Under the pieces are notes generated by a model. That model saw only the letters and a list, made by a program, of their open reading frames with translations, was not told the origin of the DNA and did no database searches. This document shows positions 1 through 64,000 of a stretch of DNA of 64,000 bases, piece by piece; the first letter of the stretch is position 1; each line of letters opens with the position of its first letter. Source of the stretch: Sphaerolaimus hirsutus. Taxonomy: Eukaryota; Nematoda; Chromadorea; Monhysterida; Sphaerolaimidae. Location: the NCBI GenBank assembly GCA_964036195.1, contig OZ038458.1, positions 19,667,832 through 19,731,831 of the forward strand, written 5' to 3'. The position numbers and the translations under genes are program-made.

Positions 1-21
1 ATGTCCGTCTGCTGCTTCCCA

Positions 22-83
22 TTGTAGTATTTGATTGAATTACTACAATATTAATATTGTAGTAATTCAATCAAATACTACAA
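22..83. repeat. Perfect 62-bp palindrome
   Basis: The two halves are exact reverse complements about the 52/53 axis and end TTGTAGTATTTGA. A partial copy that has lost most of one arm lies near 3510-3552. It looks like a minimal fold-back element; no coding content. Confidence 0.85.
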
Positions 84-743
84 CATGTAGCTGACCGAGG
101 CTTTCCATGTAGCATACTGAGAACTTAATTTTTCGGGATTTTTTAAAAATTGTGTATGGAAGTATCTGTAATTTAGTTGGTGATTTAGTGTGTGGCGATT
201 TAGTGTATGTATTCATTTGTTTTTCCGATTTAGAAGAGACTGCTAATGAATGTTATCACTGCGCGAGTCTCATTGGTTTTCCTACTATGCGTAGGCTGAT
301 AATTACAATACAAATATCACATGAAAAATTTCAATCACAAAGAATGAATCATGGGACCGGTTGGAATCATGGAATCATTTTCATTTTAAAATTTGCTTTT
401 TTAATAGGTACACACTTTTTACAGTGGTATACATTATCCTCTAAGAGACATTATAAGGTGATTTTTATTTTTGCTGTCCAGTGCCAAACCTGGACAGTGA
501 ATTCTCAGTTCAGTTCAGAAACATCAGTTTGTTTTCCAGCAGTCCACTCTCAGGGGGGTCGCCAGTGGGCTCAACCTTCCGTGACAAGTAGTGGGGGGTG
601 TCGGGTACACCCCCTTAAAATTATGATCAATTCCCCCAACAGTTTTAGATAGGCAGCACATTATACTGTAAAAACATGGGGTGCCGGACCTCGCGTGGAC
701 AGCGATTTTTTTCTCCAAAAAAACTATTCATGTATATGGCGGC
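84..743. other. Intergenic, no gene seen
   Basis: I see no gene. A stretch near 545-705 (CTCAGGGGGGTCGCC ... GGTGCCGGACCT) recurs near 1163-1310 in the same orientation, so it is probably one repeat split by the hAT-like element at 744-1150. Confidence 0.5.
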
Positions 744-1150
744 TAGGGATGGCCGAAAAAGGTTTTTTTCAACATCAAGGTTTTTTTATTGAAAAAAAAC
801 AGTTTTTTCAAGAAAAGGGTTTTATTTTAAAATAAAACCGTTTTTTTCAAAAGCTCCCAGATATGGTCATAAGTCAACATATACAGGTAAATCAGACAGG
901 TGACAGTACTTTGTGATGTTATACATAGCCATAGAATGGCTGTAGAGTCATGGGATAGCATTATAAGTGGTGATTTCTGTCAAAAATATCCATTTTTTGT
1001 CGACTTATTACGTATATCGGCTTTTGTCGAATTTTCGTGATTTCAAGTGAAGTTGGCCATGGAATAGTGTTTAAATTAGGTTACAATAGAAGGCTTACAC
1101 ATTGGCAGTTTTATTAAAAAAACCTTTGAAAAAAACCTTGGCCATCCCTA
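744..1150. mobile_element. hAT-like MITE, poly-T/poly-A arms
   Basis: The termini are TAGGGATGGCCGAAAAAGG and its complement CCTTGGCCATCCCTA. It is flanked by the perfect 8-bp duplication ATGGCGGC at 736-743 and 1151-1158. An 8-bp duplication with a TAGGG terminus fits a non-autonomous hAT element. The arms are runs of T or A, and the interior is shared with the element at 37922-38622. No transposase is present. Confidence 0.85.
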
Positions 1151-1158
1151 ATGGCGGC

Positions 1159-2618
1159 CCACACTCAGGTGGGTCGCCGACCTTCCCCAGCCTGTATAAA
1201 GTAGTGATGGGATGTCGAGTATATAATCTCAAAATTTCGAATAAATCCCCCCACTACAGCTGAAGATATGGCGTCCGGCACCGACTCAGAAATTAGGTGC
1301 CGGACCTGGCGTGTCCCCAGTTTACATGTGAGGTGATTTGTTGAAAAAGTAATAAATACGGTATTTAGGTATGTCTAAAAAATACAAGCAGTAAATCATC
1401 ACAAAAAATCCTTTGAACGCTGCCTTATGTGGATTTTGTCATTACAGCAAAGGGGCACTGTGAACGTCAAAACTGCACCAGCTGTTTTAAAGCTCAAACT
1501 GTCACAAAAGCACTTTGACCCGGAGACTTGAGCCGAAATCGTACTACTGTCGGTACCCAAATCAGCGCTTTGATTTGTGCAAGACTTTGCATGTTTCGTT
1601 CAATTTTTTACATTGTATACATTTGCATGACAATGCAACTAATGATTTGCTCCGTAGCTGCTATGGCGCATGCGGCCAGGGGGCAATCCCGGGCCCTGTA
1701 AAATGTCAATGCAAAGATTGGCGATTTTGCAGGGCATTTTACAGGATCTGGCATTGGCACCAGCGCACCTAGCTAGCAAATAAGCTTGGGCGGGATTGCG
1801 TTCGCTTGCTGTGTTCGCTGCCGCGGCTGCGGCAAATATTCATGAATAAATTGGGGAAAGCGCCGCCGACCATCACATAGCTGCCATAGTTGCACAGTGT
1901 CGCTGGTTTGACGTTGGGCGCTTGAGTTTTGAAAGAGCCATGACGCTTGGCGTTATTTTGGCGTGGCGCCAGGCACAAACCGCTTGGCGCTAGCGCCGAA
2001 GCAGCAGCGGCACCAGCGCTAGAACTTTTAATGCCATGGCGCTCTTGGCTCCTGGCGCTATTAATGGTTCTCGAGTGCTCTGGACTGTTATGAATGTTGC
2101 TAAGTGTTGTGCTTGGGTGAATTGTTGAAGTGCGTAGGTATTTATATTAGCTGTGCGCCTGCGTTTTTGAAGTAGTCTGTTGGTTGTCATGGTGATAGTG
2201 TAATGAGTATTTCTATCATTTAATAACTACGTCACAAAAGTGGTGGGAATAAAACCCAAATTCGACAAATCTTGGGGAATATTGTCTATTGGATCTTGAT
2301 TGAATAGTAAAAACATGATATACGGGTAAAAAACTGCTAAGCATAGCACAGGAATTGTATGCCTGTATATAAAATCACAAACTACGGCAACTTGTCCGAT
2401 CTACCTGTATATGTTGACTCAAACATTTATTTAATAAAAATTATTGTCAAAGAAAACATTTTCCCATCCATATTTGATACCCTAGTTTCCACCATCATAA
2501 CAAGAAAACAAGATTTAATTACTGTCATGAAATGTCACTGCGATTTGAAGTGTGAAAACAACACTAAATTTGAAGTGTTTACCTAAACGTAACACAATTT
2601 GAATAATGAAAATAGGTA
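1159..2618. other. Intergenic repeat debris
   Basis: No gene is supported. The stretch holds a short reverse introner relative (1677-1760) and degraded GCGCC-palindrome sequence around 1930-2060. The rest is AT-rich with no recognisable feature. Confidence 0.5.
1677..1760 (-). mobile_element. Introner-family element, intergenic, reverse orientation
   Basis: Read on the minus strand, it starts CTG then GTGCCAATGCCAG and ends GGATTGCCCCCTG. That is the same end structure as the introners in genes, with the same CTG duplication (CAG on the plus strand at 1677-1679 and 1761-1763). At 84 bp it is internally shortened. Confidence 0.7.
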
Positions 2619-3045
2619 CCGAATTACCTCGAATTAACCCCGCCCCCTTGAATTAACCCCCCCCCCCTCGAAATACCCCCCTAAATTTCGGCTGAGGAAA
2701 TAATAAAACCCCCCTCGAAATACCCCCCCCCTAAGATTGAGTGTAACGTGAACGTACATGACAAATACCGCAGTTTGTGATCTGTACAATGCAGAACACA
2801 CGTTAAAACTGATGATTAAGTGACGTTAGGGAAGGGTTTTTGGGTATATACAGTTATATATGCATATAAACACATACATCAATGTAATTGTTCGATTTGT
2901 CTACGTCCGCGTACGGGGAATTTCCGAAAATTTCTGGCGAAATAATAGACCCCCCCCCTCGAATAAACCCCCCCTCGAGTCTTCCCCCCCTCAAATTTTG
3001 CTGGCGAAATAATAAACCCCCTGGGGGTATTTCGAGGTAATACGG
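2619..3045. mobile_element. TA-flanked MITE with poly-C arms
   Basis: The terminal inverted repeats are CCGAATTACCTCGAATTAAC at the left and its relative ending CGAGGTAATACGG at the right, with TA on both sides. Long C runs sit in the left arm and matching G/C runs in the right. Member of the CCGTATTTCCTCGAAATAC family, the commonest repeat here. Confidence 0.8.
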
Positions 3046-3130
3046 TAGACAATATTTAATGGCACTGCCTACGCGTTTCCCTCAACCCACACAGCGTCTG
3101 AAAAGCCCCCAAATACGCCAGCTATGTGTA

Positions 3131-3297
3131 GTGCCTACGCAACTCCCAGACCCTCTAAAAACCCTGTAAAATGTCAAATGTCATGCAGAGTATCAAACGT
3201 ACGTTTGCCATTTTGCAGGGCATTTTCCAATACTTTTGACACTTTGCATGCCATTTGACATTTTACATGGCTTTTTAAAGGGTCTGGGAGTCGCACT
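3131..3297 (+). mobile_element. Introner-family element, intergenic
   Basis: The ends carry ACTCCCAGACCCT and its complement GGGTCTGGGAGT. The interior has TGTCAAATGTCATG and the complementary arm GACACTTTGCATG, which is the fold-back body seen in the genic introners. It lies outside any gene and its terminal bases are degraded. Confidence 0.7.
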
Positions 3298-4374
3298 AGT
3301 TCGCACCGTGACTTTGTGAAAACTGAAATGTACAATGCATCCATTTTATTTACCTACAATTAGTGTATGCTGTATGAATTTGTTCTCAAATTTTCAAATG
3401 TAAACTTTTATTTATTTAGATTCAAATTTAAATTAAATTAAATCATGTGACCGAGTTGATTCATTTGAATTTGAATTAAATTCCAGTTTTCACCAAATTC
3501 ACGATGCAAGTGTAGTATTAATATTGTATTAATTCAATCAAATACTACACAAGCTATTGTGCGCAGCGGCCACAGATGTCTGACTGCTCCCAGCTATCTA
3601 AATATTTATCTCTGCTAGTTTATATTTGGTTTTGCTTACTATATCCTGAATCATCACCACAAATAAATGATGACAAATAAAAACACAAAAATCCGATACT
3701 TGGAAAAGTTTGGATTGCTGTCAACTGAGCTGGGATACACCCAGAGAGTTGACAACCTGTGACTGATGTGGCTTAAAGCCACCGTAGTTTATAGCATGAC
3801 GTTAAAATATAACCCCCAACATGGACAGCATATTATTAGGGGGATTATGATTTTTTGTTCCTAATTTTAGCCCAAATACTTTTTATCCAGAAGTAGAATA
3901 TCATTTAAGGTGGAGAGAAACCCGTGATTAAGGTTGCATGGTGTTAGTTGTGTTAACACCGAAAAATATATGCTGCCATGAATATTGAGATCATCAGTTG
4001 GTGCCACTCACATCCTGTTGAATCAAAGCCAATGAATGCTGATCGGTCAGCTGGTCATAATGGATCAAATAATTTATGCAGATGCAATACATTAGGTGTC
4101 ATTACAAAGCGTGCCATATTGCCGTCACAAATGAACATCAACCTCAGCTAGGCCAAAGGTTCTAACGGTATTTATCTGGATATATGTTGCATTTCCCAGT
4201 CACAATCCCAAATCCAACCTCGACAAAATGTCGGGGCTTTCCCTTCCCGATTCCGACACGCCAATCCTGATCCCGACTTTCAAAAACCACAGAAACGTTC
4301 TATAAAACGCAATCGTAAATATTTGAGATCTAGGTACACTCAGTATGAACAGAGAATTTTTTGTGTGAAGAGTA
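3298..4374. other. Intergenic, no gene seen
   Basis: The stretch is AT-rich. Only a partial copy of the terminal palindrome of this window (about 3510-3552) is recognisable. No open frame with gene-like features. Confidence 0.45.
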
Positions 4375-4662
4375 GTGATGTAAAAAGGCGCCAAGACTTT
4401 GGCGCCAAGCGCCAAAAGCGCAATTGTACTTTTCCGACACTAGCGCCATGCGCCAGAAGCGTCATGGCGCTTTTTGCTTTGGCGCTAGCGCCAACCGCCA
4501 GCGCCAGACATTTTGTTCCTGGCGTCGGGTAAAAATAGAGCCAAGCGCCATGGCGCTTTTTGTTTTGGCCCCAGCGCCAAGCGTCAGCGCCAGGCATTTT
4601 GTTCCTGGCGCCAGTCAAAAAAAGCGCAAAGCGCCAGAAGCGCCATGGCGCTTTTACATCAC
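4375..4662. mobile_element. GCGCC-palindrome MITE, TA-flanked
   Basis: It begins GTGATGTAAAAAGGCGCC and ends GGCGCTTTTACATCAC, with TA on both sides. The interior is a dense series of GGCGCC and GCGCCATGGCGC palindromes. Overlapping open frames through it on both strands are a by-product of the palindromes, not genes. Confidence 0.8.
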
Positions 4663-4934
4663 TAAATTGGAGCACAGCGCATTTCCTTATAAATATGGAG
4701 TGTTGGATAATATTTTGTCAACACAATAAACAAAAATACAGTTTCCTGTTTACGCAAGGTTGCAAAACCTCGAATATTGCTTCCGTATTTTTCAACTTGT
4801 TAATGATTCTTTTTTATTACTTTATTTTTATAGTAATACTTTAGTAAATATCACTTTAGTAAAATTACTGAATTTAAGTAGGTAACTATTTTTCAAAATT
4901 AGGTATTTTTTAATATTTGAAAATGTTTTATACA

Positions 4935-5410
4935 CCGTATTTGCTCGGATAGTTCGGATGCTCGGATAATGATTCCCCCTGTAAGATGAGTGAGGAAATA
5001 ATAATTCCCCCTTGAATAACCCCCACTCGAAATACCCCCAGGTTTGAACGAGCTGGGGATAAAGTATTCGCATTTCGCCCCCTCGAAATACCCCCACCCA
5101 AATAGAGTGTAAAGAGAATGTACATGACAAATACGGTAATAGCGCAGTTTCTGATCTGTATAATGCAGAACACACGTAAATACAAATGACTGAATGATGT
5201 TAGGATACCTACATACGATTATACACGTCTATAAACACTTACCTAAATGTATAGGTAATTGTTGTATTTTTCCATGCCTCCGTGTGCGGGATTTCACAAA
5301 CGTTTTGACGAAATAATAGACTCCCCTTGAATAAGCCCCCACGAATAAATCCCCCTCAAAATTTGCTGGCGAAATAATAAACTCCCTGGGGGTATTTCGA
5401 GGAAATACGG
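4935..5410. mobile_element. TA-flanked MITE with poly-C arms
   Basis: The left end is CCGTATTTGCTCGG and the right end is CGAGGAAATACGG. C-rich arms contain CCCCCTCGAAATACCCCC motifs. Same family as 2619-3045. Confidence 0.75.
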
Positions 5411-5627
5411 TATGAGGTATTTTTAATATATTGATAACCTAATAACCAATGACGTCAGGAAAACACTTCTAAATATAAATTTAGCAGCGTGGTAAAATAA
5501 AATGAAATGGCAAAGCATTTCATTCATTTCATCTTAATAAATACCGCGAATAGGTATACTATAAAAAATCTACCTTATAATTACATCGACAGGACTCCAA
5601 GCTATAAAACTGCACAATGTCAGTATA

Positions 5628-6052
5628 CCGTATTACCTCGAATTAACCCCCCCCTTGAATTAACCCCCCCCTCGAAATACCCCCCCTAAAATTCGGCTGA
5701 GGAAAAAATAAACCCCCCCCTCGAAATACCCCCCCTAAGATTGAGTGTAAAGAGAACGTACATGACGAATACTGCAGTTTGTGATCTGTACAATGCAGAA
5801 CACACGTTAAAACTGATGATTAAGTGATGTTAGGGAAGGGTTAATGTGTTTATACAGTTATATATGCCCAAAAACACATAAACATCTATGTAATTGTTTG
5901 ATTTTTCTACGTCTGCGTATGGGGAATTTACGAAAATTTCTGGCGAAATAATAGACCCCCCCCCTCGAATAAACCCCCCCCTCGAATTATCCCCCCCTCA
6001 AATTTTGCTGGCGAAATAATAAACCCCCTGGGGGTATTTCGAGGTAATACGG
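5628..6052. mobile_element. TA-flanked MITE with poly-C arms
   Basis: The ends are CCGTATTACCTCGAATTAAC and CGAGGTAATACGG, flanked by TA. The interior is close to that of the copy at 2619-3045, so the two are recent relatives. Confidence 0.8.
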
Positions 6053-6379
6053 TAGTTCGTTATCGCTGCCTTCGTGAGCACTAAAACTGATATTCAGTCA
6101 TTTTTATGGTTTACAAAACAATATTTATGTTCACCAGTTTTTTCTATCCATGTCGAGTATAGGAATGACTGGTAACGGTAAAACCATTAGTCTTTTAGGC
6201 AATTCCAGAATTTTCTGTTGTCTATATTTTAATACATTTCAGACTTGAATTTTTATCACCTGGGAGTGATGTCTAACTCCAAAAATTTAACACTAGCATT
6301 TCTCTGCTGTTTCATTGTTTTATGCCGTTCCCAAGCCATGTGAGTCAAACGCTGATTTTATTTTGTTGTGCTTATGGAG

Positions 6380-6873
6380 CGATTACAGCTCGGGCGTAAA
6401 ATTCCAGCGTAAAATTCCATTGCAAAATTGATTACATGAAAGTGGATGTGATGATACAGGTCTGCAATTTTTCATGGAGAATATGTTTATCAATACCTTC
6501 ATTGTGACCAAGGGTCATCGTCCACGGTCACTTCTATTTGATTGTGAAAATTCAAAAATTTTACGATAATGATTTTACGCTGCAATTTTACGCCAGCTGA
6601 AGAAAAGTCAATTCTACGCCAGGTGATTGCCTGCAATGACATAGCGTAGAATGGATTTTCCTTCAGCTGGCGTAAAATTCCACCGTAAAATAGAAATTTT
6701 TGAATTTCCACAATCAAATGGCAGTGACTGTGGATGATGACTCTTGGACACATGGAAGGTATTGATAAACATATTCTCCATGAAAAATTGCAGACCTGTA
6801 TCATCATCCACTATTATGTAATCAATTTTGCGATGGAATTTTACGCTGGAATTTTACGCCCGAGCTGTAATCG
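6380..6873. repeat. Large fold-back element, ~494 bp
   Basis: The outer arms (CGATTACAGCTCGGGCGTAA at the left and its complement at the right) and most of the interior pair with each other, including the ATGGAGAATATG / CATATTCTCCAT segments. GGCGTAAAATT motifs recur. The open frames inside are mirror images and not genes. Confidence 0.75.
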
Positions 6874-6963
6874 TAGCATTAGTGAAAAGCGCCGGATGTG
6901 GTGGTCTGGTGGTAACATTCAAGCTGCCCCGGTCGCCAAACTAACAATACGCACTTACCGGTC

Positions 6964-7168
6964 GTGATGTAAAAAGCGCCAGGGCTTTGGCGCCAAGCGC
7001 CAAAAAAACCATGGCGCTTTTCCGACCTCCAGCATCATGCGCCAATGGCGCCAGAGCAAAATGGCGCCAAGCGCTTTTTGCTTTGGCGCTAGCGCCAGCG
7101 CCAGGCATTTTGTTCCTGGCGCCGGGCAAAAACAGCGCCAAGCGCCGAAAGCGCCATGGCGCTTTTCA
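6964..7168. mobile_element. GCGCC-palindrome MITE, right end truncated
   Basis: It starts GTGATGTAAAAAGCGCC like the intact copies. The right end stops at GCGCTTTTCATA without the TACATCAC terminus. Confidence 0.7.
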
Positions 7169-7472
7169 TAGACATTATCTACCAAGAGTGTTTGACATAT
7201 TTCCATCGTAAATTAGTGTTCAGAGATATTTACATTAAGGTGGAGCACAAGCTGCCTCTGCAAAGTGAAATTTCAAAATTGACGGGATCATTTCATTTTA
7301 AATCTATCATGCCTCTAATCCTTAAACCAACTGGCAAGCCAGAGTGTGAGTGAAGAAATTCATAAAATGTTCCTATTTCTTGAAAGATTCCTAAGAATTT
7401 GAATCTTCCAGTTAGCAGAGGCAGCTTTTGCTTTGGCTAAATTCCAATCTTGCAAAAATTTAGTTGCCGGAA

Positions 7473-8537
7473 ATGGCTTCAAGTAGCGGCGCTGTTCCAG
7501 CACTAGTTGTGTACTTTTCACACTATTTTAATACCAAAAACAATTTTAATAATTCATTTTACAGGGATTACGCTCTGGTACCAATCGACAGCGTGATCAT
7601 AGTTGGCGATGGCGGCCGTTTTGTTAATGATCCCGTCAAACGTTTCATTTCGTACGTTGCGATCAAGTTTTCGTATACCGTATACCTCTTTGAGACCCCC
7701 TTGAATAACCCCCCTGCTTGCCGGGTGAGAAAAAATAGCTCCGCCCTTGCAACCAATGCAAATGCAGTGCAGTGTCTGAAACCAAAAATACAGAAGAGTG
7801 TTAGCCTACTACGGCCATTACAAAGTGTTATTCTGAGGAGAAAATAACTGCCCCTTGAATGACTCCTCCCCTTTGAATAACTCCCCCTCAAAACCTCTGA
7901 CGAAAAAATTAACTCCCCTGGAGCCAGATTTAATTCTCCCTACAGATTTTAAATGTTCAGCCAGGAATGACGCACATGCACTGAGAGCAAAGCAGTTCAT
8001 CAAATACATAAACGTGTCCCTTAACGTCGCCGATATTGCAATAAAATGTATTTTACTTAGATTTCGGCCCGGAGATAACAATTTCGTTATTTCTTGGCCG
8101 TGGACCAACTCGTTCTTTTTTTCGGTTTTGTCGGGCACATTAATCGCGATTTTGTATGCTCGTACATGCATTCCTTTATTTTCACTGCCCTCATGTTTCG
8201 GTGACGTTAAGGCAAACTTGCTGTATTTGATGAACTGCTTTGCTCTCAGTGCATGTGCGTCGACCTGGCTGAACGTTAGAAATTTATCAGGTGTAGCGGC
8301 GTGCCCTACAAATTTGTAGGGTGAATTAAATCTGGTCCCTGGGGCTGGGGTCCAATTCGAGGATATACTGTATTCGTGTTTACAGTGTTCTATTTATACT
8401 TTTCAAAGCGCAATAACAAACATTCTAGCTACCTAAACATTTTTTGTCGCGTTCATTTCAGAATGGCAAGGCCGGAGCACAACAGCCGACAGCGAGAAGC
8501 CATTAAGAAGATGCGTGATTTGGCGATGTTCGGATAG
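7473..8537 (+). CDS. Candidate small 3-exon gene, 66 residues, unknown function
   Basis: Proposed exons are 7473-7510, 7565-7651 and 8462-8537. They join with GT-AG introns (donors GTACTT and GTACGT; acceptors TTTACAG and TTTCAG) and keep one open frame from ATG to TAG. The product would be a soluble protein with an acidic/hydrophobic middle and a basic helical tail, ending in AIKKMRDLAMFG. I do not recognise the family. Intron 2 contains a degraded poly-C MITE and a fold-back (7915-8344). What I see is that frame, phases and splice signals agree across three exons; whether it is transcribed is inference. It could instead be part of a longer gene with unseen exons, or chance. Its base composition is less repeat-like than its surroundings. 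Confidence 0.4.
7915..8344. repeat. Fold-back element inside degraded poly-C MITE
   Basis: The left arm CCAGATTTAATTC and the GCACATGCACTGAGAGC segment have reverse complements in the right arm (GCTCTCAGTGCATGTGC, GAATTAAATCTGG). The surrounding 7678-8370 has decayed ends of the CCGTATTTCC family. Confidence 0.6.
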
Positions 8538-8595
8538 CTTTATTTGCTCCGTTTGACCGATTCTGTTAGAATCATGTTGTGATCACTCGGGTCTA

Positions 8596-8732
8596 GTGAT
8601 GTAAAATGCGCCAGCATTTTGGCGAAGCGCCATGGCGCTTTTCTACCCCTTAGCGCCAAGCTCCAAAGGCGCCATGACGCTTTTGCTTTGGCTCAGGCGT
8701 CAGCCGCCGGCGCCGTGGCGCTTTTACGTCAC
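8596..8732. mobile_element. GCGCC-palindrome MITE, short copy
   Basis: It starts GTGATGTAAAATGCGCC and ends GGCGCTTTTACGTCAC, with TA on both sides. Confidence 0.75.
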
Positions 8733-9270
8733 TACTCGATCGGACTTTCGTGGGTTGGTATTCGATTCTGTCAACTTGACATTGTCACTTTAATATTCAC
8801 CGAAATAAAAAATCATCGCCACCAGCAACGATGTAAATATTTTCGCACCGCGTTGAGGCGAATGTCCAAAGTGATTAAACCACTCAATTCAATGAAACGT
8901 ATTTCGAGCGTAAATATTTACCTGCCTAAATATACATAGGTAGGTATATACCTATTTTTCGGTCGCCCATCTGTTGGTTGTTAAACAATGTGAACAGCGC
9001 CATATTTCTGAGTATTGTTTGCCCGCAAATGAATCTACATGTTTGTGAAATTGATCGGAGAATTTCTGTGACGGAGATGGAAATGTGCCAAAAATTGTGT
9101 CAAGGGATAAAGGCGACTAGGTGCTGGTCGTGCCTGGCGCTGTAGAAAAAATACAAGCTTTGGCGGCTCCACGGCGCATTTCATCACTATTTTATAATGG
9201 GCTTCAATCGCACCTATAGAGAGGGATATCTGTATTCTGTATGAGAAAACGCATTTCATTTATTATGCCG

Positions 9271-9388
9271 GTGCCACTGGCACTGCAAAATGCCCTGGCA
9301 AATATCAATTTTTTTGCAGAACATTTGTCATTTTGCCATGCATTTTGCATGGCATTTTACATTTTACAAACTTTGGGAGTGGTCCCAG
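9271..9388 (+). mobile_element. Introner-family element, intergenic
   Basis: It starts GTGCCACTGGCACTGC and ends CTTTGGGAGTGGTCCCAG. The interior has AAAATGCCCTGG and its complementary arm. The flanking triplets are CCG and CAG. It is degenerate and not inside a recognised gene. Confidence 0.55.
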
Positions 9389-9779
9389 GTGGAACGGCAG
9401 ATAAATATTTATAAAGAGGAATAGCACATGTTTTTATCCGTTTTACTTTATTGTTTTTTTTTACAAAACTCTAACACATTAATGATTCAAGTTGTGTTTG
9501 AATTTAGGTATTCCAAAATTTCGCTAGGTAGCGAGTTTTTAGCGCCTAGCAAAAAGTTTACTGATTGGAAATTTGTTCTGTTTTGTTTTTGTTTTCACTT
9601 AAATCATGTTTATTATTGTAATTGATAAACCAAAGCCAATCAAACTTGTAATTTAAAGTATCATTTCAATAAAGTGTTCTGACGCAGAAAATCTAATTTC
9701 AACCCAATCAATCGACCAGAAGAACCCTTTTGCTTCCTGGACTGTGTTATAAGAATTGAATGTAGGTAAGAAATAGGTA
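9389..9779. other. Intergenic, no gene seen
   Basis: AT-rich, nothing recognisable. Confidence 0.4.
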
Positions 9780-10317
9780 CCGTATTTCTCCGATCAAAGC
9801 ACCCCCCCGTTCAAAGCTCCCGGGGTGCTATGCTGTGTATTTTGTTCCGTATAAAGCACCCGGGTGCTTTACATTTCACAAAAAAAAATTGGTGATCATC
9901 TGTTGCCTCACCTAAATGATATTGCTGAGAAGAATTTGGAAGACCATCTGTTGCATAAAGGTTTTTTCGCGTGGCGCGCGGCGTTCTTTTGCGTGCTGCG
10001 GCGAAATCAAACACTTGAAGTGGTGCTTGAGTTCAAAGATTTGTTGAGCGTGGGATTGTTGCAAAAGCATTGCAACCTTACTAATCACAGATTTGCAATA
10101 CATAGATAGGTAGATACAACTTTAAAAAGGAAAAAAAGAGTCATGGTGAATGTAAATGATCGCGCTTTCCTAAGTATTTATCGGTGTCAAACAAAACATA
10201 GCATAGCACCCGGTGATTTGCATTGCACCAGGGTGCTATACATGGCACTTCAAAAGTAGTTTGAAAATAGCTCCAATTTTGTAAAGCACCAGGGGTGCTT
10301 TGATCGGAGAAATACGG
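9780..10317. mobile_element. TA-flanked MITE, AAAGCACC-arm variant
   Basis: The outer ends CCGTATTTCTCCGATCAAAG and CTTTGATCGGAGAAATACGG are exact complements and are flanked by TA. The next bases are AGCACCC repeats rather than CGAAATACCCCC, so the outermost terminus is shared with the poly-C family while the subterminal motif has been replaced. Confidence 0.8.
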
Positions 10318-10331
10318 TAGGTAAATAAATA

Positions 10332-10727
10332 CCGTATTTCCTCAAATTACGCCCAGGATGGTTTTTTTTTTCAGAGTGGGAATTTTGAGGGGGTTCAACG
10401 AAGGGGGGGGGGTATTTTGGGGATTTGTTATTTCGCCGAAAGTCCCAGTACTTACTATTAGTTGTTTGTAACGTACGCAGACATAGGAAAATGCAGCAAA
10501 AACCGCGACGTAACGGTTTCTATAGACTTACCTATATAAGATGGTATGAACCCTGTTCCTGTTCTAACGTTACACAGTCATTGTTTTAAAATGTGGTCTG
10601 CATTGCCTCTGGATCACAAACCGCAGCTTTCGTCATTTACGTTCTCTTTACTCTCAATTAGGGGGGGTATTCGAGGGGGTATTAATTCATGGTGGCCAGT
10701 TTGAGGGGGTATTCTAAGGAAATACGG
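10332..10727. mobile_element. TA-flanked MITE with poly-C/G arms
   Basis: The left end is CCGTATTTCCTCAAATTACG and the right end is CTAAGGAAATACGG, with TA on both sides. It is adjacent to the variant at 9780-10317. Confidence 0.7.
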
Positions 10728-11250
10728 TAGGTATACTCGGCAGACATGATACTATACAATGAGTTGCATGATGTCATATCATGCACGCTGTATCCAACCC
10801 GTAGAACTCTGTTTTGGTGACTCGTGCTTACGCATATACGGAATGAAACTATTCAATTGTGCCCGCACAATTCAAACCCCCGTCAAAGTGTAGTTGAGTT
10901 TTTTGGCATGATGCCATCCAAGCGTCGTCTGGATCTGAATAAATACAAAGCGGGAACGTTTTCTGAATTCAAAATTTTGAACGTAACAAGTTTTTGTCAA
11001 AATGAATCGATAGCGTGTAACTTTTCTAAATATGAATTAGATTAAACGTAGGTAAACGTATAATCAAAAATTTGCAGCACCTATCGGCACAAAAATTGGA
11101 GTAAACGAGTGCGTAAAGAACAGCACATTTTTATTTTCCTTCTTACTATCTTTATATTTTCTTTTTTACTATATTCCTTTCTCGTTCGCTCTACAAGAAC
11201 AAAATATAACTTTCCAATTTTGTAGAATGATATGTCTGTCGACTATACAT
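10728..11250. other. Intergenic, no gene seen
   Basis: No coding signal or recognisable repeat. Confidence 0.4.
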
Positions 11251-11572
11251 CCTAATACTTATAGGGGCGTAAGGCTTGGGCCGCTGCCAAAAAATCCTAC
11301 ACACACAAGCTGACTTAGGGAGGGTATTCCTACAATTTTGAACTTGGACAACCCCCCATCCTATGCACCGGGGGCCACTGGTCGGGAACACCCCCTACAT
11401 AAAAATAAAATCCCAATATAGGAGGTAGAACCCTATATTGAGTCTAGGTGCAGACCCAAGTGGTCTGACTTGAGCTCTGGCTGTCTAGGGAGCTGGTTTT
11501 ATACTGGGTGGGTGACAGAGGTTAGAGCAGTTACACTAACAGAGTGGGCGGAGCCTGCAAGCAAGCTGCTTT

Positions 11573-11773
11573 CAGGGGGCAGTCCCAGATTCTGTTAACT
11601 GCAAAGTAAGATGTCAAATGTCATGCAGTGTCAATTCTCATGACAAATGCAAAGTAAAGTGTCAATTGTCATGCAAATTACAGTAATAAAATATTATTTT
11701 ATTGATTGACATGACATTTGACATTTGAGATTTGACATTTTACTTTACACTTTACATGGTCTGGAATTGGCAC
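11573..11773 (-). mobile_element. Introner-family element, reverse, copy 1
   Basis: On the minus strand it starts GTGCCAATTCCAGACC after CTG and ends GGGACTGCCCCCTG. The interior carries AGTAATAAA and ATTGACATGACATTTG, as in the BOP1 introner, so the two belong to one subfamily. Confidence 0.75.
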
Positions 11774-11946
11774 CAGCTGGCTCTGTTTGGACATGTTTGC
11801 TGTGGTCTGAAATTGGCACCAGCTGGCTCTGTTTGGACATGTTTGCTGTGGTCTGGAATTGGCACCAGCTGGCCCTGTTTGGACATGTTTGCTGTGGTCT
11901 GGAATTGGCACCAGCTGGCTCTGTTTGGACATGTTTGCTGATTCAT
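11761..11946. repeat. 46-bp tandem repeat, four copies
   Basis: The unit CTGGAATTGGCACCAG... recurs at 11761, 11807, 11853 and 11899, an exact 46-bp period. The first unit overlaps the terminus of the adjacent introner-family element, so the array appears to have grown from that terminus. Confidence 0.85.
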
Positions 11947-12239
11947 TTGTCTATACAGGCAGGGCTTTGTGTGATGTGAGAATTTTGGTTGCACCACTAA
12001 AATGTCTAGTGATAGCAAATAAAAATGCAAAAATAAAAAATGTTGTCATATTTTCATATTTTTATTTTTCCCAATGGTAAAAACATGTAATGTAAATATT
12101 AAACATATAAAAGTAAATAATTTTTTAAATAAAGGAGTAATTTGGGGTAAAACATTACAGAAAAAAAGCAAAAAATTGCATTTGTGTCATGGTCTAAAAT
12201 ATCTTAATCATCAACAAAATCAATTAATATCAACACATC

Positions 12240-15200
12240 ACAAATATTAAGTGATAAAATATCAAGTCAAATATCAAGTGATAAATGTCAAGTGGTAGAT
12301 TTCAAGTGAAATGTCCAGTGAAAAATGTCAATTGATAGATGTCAAGTGATAAATGTCAAGTGATAAATTTCAAGTGAAATGTCAAGTTTAATGTCAAGTG
12401 ATGAATCCTAATACTTATAGGGGCGTAAGGCTTGGGCCGCTGCCAAAAAATCCTACACACACAAGCTGACTTAGGGAGGGTATTCCTACAATTTTGAACT
12501 TGGACAACCCCCCATCCTATGCACCGGGGGCCACTGGTCGGGAACACCCCCTACATAAAAATAAAATCCCAATATAGGAGGTAGAACCCTATATTGAGTC
12601 TAGGTGCAGACCCAAGTGGGTCTGACTTGAGCTCTGGCTGTCTAGGGAGCTGGTTTTATACTGGGTGGGTGACAGAGGTTAGAGCAGTTACACTAACAGA
12701 GTGGGCGGAGCCTGCAAGCAAGCTGCTTTCAGGGGGCAGTCCCAGATTCTGTTAACTGCAAAGTAAGATGTCAAATGTCATGCAGTGTCAATTCTCATGA
12801 CAAATGCAAAGTAAAGTGTCAATTGTCATGCAAATTACAGTAATAAAATATTATTTTATTGATTGACATGACATTTGACATTTGAGATTTGACATTTTAC
12901 TTTACACTTTACATGGTCTGGAATTGGCACCAGCTGGCTCTGTTTGGACATGTTTGCTGTGGTCTGAAATTGGCACCAGCTGGCTCTGTTTGGACATGTT
13001 TGCTGTGGTCTGGAATTGGCACCAGCCGGCCCTGTTTGGACATGTTTGCTGTGGTCTGGAATTGGCACCAGCTGGCTCTGTTTGGACATGTTTGCTGATT
13101 CATTTGTCTATACAGGCAGGGCTTTGTGTGATGTGAGAATTTTGGTTGCACCACTAAAATGTCTAGTGATAGCAAATAAAAATGCAAAAATAAAAAATGT
13201 TGTCATATTTTCATATTTTTATTTTTCCCAATGGTAAAAACATGTAATGTAAATATTAAACATATAAAAGTAAATAATTTTTTTAAATAAAGGAGTAATT
13301 TGGGGTAAAACATTACAGAAAAAAGCAAAAAATTGCATTTGTGTCATGGTCTAAAATATCTTAATCATCAACAAAATCAATTAATATCAACACATCACAA
13401 ATATTAAGTGATAAAATATCAAGTCAAATATCAAGTGATAAATGTCAAGTGGTAGATTTCAAGTGAAATGTCCAGTGAAAAATGTCAATTGATAGATGTC
13501 AAGTGATAAATGTCAAGTGATAAATTTCAAGTGAAATGTCAAGTTTAATGTCAAGTGATGAATGTCAAGACAAATGTCAATTGATAAATGTCAATTGATA
13601 AATGTCAAGTGATAAATATCAAGTGATAAACGTCAAGTGATAGATGTCAAGTTATAAAACATCAAGTGATAAAATATCAAGTCAAATATCAAGTGATAAC
13701 TTTCAAGTCAAATGTCAACTGATAAATTTCAACTGAAATGTCAAGTTTTATGTCAAGTGATAAGTGTCATGTCAAATGTCAAGTTTAATGTCAAGTGATA
13801 AATTTCAAGTGAAATGTCAAGTTTAATGTCAAGTGATAAATGTCATGTCAAATGTCAAGTCAAATGTCAAGTTTAATGTCAACTGATAAATGTCATGTCA
13901 AATGTCAAGTGACAAATTTCAAGTCAAGTCAAATAACAAGTCATATGTCAAGTCAAATTTCAAGTGGTAAATGTCAAGTCAAATGTCAAGCTAAATGTCA
14001 AGTGATCAAGTATCAAATCAAATGTCAACTTATAAGTGTCAAGTCAAATGTCAAGTTGTAAATGTCAAGTCTCAAGTCAAGTCAAGTCAAATGTCAAGTG
14101 ATAAATGTAAGGTGAATATATAGTGATAACTTTCAATTGAAATGTCAAGTCAAATGCCAAGTGATAAATTTCAAGTGAAATGTCAAGTGATAAATTTCAA
14201 GTGAAATGTCAAGTTAAAGTTCAAGCTAAATGTCAAGTGATAAATGTCATGTCAAATGTCAAGTTTAATGTCAAGTGATAAATTGAAATGTCAAGTTTAA
14301 TGACAAGTGATAAATGTCATGTCAAATGTCAAGTCAAATGTCAAGTTTTCTGTCAACTGATAAATGTCATGTCAAATGTCAAGTGACAAATTTCACGTTA
14401 AGTCAAATAACAAGTCATATGTCAAGTCAAATTTCAAATGATAAATATCAAGTGATAAACGTCAAGTGATAGATGTCAAGTTATAAAACATCAAGTGATA
14501 AAATATCAAGTCAAATATCAAGTGATAACTTGTAAGTCAAATGTCAACTGATAAATTTCAACTGAAAAGTCAAGTTTAATGTCAAGTGATAAGTGTCATG
14601 TTAAATGTCAAGTCAAATGTCAAGTGATAAATTTCAAGTGAAATGTCAAGTAATAAATTTCAAGTGAAATGTCAAATCAAATGTCCAGTTAAATGTTAAG
14701 CTTAATGTCAAGTGATAAATGACATGTCAAATGTCAAGTTTAATGTCAAGTGATAAATTTCAAGTGAAATGTCAAGTTTAATGTCAAGTGATAAATGTCA
14801 TGTCAAATGTCAAGTCAAATGTCAAGTTAAATGTCAACTGATAAATGTCATGTCAAATGTCAAGTGACAAATTTCAAGTCAAGTCAAATAACAAGTCATA
14901 TGTCAAGTCAAATTTCAAGTGGTAAATGTCAAGTCAAATGTCAAGCTAAATGTCAAGTGATCAAATATCAAGTCAAATGTCAACTTATAAGTGTCCAGTC
15001 AAATGTTAAGTGATAAATGTCAAGCAATAAATGTCAGGCCAAATGTCAAGTGATAAATGTCAAGTGATAGATGTCAAGTGATAAAATATAAAGTGATAAA
15101 ATATCAAGTCAAATATCAAGTGATAAATGTCAAGTGGTAGATTTCAAGTTAAATGTCAAGTGAAAAATGTCAAGTGATAGATGTCAAGTGATAAATGTCA

Positions 15201-16135
15201 AGTGATAAATTTCAAGTGAAATGTCAAGTGATAAATGTCATGTCAAATGTCAAGTCAAATGTCAAGTTTTCTGTCAACTGATAAATGTCATGTCAAATGT
15301 CAAGTGACAAATTTCACGTTAAGTCAAATAACAAGTCATATGTCAAGTCAAATTTCAAATGATAAATATCAAGTGATAAACGTCAAGTGATAGATGTCAA
15401 GTTAAAAAAAAAATCAAGTGATAAAATATCAAGTCAAATATCAAGTGATAACTTTCAAGTCAAATGTCAACTGATAAATTTCAACTGAAATGTCAAGTTT
15501 AATGTCAAGTGATAAATGTCATGTCAAATGTCAAGTCAAATGTCAAGTGATAAATTTCAAGTGAAATGTCAAGTAATAAATTTCAAGTGAAATGTCAAGT
15601 CAAATGTCCAGTTAAATGTTAAGCTTAATGTCAAGTGATAAATGACATGTCAAATGTCAAGTTGAATGTCAAGTGATAAATTTCAAGTGAAATGTCAATT
15701 TAATGTCAAGTGATAAATGCCATGTCAAATGTCAAGTCAAATGTTAAGTTTAATGTCAACTGATAAATGTCATGTCAAATGTCAAGTTTAATGTCAAGTG
15801 ATAAATTGAAATGTCAAGTTTAATGTCAAGTGATAAATGTCATGTCAAATGTCAAGTCAAATGTCAAGTTTTCTGTCAACTGATAAATGTCATGTCAAAT
15901 GTCAAGTGACAAATTTCACATTAAGTCAAATAACAAGTCATACGTCAAGTCAAATTTCAAATGGTAAATGTCAAGTCAAATGTCAAGTTAAATGTCAAGT
16001 GATCAAATATCAAGTCAAATGTCAAAGTCTAAAGTCAAGTCAAATGGCATGTAAAAAGAGAAGTGAGAAGTGAATTGCAAAGAAAATTGGCAAAAGTCAA
16101 ATGAGAAGTGAAATGGCAAGTAAAAAATTAAATTG
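12240..16135. repeat. TGTCAAGT-type satellite with higher-order repeats
   Basis: Thousands of bases are built from short units such as AAATGTCAAGTGATA. Longer blocks recur at a spacing of about 1 kb (matching blocks near 13840, 14831 and 15837), showing higher-order amplification. The first part overlaps the second unit of the 1156-bp duplication. The monomer resembles the interior of the introner family (AAATGTCAAATGTCATG). Open frames inside are repeat artefacts. Confidence 0.85.
12730..12930 (-). mobile_element. Introner-family element, reverse, copy 2
   Basis: Duplicate of the element at 11573-11773, carried by the 1156-bp tandem duplication, with its own 46-bp array at about 12918-13103. 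Confidence 0.75.
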
Positions 16136-16529
16136 AAAAACTTTGATAAATGGATACTGAACTGTGATCCATATTTCTAGTTAATTATTTTTTGTGAACA
16201 ATCACATCATGCTATTGTCACAAATATGAGTTGTACATAGAAGCATGATACACTCCTTAACTCTTAATGGCGGACCAATTTTGTTTAAGAGACATTTCTC
16301 AATGAGTTTTGGATATGCCGTTTAACACACAGCATATGCAAATATCGTTGGCACGGGTTGGCACCATGCCAGCTGATATTTGTAGGATGAAATTCACCCG
16401 GTCACATATAAACTTGGCCCACATCCAAGTTATGGGTCGCATATTTTTGATCAAAATATAGTGCTGTTTGATGTGATACTGCCACTATATGGGTCTCCTA
16501 GGGTTATGATTTCAAATTGTGCAATTTTA
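16136..16529. other. Intergenic, no gene seen
   Basis: Degraded satellite gives way to unique AT-rich sequence. Nothing recognisable. Confidence 0.4.
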
Positions 16530-17285
16530 TGGAGTGGTGCCATCTACTCCAAAATGGTGCCATTTTCATGGAGTGGCGCCAACTACTCCAAAACGGCATC
16601 ATTTACATGGAGTGGTGCTAGGGTGGCAAAAATTTTTTTTACAGAAAACAGAAACGGAAAAAACATTTTCAGCGCCCGGAAAACGGAACGGAAATAAAAC
16701 AAAAAAAAATTGCACTTGGCGGAAAACGGAAACAGAAATGGAAAAAAAATTCAGCGGCTGGAAAACAGAAAAAGAGGCCGGAAAAACGGAAATGGCAAAA
16801 ACAAATTTGCACAGAAATGGAAAAACTTGCTAAAATTTTGCTGGAGAACAAATAAAATTTGCTTAAATTTTGCTGGAAGTAGAAAAAATTTGCAGTAATT
16901 TTGCTGGAAACAGAAAATTTTTCACATCATTGACAATCTGCATGAATTTCTACCAGTTTGGCTAATCAGAAAACAGAAAGTTGAGCCAGAAAAAGGTAAA
17001 ATGAGGCGGAAAAACTAGAAATTGAGGCGGAAAATGGAAAAGACGGAAAAACTGAAAATTTAGCCTAAAACGGAAAATGGAAAAAAAGTTGCCGGAAAAT
17101 GGAACGGAAAATGGAAAAAAAATTCAGCAGCCGGAAAACAGAACGGAAAAGGGAAAAAATTTGCCTGCGGAAAACGGAAACGGAAAACGGAAATTTGACA
17201 CCCTAAGTGGTGCCATCTACTCCAAAATGGCAGTGCCATCTACTCCAAAATGGCGCCATTTTTGTGGAGTGGCGCCATCTACTCG
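16530..17285. repeat. GGAGTGGTGCC short tandem repeat, split by a hAT-like insertion
   Basis: Units of the form GGAGTGGTGCCATCTACTCC followed by AAAATGGTGCC recur on both sides of the element at 16619-17205. Confidence 0.7.
16619..17205. mobile_element. hAT-like MITE with GGAAAACGGAAA arms
   Basis: It starts TAGGGTGGCAAAAATTTTTT and ends GAAATTTGACACCCTA. The perfect 8-bp duplication AGTGGTGC is at 16611-16618 and 17206-17213. Almost the whole body is a purine-rich GGAAAACGGAAA series. Related copies are 23649-24777 and a degraded one near 43640-43802. Confidence 0.85.
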
Positions 17286-19242
17286 CCAGCATATATATTG
17301 TTCAGCAAGACACCTACTGGGTGTCATTCGGGGAAGCATGGGCCACTGGCCACACAAAAGAAGTATATCAGTAAAAAAATGGCTAAAGCCAAACAAAAAG
17401 TGGACGCTGCCTCCACAGCAAATAGACATGAAGTGTGTCTCTCAAATGGACATGAAGTGCGTCTCTCAAATGGACATTAATATATATTGGATGCACAAAA
17501 GAAATGTATCATTGCTTTGAAAATGGCATACACTCCACTGATAACACAGTTTACTGTGGTTACATATCCCACCTGAATAAAGAAACTATTTGTATTACAT
17601 CAGAAGAGTTAAATGTATTGACAGTTAAATGCACAAAAGCAATATATCATTACATCTGCATTGTGAGAAATGTCTCACATTGAACCCAGACTTTTATTTA
17701 TTCAATAGTTTCCAAGGCAGATTACAGTGTTAGATGTACACATCCATGTAAAAAAAGTTTCACACCCTTCAACTATCTGAGACAAAAAAGAAAAAAATGA
17801 ACTCAAGTTTATCATAACAGCGTGAGCTTTTTGGTTTTGACTCTATTTTGACACTAAATCACCATAACCCTTGAATAGTACCCCCAGGGCTCAAAAAATT
17901 CAAATGATGAAATGATGGGCCCGACCGAAGGTCGGCGCGAGGACTGCTAGTATTGACATATTTACGACCCACTGTGCACCGTTTTTCTACCGTATTTAAG
18001 ATGTATCGCACTTCGCTGTTCAGTAAGATGTTGAATTTCATTGACGCTCAGCGAAGCGAAACATAAGTGGACCAAACCTGCGTAATATCATGTCTGCCGA
18101 CTATATCTACTATCTACAAATACATAATTCCCCTTTGAAACATTCCCACTTTTGAATAATTCCCCCGTAAGACTAGTGGGGAAAATAATTTTCCCTTGAA
18201 TAATTCCCACCTAAAGGCATACGATCAATTTGTTATGTCCAATTTGAAAAAAGGTGGCATGCTAATAAAGCACATTTCGTTGGAACGTGTTGATTCTGAC
18301 GAAACAAAAATTTCTCCCCTTTCATTTCATTTCATTTCAACGACAATACCACGGGTGGCTACGAGAGTCATGGATATAAACAATGTATCAAAGAAAAAAG
18401 GTGATTAAAACATACAACCGGTACATTCTGACGGGTGATAGGTAGATGGACAGGTGAACTGTTAAACAATCAAAAGGTACAAGAGAATAGCCAATATAGC
18501 GTTTTGCAGAATAGTAATAACCGTAATTGATGATACCAAGGCCTTGGATTTAATATAAGAATTTATAATAACTAGCCGGAATAACAATACAAGAGTTTAT
18601 TGCGAAGTTGGCATGTGAGGTAAGATTGGTGTATTTAAATAATAGAAAACCGGTTTTATGTTTGAGATATATATAATTCTCCTATAGGTTTTCTAATGTA
18701 AGCACCAGATAGAGACATATTTTCTCTTCTACAGTGCATTATTCCCGCGGGTTGTTACGTACCATGCTTTGTGCCAACTGTGGTCACATTTTTTATGTGC
18801 CTCTTGTTTAGCGCAAATCCGGTATCCCCTTGAATAATTCCTCCCTCGAATAGTTCTCCTCAAAGAAGTCTGATGGTAAAATATTTCCTGGAGGAATTAT
18901 TTTCGCTAGAATATATAACCTTCCTCATTGAAAAATGGGTTATGTTTTCGCTCTTGCTGGATTCTGCTGAAAAAATATCGCTAGATTCCATCCATGTACC
19001 ATTCGGTTCCAAGGTGATTTCATCTCTCCGGATAAGACTTGGGAATATTTCGTGGGGGGGGTTCATAAAGTACCTAGCTGCTACACTACTGTAATGGTTT
19101 AATAGCAATTACTATTTGCAAGTATGAATACCTGTATAGCGATGATGTAGTTCATTTGTAAACAGTAGCACTTCACCCAGCCCCAGATTTTATTAGAAAG
19201 ACATGCACGCCGAGCACGCCCGACACGCCCGGCAAATGCAAA
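17286..19242. other. Intergenic, decayed elements
   Basis: No gene is supported. CCCCTTGAATAATTCC-type fragments near 18130-18205 and 18830-18900 look like decayed members of the poly-C MITE family. Confidence 0.4.
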
Positions 19243-19884
19243 TGAGGCGTCCAATTCTAAAAGTCGACAAGTCCAAAATATGACAATTTTGAGTTAGCCC
19301 CAGAAACGTCATCTGGGGCTACTCCCGCACATTTTCCATGATTTTCCATAAATTTTGTGACCTGTTATGCCCATATGGCAAAGTGCCAAATTTAACATTT
19401 TTGGGAAAAATGCAAAAAATTTGGGCAAGAAGTCGACAAGTCCACTTAGTTTTGGGCTAAAAGTCGACAAGTCCACCTTCCGCCGCCTTTTTTATGGGAA
19501 AAAAACGCTAGAAATGTGATAAGTCCATCATGGACACCGATTTCTAAAAGTCGACAAGTCCATAAATTTCTTATAAGGCAGGCGCAACGCGGGCGGGAAC
19601 AAAAATGTTCTATAGTGCAAGAAGGCGACAAGTCCATTTCCCTCCCCAAAACAGTTTTGTTCTGTCCGAGTAGAATTTTATAGACACCCAATTTTTCACA
19701 ACTACGTTGAGAGCAGCAGCTGAAAATTTGACACTTTATTGTTAACATTTGGAACTAATGTTGAGCATGAGAGTGCCCCATTGGACACGCACCACAGACC
19801 TGGAATTGGAAATGAAACTTAAAATGCGATTTACTCACAATCGCATTTTGTGGACTTGTCGACTTTTAGAATCAGAAGCCTCAA
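19243..19884. mobile_element. GTCGACAAGTCC inverted-repeat element, copy 1
   Basis: It starts TGAGGCGTCCAATTCTAAAA and ends TTTTAGAATCAGAAGCCTCA. AAAGTCGACAAGTCCA recurs several times inside, and there is a short internal hairpin (AGCCCCAG ... CTGGGGCT). The second copy is at 53456-54097. Confidence 0.8.
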
Positions 19885-20915
19885 ATGAGTCCACATAAAT
19901 AGTGATCGATTTCCATGACACGATGATCTCGGGATTAATCGAGAAAATAACTTCACAAAATGATTTTGTGCATTTTTTTATTCTACGATACATATTTAGC
20001 AGTACTTTAAATCGAAGGCTCCACTTGAAATTATAATGTACCGTAAGCGCACCTAAGATCGGATGGGAATCATCTACATTTCTAATGTAATACACCTGTG
20101 CAAGGCAAACAATTTGTCAGTGTTCCGTTTACTAATTGGCTTAGGTGCAAGTGACACTCGTACCTCCTTCCAGAGAATCAGCGCATCACCAAAACACTCA
20201 GACCTAAGCCTACCTAAGCAGAGCCTAAAATATTGCAAAATTATCACACACATTTGTATGTAAAGTATGTGCATGCAAAGTGCAAATCGTATCCAAATAA
20301 AAAATAAGAAGAGTATTCAAGTCGAATTTTTGGCACATTTTCAAAAAAAAAATCATAAAAAGAATGCCGATGAATTCAATCACGCTGTGCAATTTATGTG
20401 ACTCACTCAACTTAAATGTGAATATGAATTTCCGTGAAAGTGTGGCGACGGCGAGTCACTGTAATGAGAAATTAACTAGTTACTTAGATGGAGTAGAAAT
20501 TCACAGTTATATTTGACAGCTGAAAATGGGAAATTGCTTTTACTACGTGTCGAAAATATAGGAAAAGCATTGTTTTCATATCAAGATAGAAATTTGCCTG
20601 AACGAGAAATACATGTTTCCTCGACATACACACAAGCTGGATTCACAGCATAACGATCAAAAGGAGGTGATGCGACAAATTCAACATCAACCTCCTATTG
20701 AAAGTTATGCTGTAACTCCGGCTTAACACTCAGTCATTGTTTTTAACGTGTTTTCTGCGTTACACATCAAAATCACAAACTGCAGTTTTTACACTCATTT
20801 TGGGTGGCCGTATTTCGAGGGGGGGGGGGTATTTCGAGGAAAAATGGTAAATAGGTCGAGTGCATAGGTAATAATATTCAGAATCCCCAAATAATGCAAT
20901 TTCTCACAGATCGTC
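19885..20915. other. Intergenic upstream of receptor A
   Basis: No gene seen. About 20700-20850 is the remaining G-rich half of a poly-C MITE ending TATTTCGAGGAAAAATGG. Confidence 0.45.
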
Positions 20916-23165
20916 ATGATGGCAGCATGCAATGCAACAATGGAGATAATTTCTAACACATCACATCAAGTTCATATATTTGTCAGGCTAACCTTATCAG
21001 TATTTGGAGTTTTCTCCAATATGTTACTGATTGTAACCACGCAAAAGGCAATTTTGATGGACAGAATTGCGAAGGCGCAGTTCACAAATCTCGGCGTGGC
21101 ATTTTTTGTTTGGCAGATTTGTGACATGTTTTTGATCGGCCATGAAGTGGGTGTTACCTATGTATTTGGTGAACCGTGCTTTTTGATGGTTGGTGCTTGA
21201 TATTGTGTGATGATGCTATTGTGGTCAGTAGTGATGTGAAAAGCGCCAGAACGTTGGCGTCAAGCGCCAAAAGCGCCATGGTGATTTTCCGATCCCCGGC
21301 GCCAAGCGCCAATGGCGCCAGAGCAAAATGGTGCCAAGCGTCAGAAGCGCCATGGCGCTATTTGCTTTGGCGCTAGCGCCAGGCGCCAGCTCCATGGCGC
21401 TTTTACATCACTAGCGGTCAGTCCTATTGCCATGCACACTCACAGATGCAGAGAATGACATGCAGTTTTATTTTGTGGATTATAACAGCGCAATATTCCA
21501 CTGCAATATACACCCTGGTTTCTATTGCAATTGAAAAGCTGGTGCCACTCCCAAACCCTGCAAAATGTCAAATGTCATGCAAAGTGTCAAAAGTCATGGA
21601 AAATACCCTGGAAAATGACAAACGCGTTTGCCATTTTGCAGGGCATTTTCCATGACTTTTAACACTTTGCATGACATTTGACATTTTACAGGGTCTGGGC
21701 ATACCCCCTGGTTTGCACGTACTACCTTACCAAGCATAGTTTAGAGCCCACATGTCATGGCCATGGGCCACTATTCTTCTGCATGATTGGTGTGTTTGGT
21801 GGTTTGCTATTAGCGTTCCAAAAATTATGGGAGACTTATATTTAAAAAAATATACAAATCTTATATTTATAAATATTTTTTCCAAGTTCTTTCAGAGATA
21901 TTTAATTGTAACGGTATATTTTACGAGAAGAAAATATCTCCAATTCATATTTTTTATAGATTGGTACCCATATTTTCTCTGTGGTTTTTATCAAAAATCA
22001 AATAACCTAATTTCAATTTTTAAAGAATTTTTTTTGAGATTATTAATATTTTATAATATTTTCTGAAAAACATTGGATTTTCCATTGTCCTATTTTGGAA
22101 CGTTTTTTTTGGGTTGTGACTGATTGCAACAATAGCGTAATAAAAATTGTTCACAGGATTGCCCTGGGCAGCTGGCTGGATTCTAACCAGCCACAGAATC
22201 ATTTCCTACACTTTCATAGAGCCATATGTTTCAACAGCAAATCAACTGGTGCCCCGCTGTGATCACAATGAGGTCTCAGGCAACCCAAAAGTTGACAAAG
22301 CCTTGTCAGCAATACTTTTACTGTCGGCACTATTTTGTCTGGAGCCAGTTCCGCAAATTGAGAAGGAGAAGTGAAATGGCAAAAGCGAAGTGAATTAAGA
22401 AGTAAAATGGCACAGTGAAAAGAAATTACTTCTTTTTTATTTTCTACTTCGCTTTTGCCAATGTTCTTGCCATTTCACTTCGCTTTTGCCATTTCACTTC
22501 TCACTTTTTAATTTGTGGAACTGGCACCTGGTTTTGTACTCGACAGTGTGGAAGTGGAGTAAGATTTTTTGGCGAGATTTTCGGAACCACCCACAGTCAC
22601 TCAGCGTGAGATTATACACAAACAGGGCGCTGGATACAACAAAGTTTGAATTCTATTTTGTTTTTGTGATTTGTAGCATTATCAATTTGTTTTTTTACCG
22701 CACTGGCAGGTCGATACTAATTCTCATTGTATTTCATTGTATAATGGTGATCATCACGGTTTCCGGATATGCTGGCTATCAGGTTGTGTTGCAAAAAAAA
22801 TCTGAAAAATGTTTGCAAAATCTGAAAAATTCTGAAATACATCTTTTTTGTGTCTGCTCAAAACTTATTGATCCATAATTTTACAGGCCGCAGAAAGTGG
22901 CACAAAACTCAAAATGTGGCTTCGATTATCTATGACAGTATCTCAAATTATGCCGAGCCTTGGACCTGTAATTCTGATCAGCACGCAAAAGGCACTGAAT
23001 GATTCATTTGCACATTTGATCGTAACCAAGCTTCTACCTGCTTTTGGGAAAGTTAATCTCAACAACAGAGTGGCGGCGGCTGTTCAAATGACGTCACCAG
23101 AAATTATCAATTCAGCAAAAGGGCATCGTGCTCAAGACACGTACTTTGAAATGTACAAATTTTGA
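20916..23165 (+). CDS. Seven-transmembrane receptor A (nematode Sra-superfamily-like)
   Basis: Exons: 20916-21188, 21446-21541, 21711-21789, 22157-22341, 22531-22643, 22710-22782, 22887-23165; 365 codons plus stop. The product is probably a chemosensory GPCR in the plasma membrane. It has an N-terminal glycosylation site (CNAT), hydrophobic helices in every exon, SIAIEKL after the third helix, LPWAAGW before the fifth, a CDHNEVSGNPK loop and the C-terminus YFEMYKF. It aligns end to end with paralogues B and C; once the two introners are removed, exon 1 is 273 bp, exon 2 is 175 bp and exon 3 is 298 bp, exactly as in B. The start was chosen by alignment (MMAACNAT with MDLACNAT). CACAG lies six bases before ATG. 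Intron 22783-22886 is private to this copy. Oddities: both introners have CTG-type 3' ends, so normal splicing is uncertain; intron 1 holds a GCGCC MITE. The family assignment rests on pattern resemblance only. Confidence 0.75.
21231..21411. mobile_element. GCGCC-palindrome MITE in receptor A intron 1
   Basis: It starts GTGATGTGAAAAGCGCC and ends GGCGCTTTTACATCAC, with TA on both sides. It fills most of the first intron. Confidence 0.8.
21542..21710 (+). mobile_element. Introner in receptor A exon 2, CTG type
   Basis: A 169-bp fold-back from GTGCCACTCCCAAACCCTG to TACCCCCTG, with CTG duplicated at 21539-21541 and 21708-21710. Removing it joins EKL to VCTYYL in frame and gives the 175-bp exon length of paralogue B. 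It contains in-frame stops and its length is not a multiple of three, so retention would kill the protein. The 3' end is TG instead of AG. An in-frame AG exists 24 bases further on and would delete eight residues. Confidence 0.85.
22342..22530 (+). mobile_element. Second-family introner in receptor A exon 3
   Basis: A 189-bp inverted repeat starting GAGCCAGTTCCGC and ending GGAACTGGCACCTG, with CTG duplicated at 22339-22341 and 22528-22530. The arms carry AGAAGTGAAATGGCAAAAG and its complement, not the AAATGTCAAATGTCATG body of the first family. Precise removal gives CL-VLYSTVWKW in frame and the 298-bp exon length. Its first bases are GA where the pairing arm predicts GT, so neither splice dinucleotide is canonical. 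Confidence 0.8.
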
Positions 23166-23527
23166 TTGTGTTCATCTGCTGATATGGTATTTATGCTCAT
23201 ATTGTGTGAATGTGATGTCACAATAATATTTGTTCTGTAGTTTCGCTAACGTTTGTTCAAATTTCCTTCAAATTTCCTTTTTACGTGGGTTGATACTCAG
23301 ATTTTTTATGATATAACATCATTTGGCGATTCATTTGCTTTAGAATAACTTGTGCTCCTTTCAATCAACGACTAAGGTCTAGTGATGGAAAAAGCGCCAG
23401 GACTTTCATTTGGCACGAACCAGAGTTGCGAAAGCGCATTTACGCTTACCCGAAATACCCGGGTATTTGGGTATTTATACTTTTATATATGGTATATATA
23501 CGCTTTTATATATTTATATATGGTATA
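23166..23527. other. Intergenic between receptor A and a nested MITE
   Basis: No gene. A truncated GCGCC element begins near 23383 (GTGATGGAAAAAGCGCCAGG). Confidence 0.45.
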
Positions 23528-23648
23528 CCGTATTTCCTCGAAATACCCCCCCCCCTCGAAATACCCCCCCTCAAAATGGGCACTATGGATTTGTGGTCCG
23601 GGAAATGCATAACAGACGTTCAAAACACTTACTGTGTTACGTTAGAAC

Positions 23649-24777
23649 TAGGGTGTCAAATTTCCGTTTCCGTTTTCCGTTTCCGCCTTTCCGCAGGAAA
23701 ATTGTTTACCTTTCCGTTTTCCGTTTTCCGGTAGCTGAAAAATTTTTACCTTTCTGTTTTCCGTTTTCCGGCAGCCGAAAAATTTTTACCTTTCCGTTTT
23801 CCGTTTTCCGGCAGCTGAAAATTTTTTACCTTTCCGTTTCCGTTTTTCCGGCCCATTTTTCCGTTTTCTGGCTGAAAAATTTTTACCTTTCCGTTTCCAT
23901 TTTACCAGGCCATTTTTCCATTTTCTGGCTCGATTTTCAGTTTTCTTGCATTTTTCCATTGTTTTTCCAATCTGTATTTATCTTCAATTGGCTCATCCCA
24001 TTGTGTTGTTTTTGTCTCTTGGAGCAGCATTGACAACTGGGATTTCAGGGTCAGTGAAACAGGTGCTGTGAACCCCATTGGGTCATATGCTGACACCAAT
24101 AATTTATTCAAGTTTTGTCTGGTTGGTGTTGTGATGCTGTCAATTTGCAATTTTGGTGTTGATATTGCCAGCATGTAGGCTTGGTGATTTTATGTCAGGC
24201 CCATTACTGCGACAATTTTATTCACCTTTGAATGACTCCTGTCGTTTTCTGCTATTTCATTCATGACTGATCTGGAGTTTGACAGCCATTCCCTCATGTT
24301 CATAGAACATTGGTTAAATAAAGCTTTGACTTTGTAATATAGTTCTAAAGCTTCAACTTGATGATTTTTTGTTGGTTCAGTTAAGCTTGAACTACAAGTG
24401 AAGTTACAGGCATGATCCATAGTTGCAGAATGTACAGCTACCACAATCAAAGCCAAACAGGCAAACCTGCATGCAGGTTTTCCTTCTGCAAATTTGTCTA
24501 TTACCGTGCTGATTTCACTTTATTTTTTTTCCGTTTCCGTGAAAATTTTGCTTTCCGTTTTCCGTTTTCCGGCATTTCATTTTTCCGTTTTCCGTTTTCC
24601 GGCCGACAATTTTTTTTTACCTTTCCGTTTTCCGTTTTCTGCTGAGTGAAATTTTTTTACCTTTCCGTTTTCCGGCAGAATTTTTTTTTTACCTTTCCGT
24701 TTTCCGTTTTCCGTAAAGTGAAAAAAATTTACCTTTCCGTTTTCCGTTTTCCGTAAAAAATTTTTTTTGACACCCTA
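23649..24777. mobile_element. hAT-like element with TTTTCCG arms and captured pol fragment
   Basis: It starts TAGGGTGTCAAATTTCCG and ends TTTTTTGACACCCTA. The perfect 8-bp duplication GTTAGAAC is at 23641-23648 and 24778-24785. Both arms are CCTTTCCGTTTTCCG series. The central half-kilobase is unlike the arms and carries a retrotransposon pol remnant on the minus strand. Confidence 0.85.
23902..24456 (-). pseudogene. BEL/Pao retrotransposon pol fragment, broken
   Basis: On the minus strand, two open segments (24456-24190 and 24174-23902) share one frame and are separated by a TAA. The first has MREWLSNSRSV, like the F-xLRKWxSNS segment of Pao pol. The second has VSAYDPMGFTAPVS, like the YDPLGLxSPV motif after the reverse transcriptase, and a W-DEPI match further on. 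Upstream catalytic RT, integrase, gag and LTRs are absent and the 3' part runs into simple repeats. The fragment is non-functional and appears carried as cargo between the hAT-like arms. Confidence 0.7.
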
Positions 24778-24924
24778 GTTAGAACATCGTTTATACCATC
24801 TACATCCTTATATAAGGCTGTAAAAACTTTAAAATGGTGGTTATTGTTGCATTTTTCACGTTTTTTTCTCAAAATTCTCACTCTGAAACAATAAACCCCC
24901 GGGGGGTATTTCGAGGAAATACGG

Positions 24925-25336
24925 TAGATATATATTTAGGCTTTTAAAAAACACCGGTATTTTAACAACTCTGCCGCTAACGCCAGGCGTCATGAATGAA
25001 TAAATATGAATATGATGAATATAAATTCATGAATATTGCGATCATGTTATGAAGTATCTTGTCGAATGAAAGCCAGTGTAATGTAATCATGTATGTAGGT
25101 GGTAATTCAGATTCAGATGGAGTATGGTAGTGTGGTATTAGAAAGCGTTATCGTATTTCAATAAACTTATAAAAATCACATTAATATGTATGAATCCATG
25201 TAGGTAAATCTGAGCGGAAGCAGAATTAATATATGTAAATAACTGTAGTTTACCCCTACATTCTCTAAATAGGTAACATCACTGACAACCAGTGTCGAAG
25301 AGACCACAGAAAACGAAAATAGGCATATCAGAAACA
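24925..25336. other. Intergenic upstream of receptor B
   Basis: AT-rich, no gene seen. Confidence 0.4.
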
Positions 25337-27566
25337 ATGGATCTAGCGTGTAATGCAACTTTAGAACTTATATCTCACCCGGCACATCAAGGGCAAATTA
25401 TCAGCAGACTTATTTTGTCTGTAGCTGGCATTTTCACAAATATATTTCTGATTATTGTTGCCCTGAAAGCTACCTTGCTGGATCGCATAGTCAAGGTGCA
25501 GTTCATAAATCTGGCCGCATCGTGCATTGTTTGGCTGATGGTACACATGTGCATCACGGGTGCCACTCCCAGACCCCGTAAAAAGTCCTGACAAATGTCA
25601 AATGTCATGCAAAGTGTCAAAAGTCATGGAAAATGCCCTGGAAAAAGGAAAACGTACGCTTGCCATTTTGCAGCAAATTTTCCATGACTTTTGACACTTT
25701 GCATTACATTTGACATTTTACAGGGATTTTTACAGGATCTGGGAGTGCCCCCTGGACATGAGGTGATTGTCACCCACATTTTGAACGAGCCATGTTTGCT
25801 GGTGGTCTGTTTTGTTGTTGTTTTTTAAGCAATATTTCCCTTTCTCTACAATTATTTATATAAATTTCCTCCATTCAACCTGGTTTCAGATGAAACGTAT
25901 CACTTGCTGTGTGATTTTGGTAATATTACCTGCTCAGTATGGCACCACAGTATTTGTAATTGCATCTATAGCAATTGAGAGATTGATTTTCACTCATACA
26001 CTGATAAAAAATAAGTTGGAGCCATCCCATGGCACTTGCAGCCTTGGAGCAGAATCCATGATAGGTAAATGTGATAAATTTTATATTTGCCTGTCAGTTT
26101 GAGAACATTTCGAAATGCCGCCAGCGTTTATTGTGGAGAGACAATGAACTGGAATAATGAAGCCACTCTGAAGCACAAAAAAGTACAAGGAATTTCGATA
26201 AGAAAAACAATGTGCACTACACAGATAATTTCTCTATTCTCAACAGATACAACAGTGCATTCTGATTTCACCAATAACTGCCCAAAATTCCAGCTTTGCC
26301 ATGGGCTGCAGGCTGGCTTATCATCAGCCACAGATACATATCATACAGATTCATTGAACCATATGGATCCACAGCCAATGATCTGCTGCCACACTGTGAC
26401 CACCATGAAGTTGCTGGCAATCAAAAAATTGACAAGGCAATATCCCTTTTATTTGCCTTGTCTGCATTGGTTTGCTTGGCTATGTATCTGATTGTGTGGA
26501 GATGGAATCAGAGATACTGGGCAGACTTTGGCCGAGAGCCACAGACATTGAATGTCAGAATCATGGTGAAGAGGACACTGGATACAACCCAGTGAGTAAT
26601 CAAGTACCTATATCAAGTGCCTCTTCAACACTCAATATTTAAGGCAGTGATGCTAACACTGCTGTGTTAAATGCTGCACTGCTATGTGAAAACCCAATAT
26701 GTAAATTTTTCTTATCTCATCATTTATTTAAAACAAGCAGATGGCTACTGAAGTGGAATTTCTAGACAATCGTGCAGCTGCAAATGTTGCTAACATGTGG
26801 CTTACTCAACTATCTGTTCTAGAAATGTCACTAAGCATATTTAGCTGTGTACAAAAAGAAATAAGTTCATACTGGATTAAACTGAGGGCTATAACCCATA
26901 AGTATCACAACTGAGATACATATAGGTAAAATAGTGACATAAATATTTGAATTCTTGTGTTTTCTAGTCACATGGACACCTTTTTCACAATATTCTGGTC
27001 AGCTTTCTATTAAAACCACATTGCAGAGCAGTTCTCAATCTAATTGTGTTCCATTCAGTGTTGGTAGTAATTACCATGGCTTGCTACATTGTGTATCAGT
27101 CAGCAGAGGAAAAAACTGAGACAATATTGTGGATACTTACATTTGGTTATGCCTGCAGTCAGATCATGCCCTGCATGGGTCCTGTTATCCTGATGTTCAA
27201 GCAAAAAGCACTGAGAAAGTCACTTGCCAGCAGCATAGGTGCCAATCCCAGACCCTGTGAAATGCCCTGTAAAATGTCAAATGTCATGCAAAGTGTCAAA
27301 AGTCATCAAAAGTGTCAGCAGTGCAAACATACGTTTGCCATTTTTCAGATAATTTTATATGACTTTTGACACTTTGCATGACATTTCACATTTGACAGAG
27401 CATTTTATAGGGTTTGGGAGTGCCCCCAGGTTGCTGCAACTCAACTGAATCCAGGACCAATAACCTTTGGATGACATTTGTGAATCCGCCAATGTCCTCA
27501 AGGGTGGTGACTCCTGCAGTGGGCACTGCTGCACAAAAAGCATATTTTGAAGCATATGAATTTTGA
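25337..27566 (+). CDS. Seven-transmembrane receptor B (nematode Sra-superfamily-like)
   Basis: Exons: 25337-25559, 25755-25804, 25890-26064, 26294-26591, 27027-27238, 27430-27566; 364 codons plus stop. It is a paralogue of A and C, presumably a chemosensory GPCR. Visible marks are CNATLELISHPAH at the N-terminus, PAQYGTTVF, SIAIERL, LPWAAGW, CDHHEVAGN, RYWADFG and a C-terminus ending AYFEAYEF. Two introners interrupt it, after the second helix region (25560-25754) and near the C-terminal tail (27239-27429). Removing both restores the exon lengths of the paralogues. The C-terminal exon after the second introner is the most divergent part. Start by alignment; an in-frame ATG at 25292 upstream is less likely because ATATCAG, a possible trans-splice acceptor, lies just before the chosen ATG. 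Intron 26592-27026 holds nothing I recognise. Confidence 0.75.
25560..25754 (+). mobile_element. Introner in receptor B exon 1, CTG type
   Basis: A 195-bp element from GTGCCACTCCCAGACCCC to GGGAGTGCCCCCTG. The flanking triplets are CGG (25557-25559) and CTG (25752-25754). Removal gives ITG-HEV in frame, as in both paralogues, and an exon of exactly 273 bp. The 3' end is TG. A canonical AG nine bases upstream (25744-25745) would also keep frame and add three residues (VPP). Confidence 0.85.
27239..27429 (+). mobile_element. Introner in receptor B last exon, CAG type (GT-AG)
   Basis: A 191-bp element from GTGCCAATCCCAGACCCTG to GGGAGTGCCCCCAG. It joins SSI-G-CCN in frame through ATA G|GT. The flanking triplets are TAG and CAG. 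Splice sites are canonical. Confidence 0.85.
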
Positions 27567-28761
27567 GTAGATGACAAATTGAACCCACCTATATTGTTTT
27601 TATTCGTGGTTGTCGTTTAATACACACTTTGTGGTGATGTATCAAATGAGTTTGAAAGCAAAAACATCACACACATCTGCATTTTGTTTTTTACTTTGGT
27701 TGCCATATTGTTTGTGATCAACAATAGCAATTTTTTTATGACAATTGTGATCAGTTCCTAGTAAACATCACACAGTATTCGATTACTATTTGTACGTCAG
27801 CATCGAAAGTTGGGCCAATGTTGTGTTGTTGACTTATTTACTGTTCATCTCACTTTGTGGTCACTCTATTTTGCATGTTTAGCTTTTCCGGTGAGTCATA
27901 TTGCAGTTTAGTTTCAATTTGCACCCATTAGTAGCCATTCCATATCATTGAAATATTGGATATGGAAATTTTACTGCAATAATCCTCAATTTGCATTCAA
28001 AGCATTAAGTATCAACATCATCAATATTTATGAAAGCATTGCAAATATAGTGTTTAAGATTTGTATCTACATATTTATAGTTCTGAGTTTACTTCCAGTG
28101 CTTACTTACTGACGTCTGTATGTCTCATGCCTGAAATCATTTTTTATTTTTTTAAACAATTTTCGTTTCATTAGTGATGCTTAAACGCGACTCCCCCTTT
28201 TCCATTTTTTGTGAAAGTGCGTGCATAAGTATCCTGTTCGCGCATTGTCTACTAAGACATAAGTAATTTTGTATGCATACTTTGCGGTCCGCCGAGTATA
28301 CCTAAAGTCGGCGGACATTTCACCCTACAAAATCGGAGAGTTAGAATTCGCTCGTGAATAGAGGGAACAACGAAACTTGTGTCCCACGCGGATGCTAGAA
28401 ATTGAAAAAAGAAAATCATATTAAAAGAAAAATGAACATTTCGCGGCGTGCGTGCGTGCTACGCCCTAGTTAACTACATTTTCAACGTTGCTCGTTGAAA
28501 GCGAAAGAATTTGACCGTTCAAACTATCGTTTTACCGTTCAAACTACCGTTTTTTCATTCGTTGGCTCTGTTCCAACAGAAGAGAACTTGGCAGCCAGCC
28601 AAACATTCGAAATCCGCTATAAATATGAATAAAATAGGCTCACAATAGCTATAAAACCATGTATATAAACAAAAATAGCGATTACGAAGGTGGAAATTGG
28701 CAAAGCAAAGCAAATTTTAACGATTTTTAGCTAACTTTGAGTTTTCACTCTCATTTGTATA
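27567..28761. other. Intergenic between receptor B and a poly-C MITE
   Basis: No gene. 28211-28302 (GTGAAAGTGCGTGCATAAGT ... CCGCCGAGTATAC) is repeated at 33570-33660 inside the PWWP gene, so it is a dispersed repeat. Confidence 0.5.
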
Positions 28762-29210
28762 CCGTATTTCCTCGAAATACCCCCCCCCTCGAAATACCCC
28801 CCCCCTTGTTTGACCCCCCCCCTCTCGAGACCACTATGAAACAATCACCCCCCCCCCTCGAAATACCCCCCCCCCAAATTGAGTGTAAAGAGAACGTACA
28901 TGACAAATACGGCAGTTTGTGTTCTACGTAGTGCAGAACACACGTTAAAACAATGTCGGAATCACGTTAGAACAGTGTACATACCATCTACATACTAATA
29001 TTAGTCTACAGAACCTTATAAATGGCGGTTTTTGTTGCATTTTTCGACGTCTGCGTACGTTTCAGACGACAACTTTGTACTTGGTTTTCAAAATTTTTCT
29101 TGTGAAACAATCACCCCCCCCTCGAAATACCCCCCCCCTCGTTTAACCCCCCCCCTCTCGGGACCACTATGAAACAATCACCCCCCGGGGGGTATTTCGA
29201 GGAAATACGG
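28762..29210. mobile_element. TA-flanked MITE with poly-C arms
   Basis: It starts CCGTATTTCCTCGAAATAC and ends TTTCGAGGAAATACGG, with TA flanks. Long pure C runs separated by TCGAAATA and TCTCGAGACCACTATGAAAC motifs. The interior matches 52141-52543 in reverse. Confidence 0.8.
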
Positions 29211-29449
29211 TAATACACAACTGGTAACTGGGATAAGGGCCAAGTTTTCATACATGACCCGATCTATTTCAATTGTTAAAATATTGCGTCACAAATCCTA
29301 ATGCCGTCATGCACTCTCCACTGGAGAGATTGACGCAAATGTTTGTAGGGCGATACGTCTGCCGACTTTACATAACAATTGAAAATTGATTGACCACGGG
29401 TCACACATAGCTAAACGGTACCAAATTTTTCTCTTCCTAAACAGACACT

Positions 29450-31538
29450 ATGGAGGCAGTCTGCAACACAACATTGCAAATAGTATTCCACCCTGCACAC
29501 CAAATTCAAATCTTTGGCAGATTGTCATTGTCTGTAATTGGAGTGTTCAACAATGTGATCTTGATCTCAATAACATTGAATGCTGCTTTATTGGATGCAA
29601 CAGTGAAGGCACAATTCATAAATCTGTCTGCATCTTGCATTGTGTATCAAATTGGACAAATGGGTATAATGGGGCATGAAGTACTTGTCACATACATTTT
29701 GAACCAACCATGCTTTGTGGTGGTCTGTTTTTTTATTATATTTATGTTAATCTTTGCATGTGTGTCATTCCATTTTGTAGTTTCCACATGCCTTCACAGA
29801 TAAGAAGAATTATGTGCAGTGTACTTCTTTGGATACTGCCTGCTCAGTATGGTACCACAGTGTTTATTATTGCATCTATAGCCATAGAGAGGCTGCTATT
29901 CACAAATGCACTGAAAAAAAACAAGTTGAATAAAATCTATCAGTTGGACTCTTGGCGCAATTTGATGTCAGTAGGCAAACTGTCTATGATTGGTGAATTG
30001 CTTATCTTCCTAATTGGCTTGTGTGTTGTGTTATTCATCAACAAACTACAATAACTTTGTGTTATTTCAGCTCTGCCATGGGCTACTGGCTGGTTCCTCA
30101 TTGGTCACAGATTCATTTCGTACATGTTCATTGAGCCATATTCATTATCTGCCAATGAACTGGTTCCCCATTGCGACCACCAGGTGCCAGTCCCACACCC
30201 TGTAAAATGCCCTGTAAAGTGTCAAATGTCATGCAAAGTGTCAAAAGTCATGGAACATGCCCTGTAAAATGGCAACTTGGTTGCCATTTTGCAGGGCATT
30301 TTCAATGACTTTTGACACTTTGAATGACATTTCACACTTTACACGGCATTTTACAGAGTCTGGGACTGCCCCCAGGAGGTGGCTGGCAACCCAAAAATTG
30401 ACAAGGCACTTTCTGGATCATTTGCTTTGACTGCATTTATTTGCCTGGGAATGTATTTCATTGTGTGGAAATGGAACAAGAGATACTGGGAAGATTTTGG
30501 CAGACAACCACAGAATTTGAATGTAAGGTTCATGATCAAAGGAACGTTGGACACTACAAAGTAAGTTGCTTTTGGAGCTTTTCCATTCTTCAATTATACA
30601 CTCGATTTCTTCCTTTACCTACTTACCGTATTACCTCAAAATACCCGCATGGGGGTTTATTATTTCGCCAGCAAAATTTGAGGGGGGTTAATTCGAGGGG
30701 GGGGGGGGTTTATTCGAGGGGGGGTTTTATTATTTCGTCAGAAATTTTCGTAAGGATCGTAGTACAATGTAGGCATTTGCATACCCAAAACGAGTAATAA
30801 ATGTGTCCAAACAGGATATATTTGGACATAAAAACGCAAACTAGTCTATGTGTAGCTGCAATGCAAATTAACAGTAATATACATCATGTACATTGCATAC
30901 ATGACGTATTTATTATGTACATGACGTACATCATTCCGAAGGGGGGGGGGGTATTTCGAGGGGGGGGTTAATTCAAGGGGGGGGATAATTCGAGGTAATA
31001 CGGTATCTCTTTGCCACCTTACCATGGTGCTGTGCAAAATATTCTTGCAAATACACCACTCATTGTGAAGTAACAAACACCATAAACTTACAACTGCAAG
31101 TGATCAGTTGAAAGCGAGATAATTTGTCGCTTTTTGGGTTGCTGCTGTAATAAATTACACACACCAATTCTATTCCCCAGGGCAATCTTAAATCTAGTCG
31201 TTTTTCACTCAATCATGGTCATAATTACAATGGTCTGTTACAACATCTACAATTCAGCATTGGATGGAAGTGAAAAAAAGTTATGGGCACTCATGCTTAC
31301 TTTGATCACTAGTCAAATAATGCCCTGTATTGGCCCAATTATATTGATTGTGAAGCAGCAAGCACTGAGAACGGCTACTATGAATGTGATTTACAAAAAA
31401 ATTGCACCCAGGTTTAATGTAAGTTATGGTGCAAAAAAGTGGGCATATTGTGTGGTGCAGCCACAACCATCAAAAATTGTGAATTCTGCAACTGGTCCTG
31501 TTGCGCAGAAAACTTACTTTGATATGTACAAATTTTGA
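29450..31538 (+). CDS. Seven-transmembrane receptor C (nematode Sra-superfamily-like)
   Basis: Exons: 29450-29722, 29800-29992, 30071-30183, 30376-30560, 31181-31538; 373 codons plus stop. Marks shared with A and B: MEAVCNTT at the N-terminus, PAQYGTTVF, SIAIERL, LPWATGW, CDHQEVAGN, RYWEDFG, QIMPCIGP and the C-terminus TYFDMYKF. Exon 1 is 273 bp and exons 3a plus 3b sum to 298 bp, identical to the paralogues; exon 2 is 18 bp longer. Start: ATG six bases after a strong TCTTCCTAAACAG acceptor. One introner (30184-30375) lies in the CDH-EVAGN loop, where A and B have continuous coding sequence. A poly-C MITE fills the last intron. Of the three this is the cleanest, with GT-AG at every junction. 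Confidence 0.8.
30184..30375 (+). mobile_element. Introner in receptor C exon 3, CAG type (GT-AG)
   Basis: A 192-bp element from GTGCCAGTCCCACACCCTG to GGGACTGCCCCCAG, with CAG duplicated at 30181-30183 and 30373-30375. Removal joins CDHQ to EVAGN in frame. Paralogues A and B have no intron at this site, so this is an intron gain after gene duplication. Confidence 0.9.
30626..31003. mobile_element. TA-flanked poly-G/C MITE in receptor C last intron
   Basis: It starts CCGTATTACCTCAAAATACC and ends AATTCGAGGTAATACGG, with TA flanks. Confidence 0.75.
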
Positions 31539-32625
31539 TTTATTTTGAAAAATTTGGGTCAGTTGAGATATTCATCATCACGTGTGATGTTTAACACCAT
31601 AGAAAACTCCATTCCCCACTAAATTTATTATAATGTGATACTGAATGTGAATTTTTGTGTTTCAAGATTCCATAAATCCTCAACTAGGTAGTTCCCCTGG
31701 CGGAGTAGGTAATTTTTTTCTGTTGTTGTTCTTTTGAAGGGGAATTATTCAAAGGGACATTTTTACGTGATACATTCATACTTTACTATCACATTTTTAT
31801 CATTTCATTCCGCCGTAAACAATGTTGAAAGGAAAAGGATATTCTGGCAAATTTGAAATACAATGCATATATGGTCTGTGAAATGTTACTGTATTTTTTA
31901 TATACCTATAGAGAATACTCCATCCCATCCTAGCACATGTCAATTGCATTGCTATTCAATCAATCAAAATAGATGTAGATGCATAATTAATTATTACGAT
32001 CTTCTGAGTAAAATACCTCCAACTTCAACCTCTGGCTTTTTTTTGCTGTACATTGTGATTATGTGTAGATTGGGTTTTGATATTTCAGCATTTTATTGCT
32101 ATTTCGGTACGAGTGTGGTTTTTTGAAAAATAATCAAAAATAAATCGGGGAGGACCCTTATGTGAAGTTGGCAGCTGTCCAAAACAATTATTGGATACAC
32201 TGTTTGTATACTGCCGTTAACGACGGAGAAAACCAACGCGGTATGCCAGTGTAAAAACCGCCATTAGCGCCCATTTCCGGTCGTTTGATCGCATTCTGCG
32301 GCGATTTTTGGTGACTAAGACGGAACTCCTGCGTCTTTTACTCTCATTCCATGTATAACACGCCCATGTATCCAAATACAAACTTGGACATAAGCCAAAT
32401 TCACATCTGTGTCCAGATCCAAATGAATTCGTCCGTTATTTTATTTCGCCCCGCTGCGGTAACTATTTATCTCTCCTATCCAATCTAACTGAATGCGAAC
32501 GCATCGAGAAGTCGTCAATAAAAAGCTTACAGCTGCTCTTTCTATGACATTCTATCTGTTCACACGAGATTTAGGCTGCGTTTCAAAATAAAGTTATCAC
32601 CGTTTTAACTTTTACCGATTGTTCT
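31539..32625. other. Intergenic between receptor C and the PWWP gene
   Basis: No gene seen. The last part should contain the promoter of the PWWP gene; no clear TATA box stands out. Confidence 0.4.
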
Positions 32626-35600
32626 ATGGATCCTAGCGGCGCCGGCACATCTGGGGATGATTATTTTGGTTCATTTGCGATTTCTTCGGAACTGGATGCA
32701 GGTATTTTATTTCACACCATGTGTATATTTTTCTCTGGTGATGTTGAAATAATTTGGCGTTGTTCCAAGGTTTTTCAACCGAAATAGCAATGATGAATTT
32801 CAGATTTTGCCGATGGACTACCGCAGCTTCCGTCGTTCGATTCGATAGAATCTCAGGTTTGGCGGTGTTTCTTCTTGTCGTATTTTCACTTTTCTTAGAA
32901 AATTTCGAAAACATTTCCAACGTATGCAAAATATTCTTCGTAACTTTCGTCTGCCAACTAATTTATGCGCGCTTGGAATCTTTCAATCTAGTTCTGGACG
33001 GCTTTGCAGATGCGTGCCTTTTTGTGTGCTTTTTGCGTATGCTGCATTCCATTGAATATTAAGATAACTTTATTTTTATCCTTTATTTTTTTTCCCATTT
33101 CTGGCTCCACGCCAGCAACCACCACAAAACTGCAAACATCACTACTGAACTCACTATTGACCATTTATTCAGACATTGGACGATCAGGCCTGCGATGAAG
33201 ACAATAACCTGTCGCCGGTGATGTGTATCGGCCGCGTGCAGGACACCACGCCCGGCGAGCTGGTGTGGGCCAAGCCCCATGGAAGACCGTTTTTACCCGC
33301 CATTTTGGTGAAGCCACCCGATGTTTCCATCCATTGGGTTCAGAGTGTCGGCAAAGGGGGTTCGTTGCGAATTTGTGTGCGAATTTGTTCTAAATCGGCC
33401 TATAAATACATATACTCGGCATGTACTTGTGAAGGAAACACTCCGTCATGACGTCATCATAAATAAAATAAAAATTGTACCAAAAGAAGAAAAAGAACGT
33501 TCCGGGAAAAAACATACGCCGTTCGTACGCGACTCTTAAACCTGACGTTTAAAAAATATTTTTCTTTTTGTGAAAGTGCGTACGTAAGTATCCTGCTCGC
33601 GCGTTATCGACTAACACATAAGTAATTTTGGGCGCATACTTTGCGATCCGCCGAGTATACAGTAAATATCATTGATGCAGCGTTGTTTAGACTTCAGTTT
33701 TCAATTGAGTTTTTTTGGTGGAAAGTGTGTCGAAATGTAATTTGTATGAGAATTAGTAAATTTCAAAATTCATTGAAAAGTGATTTTGACACACTTTCAT
33801 TAAAGGATTGAATTGCTAATAGAAATGTTATTATGTCATTGAATAAATTGATAAATCAATTAATGTGTGCGTGCATGTGCGCAGCTTTTATCATCATTGT
33901 TTCACTTATTTCATGCAGATGCAAAATTCCTACTGCGCGTGATGTTTTTGGATGATGGACACTTTGATTGGATACCTCTGAATAATATTCTACCCTATCA
34001 CGGTTATGACCAGTTTCGATTTTATGTGGAAAGACAGGTGAGATTTGGACTGGCGTTTGAATGCAGGGATCTCCAACACGTGGATCATTCAGTCTGCGGG
34101 AGTTCAGATAAATTTTATAGATGCAAACACTCCTAGGAATGTACTATTTACAGGGGGTTCAAGCGGGATCCCGAAACCCGAAATGGGTGTTTTTAGGGTC
34201 AAAGACTCCCATTTCTACACGCTATCATGCCATGTAATAATTAGCTGTGATATGTTAGTGTGGTATATAGTGTCCAGTTAATGTGCTTCCACAAACCGCA
34301 TAGAATACTTCCACAGTGTGAAACATCGCTCTATTAACTAGGGTGGCAGAATTTACCGTACCATACCGTACCGCATTTTTGGGAAATTTACCGTACCGTA
34401 CCGTTTACCGCAATTTTAGAAATTTACCGTACCGTACCGCGTACCGCACTTTCCGAAATTTACCGTACCGTACCGCGTACCGCACTCATTTACCGCATTT
34501 TACGCGGTAAATTTTACTCAGATTTACCTTACATTTTTCAACATATTGATGACAATTGATGTGCTGTTCTGCAAATTTTTTGCGCACAAGTGCGCAATAT
34601 TCACAACATCGTTTTCACTGATTTTCAGCCCTTTAACATGCTATATTGTTCCCAAATTGCATTCATGCCTTATGGCTTATTTTCAGCTATTTTATACTAT
34701 ATGCCATTATATACCTATTTTTCAACCATTTAGCAAATTTTCACCCATATCTACCTTTTTTTCTCTTTTCTTCCTTCTACACCTTGAAAAAGCCTATATA
34801 TTGAGCCCCTGCATTGTGGGTAATGTAATTTTATGTCATCACACTGTTATTTTGTTCCTAATACCATTATCAAATTGTGTAATTGAATTTGGTGTCAATT
34901 TATGAAGAAAAAGTTGTATGTAGTCCGGTATTGATACATTTCTGACAATCAGAAATTTACCGTACCGTACCGTACCGCGTACCGCACTTTTCAGATTTAC
35001 CGTACCGTACCGTTTACCGCAATATTGAACATTTACCGTACCGTTTACCGCAAAATAGAAAATTTACCGTACCGTACGGTTTACCGCAAGGCCGTACCGT
35101 CTGCCATCCTACTATTAACCTCATCTCAGCCGTATGCCTCGTAGCCTAAGTCACAAAAGGATATGAAAAAGAGATGAAAAATGTGAAATGCAGCAACTTT
35201 GAGCGAATATTGAGATAAAACGCTTCAGATTATCCCAATACAGCTGTACATCAATAATGATATTTGCTATTTGATGCGATGTCGCTATTTTCGTGGTCGA
35301 TTTTAATTTTTTTGTTTATTTGTCAGGTTTTTTCTTTGAAAATACTAAATAAGAAGTAGGTAGGTACTGTAAATACATGGCACCAGCCCTATTGTGCCTG
35401 CGCACGCTGGTTTTCACACGGAATTTCGAAAACTCACAAATCCGCTTAGAACGCATTTGAGTTTTCTACAATGAAGTGGCAGTCAACTACAGTAGACGGA
35501 GATTAAAAAATGACTTATTGTGGAAAACTCAAACACGTTCAAAGCTCATTTATGAGTTTTCGAATATTCTATGTTTAAACATGTGTGCGCAGGGCCACTA

Positions 35601-38600
35601 AAACATGATAAATTTGTATTCTTATCGACCTTATTATTTTATGCAAATTCAATCTCACGTCGCGCGAACACATTAGGAATTCCGAAACAAACTACATAAT
35701 AGTAAAATTTCCCCGCCGCCATCGCTGCAATATGGTCGCTATGTATGTCTAATTTTACGTATGCAAATTGAAAATGTAAAACCCTTTTCATGCGACGACA
35801 CGTTAGTCTAAAAGGTTTCGCTTGCTGCGTATTGGGGGGGGGGTCTATTTACATATTTCTTATTGCACATGCAAATGAACTATGTATTCGCCGCGCCGCG
35901 TGCATACGATTTTGCACAGCCGCCCGTGTTCAATGCGTAGTGATGGACAAGCGGCATGGCGCTAGCGCCAAAGAAGCGCCACGGTGCTTTTGGCGCTTGG
36001 CGCTACTTTTATGTGGCGCCACACCCATAAAAAGCGCCATGGGGCTTTTGGCGCTTGGTGCTATTTTTGCCTGGCATTAGGAACAAAATGCCGGGCGCTG
36101 CGCTTGGCGCTAGCGCTAGCCTCAAAGCAAAAAGCACCATGGCGCTTGGCGCCATTTTGCTACGGCGCCATTGGCGCTGGCGTTCGGAAAAGAGCCAAGG
36201 CGCTTTTGGCGCTTGGCGCCAAAGTCCTGGCGCTTTTTCCATCACTACACATGCGCGAATTTGCGCCGACGCAGCCTGCCGCATGTGCTACGCTAAGGTT
36301 TGCACACTTCGAAGCGTTATATTCCCAGAGTTTTATTTTCCAATGTGTAGATTTGTTTTGTATGCGGTTCTTTGTGATGGATTTGCATATATTTGCATAA
36401 GCAAATTCAATTTTCGAAAATTCATAACCGCGCTGAACCATTTCGACTTTGATTTTGTGCTACGCGTCCAATAATTTTTTTGCTCAACGATATAGCCACT
36501 GCTTTTCCGCATCGGTATTCAGCTATAGGAAAAATTGCGCTATTCATCCAATGCACAGTTTTGAAAGAGGTGCTTCCACATGACGATCTAATTAATTTTC
36601 TTTCAAATTTTGAGTGAATACCGTCTCTGGCCACAAGTACTGTCTCTGTCTCTGGCCACAGCCACAAGAATGAACATAAAATGTTTTTTCTTATATAAGC
36701 ACGTAAGTAATTTGTTTGGTTCCGCTGGGGTATCATTTTTCCTTGGATTCGAGGGGAAAATAATTTTTACATACTGTTTTTTAAAGCATATTTCCAATCC
36801 ATTCTATTAAATATACACTAAATATTTTTTTCAGTAAATACACACTAAACGGTGTTGTGGGGACACTCCTTGCACTCTGGATGCTCTTTTACCAGACGTA
36901 AATATTTACTCGTTTACTCTGTCTGGCTTCATCAACTGTTTTTTTATAAGATGTGTAATTTTTTACTGACCATCAGTGGGGGGACTAATCAAATTAATTT
37001 ACACTGTCATATCACAATGGTCGGTGAATGAATCAATTTACATTTACACAGTATTTGTCAATTTATTGAAATTATTTTGCAAGCGACTCAGAATCTCTCC
37101 GTCATTTGCATTTAAATAATTGAATGAAAGCCCACCTGTGAACCACTCACTTCCAAATAGCCTCAGTGCTTTTGCAAATTCCGTTTTGCATATGCAAATA
37201 GGCAAACCATTATAGCTCATTTGCATATCTATGAAAATCACAATCCATCCTCGCAGCTGGCCGCGTGCAACAGCAGTAAAGCGGCCGAAAAAGTCACATC
37301 CCGATTTGAAATGCCCACGTCGAATCGTGACAAGAAATTATTCCAATCCGCCGTAAATCGGGCGGACGCCCTGGCCAAAGTTGATGATTTTGAAAGAAGG
37401 CTTGCAACGTTGTCCTCAAGTGGGTTCGATTCAAGTTTCCGATTTTTTCAAGTTTCATTTTTCGACGATTTTCAGTGTCGGCGAGCCGATCCGGTGTTAA
37501 ACGAGATTCCAACGGTTTTTCTGCGCCCGATTCCAACGAGGATGGCGCTCACGCTGCTAAAGTTTCTGTGAGTCAGCGATTTTCTGTGGTTGAAAAACCT
37601 GATAGTAGTGCTCTGATTGCACGTTTCACTGCACTGCATGATTGCACATGCAGATTTCTAAAATCTGCCGTATAGGCCCCACACGCTAGTTGACATCGAT
37701 ACCAAATGTCAACTAGTTCCATTCCTAATTCGACGATTGCGTTTGGACGTCGTTCTTCCACTCGTCAGCAAGCTTTGAATCGGGATCGGCACCAGTTGAC
37801 ATTTGGTGTTGATGTCAATTAGAGTGTGGGCCCATACGATCTGAATAATGGACCAAAAATTGTACATGGTCGGGCTGAAAAGTCCCCGGGCAGTGCTCGC
37901 CATTCGCGCTAGGGGTAAGCTTAGGGTTGGAAAAAAACGTTTTTTTTAACTCGATGCTTTTTTTAAAAAAACAACGTTTTTTTAATAAAAAAACGTTTTT
38001 TTTAAATAAAAAACGTTTTTTTTTAAAAGCTCCCAGATATGACCTTGTGTCAACATATATAGGTATATCAGACAGTGGCAATACTCTGTGATGTTATATA
38101 TGACCACATAATGTCTGTGGAGCCATGGGATAGCATTATAAGTGGTGATTTGTGTCAAAAACATCCATTTTTCGTCGACATATTGTTCGTATATCGCCTT
38201 ATAGTTGAATGTTCGTGACTTCAGGTAAAGTTTGGCACGGAATAGTGATCAAACAAGGTTATAAAACGAGGTTGTTGCTTTGGGAGTGAAGTTACACACT
38301 GTGGAGGTACATGGAAGCACATTACCTCAATATTATATACTACAGCAACATATGACGGCTTATTAACCCAAGGTAGCACATAGAAATGGATACTTTGATA
38401 CTAAAAATGCCACAAAACCAATTAAAACAACCACCAATGTCAATTTGTGTGTGAAATTGCGCGCTTGCGCGCAAAAATTTTGCAAAATACCTAGTGCTTA
38501 GTACTAAAAATTTCGGTCGATGTTTTTTTAAAAAAAAAAACTTTTCGGACGTCATGTTTTTTTTTTAAAAAAACGTTTTTTTTAAATAAAAAACGTTTAA

Positions 38601-41600
38601 AAAAAAACATCGGCCAACCCTAGGTAAGCTACGGTTAAAAAATTTTAACACGTTAATATATCAGGTGTTTTGAGTTTTCACCCAAAATTTCATCTCTCTA
38701 GCTCCACCCACTGCGGAACTGTGGGGGTTACAATTTCGGTCATTTTGTACTGATGTACAAATGGTGCTCTAGCTCAACGCTGCTTTAAGTTGTGATCATG
38801 AAACTTTGGCTAGTGTAAGCCACCAGTGTTGGCAATGTGGTGATAGTATTCAACACTTTCATCAACATCATTGCTATTAAGGTAAAATTAATATGCAGAT
38901 CAGGGTGATGTGCAAGAAACGTGGGAACTGTGATGGATGTTTTTGGTGATCATCTGAGATCATGTTGTATTGCAGTGATTTTAATGTTGTTTTGAAATGT
39001 GCAGTAAATTATTATGTCAATTAAATTTCATTTGTGTTTCATTACTAATCTGTAGTGGACACATTACCCGTGTTCAACAGCAGTGTGCACGAAAAACGCC
39101 TCCTGTATCAACCTGTATTGACCAACCGTAGAGGCAGAATGATGAATTTGGTAGTTAGAGTAGCGACAGTAATGGCAAAATGGACTAGGCTTATGATATC
39201 ATAGCTAATGTTGGTTAGTGCTGGCACATTGCCAACACTGGTGGCTTACACTAGCCAAAGTTTCATGATCACAACTTAAAGCAGCGTTGAGCTAGAGCAC
39301 CATTTGTACATCATAGTACAAAATGACCGAAATTGTAACCCGCACAGTTCCGCAGTGGGTGGAGCTAGAGGGGTGAAATTTTGGGTGAAAACTCAAAACA
39401 CCTGATATATTAACGTGTTAAAATTTTATAACCGTAGCTTACCCCTAGCGTGAATGGCAAGCACTGCCCGGGGACTTTTCAGCCCGACCATGTACATTGT
39501 TTCTGGAAATACATTGATATCAGAACTAGAATAATTTTCCACACTTCATTCATCAAATTACGCTGACAATCCGTCTAAAGCATGCACCATGTAAGTGTCG
39601 CATTCAATTTTCTCGCCATTTTCCGCCCAGAAAATGACAGCGGAAAATGGCGGAAACCAGGGCAGCGACAGCGAGCCGGACGTGAAGCCGCCGCTCGAGC
39701 TGAACGCTTTCCCGCCGCTCGACGCCGACGATTTCGGTTCGCTCGACGATTCCGATCTACTCGGCGGCCCCCCGTGGCCGGAAAATGACGGCAAAAAACT
39801 GCTGGTGCCAGTCCCAGACCCTGTGAATGGCCTGTAAACTGTCAAATGTAATGAAAAGTGTCAAAAGTCATGTAAAATGCCAGGTAATATGGCAAACGTG
39901 TTTACCATTCTACCGGGCATTTTACATGACTTTTGACACTTTGCTTGACCTTTGACAGGGCATTTGACAGTGTCCGGGACTGCCCCCTGGACACGTTCAA
40001 ACCCGACGGCAGTCGATGCGGCAAGAAGGGGAATTATGACGGCGCCCGTCGCGGCATGGGTTCCACCATTCTCAACCACGAGTTTGAGGATGAGTTTTGT
40101 GAGAAGTTTCTCGCCGCTGTCGCTGAGACTGACGCGTTTGTTTTTTGCCAATTTTGGTATTCTGGGGGTTCGTTTTAGGTTGGCCGGAGTTTTTTTAAAC
40201 GCAAACATCGAACCTTTTTTTAAACCGGAGCCAACATTTTCAGTTTTCAAGGTTTTTTCAGTTTCGATGACTGGGTTTTTAAAAAACGACTTGTAAAACC
40301 CCCTTTGAACACCCCCCCCCCTCCGGCCATCCCTACACTAGCTATTTTTTCATTAGGTAGATTCAGGGACGTATCCAGGATTTTGGAGCGGGGGGGGGGG
40401 GCTGCTTGTTTACGGGGGCCGGCGAACGGGGGGGGGCTCCCCCCCCCAAAATTTTTCCCTGTATAGGGACGGAAAGGCGTTTTGGCGCTAGCGCCATACA
40501 AAGGCGCCACGCCATGGCGCTATTGGCGTTGGCGCCAGCGCCAGGAACCGCTTTATATGTATGTAAATGGGCAAACATATACACGAAATTCGCAAAAAAT
40601 GTGTTCATTTCCAAGGATTTTGGTTTAGAGGGGCTGATCCGCTGAAAATACAATGCATGGGGAAGAAATTGCGCGCTTGCGCGCAAAATTTTTACGAAAC
40701 ATCGAAAATATTTAGGAAAAGTTGCAATTTCCGTGACTTTTTTGATCTCACCCCGGGAAGGGGGGGGGCTGCAGCCCCCCCCCCCGCCCCCCCCTGGATA
40801 CGTCCTTGGGTAGATTCGTAACTACATCTGGGAGCCTGTAAAAACGTAATATTTATAAAAAAGCGTTTAAAAAACGGGTTGTTCAAAAATATTGTTGTTG
40901 TTTTTTTTCCCTAGGTTCTTGTATAGAATACATTCATAAACATAGCGAGCGTGTCTACGCCTAATTGCCTGCACACTCTTAAAAGCACAAAACACGCCCA
41001 CCCGCAGTATTTGGAAGTCATCGCATCCCGACTATGGCGGGCGCAAGCGCAATTCCCTGTATTTGCACATTGCAAAAATGGACTTTTTCACGCCGCCATT
41101 TTATGGAGATCCTAGTGTGAAATTGTTCCAATTAAATGGCAGATATCCCGATGCCAATTACGATGTAAACGCGCGCATTATGGCTATGGTGGAACTGTGG
41201 CGCAACTTTAAAAGACGATATGTGGTGTGTCGTGGGGGTTTTACAGGGGTATTCTTTGTTTTGATTGTAGATCGCTCCTTCGGAAGGATAAATTTGAATG
41301 AATAAAGAAAAAATAGCTGAATAAATTTGTGGGAGGTTGCGGAGGTTCAATATAGGCTTTTTCTAGGTGTAGAAGGCCGAAAAGGAGGGAAATTGGGTAA
41401 AAATATGTGAAAAATAGAGGCTCATATAGCTCAGATACTTTTTGTTTCTAAACTGACCCATCGGTGCAATTTCACGTCTATATCAACATTTTCCAACCAT
41501 TGAACCAAACTTTCAAAACTTATAAATTGCAGGAATTGGCTCGATCGATCATGAAAAGCGATCAATTCGAATCGCTGGGCGGTAAAGAATTGGCTTATGC

Positions 41601-44600
41601 GGTGCACGACGAAATTGTGTGTCGAAAATACAAGCACATGGAGCACATGGCCTTCTTTACTTGCGAAGCTTGTTGGGTTTTTTTTCTTCTGTTATTTTTT
41701 TCCAGTGTTTTGTGGGAAAATGTATGGTGCGGTGCGGTAATGAGTGAGAATTCCGGTAAACGATGCGGTAAATTTTGGAGATGTCTAAGTAGTAAATTTT
41801 CCGTTTGCCATAATTTGAATTATTTTTCGTCAATTTTTCCCACTGAACATCACTAATTTTGGACCTATGACTTCCATGGCACCAAATCAGCAAGTGGAGA
41901 AGTAAAAAGCGTCCAATCTATTTTTTTTATAAGTAATTTTAAAAATTTACATTGGCAAGGGTTCAGTATGGGGGGTTTACACCTAAACCCTCCAGTTATC
42001 TATCTAACCCCCGGGCAGACCAGCTAGGCATCTATTATCTCGAGGCGAAATTTTTGACTACTCTCCCCTGAACCCCCCCTTCCCCCATCCATACGGGGAA
42101 GCGATTTACAAAAGAAGGGCGTCCAAATTCACTAAACCCCTGTCACTTGAGGAATGGACACCAAATCACTAATTTCTCAGGCGGTCTCGAAGACGAAAGT
42201 CTCGTGGAAACAAACAGGCAACCAGGCATGGAAACCGTGGCCGAACTGCGCGAATCTGTCGATAAATTGTTCTCGCCCAGGTCGAAAAAAAGCAAATTAC
42301 GTAGAAGGTATGCGCAAAAAGGCGGAGCCGCGGATGTCCTGGAAAATTGCTCGTGGTTGCTAAATCAGGTGGCTCCCGCCTACGCGGATGAATTCTGCGA
42401 GAGGTTGCTTAGTGCCGTGGCAGAAAGAGAAGTGTGCGTTACTTTTTTACTGGGTTTTGTTCGATCCGTGGGAAGGGATGGAAAAATCGTTTTCGGAGAT
42501 TGGAAAAATCTAATCTCAGAAACTCTCCTAAAACGAAGATAAATATGATCAAATTTCGTTCGAAAGATATGGAATGAATGTAATTAACTTTAAATCATAC
42601 TTTTCTCATATTTTTTAAAATCTCAGTATGGACATAAAAAAATTCTTTGAAAATCCTGGAAAAAATGAATATATTTTTTTGCATTGCCGAGCACCAGTGC
42701 CAAATATTTCTAATTTTCTTTTATATTTTCGCAGTGTCTGGAAATCGTCGCACCCCGACTACAATGACCCATCGTTTCAAATGCTACAATGGCGGGAAAT
42801 CGCCACGCTGCCCTACTTCACTCCGCCTTTTTATGGGGACCCTAATGTCCAATTGTTTAGGGCAACTGGAAAATACTCCTCTGCTAATAACGATGTTGAT
42901 GCGCGCGTTTGTGCACTGAGTGAGATTTGGGAACTTATGGCCAAAAGATATGTTGTTGGTTGGGTTGGGGAATTTTTGCTGGTTTGAATGGTTTCTTAAA
43001 GTTTGTGGCATGTTTGGTGGTGTAGCATCCCTGTATATTGCAAGTTATGAACTTTGTGGACAAGTAGTCTTTATTCAGTTGCTCGTCATTATGCTCGTCA
43101 TCTCGGACAAGTACCGTAGTCATTATCAAAACTGGAACATTACCGCAAACTGCAAAAGCTTCACTTCCAAACTTATTAACCAAATTTCCAATGTTTAAGG
43201 AAACTGATGCACGCAAAAACGTTGACAGTTGAAACAACTCACTTTCGTGCTATTCCGTGGCTTTACAGTGAACATATTTATGACCACAGACGACATGGTT
43301 CTATAAAGATTCTCACTTGAGATATTTTTGTCTATACCCTTCCGTTTTTGGTTTTGAAAAAGTAGAAATACACAAAAGCACGACCCGTAGTCGATTGTGT
43401 TCTTCCCCGCTGCATGTCGATAATCTCGAATCCACTCAACTTCTCATTTTGTTTTTGCCGCAGGAAATGAAGGATGCCATCTTGAGCGAAGGGTTGTTTT
43501 CAGGGCTGCCTGGAGAAGCCATAGCCATGGCTGTGTACAAAAAGATCGCCAAACGAAAATATACGAAAGGCATGGCGTTTTACGCCTACGAAGCCTGTCA
43601 GTTTCAATTATCGGTTTAGCAGTTTTTCAGTGGTGCGCCACAGCGCTGTCAATAAAAATTTTAACGGAAAACGGAAAGATAAAAAAAATTTCATCTGCCG
43701 GAGAACAGAAAAGTAAACTATTTTCAGTGGCCGGAAAACGGAAAAAGGAAGAGGTCAAAAAAATTTCCTGTGGAAAGACGGAAAACGGAAAGTTGACACC
43801 CTACGTCAATTGATTTTGCCTACATAAATTGTCAGACATTTTTCCGAACTTCCGATAGTTCTCATTCTATCCATTCTCAGTCGGAATCCCAAATCCCACT
43901 GGTCAACCTGCCAATTTGGGCCACGGCCCAAAACCATCAATGGAATGTAGCACATCATCGCCCGTTCCCGATTCGGGGGACGAACAATCGAATGTGCTGA
44001 ATGCGAATTATGGCGGCCACCGCCGCGGCATGAGTTCTACCATACTCAGCCATGAACATGAGGATGAGTTCTGTGAGAAGTTTCTAGCCGCCGTCGCTGA
44101 AAGGAAGGGGTTTGTTGGGGTTTGAAAGATGGTGTAAACCGTATTTCCTCGAAATACCCCCAGGGGTGTATTATTTCGCCTACAAATTTTGATGGGGGGG
44201 GTCAATTCGAGGGGGGGGGGTTTTGTCAGAAATTTTCGTGAAGGTTCATATTAAAGAATATCAGACGATCACTCAACCACCGTTCAGAACTGCTCATTAC
44301 CATTAAATACTTAACAAATTACTGCAAGCGTGTTGCTTTTCCACGTAGTTATTCATATCGTTCGAGTCTCTTATACCGTATTTCTTTGAAATGCCCCCAG
44401 GGGGTTTATTTTTCAGAGTGCTAATTTTGAGGGGGGTTAATAGAATGAGGGGTTATTTTTTCATAAGCTCGTTCGTACCTGCGGTTATTTCGCGCAAGGT
44501 AATTCTTGAAAATACTGTATATTTAGGATTAATTTCTTGATTTCCCATTTCATCTTTCACAAACTCCATCTCGCTTTGCAGTCTTTGGAAATCGTCGCAT

Positions 44601-47600
44601 CCGGATTACAGTCGAAAACTAAAATATCTATTCTGGCAGATTGCCAAACTGGACTATTTCACTCCGCCTTTTTATGGAGATCCCAGGGCGAAATTGTTTC
44701 AAGTAAATGGCAAATATGCTGATGCCAATTATGACGAGACTACGCGCGTTTTCGCCATGGTTGAATTGTGGCGTAACTTCAAGCGACGTTACGTGGTTCG
44801 TTACGCATCCTTTTTTGTCGTCACGATTTAGGATTAGGTTTTTCTCATATTATTCATTCCGTTTTGGGGTTCAATGTAAGCGCGTTTCACATGCTCATAT
44901 TCCCCTGAGCCCAGCTATATAAAGTTTTCTACCACGTCAAATGATAATTTCAGTAAAGATTGTCACTCTGAGGTACAACGCTAGCTTCATAAATACATAT
45001 TTTTCCCCAGTTCGAACACTTTTAAAATGTGATGACCTGTAAGTTTGGCGCTCAACAGAATATTTCACATGGCGCTAATGTAACTCTGCTTTTCATATGA
45101 AATTCGTTTTAGACGTAGCGTGTGTACCAAAAGTAATGGGACGCGTAATTTCACAGCGTGAACACATTCGCAGGAAATTTCACGGACTTTGTTGCTGAGC
45201 AACCAATTTAATTCGCTGAGCGGCAAGGAGTTGGCTTACGCTATTTATGATGAAATTGTCACGCGAAAATACAAACACATGGAGCACATGGCTTTTTTTG
45301 CTTGCGAGGCTTGTGCGTTTCTTTTCGGTTTCTTGTCCAGGGTTCACAAATTGCGAGAAGTTCGTACAAGTGAAATTGAACGGAAGTGCAGCGAGACTCG
45401 AGTTCAACCAATACAATGGAACCGAGTAAAACACGAAATATTTTCTCGAAATACCCCCTCTCGAAATACCCCCCTCGTTTACCACCCCCCCCCCCCCTCA
45501 AAATTCTCACTCTGAAACAATCACCCCTGGGGTTAAATTTTGAAAATAATAAATTCATCAAAAATAATAAAACTTTCACACCCAATTTTAATGCCAAAAA
45601 TTTTTCAACATAATTTTTAACCCCAGGCGGCATCACGGACGACAACATTCCACCCCCCAAAAAGAAAAGACCTGCAGAATGTGTTGACGAGCTGCCTGAA
45701 GCTGTAGCGCAATTATTTACCCCCAAAAAAGCCAAAACGGCTAGGAAGTCATCGCTCAAAACCGGTGAAAATGTGGTAAACTGGCCGTTTGATCAAATCA
45801 ATACTGCGTATGCGGACGAATTTGGCGACACGTTTCTCGCTGCCGTGGCTGAAAGAGAAGTGTGAGTTCCTGGGTTTTTTGGCAGGGGTTTTGTAGATTT
45901 GGACCCCCTGCGGGGGTTCAGATAGATAGTAAATCGCTCCTGATAGACACCTGAACAATTTTCTGGGGGGCGGGTAGGGTTCAAACGGGATCCCGATCCC
46001 GATCCCGGATCCCGTGAAATTCCTGGATTTACCAGTCCCGATCCCGATCCCGATCCCGAAACCCCAATCCCGATCCCGATCCCGAAATCTTAAAAATACC
46101 AATCCCGATCCCGATCCCGAAAGTTTTCAAATCCCGATCCCGATCCCGAGAAACTCCCAAGTCCGGGATCCCGATCCCGGAAAATATAGTGGAAATTATA
46201 AAAAGTGAAATAATGACGTTTTTGCATGCAAAAAAGTGGATGCAAACCCCCAGCGTCAATTTTATGCCACTTTTCTGGCATCCAACAGTGTTTTGAGACC
46301 TTTATGAACAACTGTGAATGCCAGAAAAATGGCCAAAATCTCTATCCCTAGAACCCAATCCCGATCCCGGAAAAATGCCTATCCCAATCCCGATCCCGAT
46401 CCCGTGACCCCAATCCCGGCCAATCCCGATCCCGATCCCGATCCCGAAATCTCAAAAAACCAATCCCGATCCCGATCCCGAAACCCCAATCCCGATCCCG
46501 ATCCCGAAATCTCAAAAAGTGAATCCCGATCCCGATCCCGAAAAGTCAATCCCGTTTGAACCCTAGGGGCGGGGGGTCAAGTGATGTAGCAAAACATTTC
46601 ATCTAGGAATAGATATGTAGATAGCTGAGCGGTGTGGCCTTCGGGAGAGATAAATGCGTTTTAGGTTTTACCCCCTCTACTAGCCCCCTGTGTTCTGGGA
46701 TCAAAATACCCGATTGGCCATTACACCGTTTCGGCGTTCGGGTCGATTACATTTCATTTTACATGCCTGATTTTACACAGTCACATTTTCAAATTTGAAT
46801 CCACACCGCAGTCTCTGGAAGTCTTCGCACCCGGACTACAATGATGCGTCGCTTCAGAAGCAACAGTGGCGGGAAATCGCCAATTTGCCCCATTTCACTC
46901 CGCCTTTTTATGGCGACCCGAATGTTCGATTGTTTAGAGCAGCGGGAAAATATACATCCGCTAATGTGGATGTGGAGGCACGTACATTTGCACTTAAGGA
47001 TATTTGGCAAATGATGGTCAAACAATACAAGTTTAGTTGGATTAGATATTATAGATGGAAATGAAGACCCTGTGCCTGCGGACATGTAACCCCGCTCGAC
47101 ATGTGTCAGGGCCGTACATGTTTAACGGACAGGGCAGTAAAAAGTGATTACTTTTCACTTTTTGATATTTATTTTATTTTTATTCACTTAGAAATAAATG
47201 TCAAAAAAGTTTTTATTTTTATTCACTTAGAAATAAATGTCAAAAAAGTTTTCACATTTTACTGTCCTGACCACCCCGATACATGTCGAATTGGACAGGT
47301 CGGCCGGTTAACAATACATGTCTAGGCAGCCTACGTCGAAATGAAAACATGTTTTTTTGTTTCTAGCTATTTAATTCCATCCAATTTATATTCATTTTTA
47401 TAGGAACTATCACAAAAACTCATCGAGAACGATGGTCTTTTTCCCAATCTGAGTGGAGAAGCTCTTGCAGTGGCAGTATTCAAAGAAATCGTCAAGCAAA
47501 AATGCCCCAGACGCATGGCATTCTTTGCTTTCGAAGCCTGTCAGTATTACCCTCATTTTTCTAAAATAACATAATGTACATATAAATTCACAAAAAAAAC

Positions 47601-50600
47601 CCTACATTTCAGTTGGAATCTCGAACCCCACCTGTGACGATGACCCCCTACTTTTCACCGATCAAAGTGACCCAAATTTGGGTGTCAACGGTTCCGGTGT
47701 TTCATCCGCAGTCGAGTGCGGCCTGTCAACTCCAAATCACTCTGACGGTGAACCGTCTGAATTTTCAGTTCCCAATTTGAGACTGGAAGAAGTTTTGAGC
47801 GAGGCTCAAAAAGAGGCCCGAAAAAGCGATCGCAGACAGCAGCAGAACAAGCATGTTTATCCGGAATATGAGAATGATTTTTATGCGGCGTTTTTGGCGG
47901 CGGTGGCTCAGCGTAAGCCGTCAGTTTTTTCTATTTTTGTTGTTAGCCGGTTGTTACGGCACGGTAAATTCCGAATTTTGCGGTACGGTACGGTATATTC
48001 TGCAGGCCAGCTTTTTGCTCTTTCATGCATATTTTTATGAAATCAAAACACCGTGCTGAAAAAAGTATGAAAAATTCAGGTCATAATTATAGCACGGTAA
48101 GGCGTTATGTCAAATCATTTCGTAGCATAATCATAGTTGCGACAAGTTGTCTCTATCTTGCATTTCGCAATCTCTCATTCTTCTATCATATTTTAAGATT
48201 GCATTTTTGCCTTGATTTTTCAACAAAAAATACCTCGCCGCTCTGAATAGTTTGCTTTGGCCTTGCTTTAACTATCAAAGGTTTTCGTTTTCATTGTACC
48301 CATTAAAAATATTTCATTGCAGCCTCTGGAAACGATCGGATCCCGACTTTACAAACGCCAAGCTGAGAAATGAACTGTTTTACGAAATCGCTCAAATGGA
48401 CTATTTCACTCCGCCTTTTTATGGCGACTGGAATGTGAAATTGTTCAGAAGCGGGAGCCGTTTTGAAGCTGCCAATAGAGATTTGGTTGTGCGCGTCACT
48501 ATGCTGAAAAATTGCTGGGGGTCTATGAAACAGAGATATGATGTGTGTTGGGTTATTTCTTACAGCATTTAGTTTCCAATAGGATGGGGTTTAGGTTCAA
48601 TCGATAACCTGTCTCTTCAAAATTGTTTCTAGCCATTTTGCAGCTCATTTAGAGAAAATCTGCTCCAAATCTCCACTCAAATTTACTATTTTCATATTTA
48701 CTATTTTCATATTTTCTCATTTTCATATTTATTATTTTGGGCGTTCTTCTAAATATACATACCGTATTTCCTCGAAATACCCCCCTTAAAATCGCCACCA
48801 TGCATTTAAAACCCCCCTCGCAACACCCCCTCCCTCCCCCGTCTGGAATGATGTACATACATCATGTATGCAATGTACATTATGTATTCATTGCTGAAAA
48901 AAGACTACCTTTCAGAATGCTATCCTGTGCATGCACCAAGAAAAAAAGTTCGCTGGAATGAGCCCAAAGGAGTTGCCATTGCTTTTTTTCGGCGAAATGG
49001 TCAAGAGAAAATACAAACACATCGAGCACATGGGGTTTTATGCGCTGGAGGGTTGTGCGTTTTGTTACCACTTTTTGTCCTACTCAAACATGTCATTTAA
49101 AATCGTTTAAAACGTGAAAAAAATTTCAGACCGCATTTTCGTATGGAAAGACAGCTTTCAGACAAATAAACCAAGGAATACTAAACCAGTAAACTATGAA
49201 CCACGGCCTAGTTGCAGTAAGGTGAGGAAGTTTTCCGTTTTCACAGTACTATATAGCAGTGATTAATTTTACGAATTGTATGAAAAAAAATTTTACGGTA
49301 TTTTCTATGCCCCATTGCATGTTTCCCATTAAAACCAGACCCTTTATATTTGAACAAACTGAGTTCGATCTCGCAAAAGTAATAAAGAAAAGTGCAAAGA
49401 AAGAAAAGTGAAAAGTTGCAAAGTCGCAACTTCACAACAACCTACTTTACTCCCATTCCCAGGCGCAACACACTTTCAAGCCTGGCGACGCCTACTGCGA
49501 AAAAACGGTCGCGCAGCAAATGAATCGCGAGTGCAGAAATCACTTGATGCGCAATGTGTGCGATAATTGGCGAGTGAACCCGCTGCAGGCTGCCGGGCAA
49601 ATCGATCCACTGTTAGAAGAAGCCCAGTTGACGTGTGAAAAAGGCGGAGCTTATGGAAGTGGGTTTGGTTTTTGGTCTGATTCGGAATTGAGGGTAGGGT
49701 TCGAACGTGATTCCGATAATTTTAGGGATTCAGCGATTCCGTGGCCCAATCACGATCCGTAAAGTTGAAAATCTTAATCCCGATCCCGAAAAGTCGATCC
49801 CGTTTGGGGCCATTTGGCCAATTGTAATTTGTCGGGCCATTTTGTTGTGTCTGTTTGTTGTGTGTCAACTATTTATTCTGGATATCAAAAATATCATATT
49901 TCAAGAATTGTTTAGCTGTCACAGTAAAACCAAGTGAATTTCAATCGAGTTAGCTAGCAACCCAAAATCACACACTACTTTACCACCGCAGCGAGCAAAG
50001 GGACGGACGTTTGCATACTCCAACAGCATCTCAAGCACCAGCAGCATCTATTCAGTGCCTTCAACCACCTAGTCGTAACTCTCACTGGCATGCTGCCAAA
50101 AAATTCGAGTGCACCAGGTAATGGTGTCATATGTGCCACGTGCAGCAAATTGCCGGACATGGTAACAGATGCGTTGGCAGTATGCCAGGAACGAATGTGG
50201 AATATGAATCGAAAGTGGCTGAAGCGCGTGGCCAGAGGTGTTGAGGATGTGTGCGACGATTTTGTGGTGAGTGCTTGGGGTGACATTTATGGACATTCAT
50301 TTAGGAACCTCTGAGTGGCGACATTTAAGTTAGATGGGGTAGCTGGGGAAAAATTTATCCAACTTGAAAAAATTGGTGTAAAGCCAGTTGGTAAAAAACA
50401 CTTTACTCTTCCTGGTGCCGGTCCCGCACCCTGTAAAATGTTCAGAGATGTAAACCTTTGTAAATTTGTCATAAAATATCAAATTCCCAGTACTTTTCAC
50501 TTCTCCGATGTTCTGACATTTGATCCCATTCAGAAACTGATAACATTCTACGAGGAGAAGTAATTACGATTTTTACAATGTAAATATTGTCCCTTCACAG

Positions 50601-50684
50601 GCTACCGGCGTTGCACCAGCGCAGTCAGCCGATCAGCATGAAGCTTCAACATCAAATGTGTATGCAGAAAGTGTGAACGAATAA
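32626..50684 (+). CDS. PWWP-like protein with five tandem MADF-like modules
   Basis: Exons: 32626-32701, 32804-32856, 33173-~33320, 33919-34037, 37257-37419, 37476-37567, 39631-39804, 39990-40135, 41008-41224, 41533-41671, 42181-42433, 42735-42954, 43464-43596, 43881-44109, 44582-44795, 45174-45312, 45627-45861, 46812-~47030, 47404-47539, 47613-47919, 48323-48542, 48916-49054, 49130-49221, 49463-49658, 49992-50266, 50601-50684; about 1,470 codons. Phases agree throughout except at two junctions: the donor near 33320 and the donor near 47030, where no in-frame GT fits. The N-terminal part has GELVWAKPHGRPFLPAIL then FDWIPLNNILPY, the PWWP pattern (chromatin reader). Then come five copies of a three-exon module whose middle exon (LWKSSHPDY ... 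FTPPFYGDP ... W..M..RY) resembles the DNA-binding MADF domain. The unique C-terminus is Cys-rich (VICATCSKLP). A nuclear chromatin or transcription role is inference; I know no named family with this architecture. Confidence 0.75.
33570..33660. repeat. Dispersed repeat shared with 28211-28302
   Basis: GTGAAAGTGCG ... GATCCGCCGAGTATAC matches the intergenic copy closely. It lies in the intron between the two PWWP exons. Confidence 0.7.
34339..35111. mobile_element. hAT-like MITE with CCGTA-repeat arms
   Basis: It starts TAGGGTGGCAGAATTTACCG and ends CCGTACCGTCTGCCATCCTA. The perfect 8-bp duplication CTATTAAC is at 34331-34338 and 35112-35119. Arms are TTTACCGTACCGTACCG series; the core (about 34700-34800, ending AAAAAGCCTATATA) resembles sequence near 62390-62480. 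Confidence 0.85.
35378..35606. repeat. Fold-back element in PWWP-gene intron
   Basis: Left CCAGCCCTATTGTGCCTGCG and right GTGCGCAGGGCCACTAA arms pair, as do GAGTTTTCTACAA and TTGTGGAAAACTC inside. Confidence 0.5.
35940..36245. mobile_element. GCGCC-palindrome MITE
   Basis: It starts GTGATGGACAAG and ends GCGCTTTTTCCATCAC with TA on both sides. Lies in an intron of the PWWP gene. Confidence 0.8.
37861..39496. mobile_element. Long inverted-repeat element, left arm interrupted
   Basis: The left arm starts TGTACATGGTCGGGCTGAAA and the right arm ends with its complement. Arms of several hundred bases are nearly identical. The left arm is split by the hAT-like element at 37922-38622; the right arm preserves the uninterrupted sequence. 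Located in an intron of the PWWP gene. Confidence 0.85.
37922..38622. mobile_element. hAT-like MITE nested in the long inverted repeat
   Basis: It starts TAGGGTTGG and ends CGGCCAACCCTA. The perfect 8-bp duplication GGTAAGCT is at 37914-37921 and 38623-38630. The other arm of the host element has a single GGTAAGCT, an internal empty site. Poly-A/poly-T arms; interior shared with 744-1150. Confidence 0.9.
39805..39989 (+). mobile_element. Introner in PWWP gene, CTG type
   Basis: A 185-bp element from GTGCCAGTCCCAGACCCTG to GGGACTGCCCCCTG, with CTG duplicated at 39802-39804 and 39987-39989. Removal joins GKKLL to DTFKPDG in frame. The 3' end is TG; the AGs I checked just upstream shift the frame. 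Confidence 0.85.
39990..41671 (+). repeat. MADF-like module 1
   Basis: Exon A 39990-40135 (ends EFCEKFLAAVAE), B 41008-41224 (IWKSSHPDY ... FTPPFYGDPS ... WRNFKRRY), C 41533-41671 (ELARSIMKSDQFESL ... HMEHMAFFTCEA). Confidence 0.75.
40376..40815. repeat. Poly-C/G fold-back with GCGCC core
   Basis: The left arm CGTATCCAGGATTTTGG, then long G and C runs, a GCGCC-rich centre (about 40470-40550) and the right arm CCCCCCTGGATACGTCC. It lies in the intron between module-1 exons A and B. Confidence 0.55.
42181..43596 (+). repeat. MADF-like module 2
   Basis: Exon A with a basic linker 42181-42433 (SKKSKLRRR, then DEFCERLLSAVAERE), B 42735-42954 (VWKSSHPDYND ... FTPPFYGDPN), C 43464-43596 (EMKDAILSEGLFSGL ... 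GMAFYAYEA). Confidence 0.75.
43640..43802. mobile_element. Degraded hAT-like GGAAAACGG element
   Basis: The right end GGAAAGTTGACACCCTA matches 17189-17205; the left terminus is worn to CTGTCAATAAAAATTTT. No target duplication is readable. Confidence 0.55.
43881..45312 (+). repeat. MADF-like module 3
   Basis: Exon A 43881-44109 (linker, then DEFCEKFLAAVAERKG), B 44582-44795 (LWKSSHPDYS ... WRNFKRRY), C 45174-45312 (EISRTLLLSNQFNSL ... HMEHMAFFACEA). Closest to module 1 in exons B and C. Poly-C MITE pieces occupy its A-B intron (about 44138-44520). Confidence 0.75.
45975..46565. mobile_element. hAT-like MITE with CCCGAT-repeat arms
   Basis: It starts TAGGGTTCAAACGGGATCCC and ends ATCCCGTTTGAACCCTA. 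The perfect 8-bp duplication GGGGCGGG is at 45967-45974 and 46566-46573. Both arms are (GATCCC)n-type repeats. Decayed relatives lie near 34153-34200, 49695-49810 and 56128-56390. Confidence 0.85.
47095..47325. repeat. Fold-back with internal 47-bp duplication
   Basis: ACATGTGTCAGGGC and ACATGTTTAACGGACAG at the left find partial complements at the right (CTGTCCTGACC, ACATGTCG). TTATTTTTATTCACTTAG with the following AAATAAATGTC is present twice in tandem. Confidence 0.5.
47613..49054 (+). repeat. MADF-like module 5, divergent
   Basis: Exon A 47613-47919 (long acidic linker, then FYAAFLAAVAQRK), B 48323-48542 (LWKRSDPDFT ... FTPPFYGDWN), C 48916-49054 (SPKELPLLFFGEMVKRKYKH). The most divergent copy; a poly-C MITE fragment (about 48760-48850) precedes exon C. 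Confidence 0.7.
50421..50446 (+). mobile_element. Truncated introner left end
   Basis: CTG then GTGCCGGTCCCGCACCCTG, exactly like an introner left end, but no right arm follows. It lies inside the penultimate intron of the PWWP gene. Confidence 0.55.
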
Positions 50685-50983
50685 GTCATGTGTGCAGATA
50701 AAATTCTATTGGAAAGTGTGGGTTTTTTGGTGAAATGTGGAAGTACCTGGAGGCTTTTAAAGTTTCCCAAATATTTATTTTATATTCCTCCGTTACACAC
50801 GGGTGGTTGATTCCGGTCCGCCCATTTTTTGAGAGAACTTTTGAGAATACTGTTTCTGTTGGCTATTTAAGATGGGTTGTCTGGTATCGACCATCGATTC
50901 ATTTTCAGTATTGTTTCACGCTTTGTTTTGGCAAATTATTCTCGTTATAGATCACACTTTAAATGCGTGTGTATTTAAGGGTC

Positions 50984-51394
50984 GTTTACACGGTTTCGTG
51001 TGCCGACAAAAAAGTTAAGCGAGAAAGTTCCATAATTCCGGAATAAAGTTCCGTATCTGCGGAAAAAGTCAGTGAAGTATACTCACTAGTTAAGTTTACA
51101 CACATGCCAATTTGCATATAATTTGAGCCTGTCGTTCAAGACTTATTTCAGTCTTAAGATGAATTTCAGTTGTCGGTTCGGTTTCAAAACGGAAACCGAA
51201 CCGACAACTAAAATTCATTTTCAAATGCCTATAATTCTTGAACGACATGCTCAAATTATCTACAAATTGGCATATGTGTACACATAATCAGTGAGCACAA
51301 TTCACCGTTTTTTTCTTGCATATATGAAACTTAATTCAAGAATTATGGAACTTTTCCACCAAACTTTTTTGTCGGCACACGAAAGCGTGTAAAC
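50984..51394. repeat. Fold-back element
   Basis: The ends GTTTACACGGTTTCGTGTGC and its near-perfect complement pair over about 40 bases. The centre is a hairpin on GTTTCAAAACGGAAAC. Confidence 0.75.
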
Positions 51395-51788
51395 GCTGCT
51401 TTATATATTTATTTGTGTGTGTGTATGGAACATCGTTTCATCACAACAGTGATACTTCAGAACTTCTAAATATGTTTTGTGTTCATGTTTGGTTGTCTTT
51501 TTTCCCAGTTCTTCGAAAACAGTTAATTTTTAGCAAATCGGTTGATATTGTTAGGCCTGTCATATGATTCGCTGCAAATGCAAAATCATAGAAAATCAAA
51601 TCTCCCAGTCCCAGCCGGATCACACAAATATCATTTAACTGTAAGTTTATTGACAACGTCAACCGAGGACCAAGTTTTGCAATAAAAATATTCCTGAGAA
51701 TTCGAAAATTTTCAGACATGCATGCGAGCTTGCAGAGCCAGCTAGAGCACCCCTTTATTTAGATTTTGCCATTTGCAAATGTGTCTTT

Positions 51789-52024
51789 GGGGCCGCGCAC
51801 ACTGAAACCGAATATTTCGGCATACGCACGTTTTTGACAAATGCCGAATTAAATGCTGAATAGAAAAAAACTTGCCGAACCAAAATCGTCCAGACGTTTT
51901 CAAAATTCAATATGAAATGCCTAAAATGCTGAACTAAAACCGTCTGAACGGCAATTTTTCAATTCAGATTCGGCAGATGAAAAGTGCGTATGCCGAAATA
52001 TTCGGTTTCAGTGTGCGCGGCCCC
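51789..52024. repeat. Fold-back element with ~41-bp perfect ends
   Basis: It starts GGGGCCGCGCACACTGAAAC and ends with the exact complement. Interior arms with TGCCGAA / TTCGGCA motifs also pair. Confidence 0.85.
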
Positions 52025-52140
52025 ATTTACATAGCTCTATTTGTTGTTTGCGCGATGCACAATAAACTAAGTCATTCCTTGTCATAAAATGTGTAGAAAA
52101 TTTGAATCATCTAATTTGTTGTGTGGCCGCTACATACATA

Positions 52141-52543
52141 CCGTATTTCCTCGAAATAACCCCCCGGGGGGTGATTGTTTCATAGTGCTCCCGAGAGGGG
52201 GGGGGTATTTCGAGGGGGCGGTTATAATTTCGCAAGAACTTTTTTGAAATCCTAGTACAAAATCGTTGTTTGTGATGTGCGCTGGGGTAGAAAAATGCAT
52301 CAATAACTGACATGTAAAGACTCCTGTATACTTATATTAGTACGTAGATCGTATAAACACTGTTCTAACGTGATTCCGACATTGTTTTAAGGTGTGTTCT
52401 GCACTAAGCAGAACACAACCTGCAGTATTTGTCATGTACGTTCTCTTTACACTCAATTTGGGGGGGGGGGTATTTCGAGGGGGGGGGGGGTGATTGTTTC
52501 ATAGTGGTCTCGAGAGGGGGGGGGGTATTTCGAGGAAATACGG
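52141..52543. mobile_element. TA-flanked MITE with poly-G/C arms
   Basis: It starts CCGTATTTCCTCGAAATAAC and ends TTTCGAGGAAATACGG, with TA flanks. It resembles 28762-29210 in reverse and ends about 100 bases before the BOP1 start codon. Confidence 0.8.
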
Positions 52544-52643
52544 TAATTATGAATAACGTTATTTTGCAGCATGGTTCTTACAAACATGATTCATAAATTT
52601 ATGTAAAAAATACGCTCCTCATGTAGAACCCTGATCACTAAAA

Positions 52644-55600
52644 ATGCAACGGAAAACAAAACGGTCCCTGAGCAGTCAGCGGAAAGATAAAATCGAAAAA
52701 CCCGAATCTCTAAAAGAGCAACCCGATTTGAAGAGTGAACAATCGAGTAGTTCGGAAACAGAAGTGACTGTTTCCGATGAGAGTTGGGACAGTGACATCG
52801 ACCACGTTGGGGACAGTGACGATTTATCTGGTGAGTTGGTTTGTGCTTGTGAATAATTGCTGTATCTATTAATAGGTCATCAAAAGGTTTCTATTTGAGA
52901 TTTTGTCAACTCTGGCGGTGGGGGCGGTTGACTTTTGCACATTGTTTGCCCCGGGCGCTAATTCCGTCAGTGATTTTCGTGTGAAAGGACACTAGGGAAA
53001 ATGTCGGTGACAGCACTACTGAGTACGGGTGGCCTATGTGGTTTTTCAAACTGTTAAAAAACGTTGTTTTTTTTAAACGCGAGCATTGAAACCGTTTTTT
53101 AAACCACTGCTGATGTTGTACGCATTGACTAGGTATTCATTTGGAGAAAAAAATTGCGTGCTAGCATCCATGCATGCACTACCATGCAAATATGCAGTCA
53201 AGCCGGGTGCCAGTCAAGCTGAAACTTCATCAATGGGCAGTAAATCATCGCAAAAACAGCCACAAAATCGATTGAAATCTGCTGATGCCGGGCTCTCCGA
53301 ATCTGAGCTGAGTGATGTTGCCGATGAGGACGGAGTCAGACCGCCACCGAAATTTGACCCATTGGATTCCAGTGACGAGGAGGTTAAGATACCTTGAGAT
53401 TTTGTGCTTCCCTGAGGCCGGATTTAATTCGAAATTTAGAACGTTATAATTTAATTGAGGCGTCCAATTCTAAAAGTCGACAAGTCCAAATATGAAAATT
53501 TCGAGTTAGGCCCGGAAACGTCATCTGGGGCTACTTCCGCACATTTTTCATCATTTTCCATAAATTTTTTGACCTCACATGCCCATATGGCATAGTGCCA
53601 AATTCGACATTTTTGGGGAAAAATGCAAAAAATTTGGGCAAGAAGTCGACAAGTCCACTTAGTTTTGGGCTAAAAGTCGACAAGTCCATCCTGCGCATCC
53701 TTTTTTATGGGGAAAAAACGCAAGAAATGTGATAAGTCCACTATGGGCACCGATTTCTAAAAGTCGAGAAGCGCATAAATTTCCCATAAGGGAGGAGCAA
53801 CGCGGGCGGGAACAAAAATGTCCTCGCGTGCAAGAGGGCGACAAGTCCATTTCCCTCCCAAAAACAGTTTTGCTCTGACCGAATGGAATTTTATGGACAC
53901 CCCATTTTTCACATATACGTTGAGATTTGGGGCTGAAAATTTGACACTTTATGGTCAACATATGGAACTTAATGAAAAGCATAAGAGAGCCAAATTGGAC
54001 ACGCACCACGGGCCTGGAATTGGGTTTGAAACTTAAAATGCGATTTACTCAAAATCACATTTTGTGGACTTGTCGACTTTTAGAATTAGACGCCTCAATT
54101 TTGGGCTGGCTGTTGGGGGGGGGGGGGGGGTTCGTTCAGGACCGCTGGAATTTTTGAGAAAATTAAACACTCACTGGAAGAAACTCAGAGAATATTGATG
54201 TTTGGTATTGGATAGTGTTGATTCAATTGAAATCCAATTTAAATGTTTTGTGTCATTTTTTGATCAATTCAACCAGCACGTTTCCCAGGACATTCGGAAC
54301 ACGATCGGAAACATCCCTTACAACACTTGGTACAACGACTACGAACACATTGGCTATGATTGGACCGGCGCTCGGGTGAAGAAACGTGGGCAGCAAAGGG
54401 GCGAAATCGATGAATTTCTGGCTAAAATGGATGACCCCGATTATTGGTTGGCTTTTCGTTGTGTTTTGTATAAGTTTCTGTGTCAATAAAACCTATTCTT
54501 CAGCTCGAACAACTTGTCTCTGTTTCGATGTGCATATTAGATATTTTATAATTTTTCTATATCATTATTTGATACTACAAACAAAAAATATTTTTGTTTG
54601 TAGTACTTCAATTTTTCCGAGTCGAATATCGATATCAAAAAGTTATTGGTGCCAAATATTTGACGTCAAATATAAATACAAATTAATATAATATAATATA
54701 AATACTATCCATTCCTTCCATTACAAATATTTATTAACACAAAACACTCGAATGCAGGCGCCGTGTCAAAGACCGTCAACTAGGGGGCGAACTGAAGTTG
54801 ACCGATGAACAGATCAATGTAGCTTCAAATGTTCGGAAAGGCAAACACCCCGTGGTCGGGTACAATCCGTATGAAGTTGGTCACTTAATCCATAACGCTT
54901 GTCTCACCCAAGTTCGACAATTTGATGCTAAAAATCTTTTTTCGCAGCCGTGGGTTGATTTGTACTCGCACGAGGTGCTACAGATGCCAGCTGTCGATCG
55001 ACAAGATCACAAAAAATCATTCATTCCATCGTTGCCAGATAAAAAGAAGGTTTGCTCGGTTCATATCTGTTTCAAGTGGGGATTGTCCCCGTTTGTTGAC
55101 CGAGTTTTTGGGAAAGATGGTATAAAAAATTGGTATAGAATACCGTTTAAGATATTTCTTTTCAAATCCTGTCTTGGTATTTAAAATCATTTTTTAATTA
55201 TGGCTCCAAGGACATTTTATGACGATCAGTGAATACCCTCAATGATCAGTGGATCAGTGATGATAAATTTTATTGATTTTAATTTAGTCACCTTAACGTG
55301 CTACCAAATTTACCATTATTATTTACTGGACCACCAAAAAAAAACACGACGAAACAAAAAAAAATCTTGAATGAATGTGCACTTGGCAGGTGTCCAAGTT
55401 AGTCTACGCCATCCGCATGGGTTGGCTGAAACCGAAACCCAGTCGAGCGGTCGTGCAGAGAACTGACGATGATGAAATGGATTTGAACAAGGACGTGCCT
55501 AAATTTTACGATCTCTGGTCTGATGGACCCAAGGTTTGTTTGAGACCGTGCGCCTGCTCGGTGTTTACACGGTACTCATCAGATTTAGGATTACCATGAA

Positions 55601-58600
55601 TTATTTATTTACCAGATAGGTAAGGTAGATTAAAGATTAATATGCACATGTAATTACAATTTTTCTAATCCAAATTTTAGGACCCGGGAAATATTGTTTT
55701 GGGTTCTCACTACCTAGATGAGGGTTTCAAAACGCATTAAAAAAGTTTTGGTGCTCGTCAGAATTTGGTGTTCGCCTAATAACCCAAGTTAATTTATTCG
55801 AACATGTTCTTTGACTCCGCCCACTTTTCCAGGACCAACACGCATCGCGCAGCGAGCGCGCCCGCTCATCCATGCGCATCGGCGCGCCCAAACTGCCGCC
55901 GCCCGGCCACGCCGAAAGCTACAACCCGCCCAGCGAGTACCTGCGCGACGCGGGCGACACCAGCGGCGATTTTGTACCCCAAAAGTTCGACGCGCTGCGG
56001 CAGGTGCCCGCTTATGGGCAGTTTGTCGCCGAGCGGTTTGAGAGGTGTCTGGATTTGTATTTGGCGCCGAGACAGAAGAAAAACTTGGTGGGTTTTTTGG
56101 GGGTAGGCTTTTTCTTTTTGAGAAGTGCTTAGGCTTCAAACGGGATTAAATTTTCGGGATCGGGATTGAGGTCTCGTGATCGAGATCGGAATTGTTTTCA
56201 CAGGTCACGGGATCTGGATTTTCGACGAAGTTCTGGTATAGAGGGTTTTCTCCAATTTTTCTCAAAAAATAGTCTAAAACACACCTGAATTCGATGGCGA
56301 AAGATTGAAAAAGGCACACTGGATATTTCACACTGCGAAAAGTCATTCCTTTCACTTTTTTATCTTTCGCTCTCATTTTCCGGGATCGGGATTTTTACCT
56401 TTCCAAATTCTTTGACACGTATTTTCTTATTTTAGCTCGACGTGCGGCCGGCCGACCTGCTGCCAGAGCTGCCAGCGCCGCGTGATCTGCGACCGTTCCC
56501 CACCATTCAGTCGCTGGTTTGTGCGACATCGATTTTTTTATCGCCGCTTGTTTTTAGTAGAAATAGTAAATGATAATAAAACTGTTGGATAGCCTCATCC
56601 ATTTTGTGGAAATCTGAATCCTGATAATAGATAATGTTGTAGAGAAATGATAGATTTTATGTAAAATTACGTCAAAAAAACTGATAAGTATGAAAAATGT
56701 CAAGTCAAGTGAAATGTAAATAGTTTCACTTGCCACGAACAGATTTACTTATCACCTTACCCGATTCAACACCCGATTCAAATTTTGCAGGTGTACCGCG
56801 GGCACAAGTCGGCCGTGCGAGCGATCGACTTCGAGCCGCACATCGGCCAGTACATGGCCAGCGTCAGCGACGACGGCTGCGTGCGGCTGTGGGAGGTGGC
56901 CACCACCAGGTGCCAGTCCCAGACCCTGTAAAGTGTGAAGTGAAGTGTCAAATGTCATGGAAAGTGTGAATTGTCATGCCGAATGTGAAGTAAAATGTTA
57001 AGTGTCATGCAAAGTTCAGTAATAAAGTTTTTTCTTTTTTTGTTTTGATTGACATTTTACGCGACATTTGACACTTTACTTTACACTTTACAGGGTCTGG
57101 GACTGCCCCCAGGTGCGTGCGCACTGTCCATGTGGCTGGCCAGTTGAAGGACAGTGATAAGGAAAGTGTGGATGGAGAGAATGTTGGCGCCGCCTCGCTC
57201 AGTTGGTGCCCAGCCAAGGGCCTGTCTTTGATTTTGGCCGCTTTGTTGGTTGCCTTTGTGGTCTTTTTTGCATTTTTGAGTTGATGAACTCATGGAAATT
57301 TTTTGACCCACAGTGGAAATCGACTGGTGTTGCTGTCTGCGCGAGTGGGCGACCGTTTGGTCGTGCAGAACACTGAAAATCTTCACAAGCAGATAGCTGA
57401 CGCCATTGACCAGGGTGCCTTTTCCGTTGTTCATACATATTTACCTTTACTCCTACTAATCTTCTAGTTATAATTTCATCTCTAGGAATTGGCGCCGATC
57501 TAGCGCAATGGCGTCTTCCCACCGCACGGGAGCGTGATAATGGCATCATCGCATTTCTAGAGCGGCAAAAGGCAAGATTTTAGAATGTTCCAAAAGTACC
57601 TGGACACTAAACTAATCAGCAATTAATGTGCCATCGCAGCCAGTGCGGCAAGCTTGCTGGCACTCTGGCGGCGACTATTTCGCATCCGTGTGCCCGGCGC
57701 AGGGCTCCCGTGCAGTTTTGGTGCATCAATTGTCTAGAGCTGCGTCGCAGGTACATATTGTTGCCTTGAGGCGTCCCTGTTGTTGACAATGTATTTTTTA
57801 ACAATTGATTTCGCAGGCTCCGTTCAGCAAAAGCAAAGGCACCGTTCAGTGTGTTCTATTTCACCACACGTTGCCGCAGCTGTTTGTCGCGGTGCGTCTA
57901 TTGGTTGTCTGCAATTCGCCGTTCGGAGGGCCTGTGGTGAAATAGGTCTTAAATAGAATTAGCGTATTTCCTCGAAATACCCCGTCGAAATACCCCCAGG
58001 CCTGGGCGAGCTTATAAAAAATAAACCCCCTCGAAATACCCCTACCCGAAATGAGTGTGAAGGTAAATAATTGCCAAAAACTGCTGTTTGTGATCTACAT
58101 TTTCATTTTTCAGTTTGTAACATTTTCCTACGTTTTTGTTGACCCTTTTCCATCACCTGTTTACCAAACGTCCCCAAATAAAACACACCTCCACAACCCC
58201 CCCCCCACCCCCCCCCCCCACAGACGCAAACGCACGTGCGCATCTACGACCTGTCCAAGCTGCAACTCCACAAGAAGCTGTACACGAGCCCGCTGCGCTG
58301 GGCGGCGCACATGAGCTTGCACCCGGGCGGCGACAATTTGCTAGTTACCGGGCTCGACTGCAGGGCGGTCTGGTTCGATTTGGATTGGGGGGCTAAGCCT
58401 TTTAAGTCCATGAGGTGTGTTGGAAGTGGGGTGAGCGGTGTGTGTGATTAATGTGACTTGCGAGTTTGAATGGCTGCTTGATGGTAGGTAGTTTTGAGCT
58501 TTATGGGTTATTGGGGCGGGGGTTGTACTGTTTTTTATTACCCCTTTGAAAAAAGTGATATTTTTCTATTTAAAATTCATCATTTTATTTAGACAAAGTA

Positions 58601-59569
58601 TGGCGTAAATTGGCAAACGCCAAAAAAATTATTGCAGTTAATTGGTGGAAAATTGTGAATGTAGCGAAATGAAGCGAGCGACAGGCAGATTTCGTTTAAT
58701 TGTAATTTTATGGTTTTCAACTCCATGTCATGTTTCACTGAGCTTCATCTTTCAAATGAAATCTTTGGCTATAATTTTGCCATTCAAAGCACAAAAGCCT
58801 TCAACCAATTCCAATCCAACGACCCCCCCCCCCCCCTCCAGGCACCACAAAGCGGCGGCGCGGGCGGGCCACTTCCACGGGCATTTGCCCCTGTTCGCGA
58901 CGGTGGGCGACGACGCGTGCGCGCTCGTGTACCACGGCATGGTTTACAAGTGCGTCGGGTCGGGATGTCGGGTTTGGGATCTGACTTGGCAATGGAGCGT
59001 TTTTCGGGCAACCGGATAAATTTTATCAGAAAAGATACATTCCAGGCCTCTCGTTTGTTTGTTTTAGGTAGGAAAACTTGTTTGCACAATCACTTTGAGC
59101 TGCGGAGGGGGTGATTTCCGATACCGGAGATTGGGTTGAGGAGAGATATGCCAGATTGACCGTTGATATACCGCATTTCCTCGAAATACACTCCTTGAAT
59201 CACCCCCCCCCCCGCTCCTCAAAATACCCCCAGGTGTTTTAGAGCTGAGGAAAAATTAACCCCACCCCCTCGAATTACTCCCTCAAAACTTTCACTCTGA
59301 AAAATAAACCCCCTGGTGGTATTTCGAGGAAATACGGTACATAAATAGAACGGACATTGGCGTTTGGTTTCTGCATTCAACGAATACATCAATTTTCACC
59401 CCCAAATCACAGCGACTTGAGCAAGAACCCACTGATCGTGCCAGTAAAAGTGCTGCGCGGCCACAAAGTAGTTCAGGGGGTCTCCATTTTGGATGTAAAA
59501 TGGCACCCCACTCAGCCCTGGTTGGCTACTTGTGGAGCTGATAAAACGATTAGATTATTTTCGTATTGA
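52644..59569 (+). CDS. BOP1: Ribosome biogenesis protein BOP1
   Basis: Exons: 52644-52830, 53198-53382, 54289-54446, 54758-55049, 55390-55533, 55833-56087, 56436-56516, 56791-56909, 57113-57244, 57314-57414, 57486-57571, 57640-57750, 57817-57891, 58224-58414, 58842-58949, 59413-59569. All phases match and give 793 codons, near the vertebrate length (~746). BOP1 works in the nucleolar PeBoW complex with Pescadillo and WDR12, maturing 28S/5.8S rRNA for the 60S subunit. Residues ~1-124 are charged. The BOP1NT domain follows (~125-425: [55 protein letters not shown]), then WD40 repeats to the end ([38 protein letters not shown]). Exon 3 could start 12 bases earlier in frame. Intron 11 is GC-AG (AAG|GCAAGA). 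Intron 8 is an introner. Intron 2 carries the 53456-54097 element. Exons 6-8 and 14-15 are strongly GC-rich, the others not. A probable orthologue, not a pseudogene. Confidence 0.95.
53456..54097. mobile_element. GTCGACAAGTCC inverted-repeat element, copy 2
   Basis: It starts TGAGGCGTCCAATTCTAAAA and ends TTTTAGAATTAGACGCCTCA in BOP1 intron 2. Flanks read TTAAT and ATTTT, so a short AT-rich target is likely. Closely similar to 19243-19884 throughout. Confidence 0.85.
56910..57112 (+). mobile_element. Introner forming BOP1 intron 8, CAG type (GT-AG)
   Basis: A 203-bp element from GTGCCAGTCCCAGACCCTG to GGGACTGCCCCCAG, with CAG duplicated at 56907-56909 and 57110-57112. It splits the conserved VATTRCVRTV at the arginine codon (AG|G). 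The interior has AGTAATAAAG and TTGATTGACAT, the subfamily of 11573-11773. Because BOP1 is expected to be essential and single copy, efficient splicing is expected. Confidence 0.92.
59171..59337. mobile_element. TA-flanked poly-C MITE, short copy in BOP1 last intron
   Basis: It starts CCGCATTTCCTCGAAATAC and ends TATTTCGAGGAAATACGG with TA flanks. A fragment of the same family lies at about 57961-58050 in intron 13. Confidence 0.75.
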
Positions 59570-62261
59570 CTGCGGGACTGGCAGTTTTGTTTTTGCGTGA
59601 GTGGGGGATTGTTCGAGTTTGAGTTTGTTTGTTGCACTTTGTGGAGATATGTATTTATATTGTTCATTTAGGTTTTGTTATTGGATTTTTGTTTCGAAGA
59701 CGTCATTGTCATGGTGACGATACGTTATCATTGTCGCTTGTATACGATTTGTAAACTCACTGAAATTATAAATATTTGAAAAAATTCAATGCTCACTACA
59801 TCTTTCGTTCCTGCCCCCAAAATTGCATCCCACTTAAAGCGACAATTCACCTCTTACAGTTTGCTAAGTGGGAATCTCACTTTGCAGTCCGAACAAGTGA
59901 TTTTAGTAAATCAGATTTCAAAATCAAATTCTGTTAGATGCATGCAAGTTTAAAAAATTGAAAAAGATGATCATATAGATACAGATCAGTATCACCTACC
60001 GAACCACTCCATAAATATGTGTGATCCTTATCAAAGTGCTCGTGAAATTTCATTGCATGATAGATACGTGTGAGCTTAATAAATATTTAAACTGGATAAT
60101 CGAAAAAAGGATAAACATTGGGTAAATCCATACCATTCAACTGATTTGATAGGCATCACACAAATAAATGGATTGGTTATGCAAGCAATTCTAATCAGAA
60201 TCAGTACTCGACTATAAAAATGAACTCCAAATTCAAATGAGTTATTCAGCCGACTCAAGACACATTGTTCAGCGTATTTCCCAGCTTTCTCAGTTTTACA
60301 CGTCCTGGGTTTTTTTTGGCACCTGCAAAATAGCGCTTCAAATCTTTTCAATCTCATTCAAAATCAAACTTGATCACATCAAAAAGACGTCGCCATTTAG
60401 ACGTAATTGGGCTGCGAAGACTTGATTCATTGCTTTTGTTTTTCTTGTGTGAATGGCTTCATTACGCGCCGCTGGAAGTGTTTTGGTGGCACCAATGTCG
60501 TTTTCCCACGTGCCCAACAGGTGGCTACTTCATAATAATTTCGGTTTTTCTGTATGTTTGTGTCATTTCACATCTGGCGCATTTCACATACGATAGCATC
60601 TAATTTTTGGTCGTATTTGTTGAGTTTGAAGACAATGCGCATTTTCTGCTAAAGGTGTCATTCGTTGTCTGGATGTTATACGAGCTCGAATGCCGCCAAA
60701 ATCTGTGAAAGTAACAAAAAATGAAAGAAAAGTCTCATTCAACTGGCGTCCGTCTTGCGTGGCGCCGCAATTACGCACAGATTCATATGCAGAATGAGAC
60801 AAATTGTCCCATAATTACACATCATGGATCTGAGAAACTTGTCCTCCTTTGAAATGTGCGAATTACTTGTAATTTTCTGAGAATAATTTGATCGATTGTG
60901 AATTTTCGACATTTTTCGAGGTTATTCCACCTTGGGTGGGGGTGTTAACTGACTAATTTCAGACACTTTAAATTTTCGCGTGGATTTTCGCATCATGACG
61001 TTGGGCAGGATGCGCGATTGGCACTTAAATTACTTCACAATTCGTTAGATAAAAAGGGTAATCCACTGATGGCATACATTAAGCAAATTGGGTTGCATCA
61101 TATTTACATTATTCATCAAACGACTACCGGTTTCATGAAAACTATTCATTAAGAATTCCTTTCCCACGCCCGTCTCCCGCAGATAAATATTTACGTTTGC
61201 GATGAAAATTTGTCCATCTTAATCCTCGTTAAGTGCTGGATTAATGTCGCATTTTTTATATTCACACCCCTACTGTTTGCATGAGCGCATTTCGCATGTG
61301 AACGGCGGCGCGGCGGCGGCCCACTTCAAAGGGCGCACAATGCATGGAATGCGGCTACAAAAAGTGATATGCGACTTTTTGGCGTCACTTTCGTTTAACA
61401 GGAACTAAATTTTACTCTATGGGCATTTTTTTCGGGAGTTTGATTCATTGTAAAATATTTCGAAAATATGCGTCGCCCAAATCAATGAAGTTTTTGCTCT
61501 GTAGTCATGCCTCTAATCAAAACTATATCTAAAAGTCTTCAGAAAAACATGTGGGGCTAATTAAATTGCGCTCCAGGTAAAACAATTATTATTTCGACGC
61601 TGTTTTTGAGATCGTTTTGGTTGATGTGTTTGCGTCGTTGCGAGGTGTTCCGCGACGGTGTAATTTGTAATCACGGCATAAGATCTAGGTATTTAAATAT
61701 TTAATCATGGAGCTCATGCGCCGCTGCGTGTGATTTTAAGTTTTTCGTTTGAAATATTGTGTATTTATATTCATAAGTATTTATTTTTTACAATCGTGGT
61801 ACATAAATAGATACTTTGCGCGCGGCAGAGTTTTTGCCAGCTTAACCCCAGCTATACGGTAAATTAAGCAAACATTTTGCACGCACTTCAACAATAATAT
61901 GTCAATAAATACGAGTACCATAGCTCAAGCCGCTGCCAGCTAAAAATATTTATATACTCCAAATCTCATACACAGAATGAGTCAATATTTGCCGAGTGAA
62001 GTGGGCTGAAGAATTTCATCCTAACTTTTGTATGCTTTGAGGATATTGCATTTTGTGTCATCCGTTTTGGGTGGGCGGGCATGGATTTTACCGTGCGCAG
62101 TTTTAGCCTTTGTTTGAACATTTCCATTATCCATTCATTGGCGAAGTTCCGTTGTTTGATGTTTGACGGGTCAATGAATAGCTTATTCTATTCATTGGGC
62201 GGGTACCGGCAATGTTTGAATGGTCGCCATTTTGAGTGTATGGGTCGTTTCATTGACTGAG
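59570..62261. other. Intergenic downstream of BOP1
   Basis: No gene seen on either strand. The first part should contain the BOP1 3' UTR; an AATAAA occurs near 60078, rather far away. Confidence 0.4.
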
Positions 62262-62633
62262 GCCCTCTGTGCATGTTTACCCGCTGTGCATGTAGACCCT
62301 AATTTTCACACAAAATCGCTCATTTTCATACCATTTTATACATTTTCACCTTCAAAATCACTAGTTCATGTGTTTTGTGCTTATATATGTATGTGCTTAT
62401 ATACCCATTTTTAGTAATTTTTCACCTACTTTTAGCGATTTTTCTACTCTTTTTCCTCATTATGAAAAAGCCTATATAATGAAACCCCACGAACCCCCAA
62501 ACCCCCTAAAAAATTTTTCCTAGCTATATATCCCTCCAGAGGAGCGATGAGCCATCTATCCAACCCCCTGGAGGGTCAAAGTCTTGAATACTCCTGACGT
62601 GCACAGCGGGTAAACATGCACAGAGGCACAGGC
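62262..62633. repeat. Fold-back element with hAT-like core
   Basis: Left CTCTGTGCATGTTTACCCGC and right GCGGGTAAACATGCACAGAG are exact complements. The core (AAAAAGCCTATATA) resembles the core of the hAT-like element at 34339-35111. Confidence 0.75.
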
Positions 62634-64000
62634 CCGTTTCATTTGCCCATATCAATTCGTGCTCGTATGCCGGTTAATTGTGGATGGCGCAGTTCAGTTA
62701 ATTGTGCTAATTACAGGTGTAATTAATATGCTTGTTGTGAGTGATGCACAATGCCCATGGGGGCGCATATTTCCTGTGATTTTGCTGTAATCTGAAAGTA
62801 GACGCGACGCTGCCCTGTGATTAGATATGATAGATTGGCACCAAACAGAACCGCGTGAAAACGGCAGGTGCAAATAACCCCATATTTATATTGTTTGGAT
62901 ACAATGAATCTGGCTGCCCAAAGTAGGTAAACTTTGAAAGTGAATTTCATCCCCGATCAAAATTTCCGGTAGCCCTGATTTCTCATTAACACAAATATTT
63001 AAATCTTCCGCGTGACAGCTGTACAGCCTGAAACATTGATATTTATGAGATAAGAATCAAATCGATATGCAAGATCGCTGCGCTGACAATTTTCACCCAT
63101 CTTCCAAAATTTGACCACTCATAAATCTGTGCTTTTTGTTGTCCACCTCAGATAGAGATAGAGATCAGTATGGTTGCATGTGTTGAATTATGGCAGGTTA
63201 TAATGTGGACGAGTGTGTGTGCCGCTTGCCAGGTGTTATGCACATGAATATAAGCCGGAAAAACTCACTAGTGTCAAGTTTTAATATCTTTTATAATCTT
63301 GCAGCGCAACTGCTAGATTTGTGCTGTGTTTGCAATCAATTTAGCAGAGTTGTTAAAAGTACCGAACTTTTTTCAAAGTATACGTAAACGTAAAGTATTA
63401 TTTACTCACCACGTGAGTACAGAAAACGTAAAGTAATTTTGTTTTACTTTTACTCACGAGTAAACGTGAGTAACGTACTTTTGCTCCAAGAAAACGTAAA
63501 CATGAGTATTTTTGAGAAATGTCACTCCAATTTTCGCTCAAAATCACTAAATTTCATAACTTTTTGACAGTTTTTAGCAATTTTTGGATATGTATGTGCG
63601 TATAGACACATTTTCGACTATTTTCCCTACTTTTAGCATATTCTCTCTCTTTTTCCCTTCTATTCCTTCAAAAAGTCGATAAAAACACTTACCAGAAAGT
63701 ACGTATTTATCGAGTAAAAGTAAATACGTTTTAATAACTATGCGATTAAGTCCGCAGTGCTGGGGCTAGTCATTTGGGTTCGTTCCGCACCCCGTAAAGT
63801 GACCTGTCAGATGGAAATTCAGACAAATTTTCAAATTCCAGTTACATGGTTTACGGTTTATCTGAAACTTTGCCATTATTGGGCAGTGTATTTAGAATAT
63901 TGACGCAGCAGTTCTACGGGAATTATAATATTTAGCTGAAATTTGTCACTTTACGAAATGTGGCTTGAAACCTTGAACCCTGTAAAATGTTATAAAAAGT
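62634..64000. other. Intergenic to window end
   Basis: No gene. 63370-63740 has arms of ACGTAAAGTA / TACTTTTACTCACG repeats around the same core type (about 63590-63690), probably another simple-repeat-armed hAT-like element. CCGCACCCCGTAAAGTG near 63787 resembles an introner left end, with a possible partner running off the window. Confidence 0.45.

Follow-up and report, generated by a model that had tools for sequence, protein, structure and literature searches.

The 64,000-nucleotide stretch of Sphaerolaimus hirsutus DNA analyzed here (the window) contains a DNA transposon family that has inverted ends, duplicates 3 bp of its target and has inserted into the coding exons of four genes. A fifth, MADF-like gene probably carries an exon insertion of the main family as well. 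We consider it probable that this is an introner family in an animal, a CWG-targeting, non-autonomous, NuwaI-like DNA transposon that makes introns; splicing is an inference for all of the elements, and for the TG ends most of all. In the proposed mechanism, a CWG within an exon would be the target of insertion. The GTGCC of one terminal repeat would act as the 5' splice site of the new intron, whose final two bases would come from the 3' duplicate of the target. A CAG target would then yield a GT-AG intron, removed exactly by ordinary splicing with the protein unaltered, and a CTG target would yield a GT-TG intron, removed either exactly, by means of a hairpin that pairs the ends, or through an AG close by, which would cost the protein little. 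Introners are a leading candidate for mass intron gain. The window offers matched natural experiments, since one element occurs within one gene family with a CAG or a CTG end and beside empty paralogues, and both the route from transposon to intron and the need for a 3' AG are therefore directly testable.

Fold-back elements of 169-203 bp, all on the forward strand, were found at the seven positions given in an earlier note on this DNA. Six belong to the main family: in receptor gene A, exon 2 (21542..21710; element 21542-21707, CTG duplicates at 21539-21541 and 21708-21710); in receptor gene B, exon 1 (25560..25754, flanks CGG/CTG) and the last exon (27239..27429, flanks TAG/CAG, in a variable C-terminal tail); in receptor gene C, exon 3 (30184..30375, duplicate CAG); in a MADF-like tandem gene, first exon (39805..39989, duplicate CTG); and in BOP1, exon 8 (56910..57112, duplicate CAG). 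The note had ascribed common ends and a common body to these six, and this holds: GTGCCA starts all of them and CCCCC precedes the final two bases in all of them, one family end being GGGGCAG and the other GTGCCAG. The pairwise identity is 66-88%, and the copies diverge by 6.5-28.5% from their own majority consensus. The seventh element, in exon 3 of gene A (22342..22530, CTG duplicates at 22339-22341 and 22528-22530), represents a second family, in agreement with the different body that the note had seen. Its ends are GAGCCAGTTCC and, as the reverse complement, GTGCCAGTTCC, with the GTG end at the 3' side of the gene.

Terminal inverted repeats and a target duplication are present in the exonic elements, the 3-bp CWG duplicates being exact in five of the seven and having one mismatch in the other two. 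The final bases of each putative intron derive from the duplicated target, and the left end begins GTGCC. Consequently, CAG-type duplicates give putative GT-AG introns (27239, 30184 and 56910), CTG-type duplicates give putative GT-TG introns (21542, 25560 and 39805), and the second-family element has GA-TG ends. When folded singly, element 30184-30375 gave a hairpin of -126.1 kcal/mol (shuffle mean -46.9, z -18.4) and element 22342-22530 one of -103.2 kcal/mol (shuffle mean -39.4, z -15.7). Changes on both sides were observed in 15 of 84 pairs; because an inverted repeat can account for such changes, this covariation was left out of the evidence. The window gave no Rfam match at the gathering threshold.

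Main-family copies were also detected outside the modelled genes. The copy at 11573..11776 lies on the reverse strand, in the opposite orientation, with CAG on both flanks as an exact duplicate, and the insertion is repeated at 12730..12933 (reverse strand) through a local segmental duplication. A 4-bp CWGG duplication was considered and dismissed: in the 11573 copy, read in the family orientation, the duplicate is followed by A, which limits the duplication to 3 bp. Two further copies outside the modelled genes do not have an exact CWG duplicate, which counts against the proposed reading, namely a degenerate one on the forward strand at 9281..9388 (visible ends about 9271-9388; flanks CCG/CAG, one mismatch) and one at 3139..3296, whose ends are altered and which has no clear CWG duplicate. 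Three weaker matches, at 13801, 14756 and 15476, lie inside a satellite array and were left out of the count of copies.

Removal of the elements leaves open genes in the three receptor paralogues, in BOP1 and, less surely, in the MADF-like gene, all on the forward strand. Receptor gene A (20916..23165) encodes 365 aa once two elements and four ordinary introns are removed. Gene B (25337..27566), which has two elements and three ordinary introns, encodes 364 aa when these are taken out, and gene C (29450..31538), with one element and three ordinary introns, likewise encodes 373 aa. BOP1 (53233..59569) encodes 695 aa in 16 exons, separated by the element and 14 ordinary introns (13 GT-AG and one GC-AG). 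Neither a search with a single sequence nor a profile of the three paralogues matched any receptor relative; the only Pfam hits were to 7TM_GPCR_Srab and fell below threshold (E 0.25 for A, E 0.054 for B), with none for C. No close protein relative of BOP1 was found by search. In a tree of 33 of the 120 listed proteins, hand-picked for spread, the BOP1 protein was grouped with those of Plectus and Trichuris and one other protein (four rows, support 100/100), on branches that the program flagged as long, and this tree therefore gives a nematode placement as a lead only.

Empty sites point to insertion into exons. At four of the seven positions (21542, 22342, 25560 and 30184) the paralogues have neither the insert nor another intron, paralogues B and C both lacking the 21542 element, and removal restores the exon length to the base with a gap-free protein alignment. 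The lengths in A, B and C then become 273/273/273 for exon 1, 175/175/193 for exon 2 and 298/298/298 for exon 3, which bears out the values of 273, 175 and 298 proposed before. Unrelated introns at the same positions in paralogues, which would have spoken against gain, were looked for at these four sites, and the window paralogues are intron-free there. In BOP1, the alignment to human BOP1 is gap-free at the element junction, and a 15-residue stretch absent from the human protein lies 12 residues beyond it. The nearest window paralogue of the MADF-like gene aligns only from 40025 onward, past the 39805 junction, which therefore has no homologue anchor; of the five interrupted genes counted in the earlier note, four are secure and this one is only probable. 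The same note spoke of recent gain by a DNA transposon. Insertion of a family with inverted repeats and 3-bp duplications into exons stands, and "recent" is doubtful because of the divergence of the copies from their consensus.

Transposons often reside in introns, and the elements might have colonized introns that were already old. We regard this as very unlikely, given that the element makes up the whole of each putative intron, so that nothing of an older intron remains, and that the paralogues are intron-free at the four sites. As in introners, six copies in five genes are alike up to both borders of the putative introns, with invariant ends.

The restored frame had been taken as a further argument. 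Removal does leave the genes open, but this is weak evidence for splicing, because removing any insertion together with one copy of its target duplicate does the same. The ends of the elements had also been overlooked: a U2-type GT-AG pair is present at the exact borders of only three of the seven, and of the four that have no AG at the exact end, one does not start with GT either. Splicing of these four would call for a TG acceptor or for displaced sites that alter the protein. Such ends could point to unspliced, deleterious insertions, with some or all of the carrier genes being pseudogenes or heterozygous alleles. Receptor families often include dead members, and gene A, which carries two non-canonical elements, has the most gene-specific changes (up to column 325, 187 in A, 103 in B and 120 in C), an excess that rooting may explain. 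Against this, the open frames are otherwise intact, the A-specific changes fall at codon positions 1, 2 and 3 in numbers of 57, 45 and 85 (317 codons), and an excess of third-position changes flanks the elements on both sides, except in the C-terminal tail (A-B values there 0.69, 0.48 and 0.60). Moreover, BOP1 is also interrupted, and all six main-family exonic copies share one orientation. An unconstrained receptor would be expected to have acquired 4-5 stops at 10% drift and about two at 5%, and none was observed; the chance of zero stops is 0.09-0.11 per receptor and 0.016 for BOP1 at 5% drift, and 0.32-0.38 and 0.18, respectively, at 2% drift. For young insertions this argument has little force, and the divergence from the consensus may predate insertion. 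On balance, unspliced, deleterious insertion is an unlikely explanation.

Several features are consistent with splicing. The GT end lies at the 5' side of the gene in 6/6 main-family exonic copies. The terminal 11 nt of these copies (including the C of the right-hand duplicate) have no changes from the consensus in 66 positions; the repeat next to them has 17/168 (Fisher p 0.004) and the element body 176/926. The invariance of the ends could instead stem from transposase recognition. Additionally, the +1 base that follows the duplicate is G in all seven exonic copies, whereas only 51 of the 237 CWG sites of the four modelled genes are followed by G, and the carrier genes have stayed open. The reversed orientation of the second-family element, with its GTG end downstream, counts against the introner reading, as do the four exact ends without AG. 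Excision from the DNA of somatic cells, in the manner of the internal eliminated sequences of ciliates, would make the choice between CAG and CTG irrelevant, and the main family indeed has three AG and three TG ends. This is no clear AG excess, because the coding sequence of the modelled genes contains 113 CAG and 124 CTG, or 15 CAGG and 36 CTGG. We know of no animal precedent for exact excision within exons at the DNA level, and such removal leaves the orientation, the GT at the 5' side of the gene and the +1 G unexplained; we hold it to be highly improbable.

A terminal AG is present in 24/24 ordinary introns of the four modelled genes, a count that is not independent, as AG was looked for in setting their borders. 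Tentatively, and with somewhat more doubt than confidence, we suggest that in a host whose ordinary introns are GT-AG the TG-ended introns may be removed exactly and constitutively, with the whole-length RNA hairpin aiding and the 3' site being whatever the duplicate was. If so, the choice of splice site would depend on how the element inserts and on RNA structure, and not on an AG. A point against is that in humans TG acceptors are known, as far as the account in PMC2374985 goes, only as alternatives at most 28 nt from an AG.

A competing possibility, plausible without being favored, is that only the CAG copies are exact GT-AG introns and that the CTG copies use nearby canonical sites, altering the protein, or damage the gene. 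The 25560 element has an in-frame GT-AG option (25560-25745) that adds three residues (VPP), and 39805 can use 40025 or 40028, with a loss of 12-13 residues that have no homology anchor, paralogue homology starting at 40025. Among the eight nearest choices listed for each element, 39834-39970 is also in frame at this locus and would lengthen the MADF-like protein by 16 residues. The CTG copies are, if anything, slightly closer to the consensus (0.89-0.94) than the CAG copies (0.72-0.93), and could therefore be younger. Each of the three GT-TG copies also has an AG 19 nt upstream of its end, but pairing it with the same GT would break the frame. The costs are greater in gene A: at 21542, among 8 of 14 choices listed, the nearest canonical option loses eight residues that are well aligned in the paralogues and those within the element add at least 10, and at 22342, among 8 of 11 choices listed, the options lose conserved residues or add dozens. 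An internal splice pair, CCT/GTAAAA with TTTTACAG/GG (slashes mark the cuts), was dismissed for the standard-end copies, as retaining 18 and 19 nt breaks the frame.

The putative introner family described here has an animal host, whereas the survey of 3,325 eukaryotic genomes by Gozashti et al. (2022; PMC9860276) is described as finding introners in two animal groups only. In the parts of that survey relevant here, similar sequences likewise form whole introns in several genes, many families have terminal inverted repeats and target duplications, and some have GA 5' ends. Its Chrysochromulina introner also carries the 5' splice site and recruits the other from the duplicate, but its duplicate is 4 bp long and it has no inverted repeats, in contrast to the 3-bp CWG found here, where a CTG duplicate makes TG the 3' end. 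The NuwaI group of the PHIS superfamily, described as found solely in animals, shares the CWG target duplication and one terminal repeat starting GGGG (PMC4482050). Its terminal repeats usually start GGG, whereas the other repeat here starts GTG, and the NuwaI passages of that account state no tie to introns, unlike the putative introns found here. No transposase was seen on reading the open frames of the window.

The tunicate Fritillaria borealis is, according to the available portion of PMC13326754, another animal with introns that break the GT-AG rule, and that account considers weakly spliced introner transposons as a possible source of splice-site divergence. A duplicated or altered U2AF is also reported for Fritillaria. 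Non-canonical ends occur in about 95% of its introns, most often as AG-AC (18%) and AG-AT (16%), and YAY triplets accompany them; here the ordinary introns are GT-AG and only the inserts are odd (GT-TG, GA-TG), and the Fritillaria type of ends with YAY is absent at the seven elements. The introner elements of the dinoflagellate Amoebophrya, as presented in the sections of PMC7789003 used, also have inverted repeats, direct repeats of 3-5 nt at the exon borders, a predicted hairpin joining the ends and variable terminal dinucleotides; they differ in that more than 60% of the introns of that organism are non-canonical and that those sections describe no fixed CWG duplicate. In the hemistasiid diplonemids, which are protists with a majority of introns of a non-canonical type, the corresponding part of PMC12621601 likewise reports paired intron ends and proposes a MITE-like origin for the introns.

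All seven inverted-repeat elements that the earlier note had placed inside coding exons were found, at 21542-21710, 22342-22530, 25560-25754, 27239-27429, 30184-30375, 39805-39989 and 56910-57112 (named below by their start positions). The proposal that six of them form one family (the main family), with another body in 22342, was borne out by pairwise identity (66-88% among the six) and by the majority consensus of the six (72-94% identity). The ends of 22342 are of the same type as those of the main family (left, GAGCCAGTTCC; right, as reverse complement, GTGCCAGTTCC). Two elements were folded singly and gave hairpins of nearly the whole length (30184, -126.1 kcal/mol, z -18.4; 22342, -103.2 kcal/mol, z -15.7); for the remaining five, the inverted arms were catalogued.

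The receptor genes A (20916..23165, with 21542 and 22342), B (25337..27566, with 25560 and 27239) and C (29450..31538, with 30184) are tandem paralogues that are open from start to stop once the elements are removed (365, 364 and 373 aa, respectively). Receptors A and B match the chemoreceptor family Srab, a nematode family, below threshold, and receptor C gave no Srab match against Pfam. As claimed, removal restores the exon lengths of uninterrupted paralogues, namely 273 in exon 1 and 298 in exon 3 of all three genes; exon 2 then measures 175 in A and B, and 193 in C. Because these lengths agree to the base, four sites (21542, 22342, 25560 and 30184) can each be assigned at least one paralogue without the insert, and the protein alignment is gap-free across all four junctions. 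The junction of 27239 lies in a variable tail, with a two-residue gap in the alignment.

Removal of 56910 likewise restores BOP1 (53233..59569) as a complete gene of 16 exons that encodes 695 aa, and the protein aligns without gaps at the junction to human BOP1 (8fkp, 625 bits); 15 residues extra to the human protein lie 12 residues downstream of the junction. In a protein search (7,992 candidates scored, 1,808 hits), the best matches, among the best 120 of the hits, were animal proteins (Plectus sambesii, 685 bits; Priapulus, 681). In a tree of 34 rows, for which the program gave long-branch warnings, BOP1 groups with Trichuris, Plectus and one further protein. Taken with the Srab matches of the receptors, this points to an animal, perhaps a nematode. 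The gene carrying 39805 is a member of a tandemly arranged MADF-like family, in which one gene matches PF10545 (E 0.028, below the Pfam cut-off). The reading frame of the gene stays open to the left and right of 39805; the alignment with the nearest paralogue begins at 40025, 35 bases beyond the junction, which is therefore a tentative one. Upstream of this gene, at 38751-39313, is an inverted repeat whose 89-nt arms are 100% complementary.

The triplets flanking the exonic elements are identical in five of seven cases (CTG at 21542, 22342 and 39805; CAG at 30184 and 56910) and differ by one mismatch at 25560 (left CGG, right CTG) and 27239 (TAG, CAG). Outside the modelled genes, the copy at 11573-11776, in opposite orientation, has CAG on both sides, that at 9281-9388 has CCG and CAG, and the inspected flanks of that at 3139-3296 show no clear duplicate. 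Since the duplicate in the 11573 copy is followed by A in family orientation, the duplication is 3 bp, CWG, and a 4-bp CWGG duplication was rejected. Insertion of a transposon into the exons is close to certain. The NuwaI group of PHIS transposons, as described in PMC4482050, is found in animals only, with characteristic CWG duplications and terminal repeats that usually begin GGG. One end of our element begins GGGG, whereas the other begins GTG; the latter may derive from a GGG-type end, by which a 5' splice site would have been created. Judged from its duplication, the element is a candidate NuwaI member.

If GTGCC is the intron start, the last two intron bases are supplied by the target duplicate. 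The putative ends are then GT-AG in the CAG-type copies (27239, 30184 and 56910), GT-TG in the CTG-type copies (21542, 25560 and 39805) and GA-TG in 22342. The earlier note had overlooked these non-GT-AG ends, which four of the seven elements have. The 24 ordinary introns of the four modelled genes comprise 23 GT-AG and one GC-AG, AG having been sought when borders were placed; a GC-AG intron lies at 57572-57639 in BOP1, and receptor A has an extra GT-AG intron of 104 bp (22783-22886), absent from B and C and without the element's ends.

Three elements could be removed exactly as GT-AG introns. In-frame GT-AG alternatives were enumerated within 40 nt around each element, and the eight nearest were considered. 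For 25560, a canonical alternative adds VPP; for 39805, the alternatives either lose 12-13 residues unanchored by homology or bring in 16; for 21542, use of the nearest would cost eight residues in a stretch that aligns well, whereas other alternatives insert at least 10; and for 22342 they lose conserved residues or add dozens. In human genes, all TG acceptors reported in PMC2374985 have an AG within 28 nt. An AG stands 19 nt before the end in all three GT-TG copies; the last 60 nt of 22342 contain none, and an AG is located 16 nt downstream of it. Exact removal of the TG-ended copies, the most interesting part, is possible, though we lean against it.

The frame is indeed restored on removal, but this says nothing about splicing, because the same holds for the removal of every insertion that has duplicated its target. 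Five observations are better evidence for splicing over plain insertion. One is that the genes were kept open, for which the stops expected under unconstrained drift were computed. At 10% drift, 4-5 stops per receptor and 7 in BOP1 are expected (chance of none, 0.012-0.016; BOP1, 0 of 500 runs); at 5%, about 2 and 4 (0.09-0.11; 0.016); and at 2%, only 1 and 1.7 (0.32-0.38; 0.18). BOP1 is a ribosome-biogenesis gene and unlikely to be dispensable, which may count for splicing of 56910. The GT end is upstream in all six main-family exonic copies (one-sided 1/64); 22342 lies in reverse orientation relative to them. The terminal 11 nt of the main family show 0/66 changes, against 17/168 in the adjoining repeat (Fisher p 0.004) and 176/926 in the body; this may count for splicing, although transposition itself may also conserve ends. 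A G follows the duplicate in 7/7 exonic copies, compared with 51/237 CWG sites in the modelled genes, which would fit a splicing preference for G past the intron or an insertion preference. Two points count against splicing: clear selection for AG is not visible, since CAG and CTG types are 3:3 (a small sample; the modelled coding sequence has 113 CAG and 124 CTG, 15 CAGG and 36 CTGG), and CTG-type copies are slightly closer to the consensus than CAG-type copies, again in a small sample. On this sequence evidence, the elements quite probably behave as introners.

The window has nine independent insertions of the main family, six of them in exons and three outside modelled genes, an excess with a chance of 3e-4 at an assumed coding share of 13% and 0.01 at 25%; the share is an estimate, the four modelled genes alone covering 5,403 of 64,000 bases. 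The element would work like introners of other hosts, outlined in PMC9860276, that carry the 5' splice site and recruit the 3' splice site from the duplicated target. The putative introns formed by the element differ by their ends from those reported for Fritillaria (PMC13326754). Hairpins and direct repeats similar to ours appear in the accounts of Amoebophrya introners (PMC7789003) and diplonemid introns (PMC12621601), though most introns of those genomes are non-canonical. Among the titles and abstracts listed in literature searches, none dealt with introners that lie in nematodes or have CWG duplicates, and a nematode intron paper, in the part seen, cites introners as known from elsewhere (PMC9169325).

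Other repeats were also observed. A tandem duplication of at least 1,054 bases (a lower bound, as the query ended at 12300), with 99.6% identity and 1,156 bases apart, spans 11249-13457 and carried an element copy along (12730-12933). At 11757-11940 and at 12914-13097, a 46-bp unit is repeated four times in tandem; every unit includes the right end of the element together with its CAG flank, which looks like amplification of the insertion junction. The satellite arrays at 12249-12406 and 13398-16066 are long, and their units, similar to AAATGTCAAGT, resemble the element body (AAATGTCAAATGTCATG), which may derive from the satellite or have seeded it. A repeat with ends like ACCGTATTTCCTCGAAATACCCCC, probably another miniature transposon, has many copies, often as inverted pairs (23523, 28757, 30614, 44127, 48750, 52129, 57950, 59163 and others), those listed lying outside modelled exons. 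Nested long inverted repeats at 6371-6882 have arms of 113 nt (92% complementary) and 78 nt (91%).
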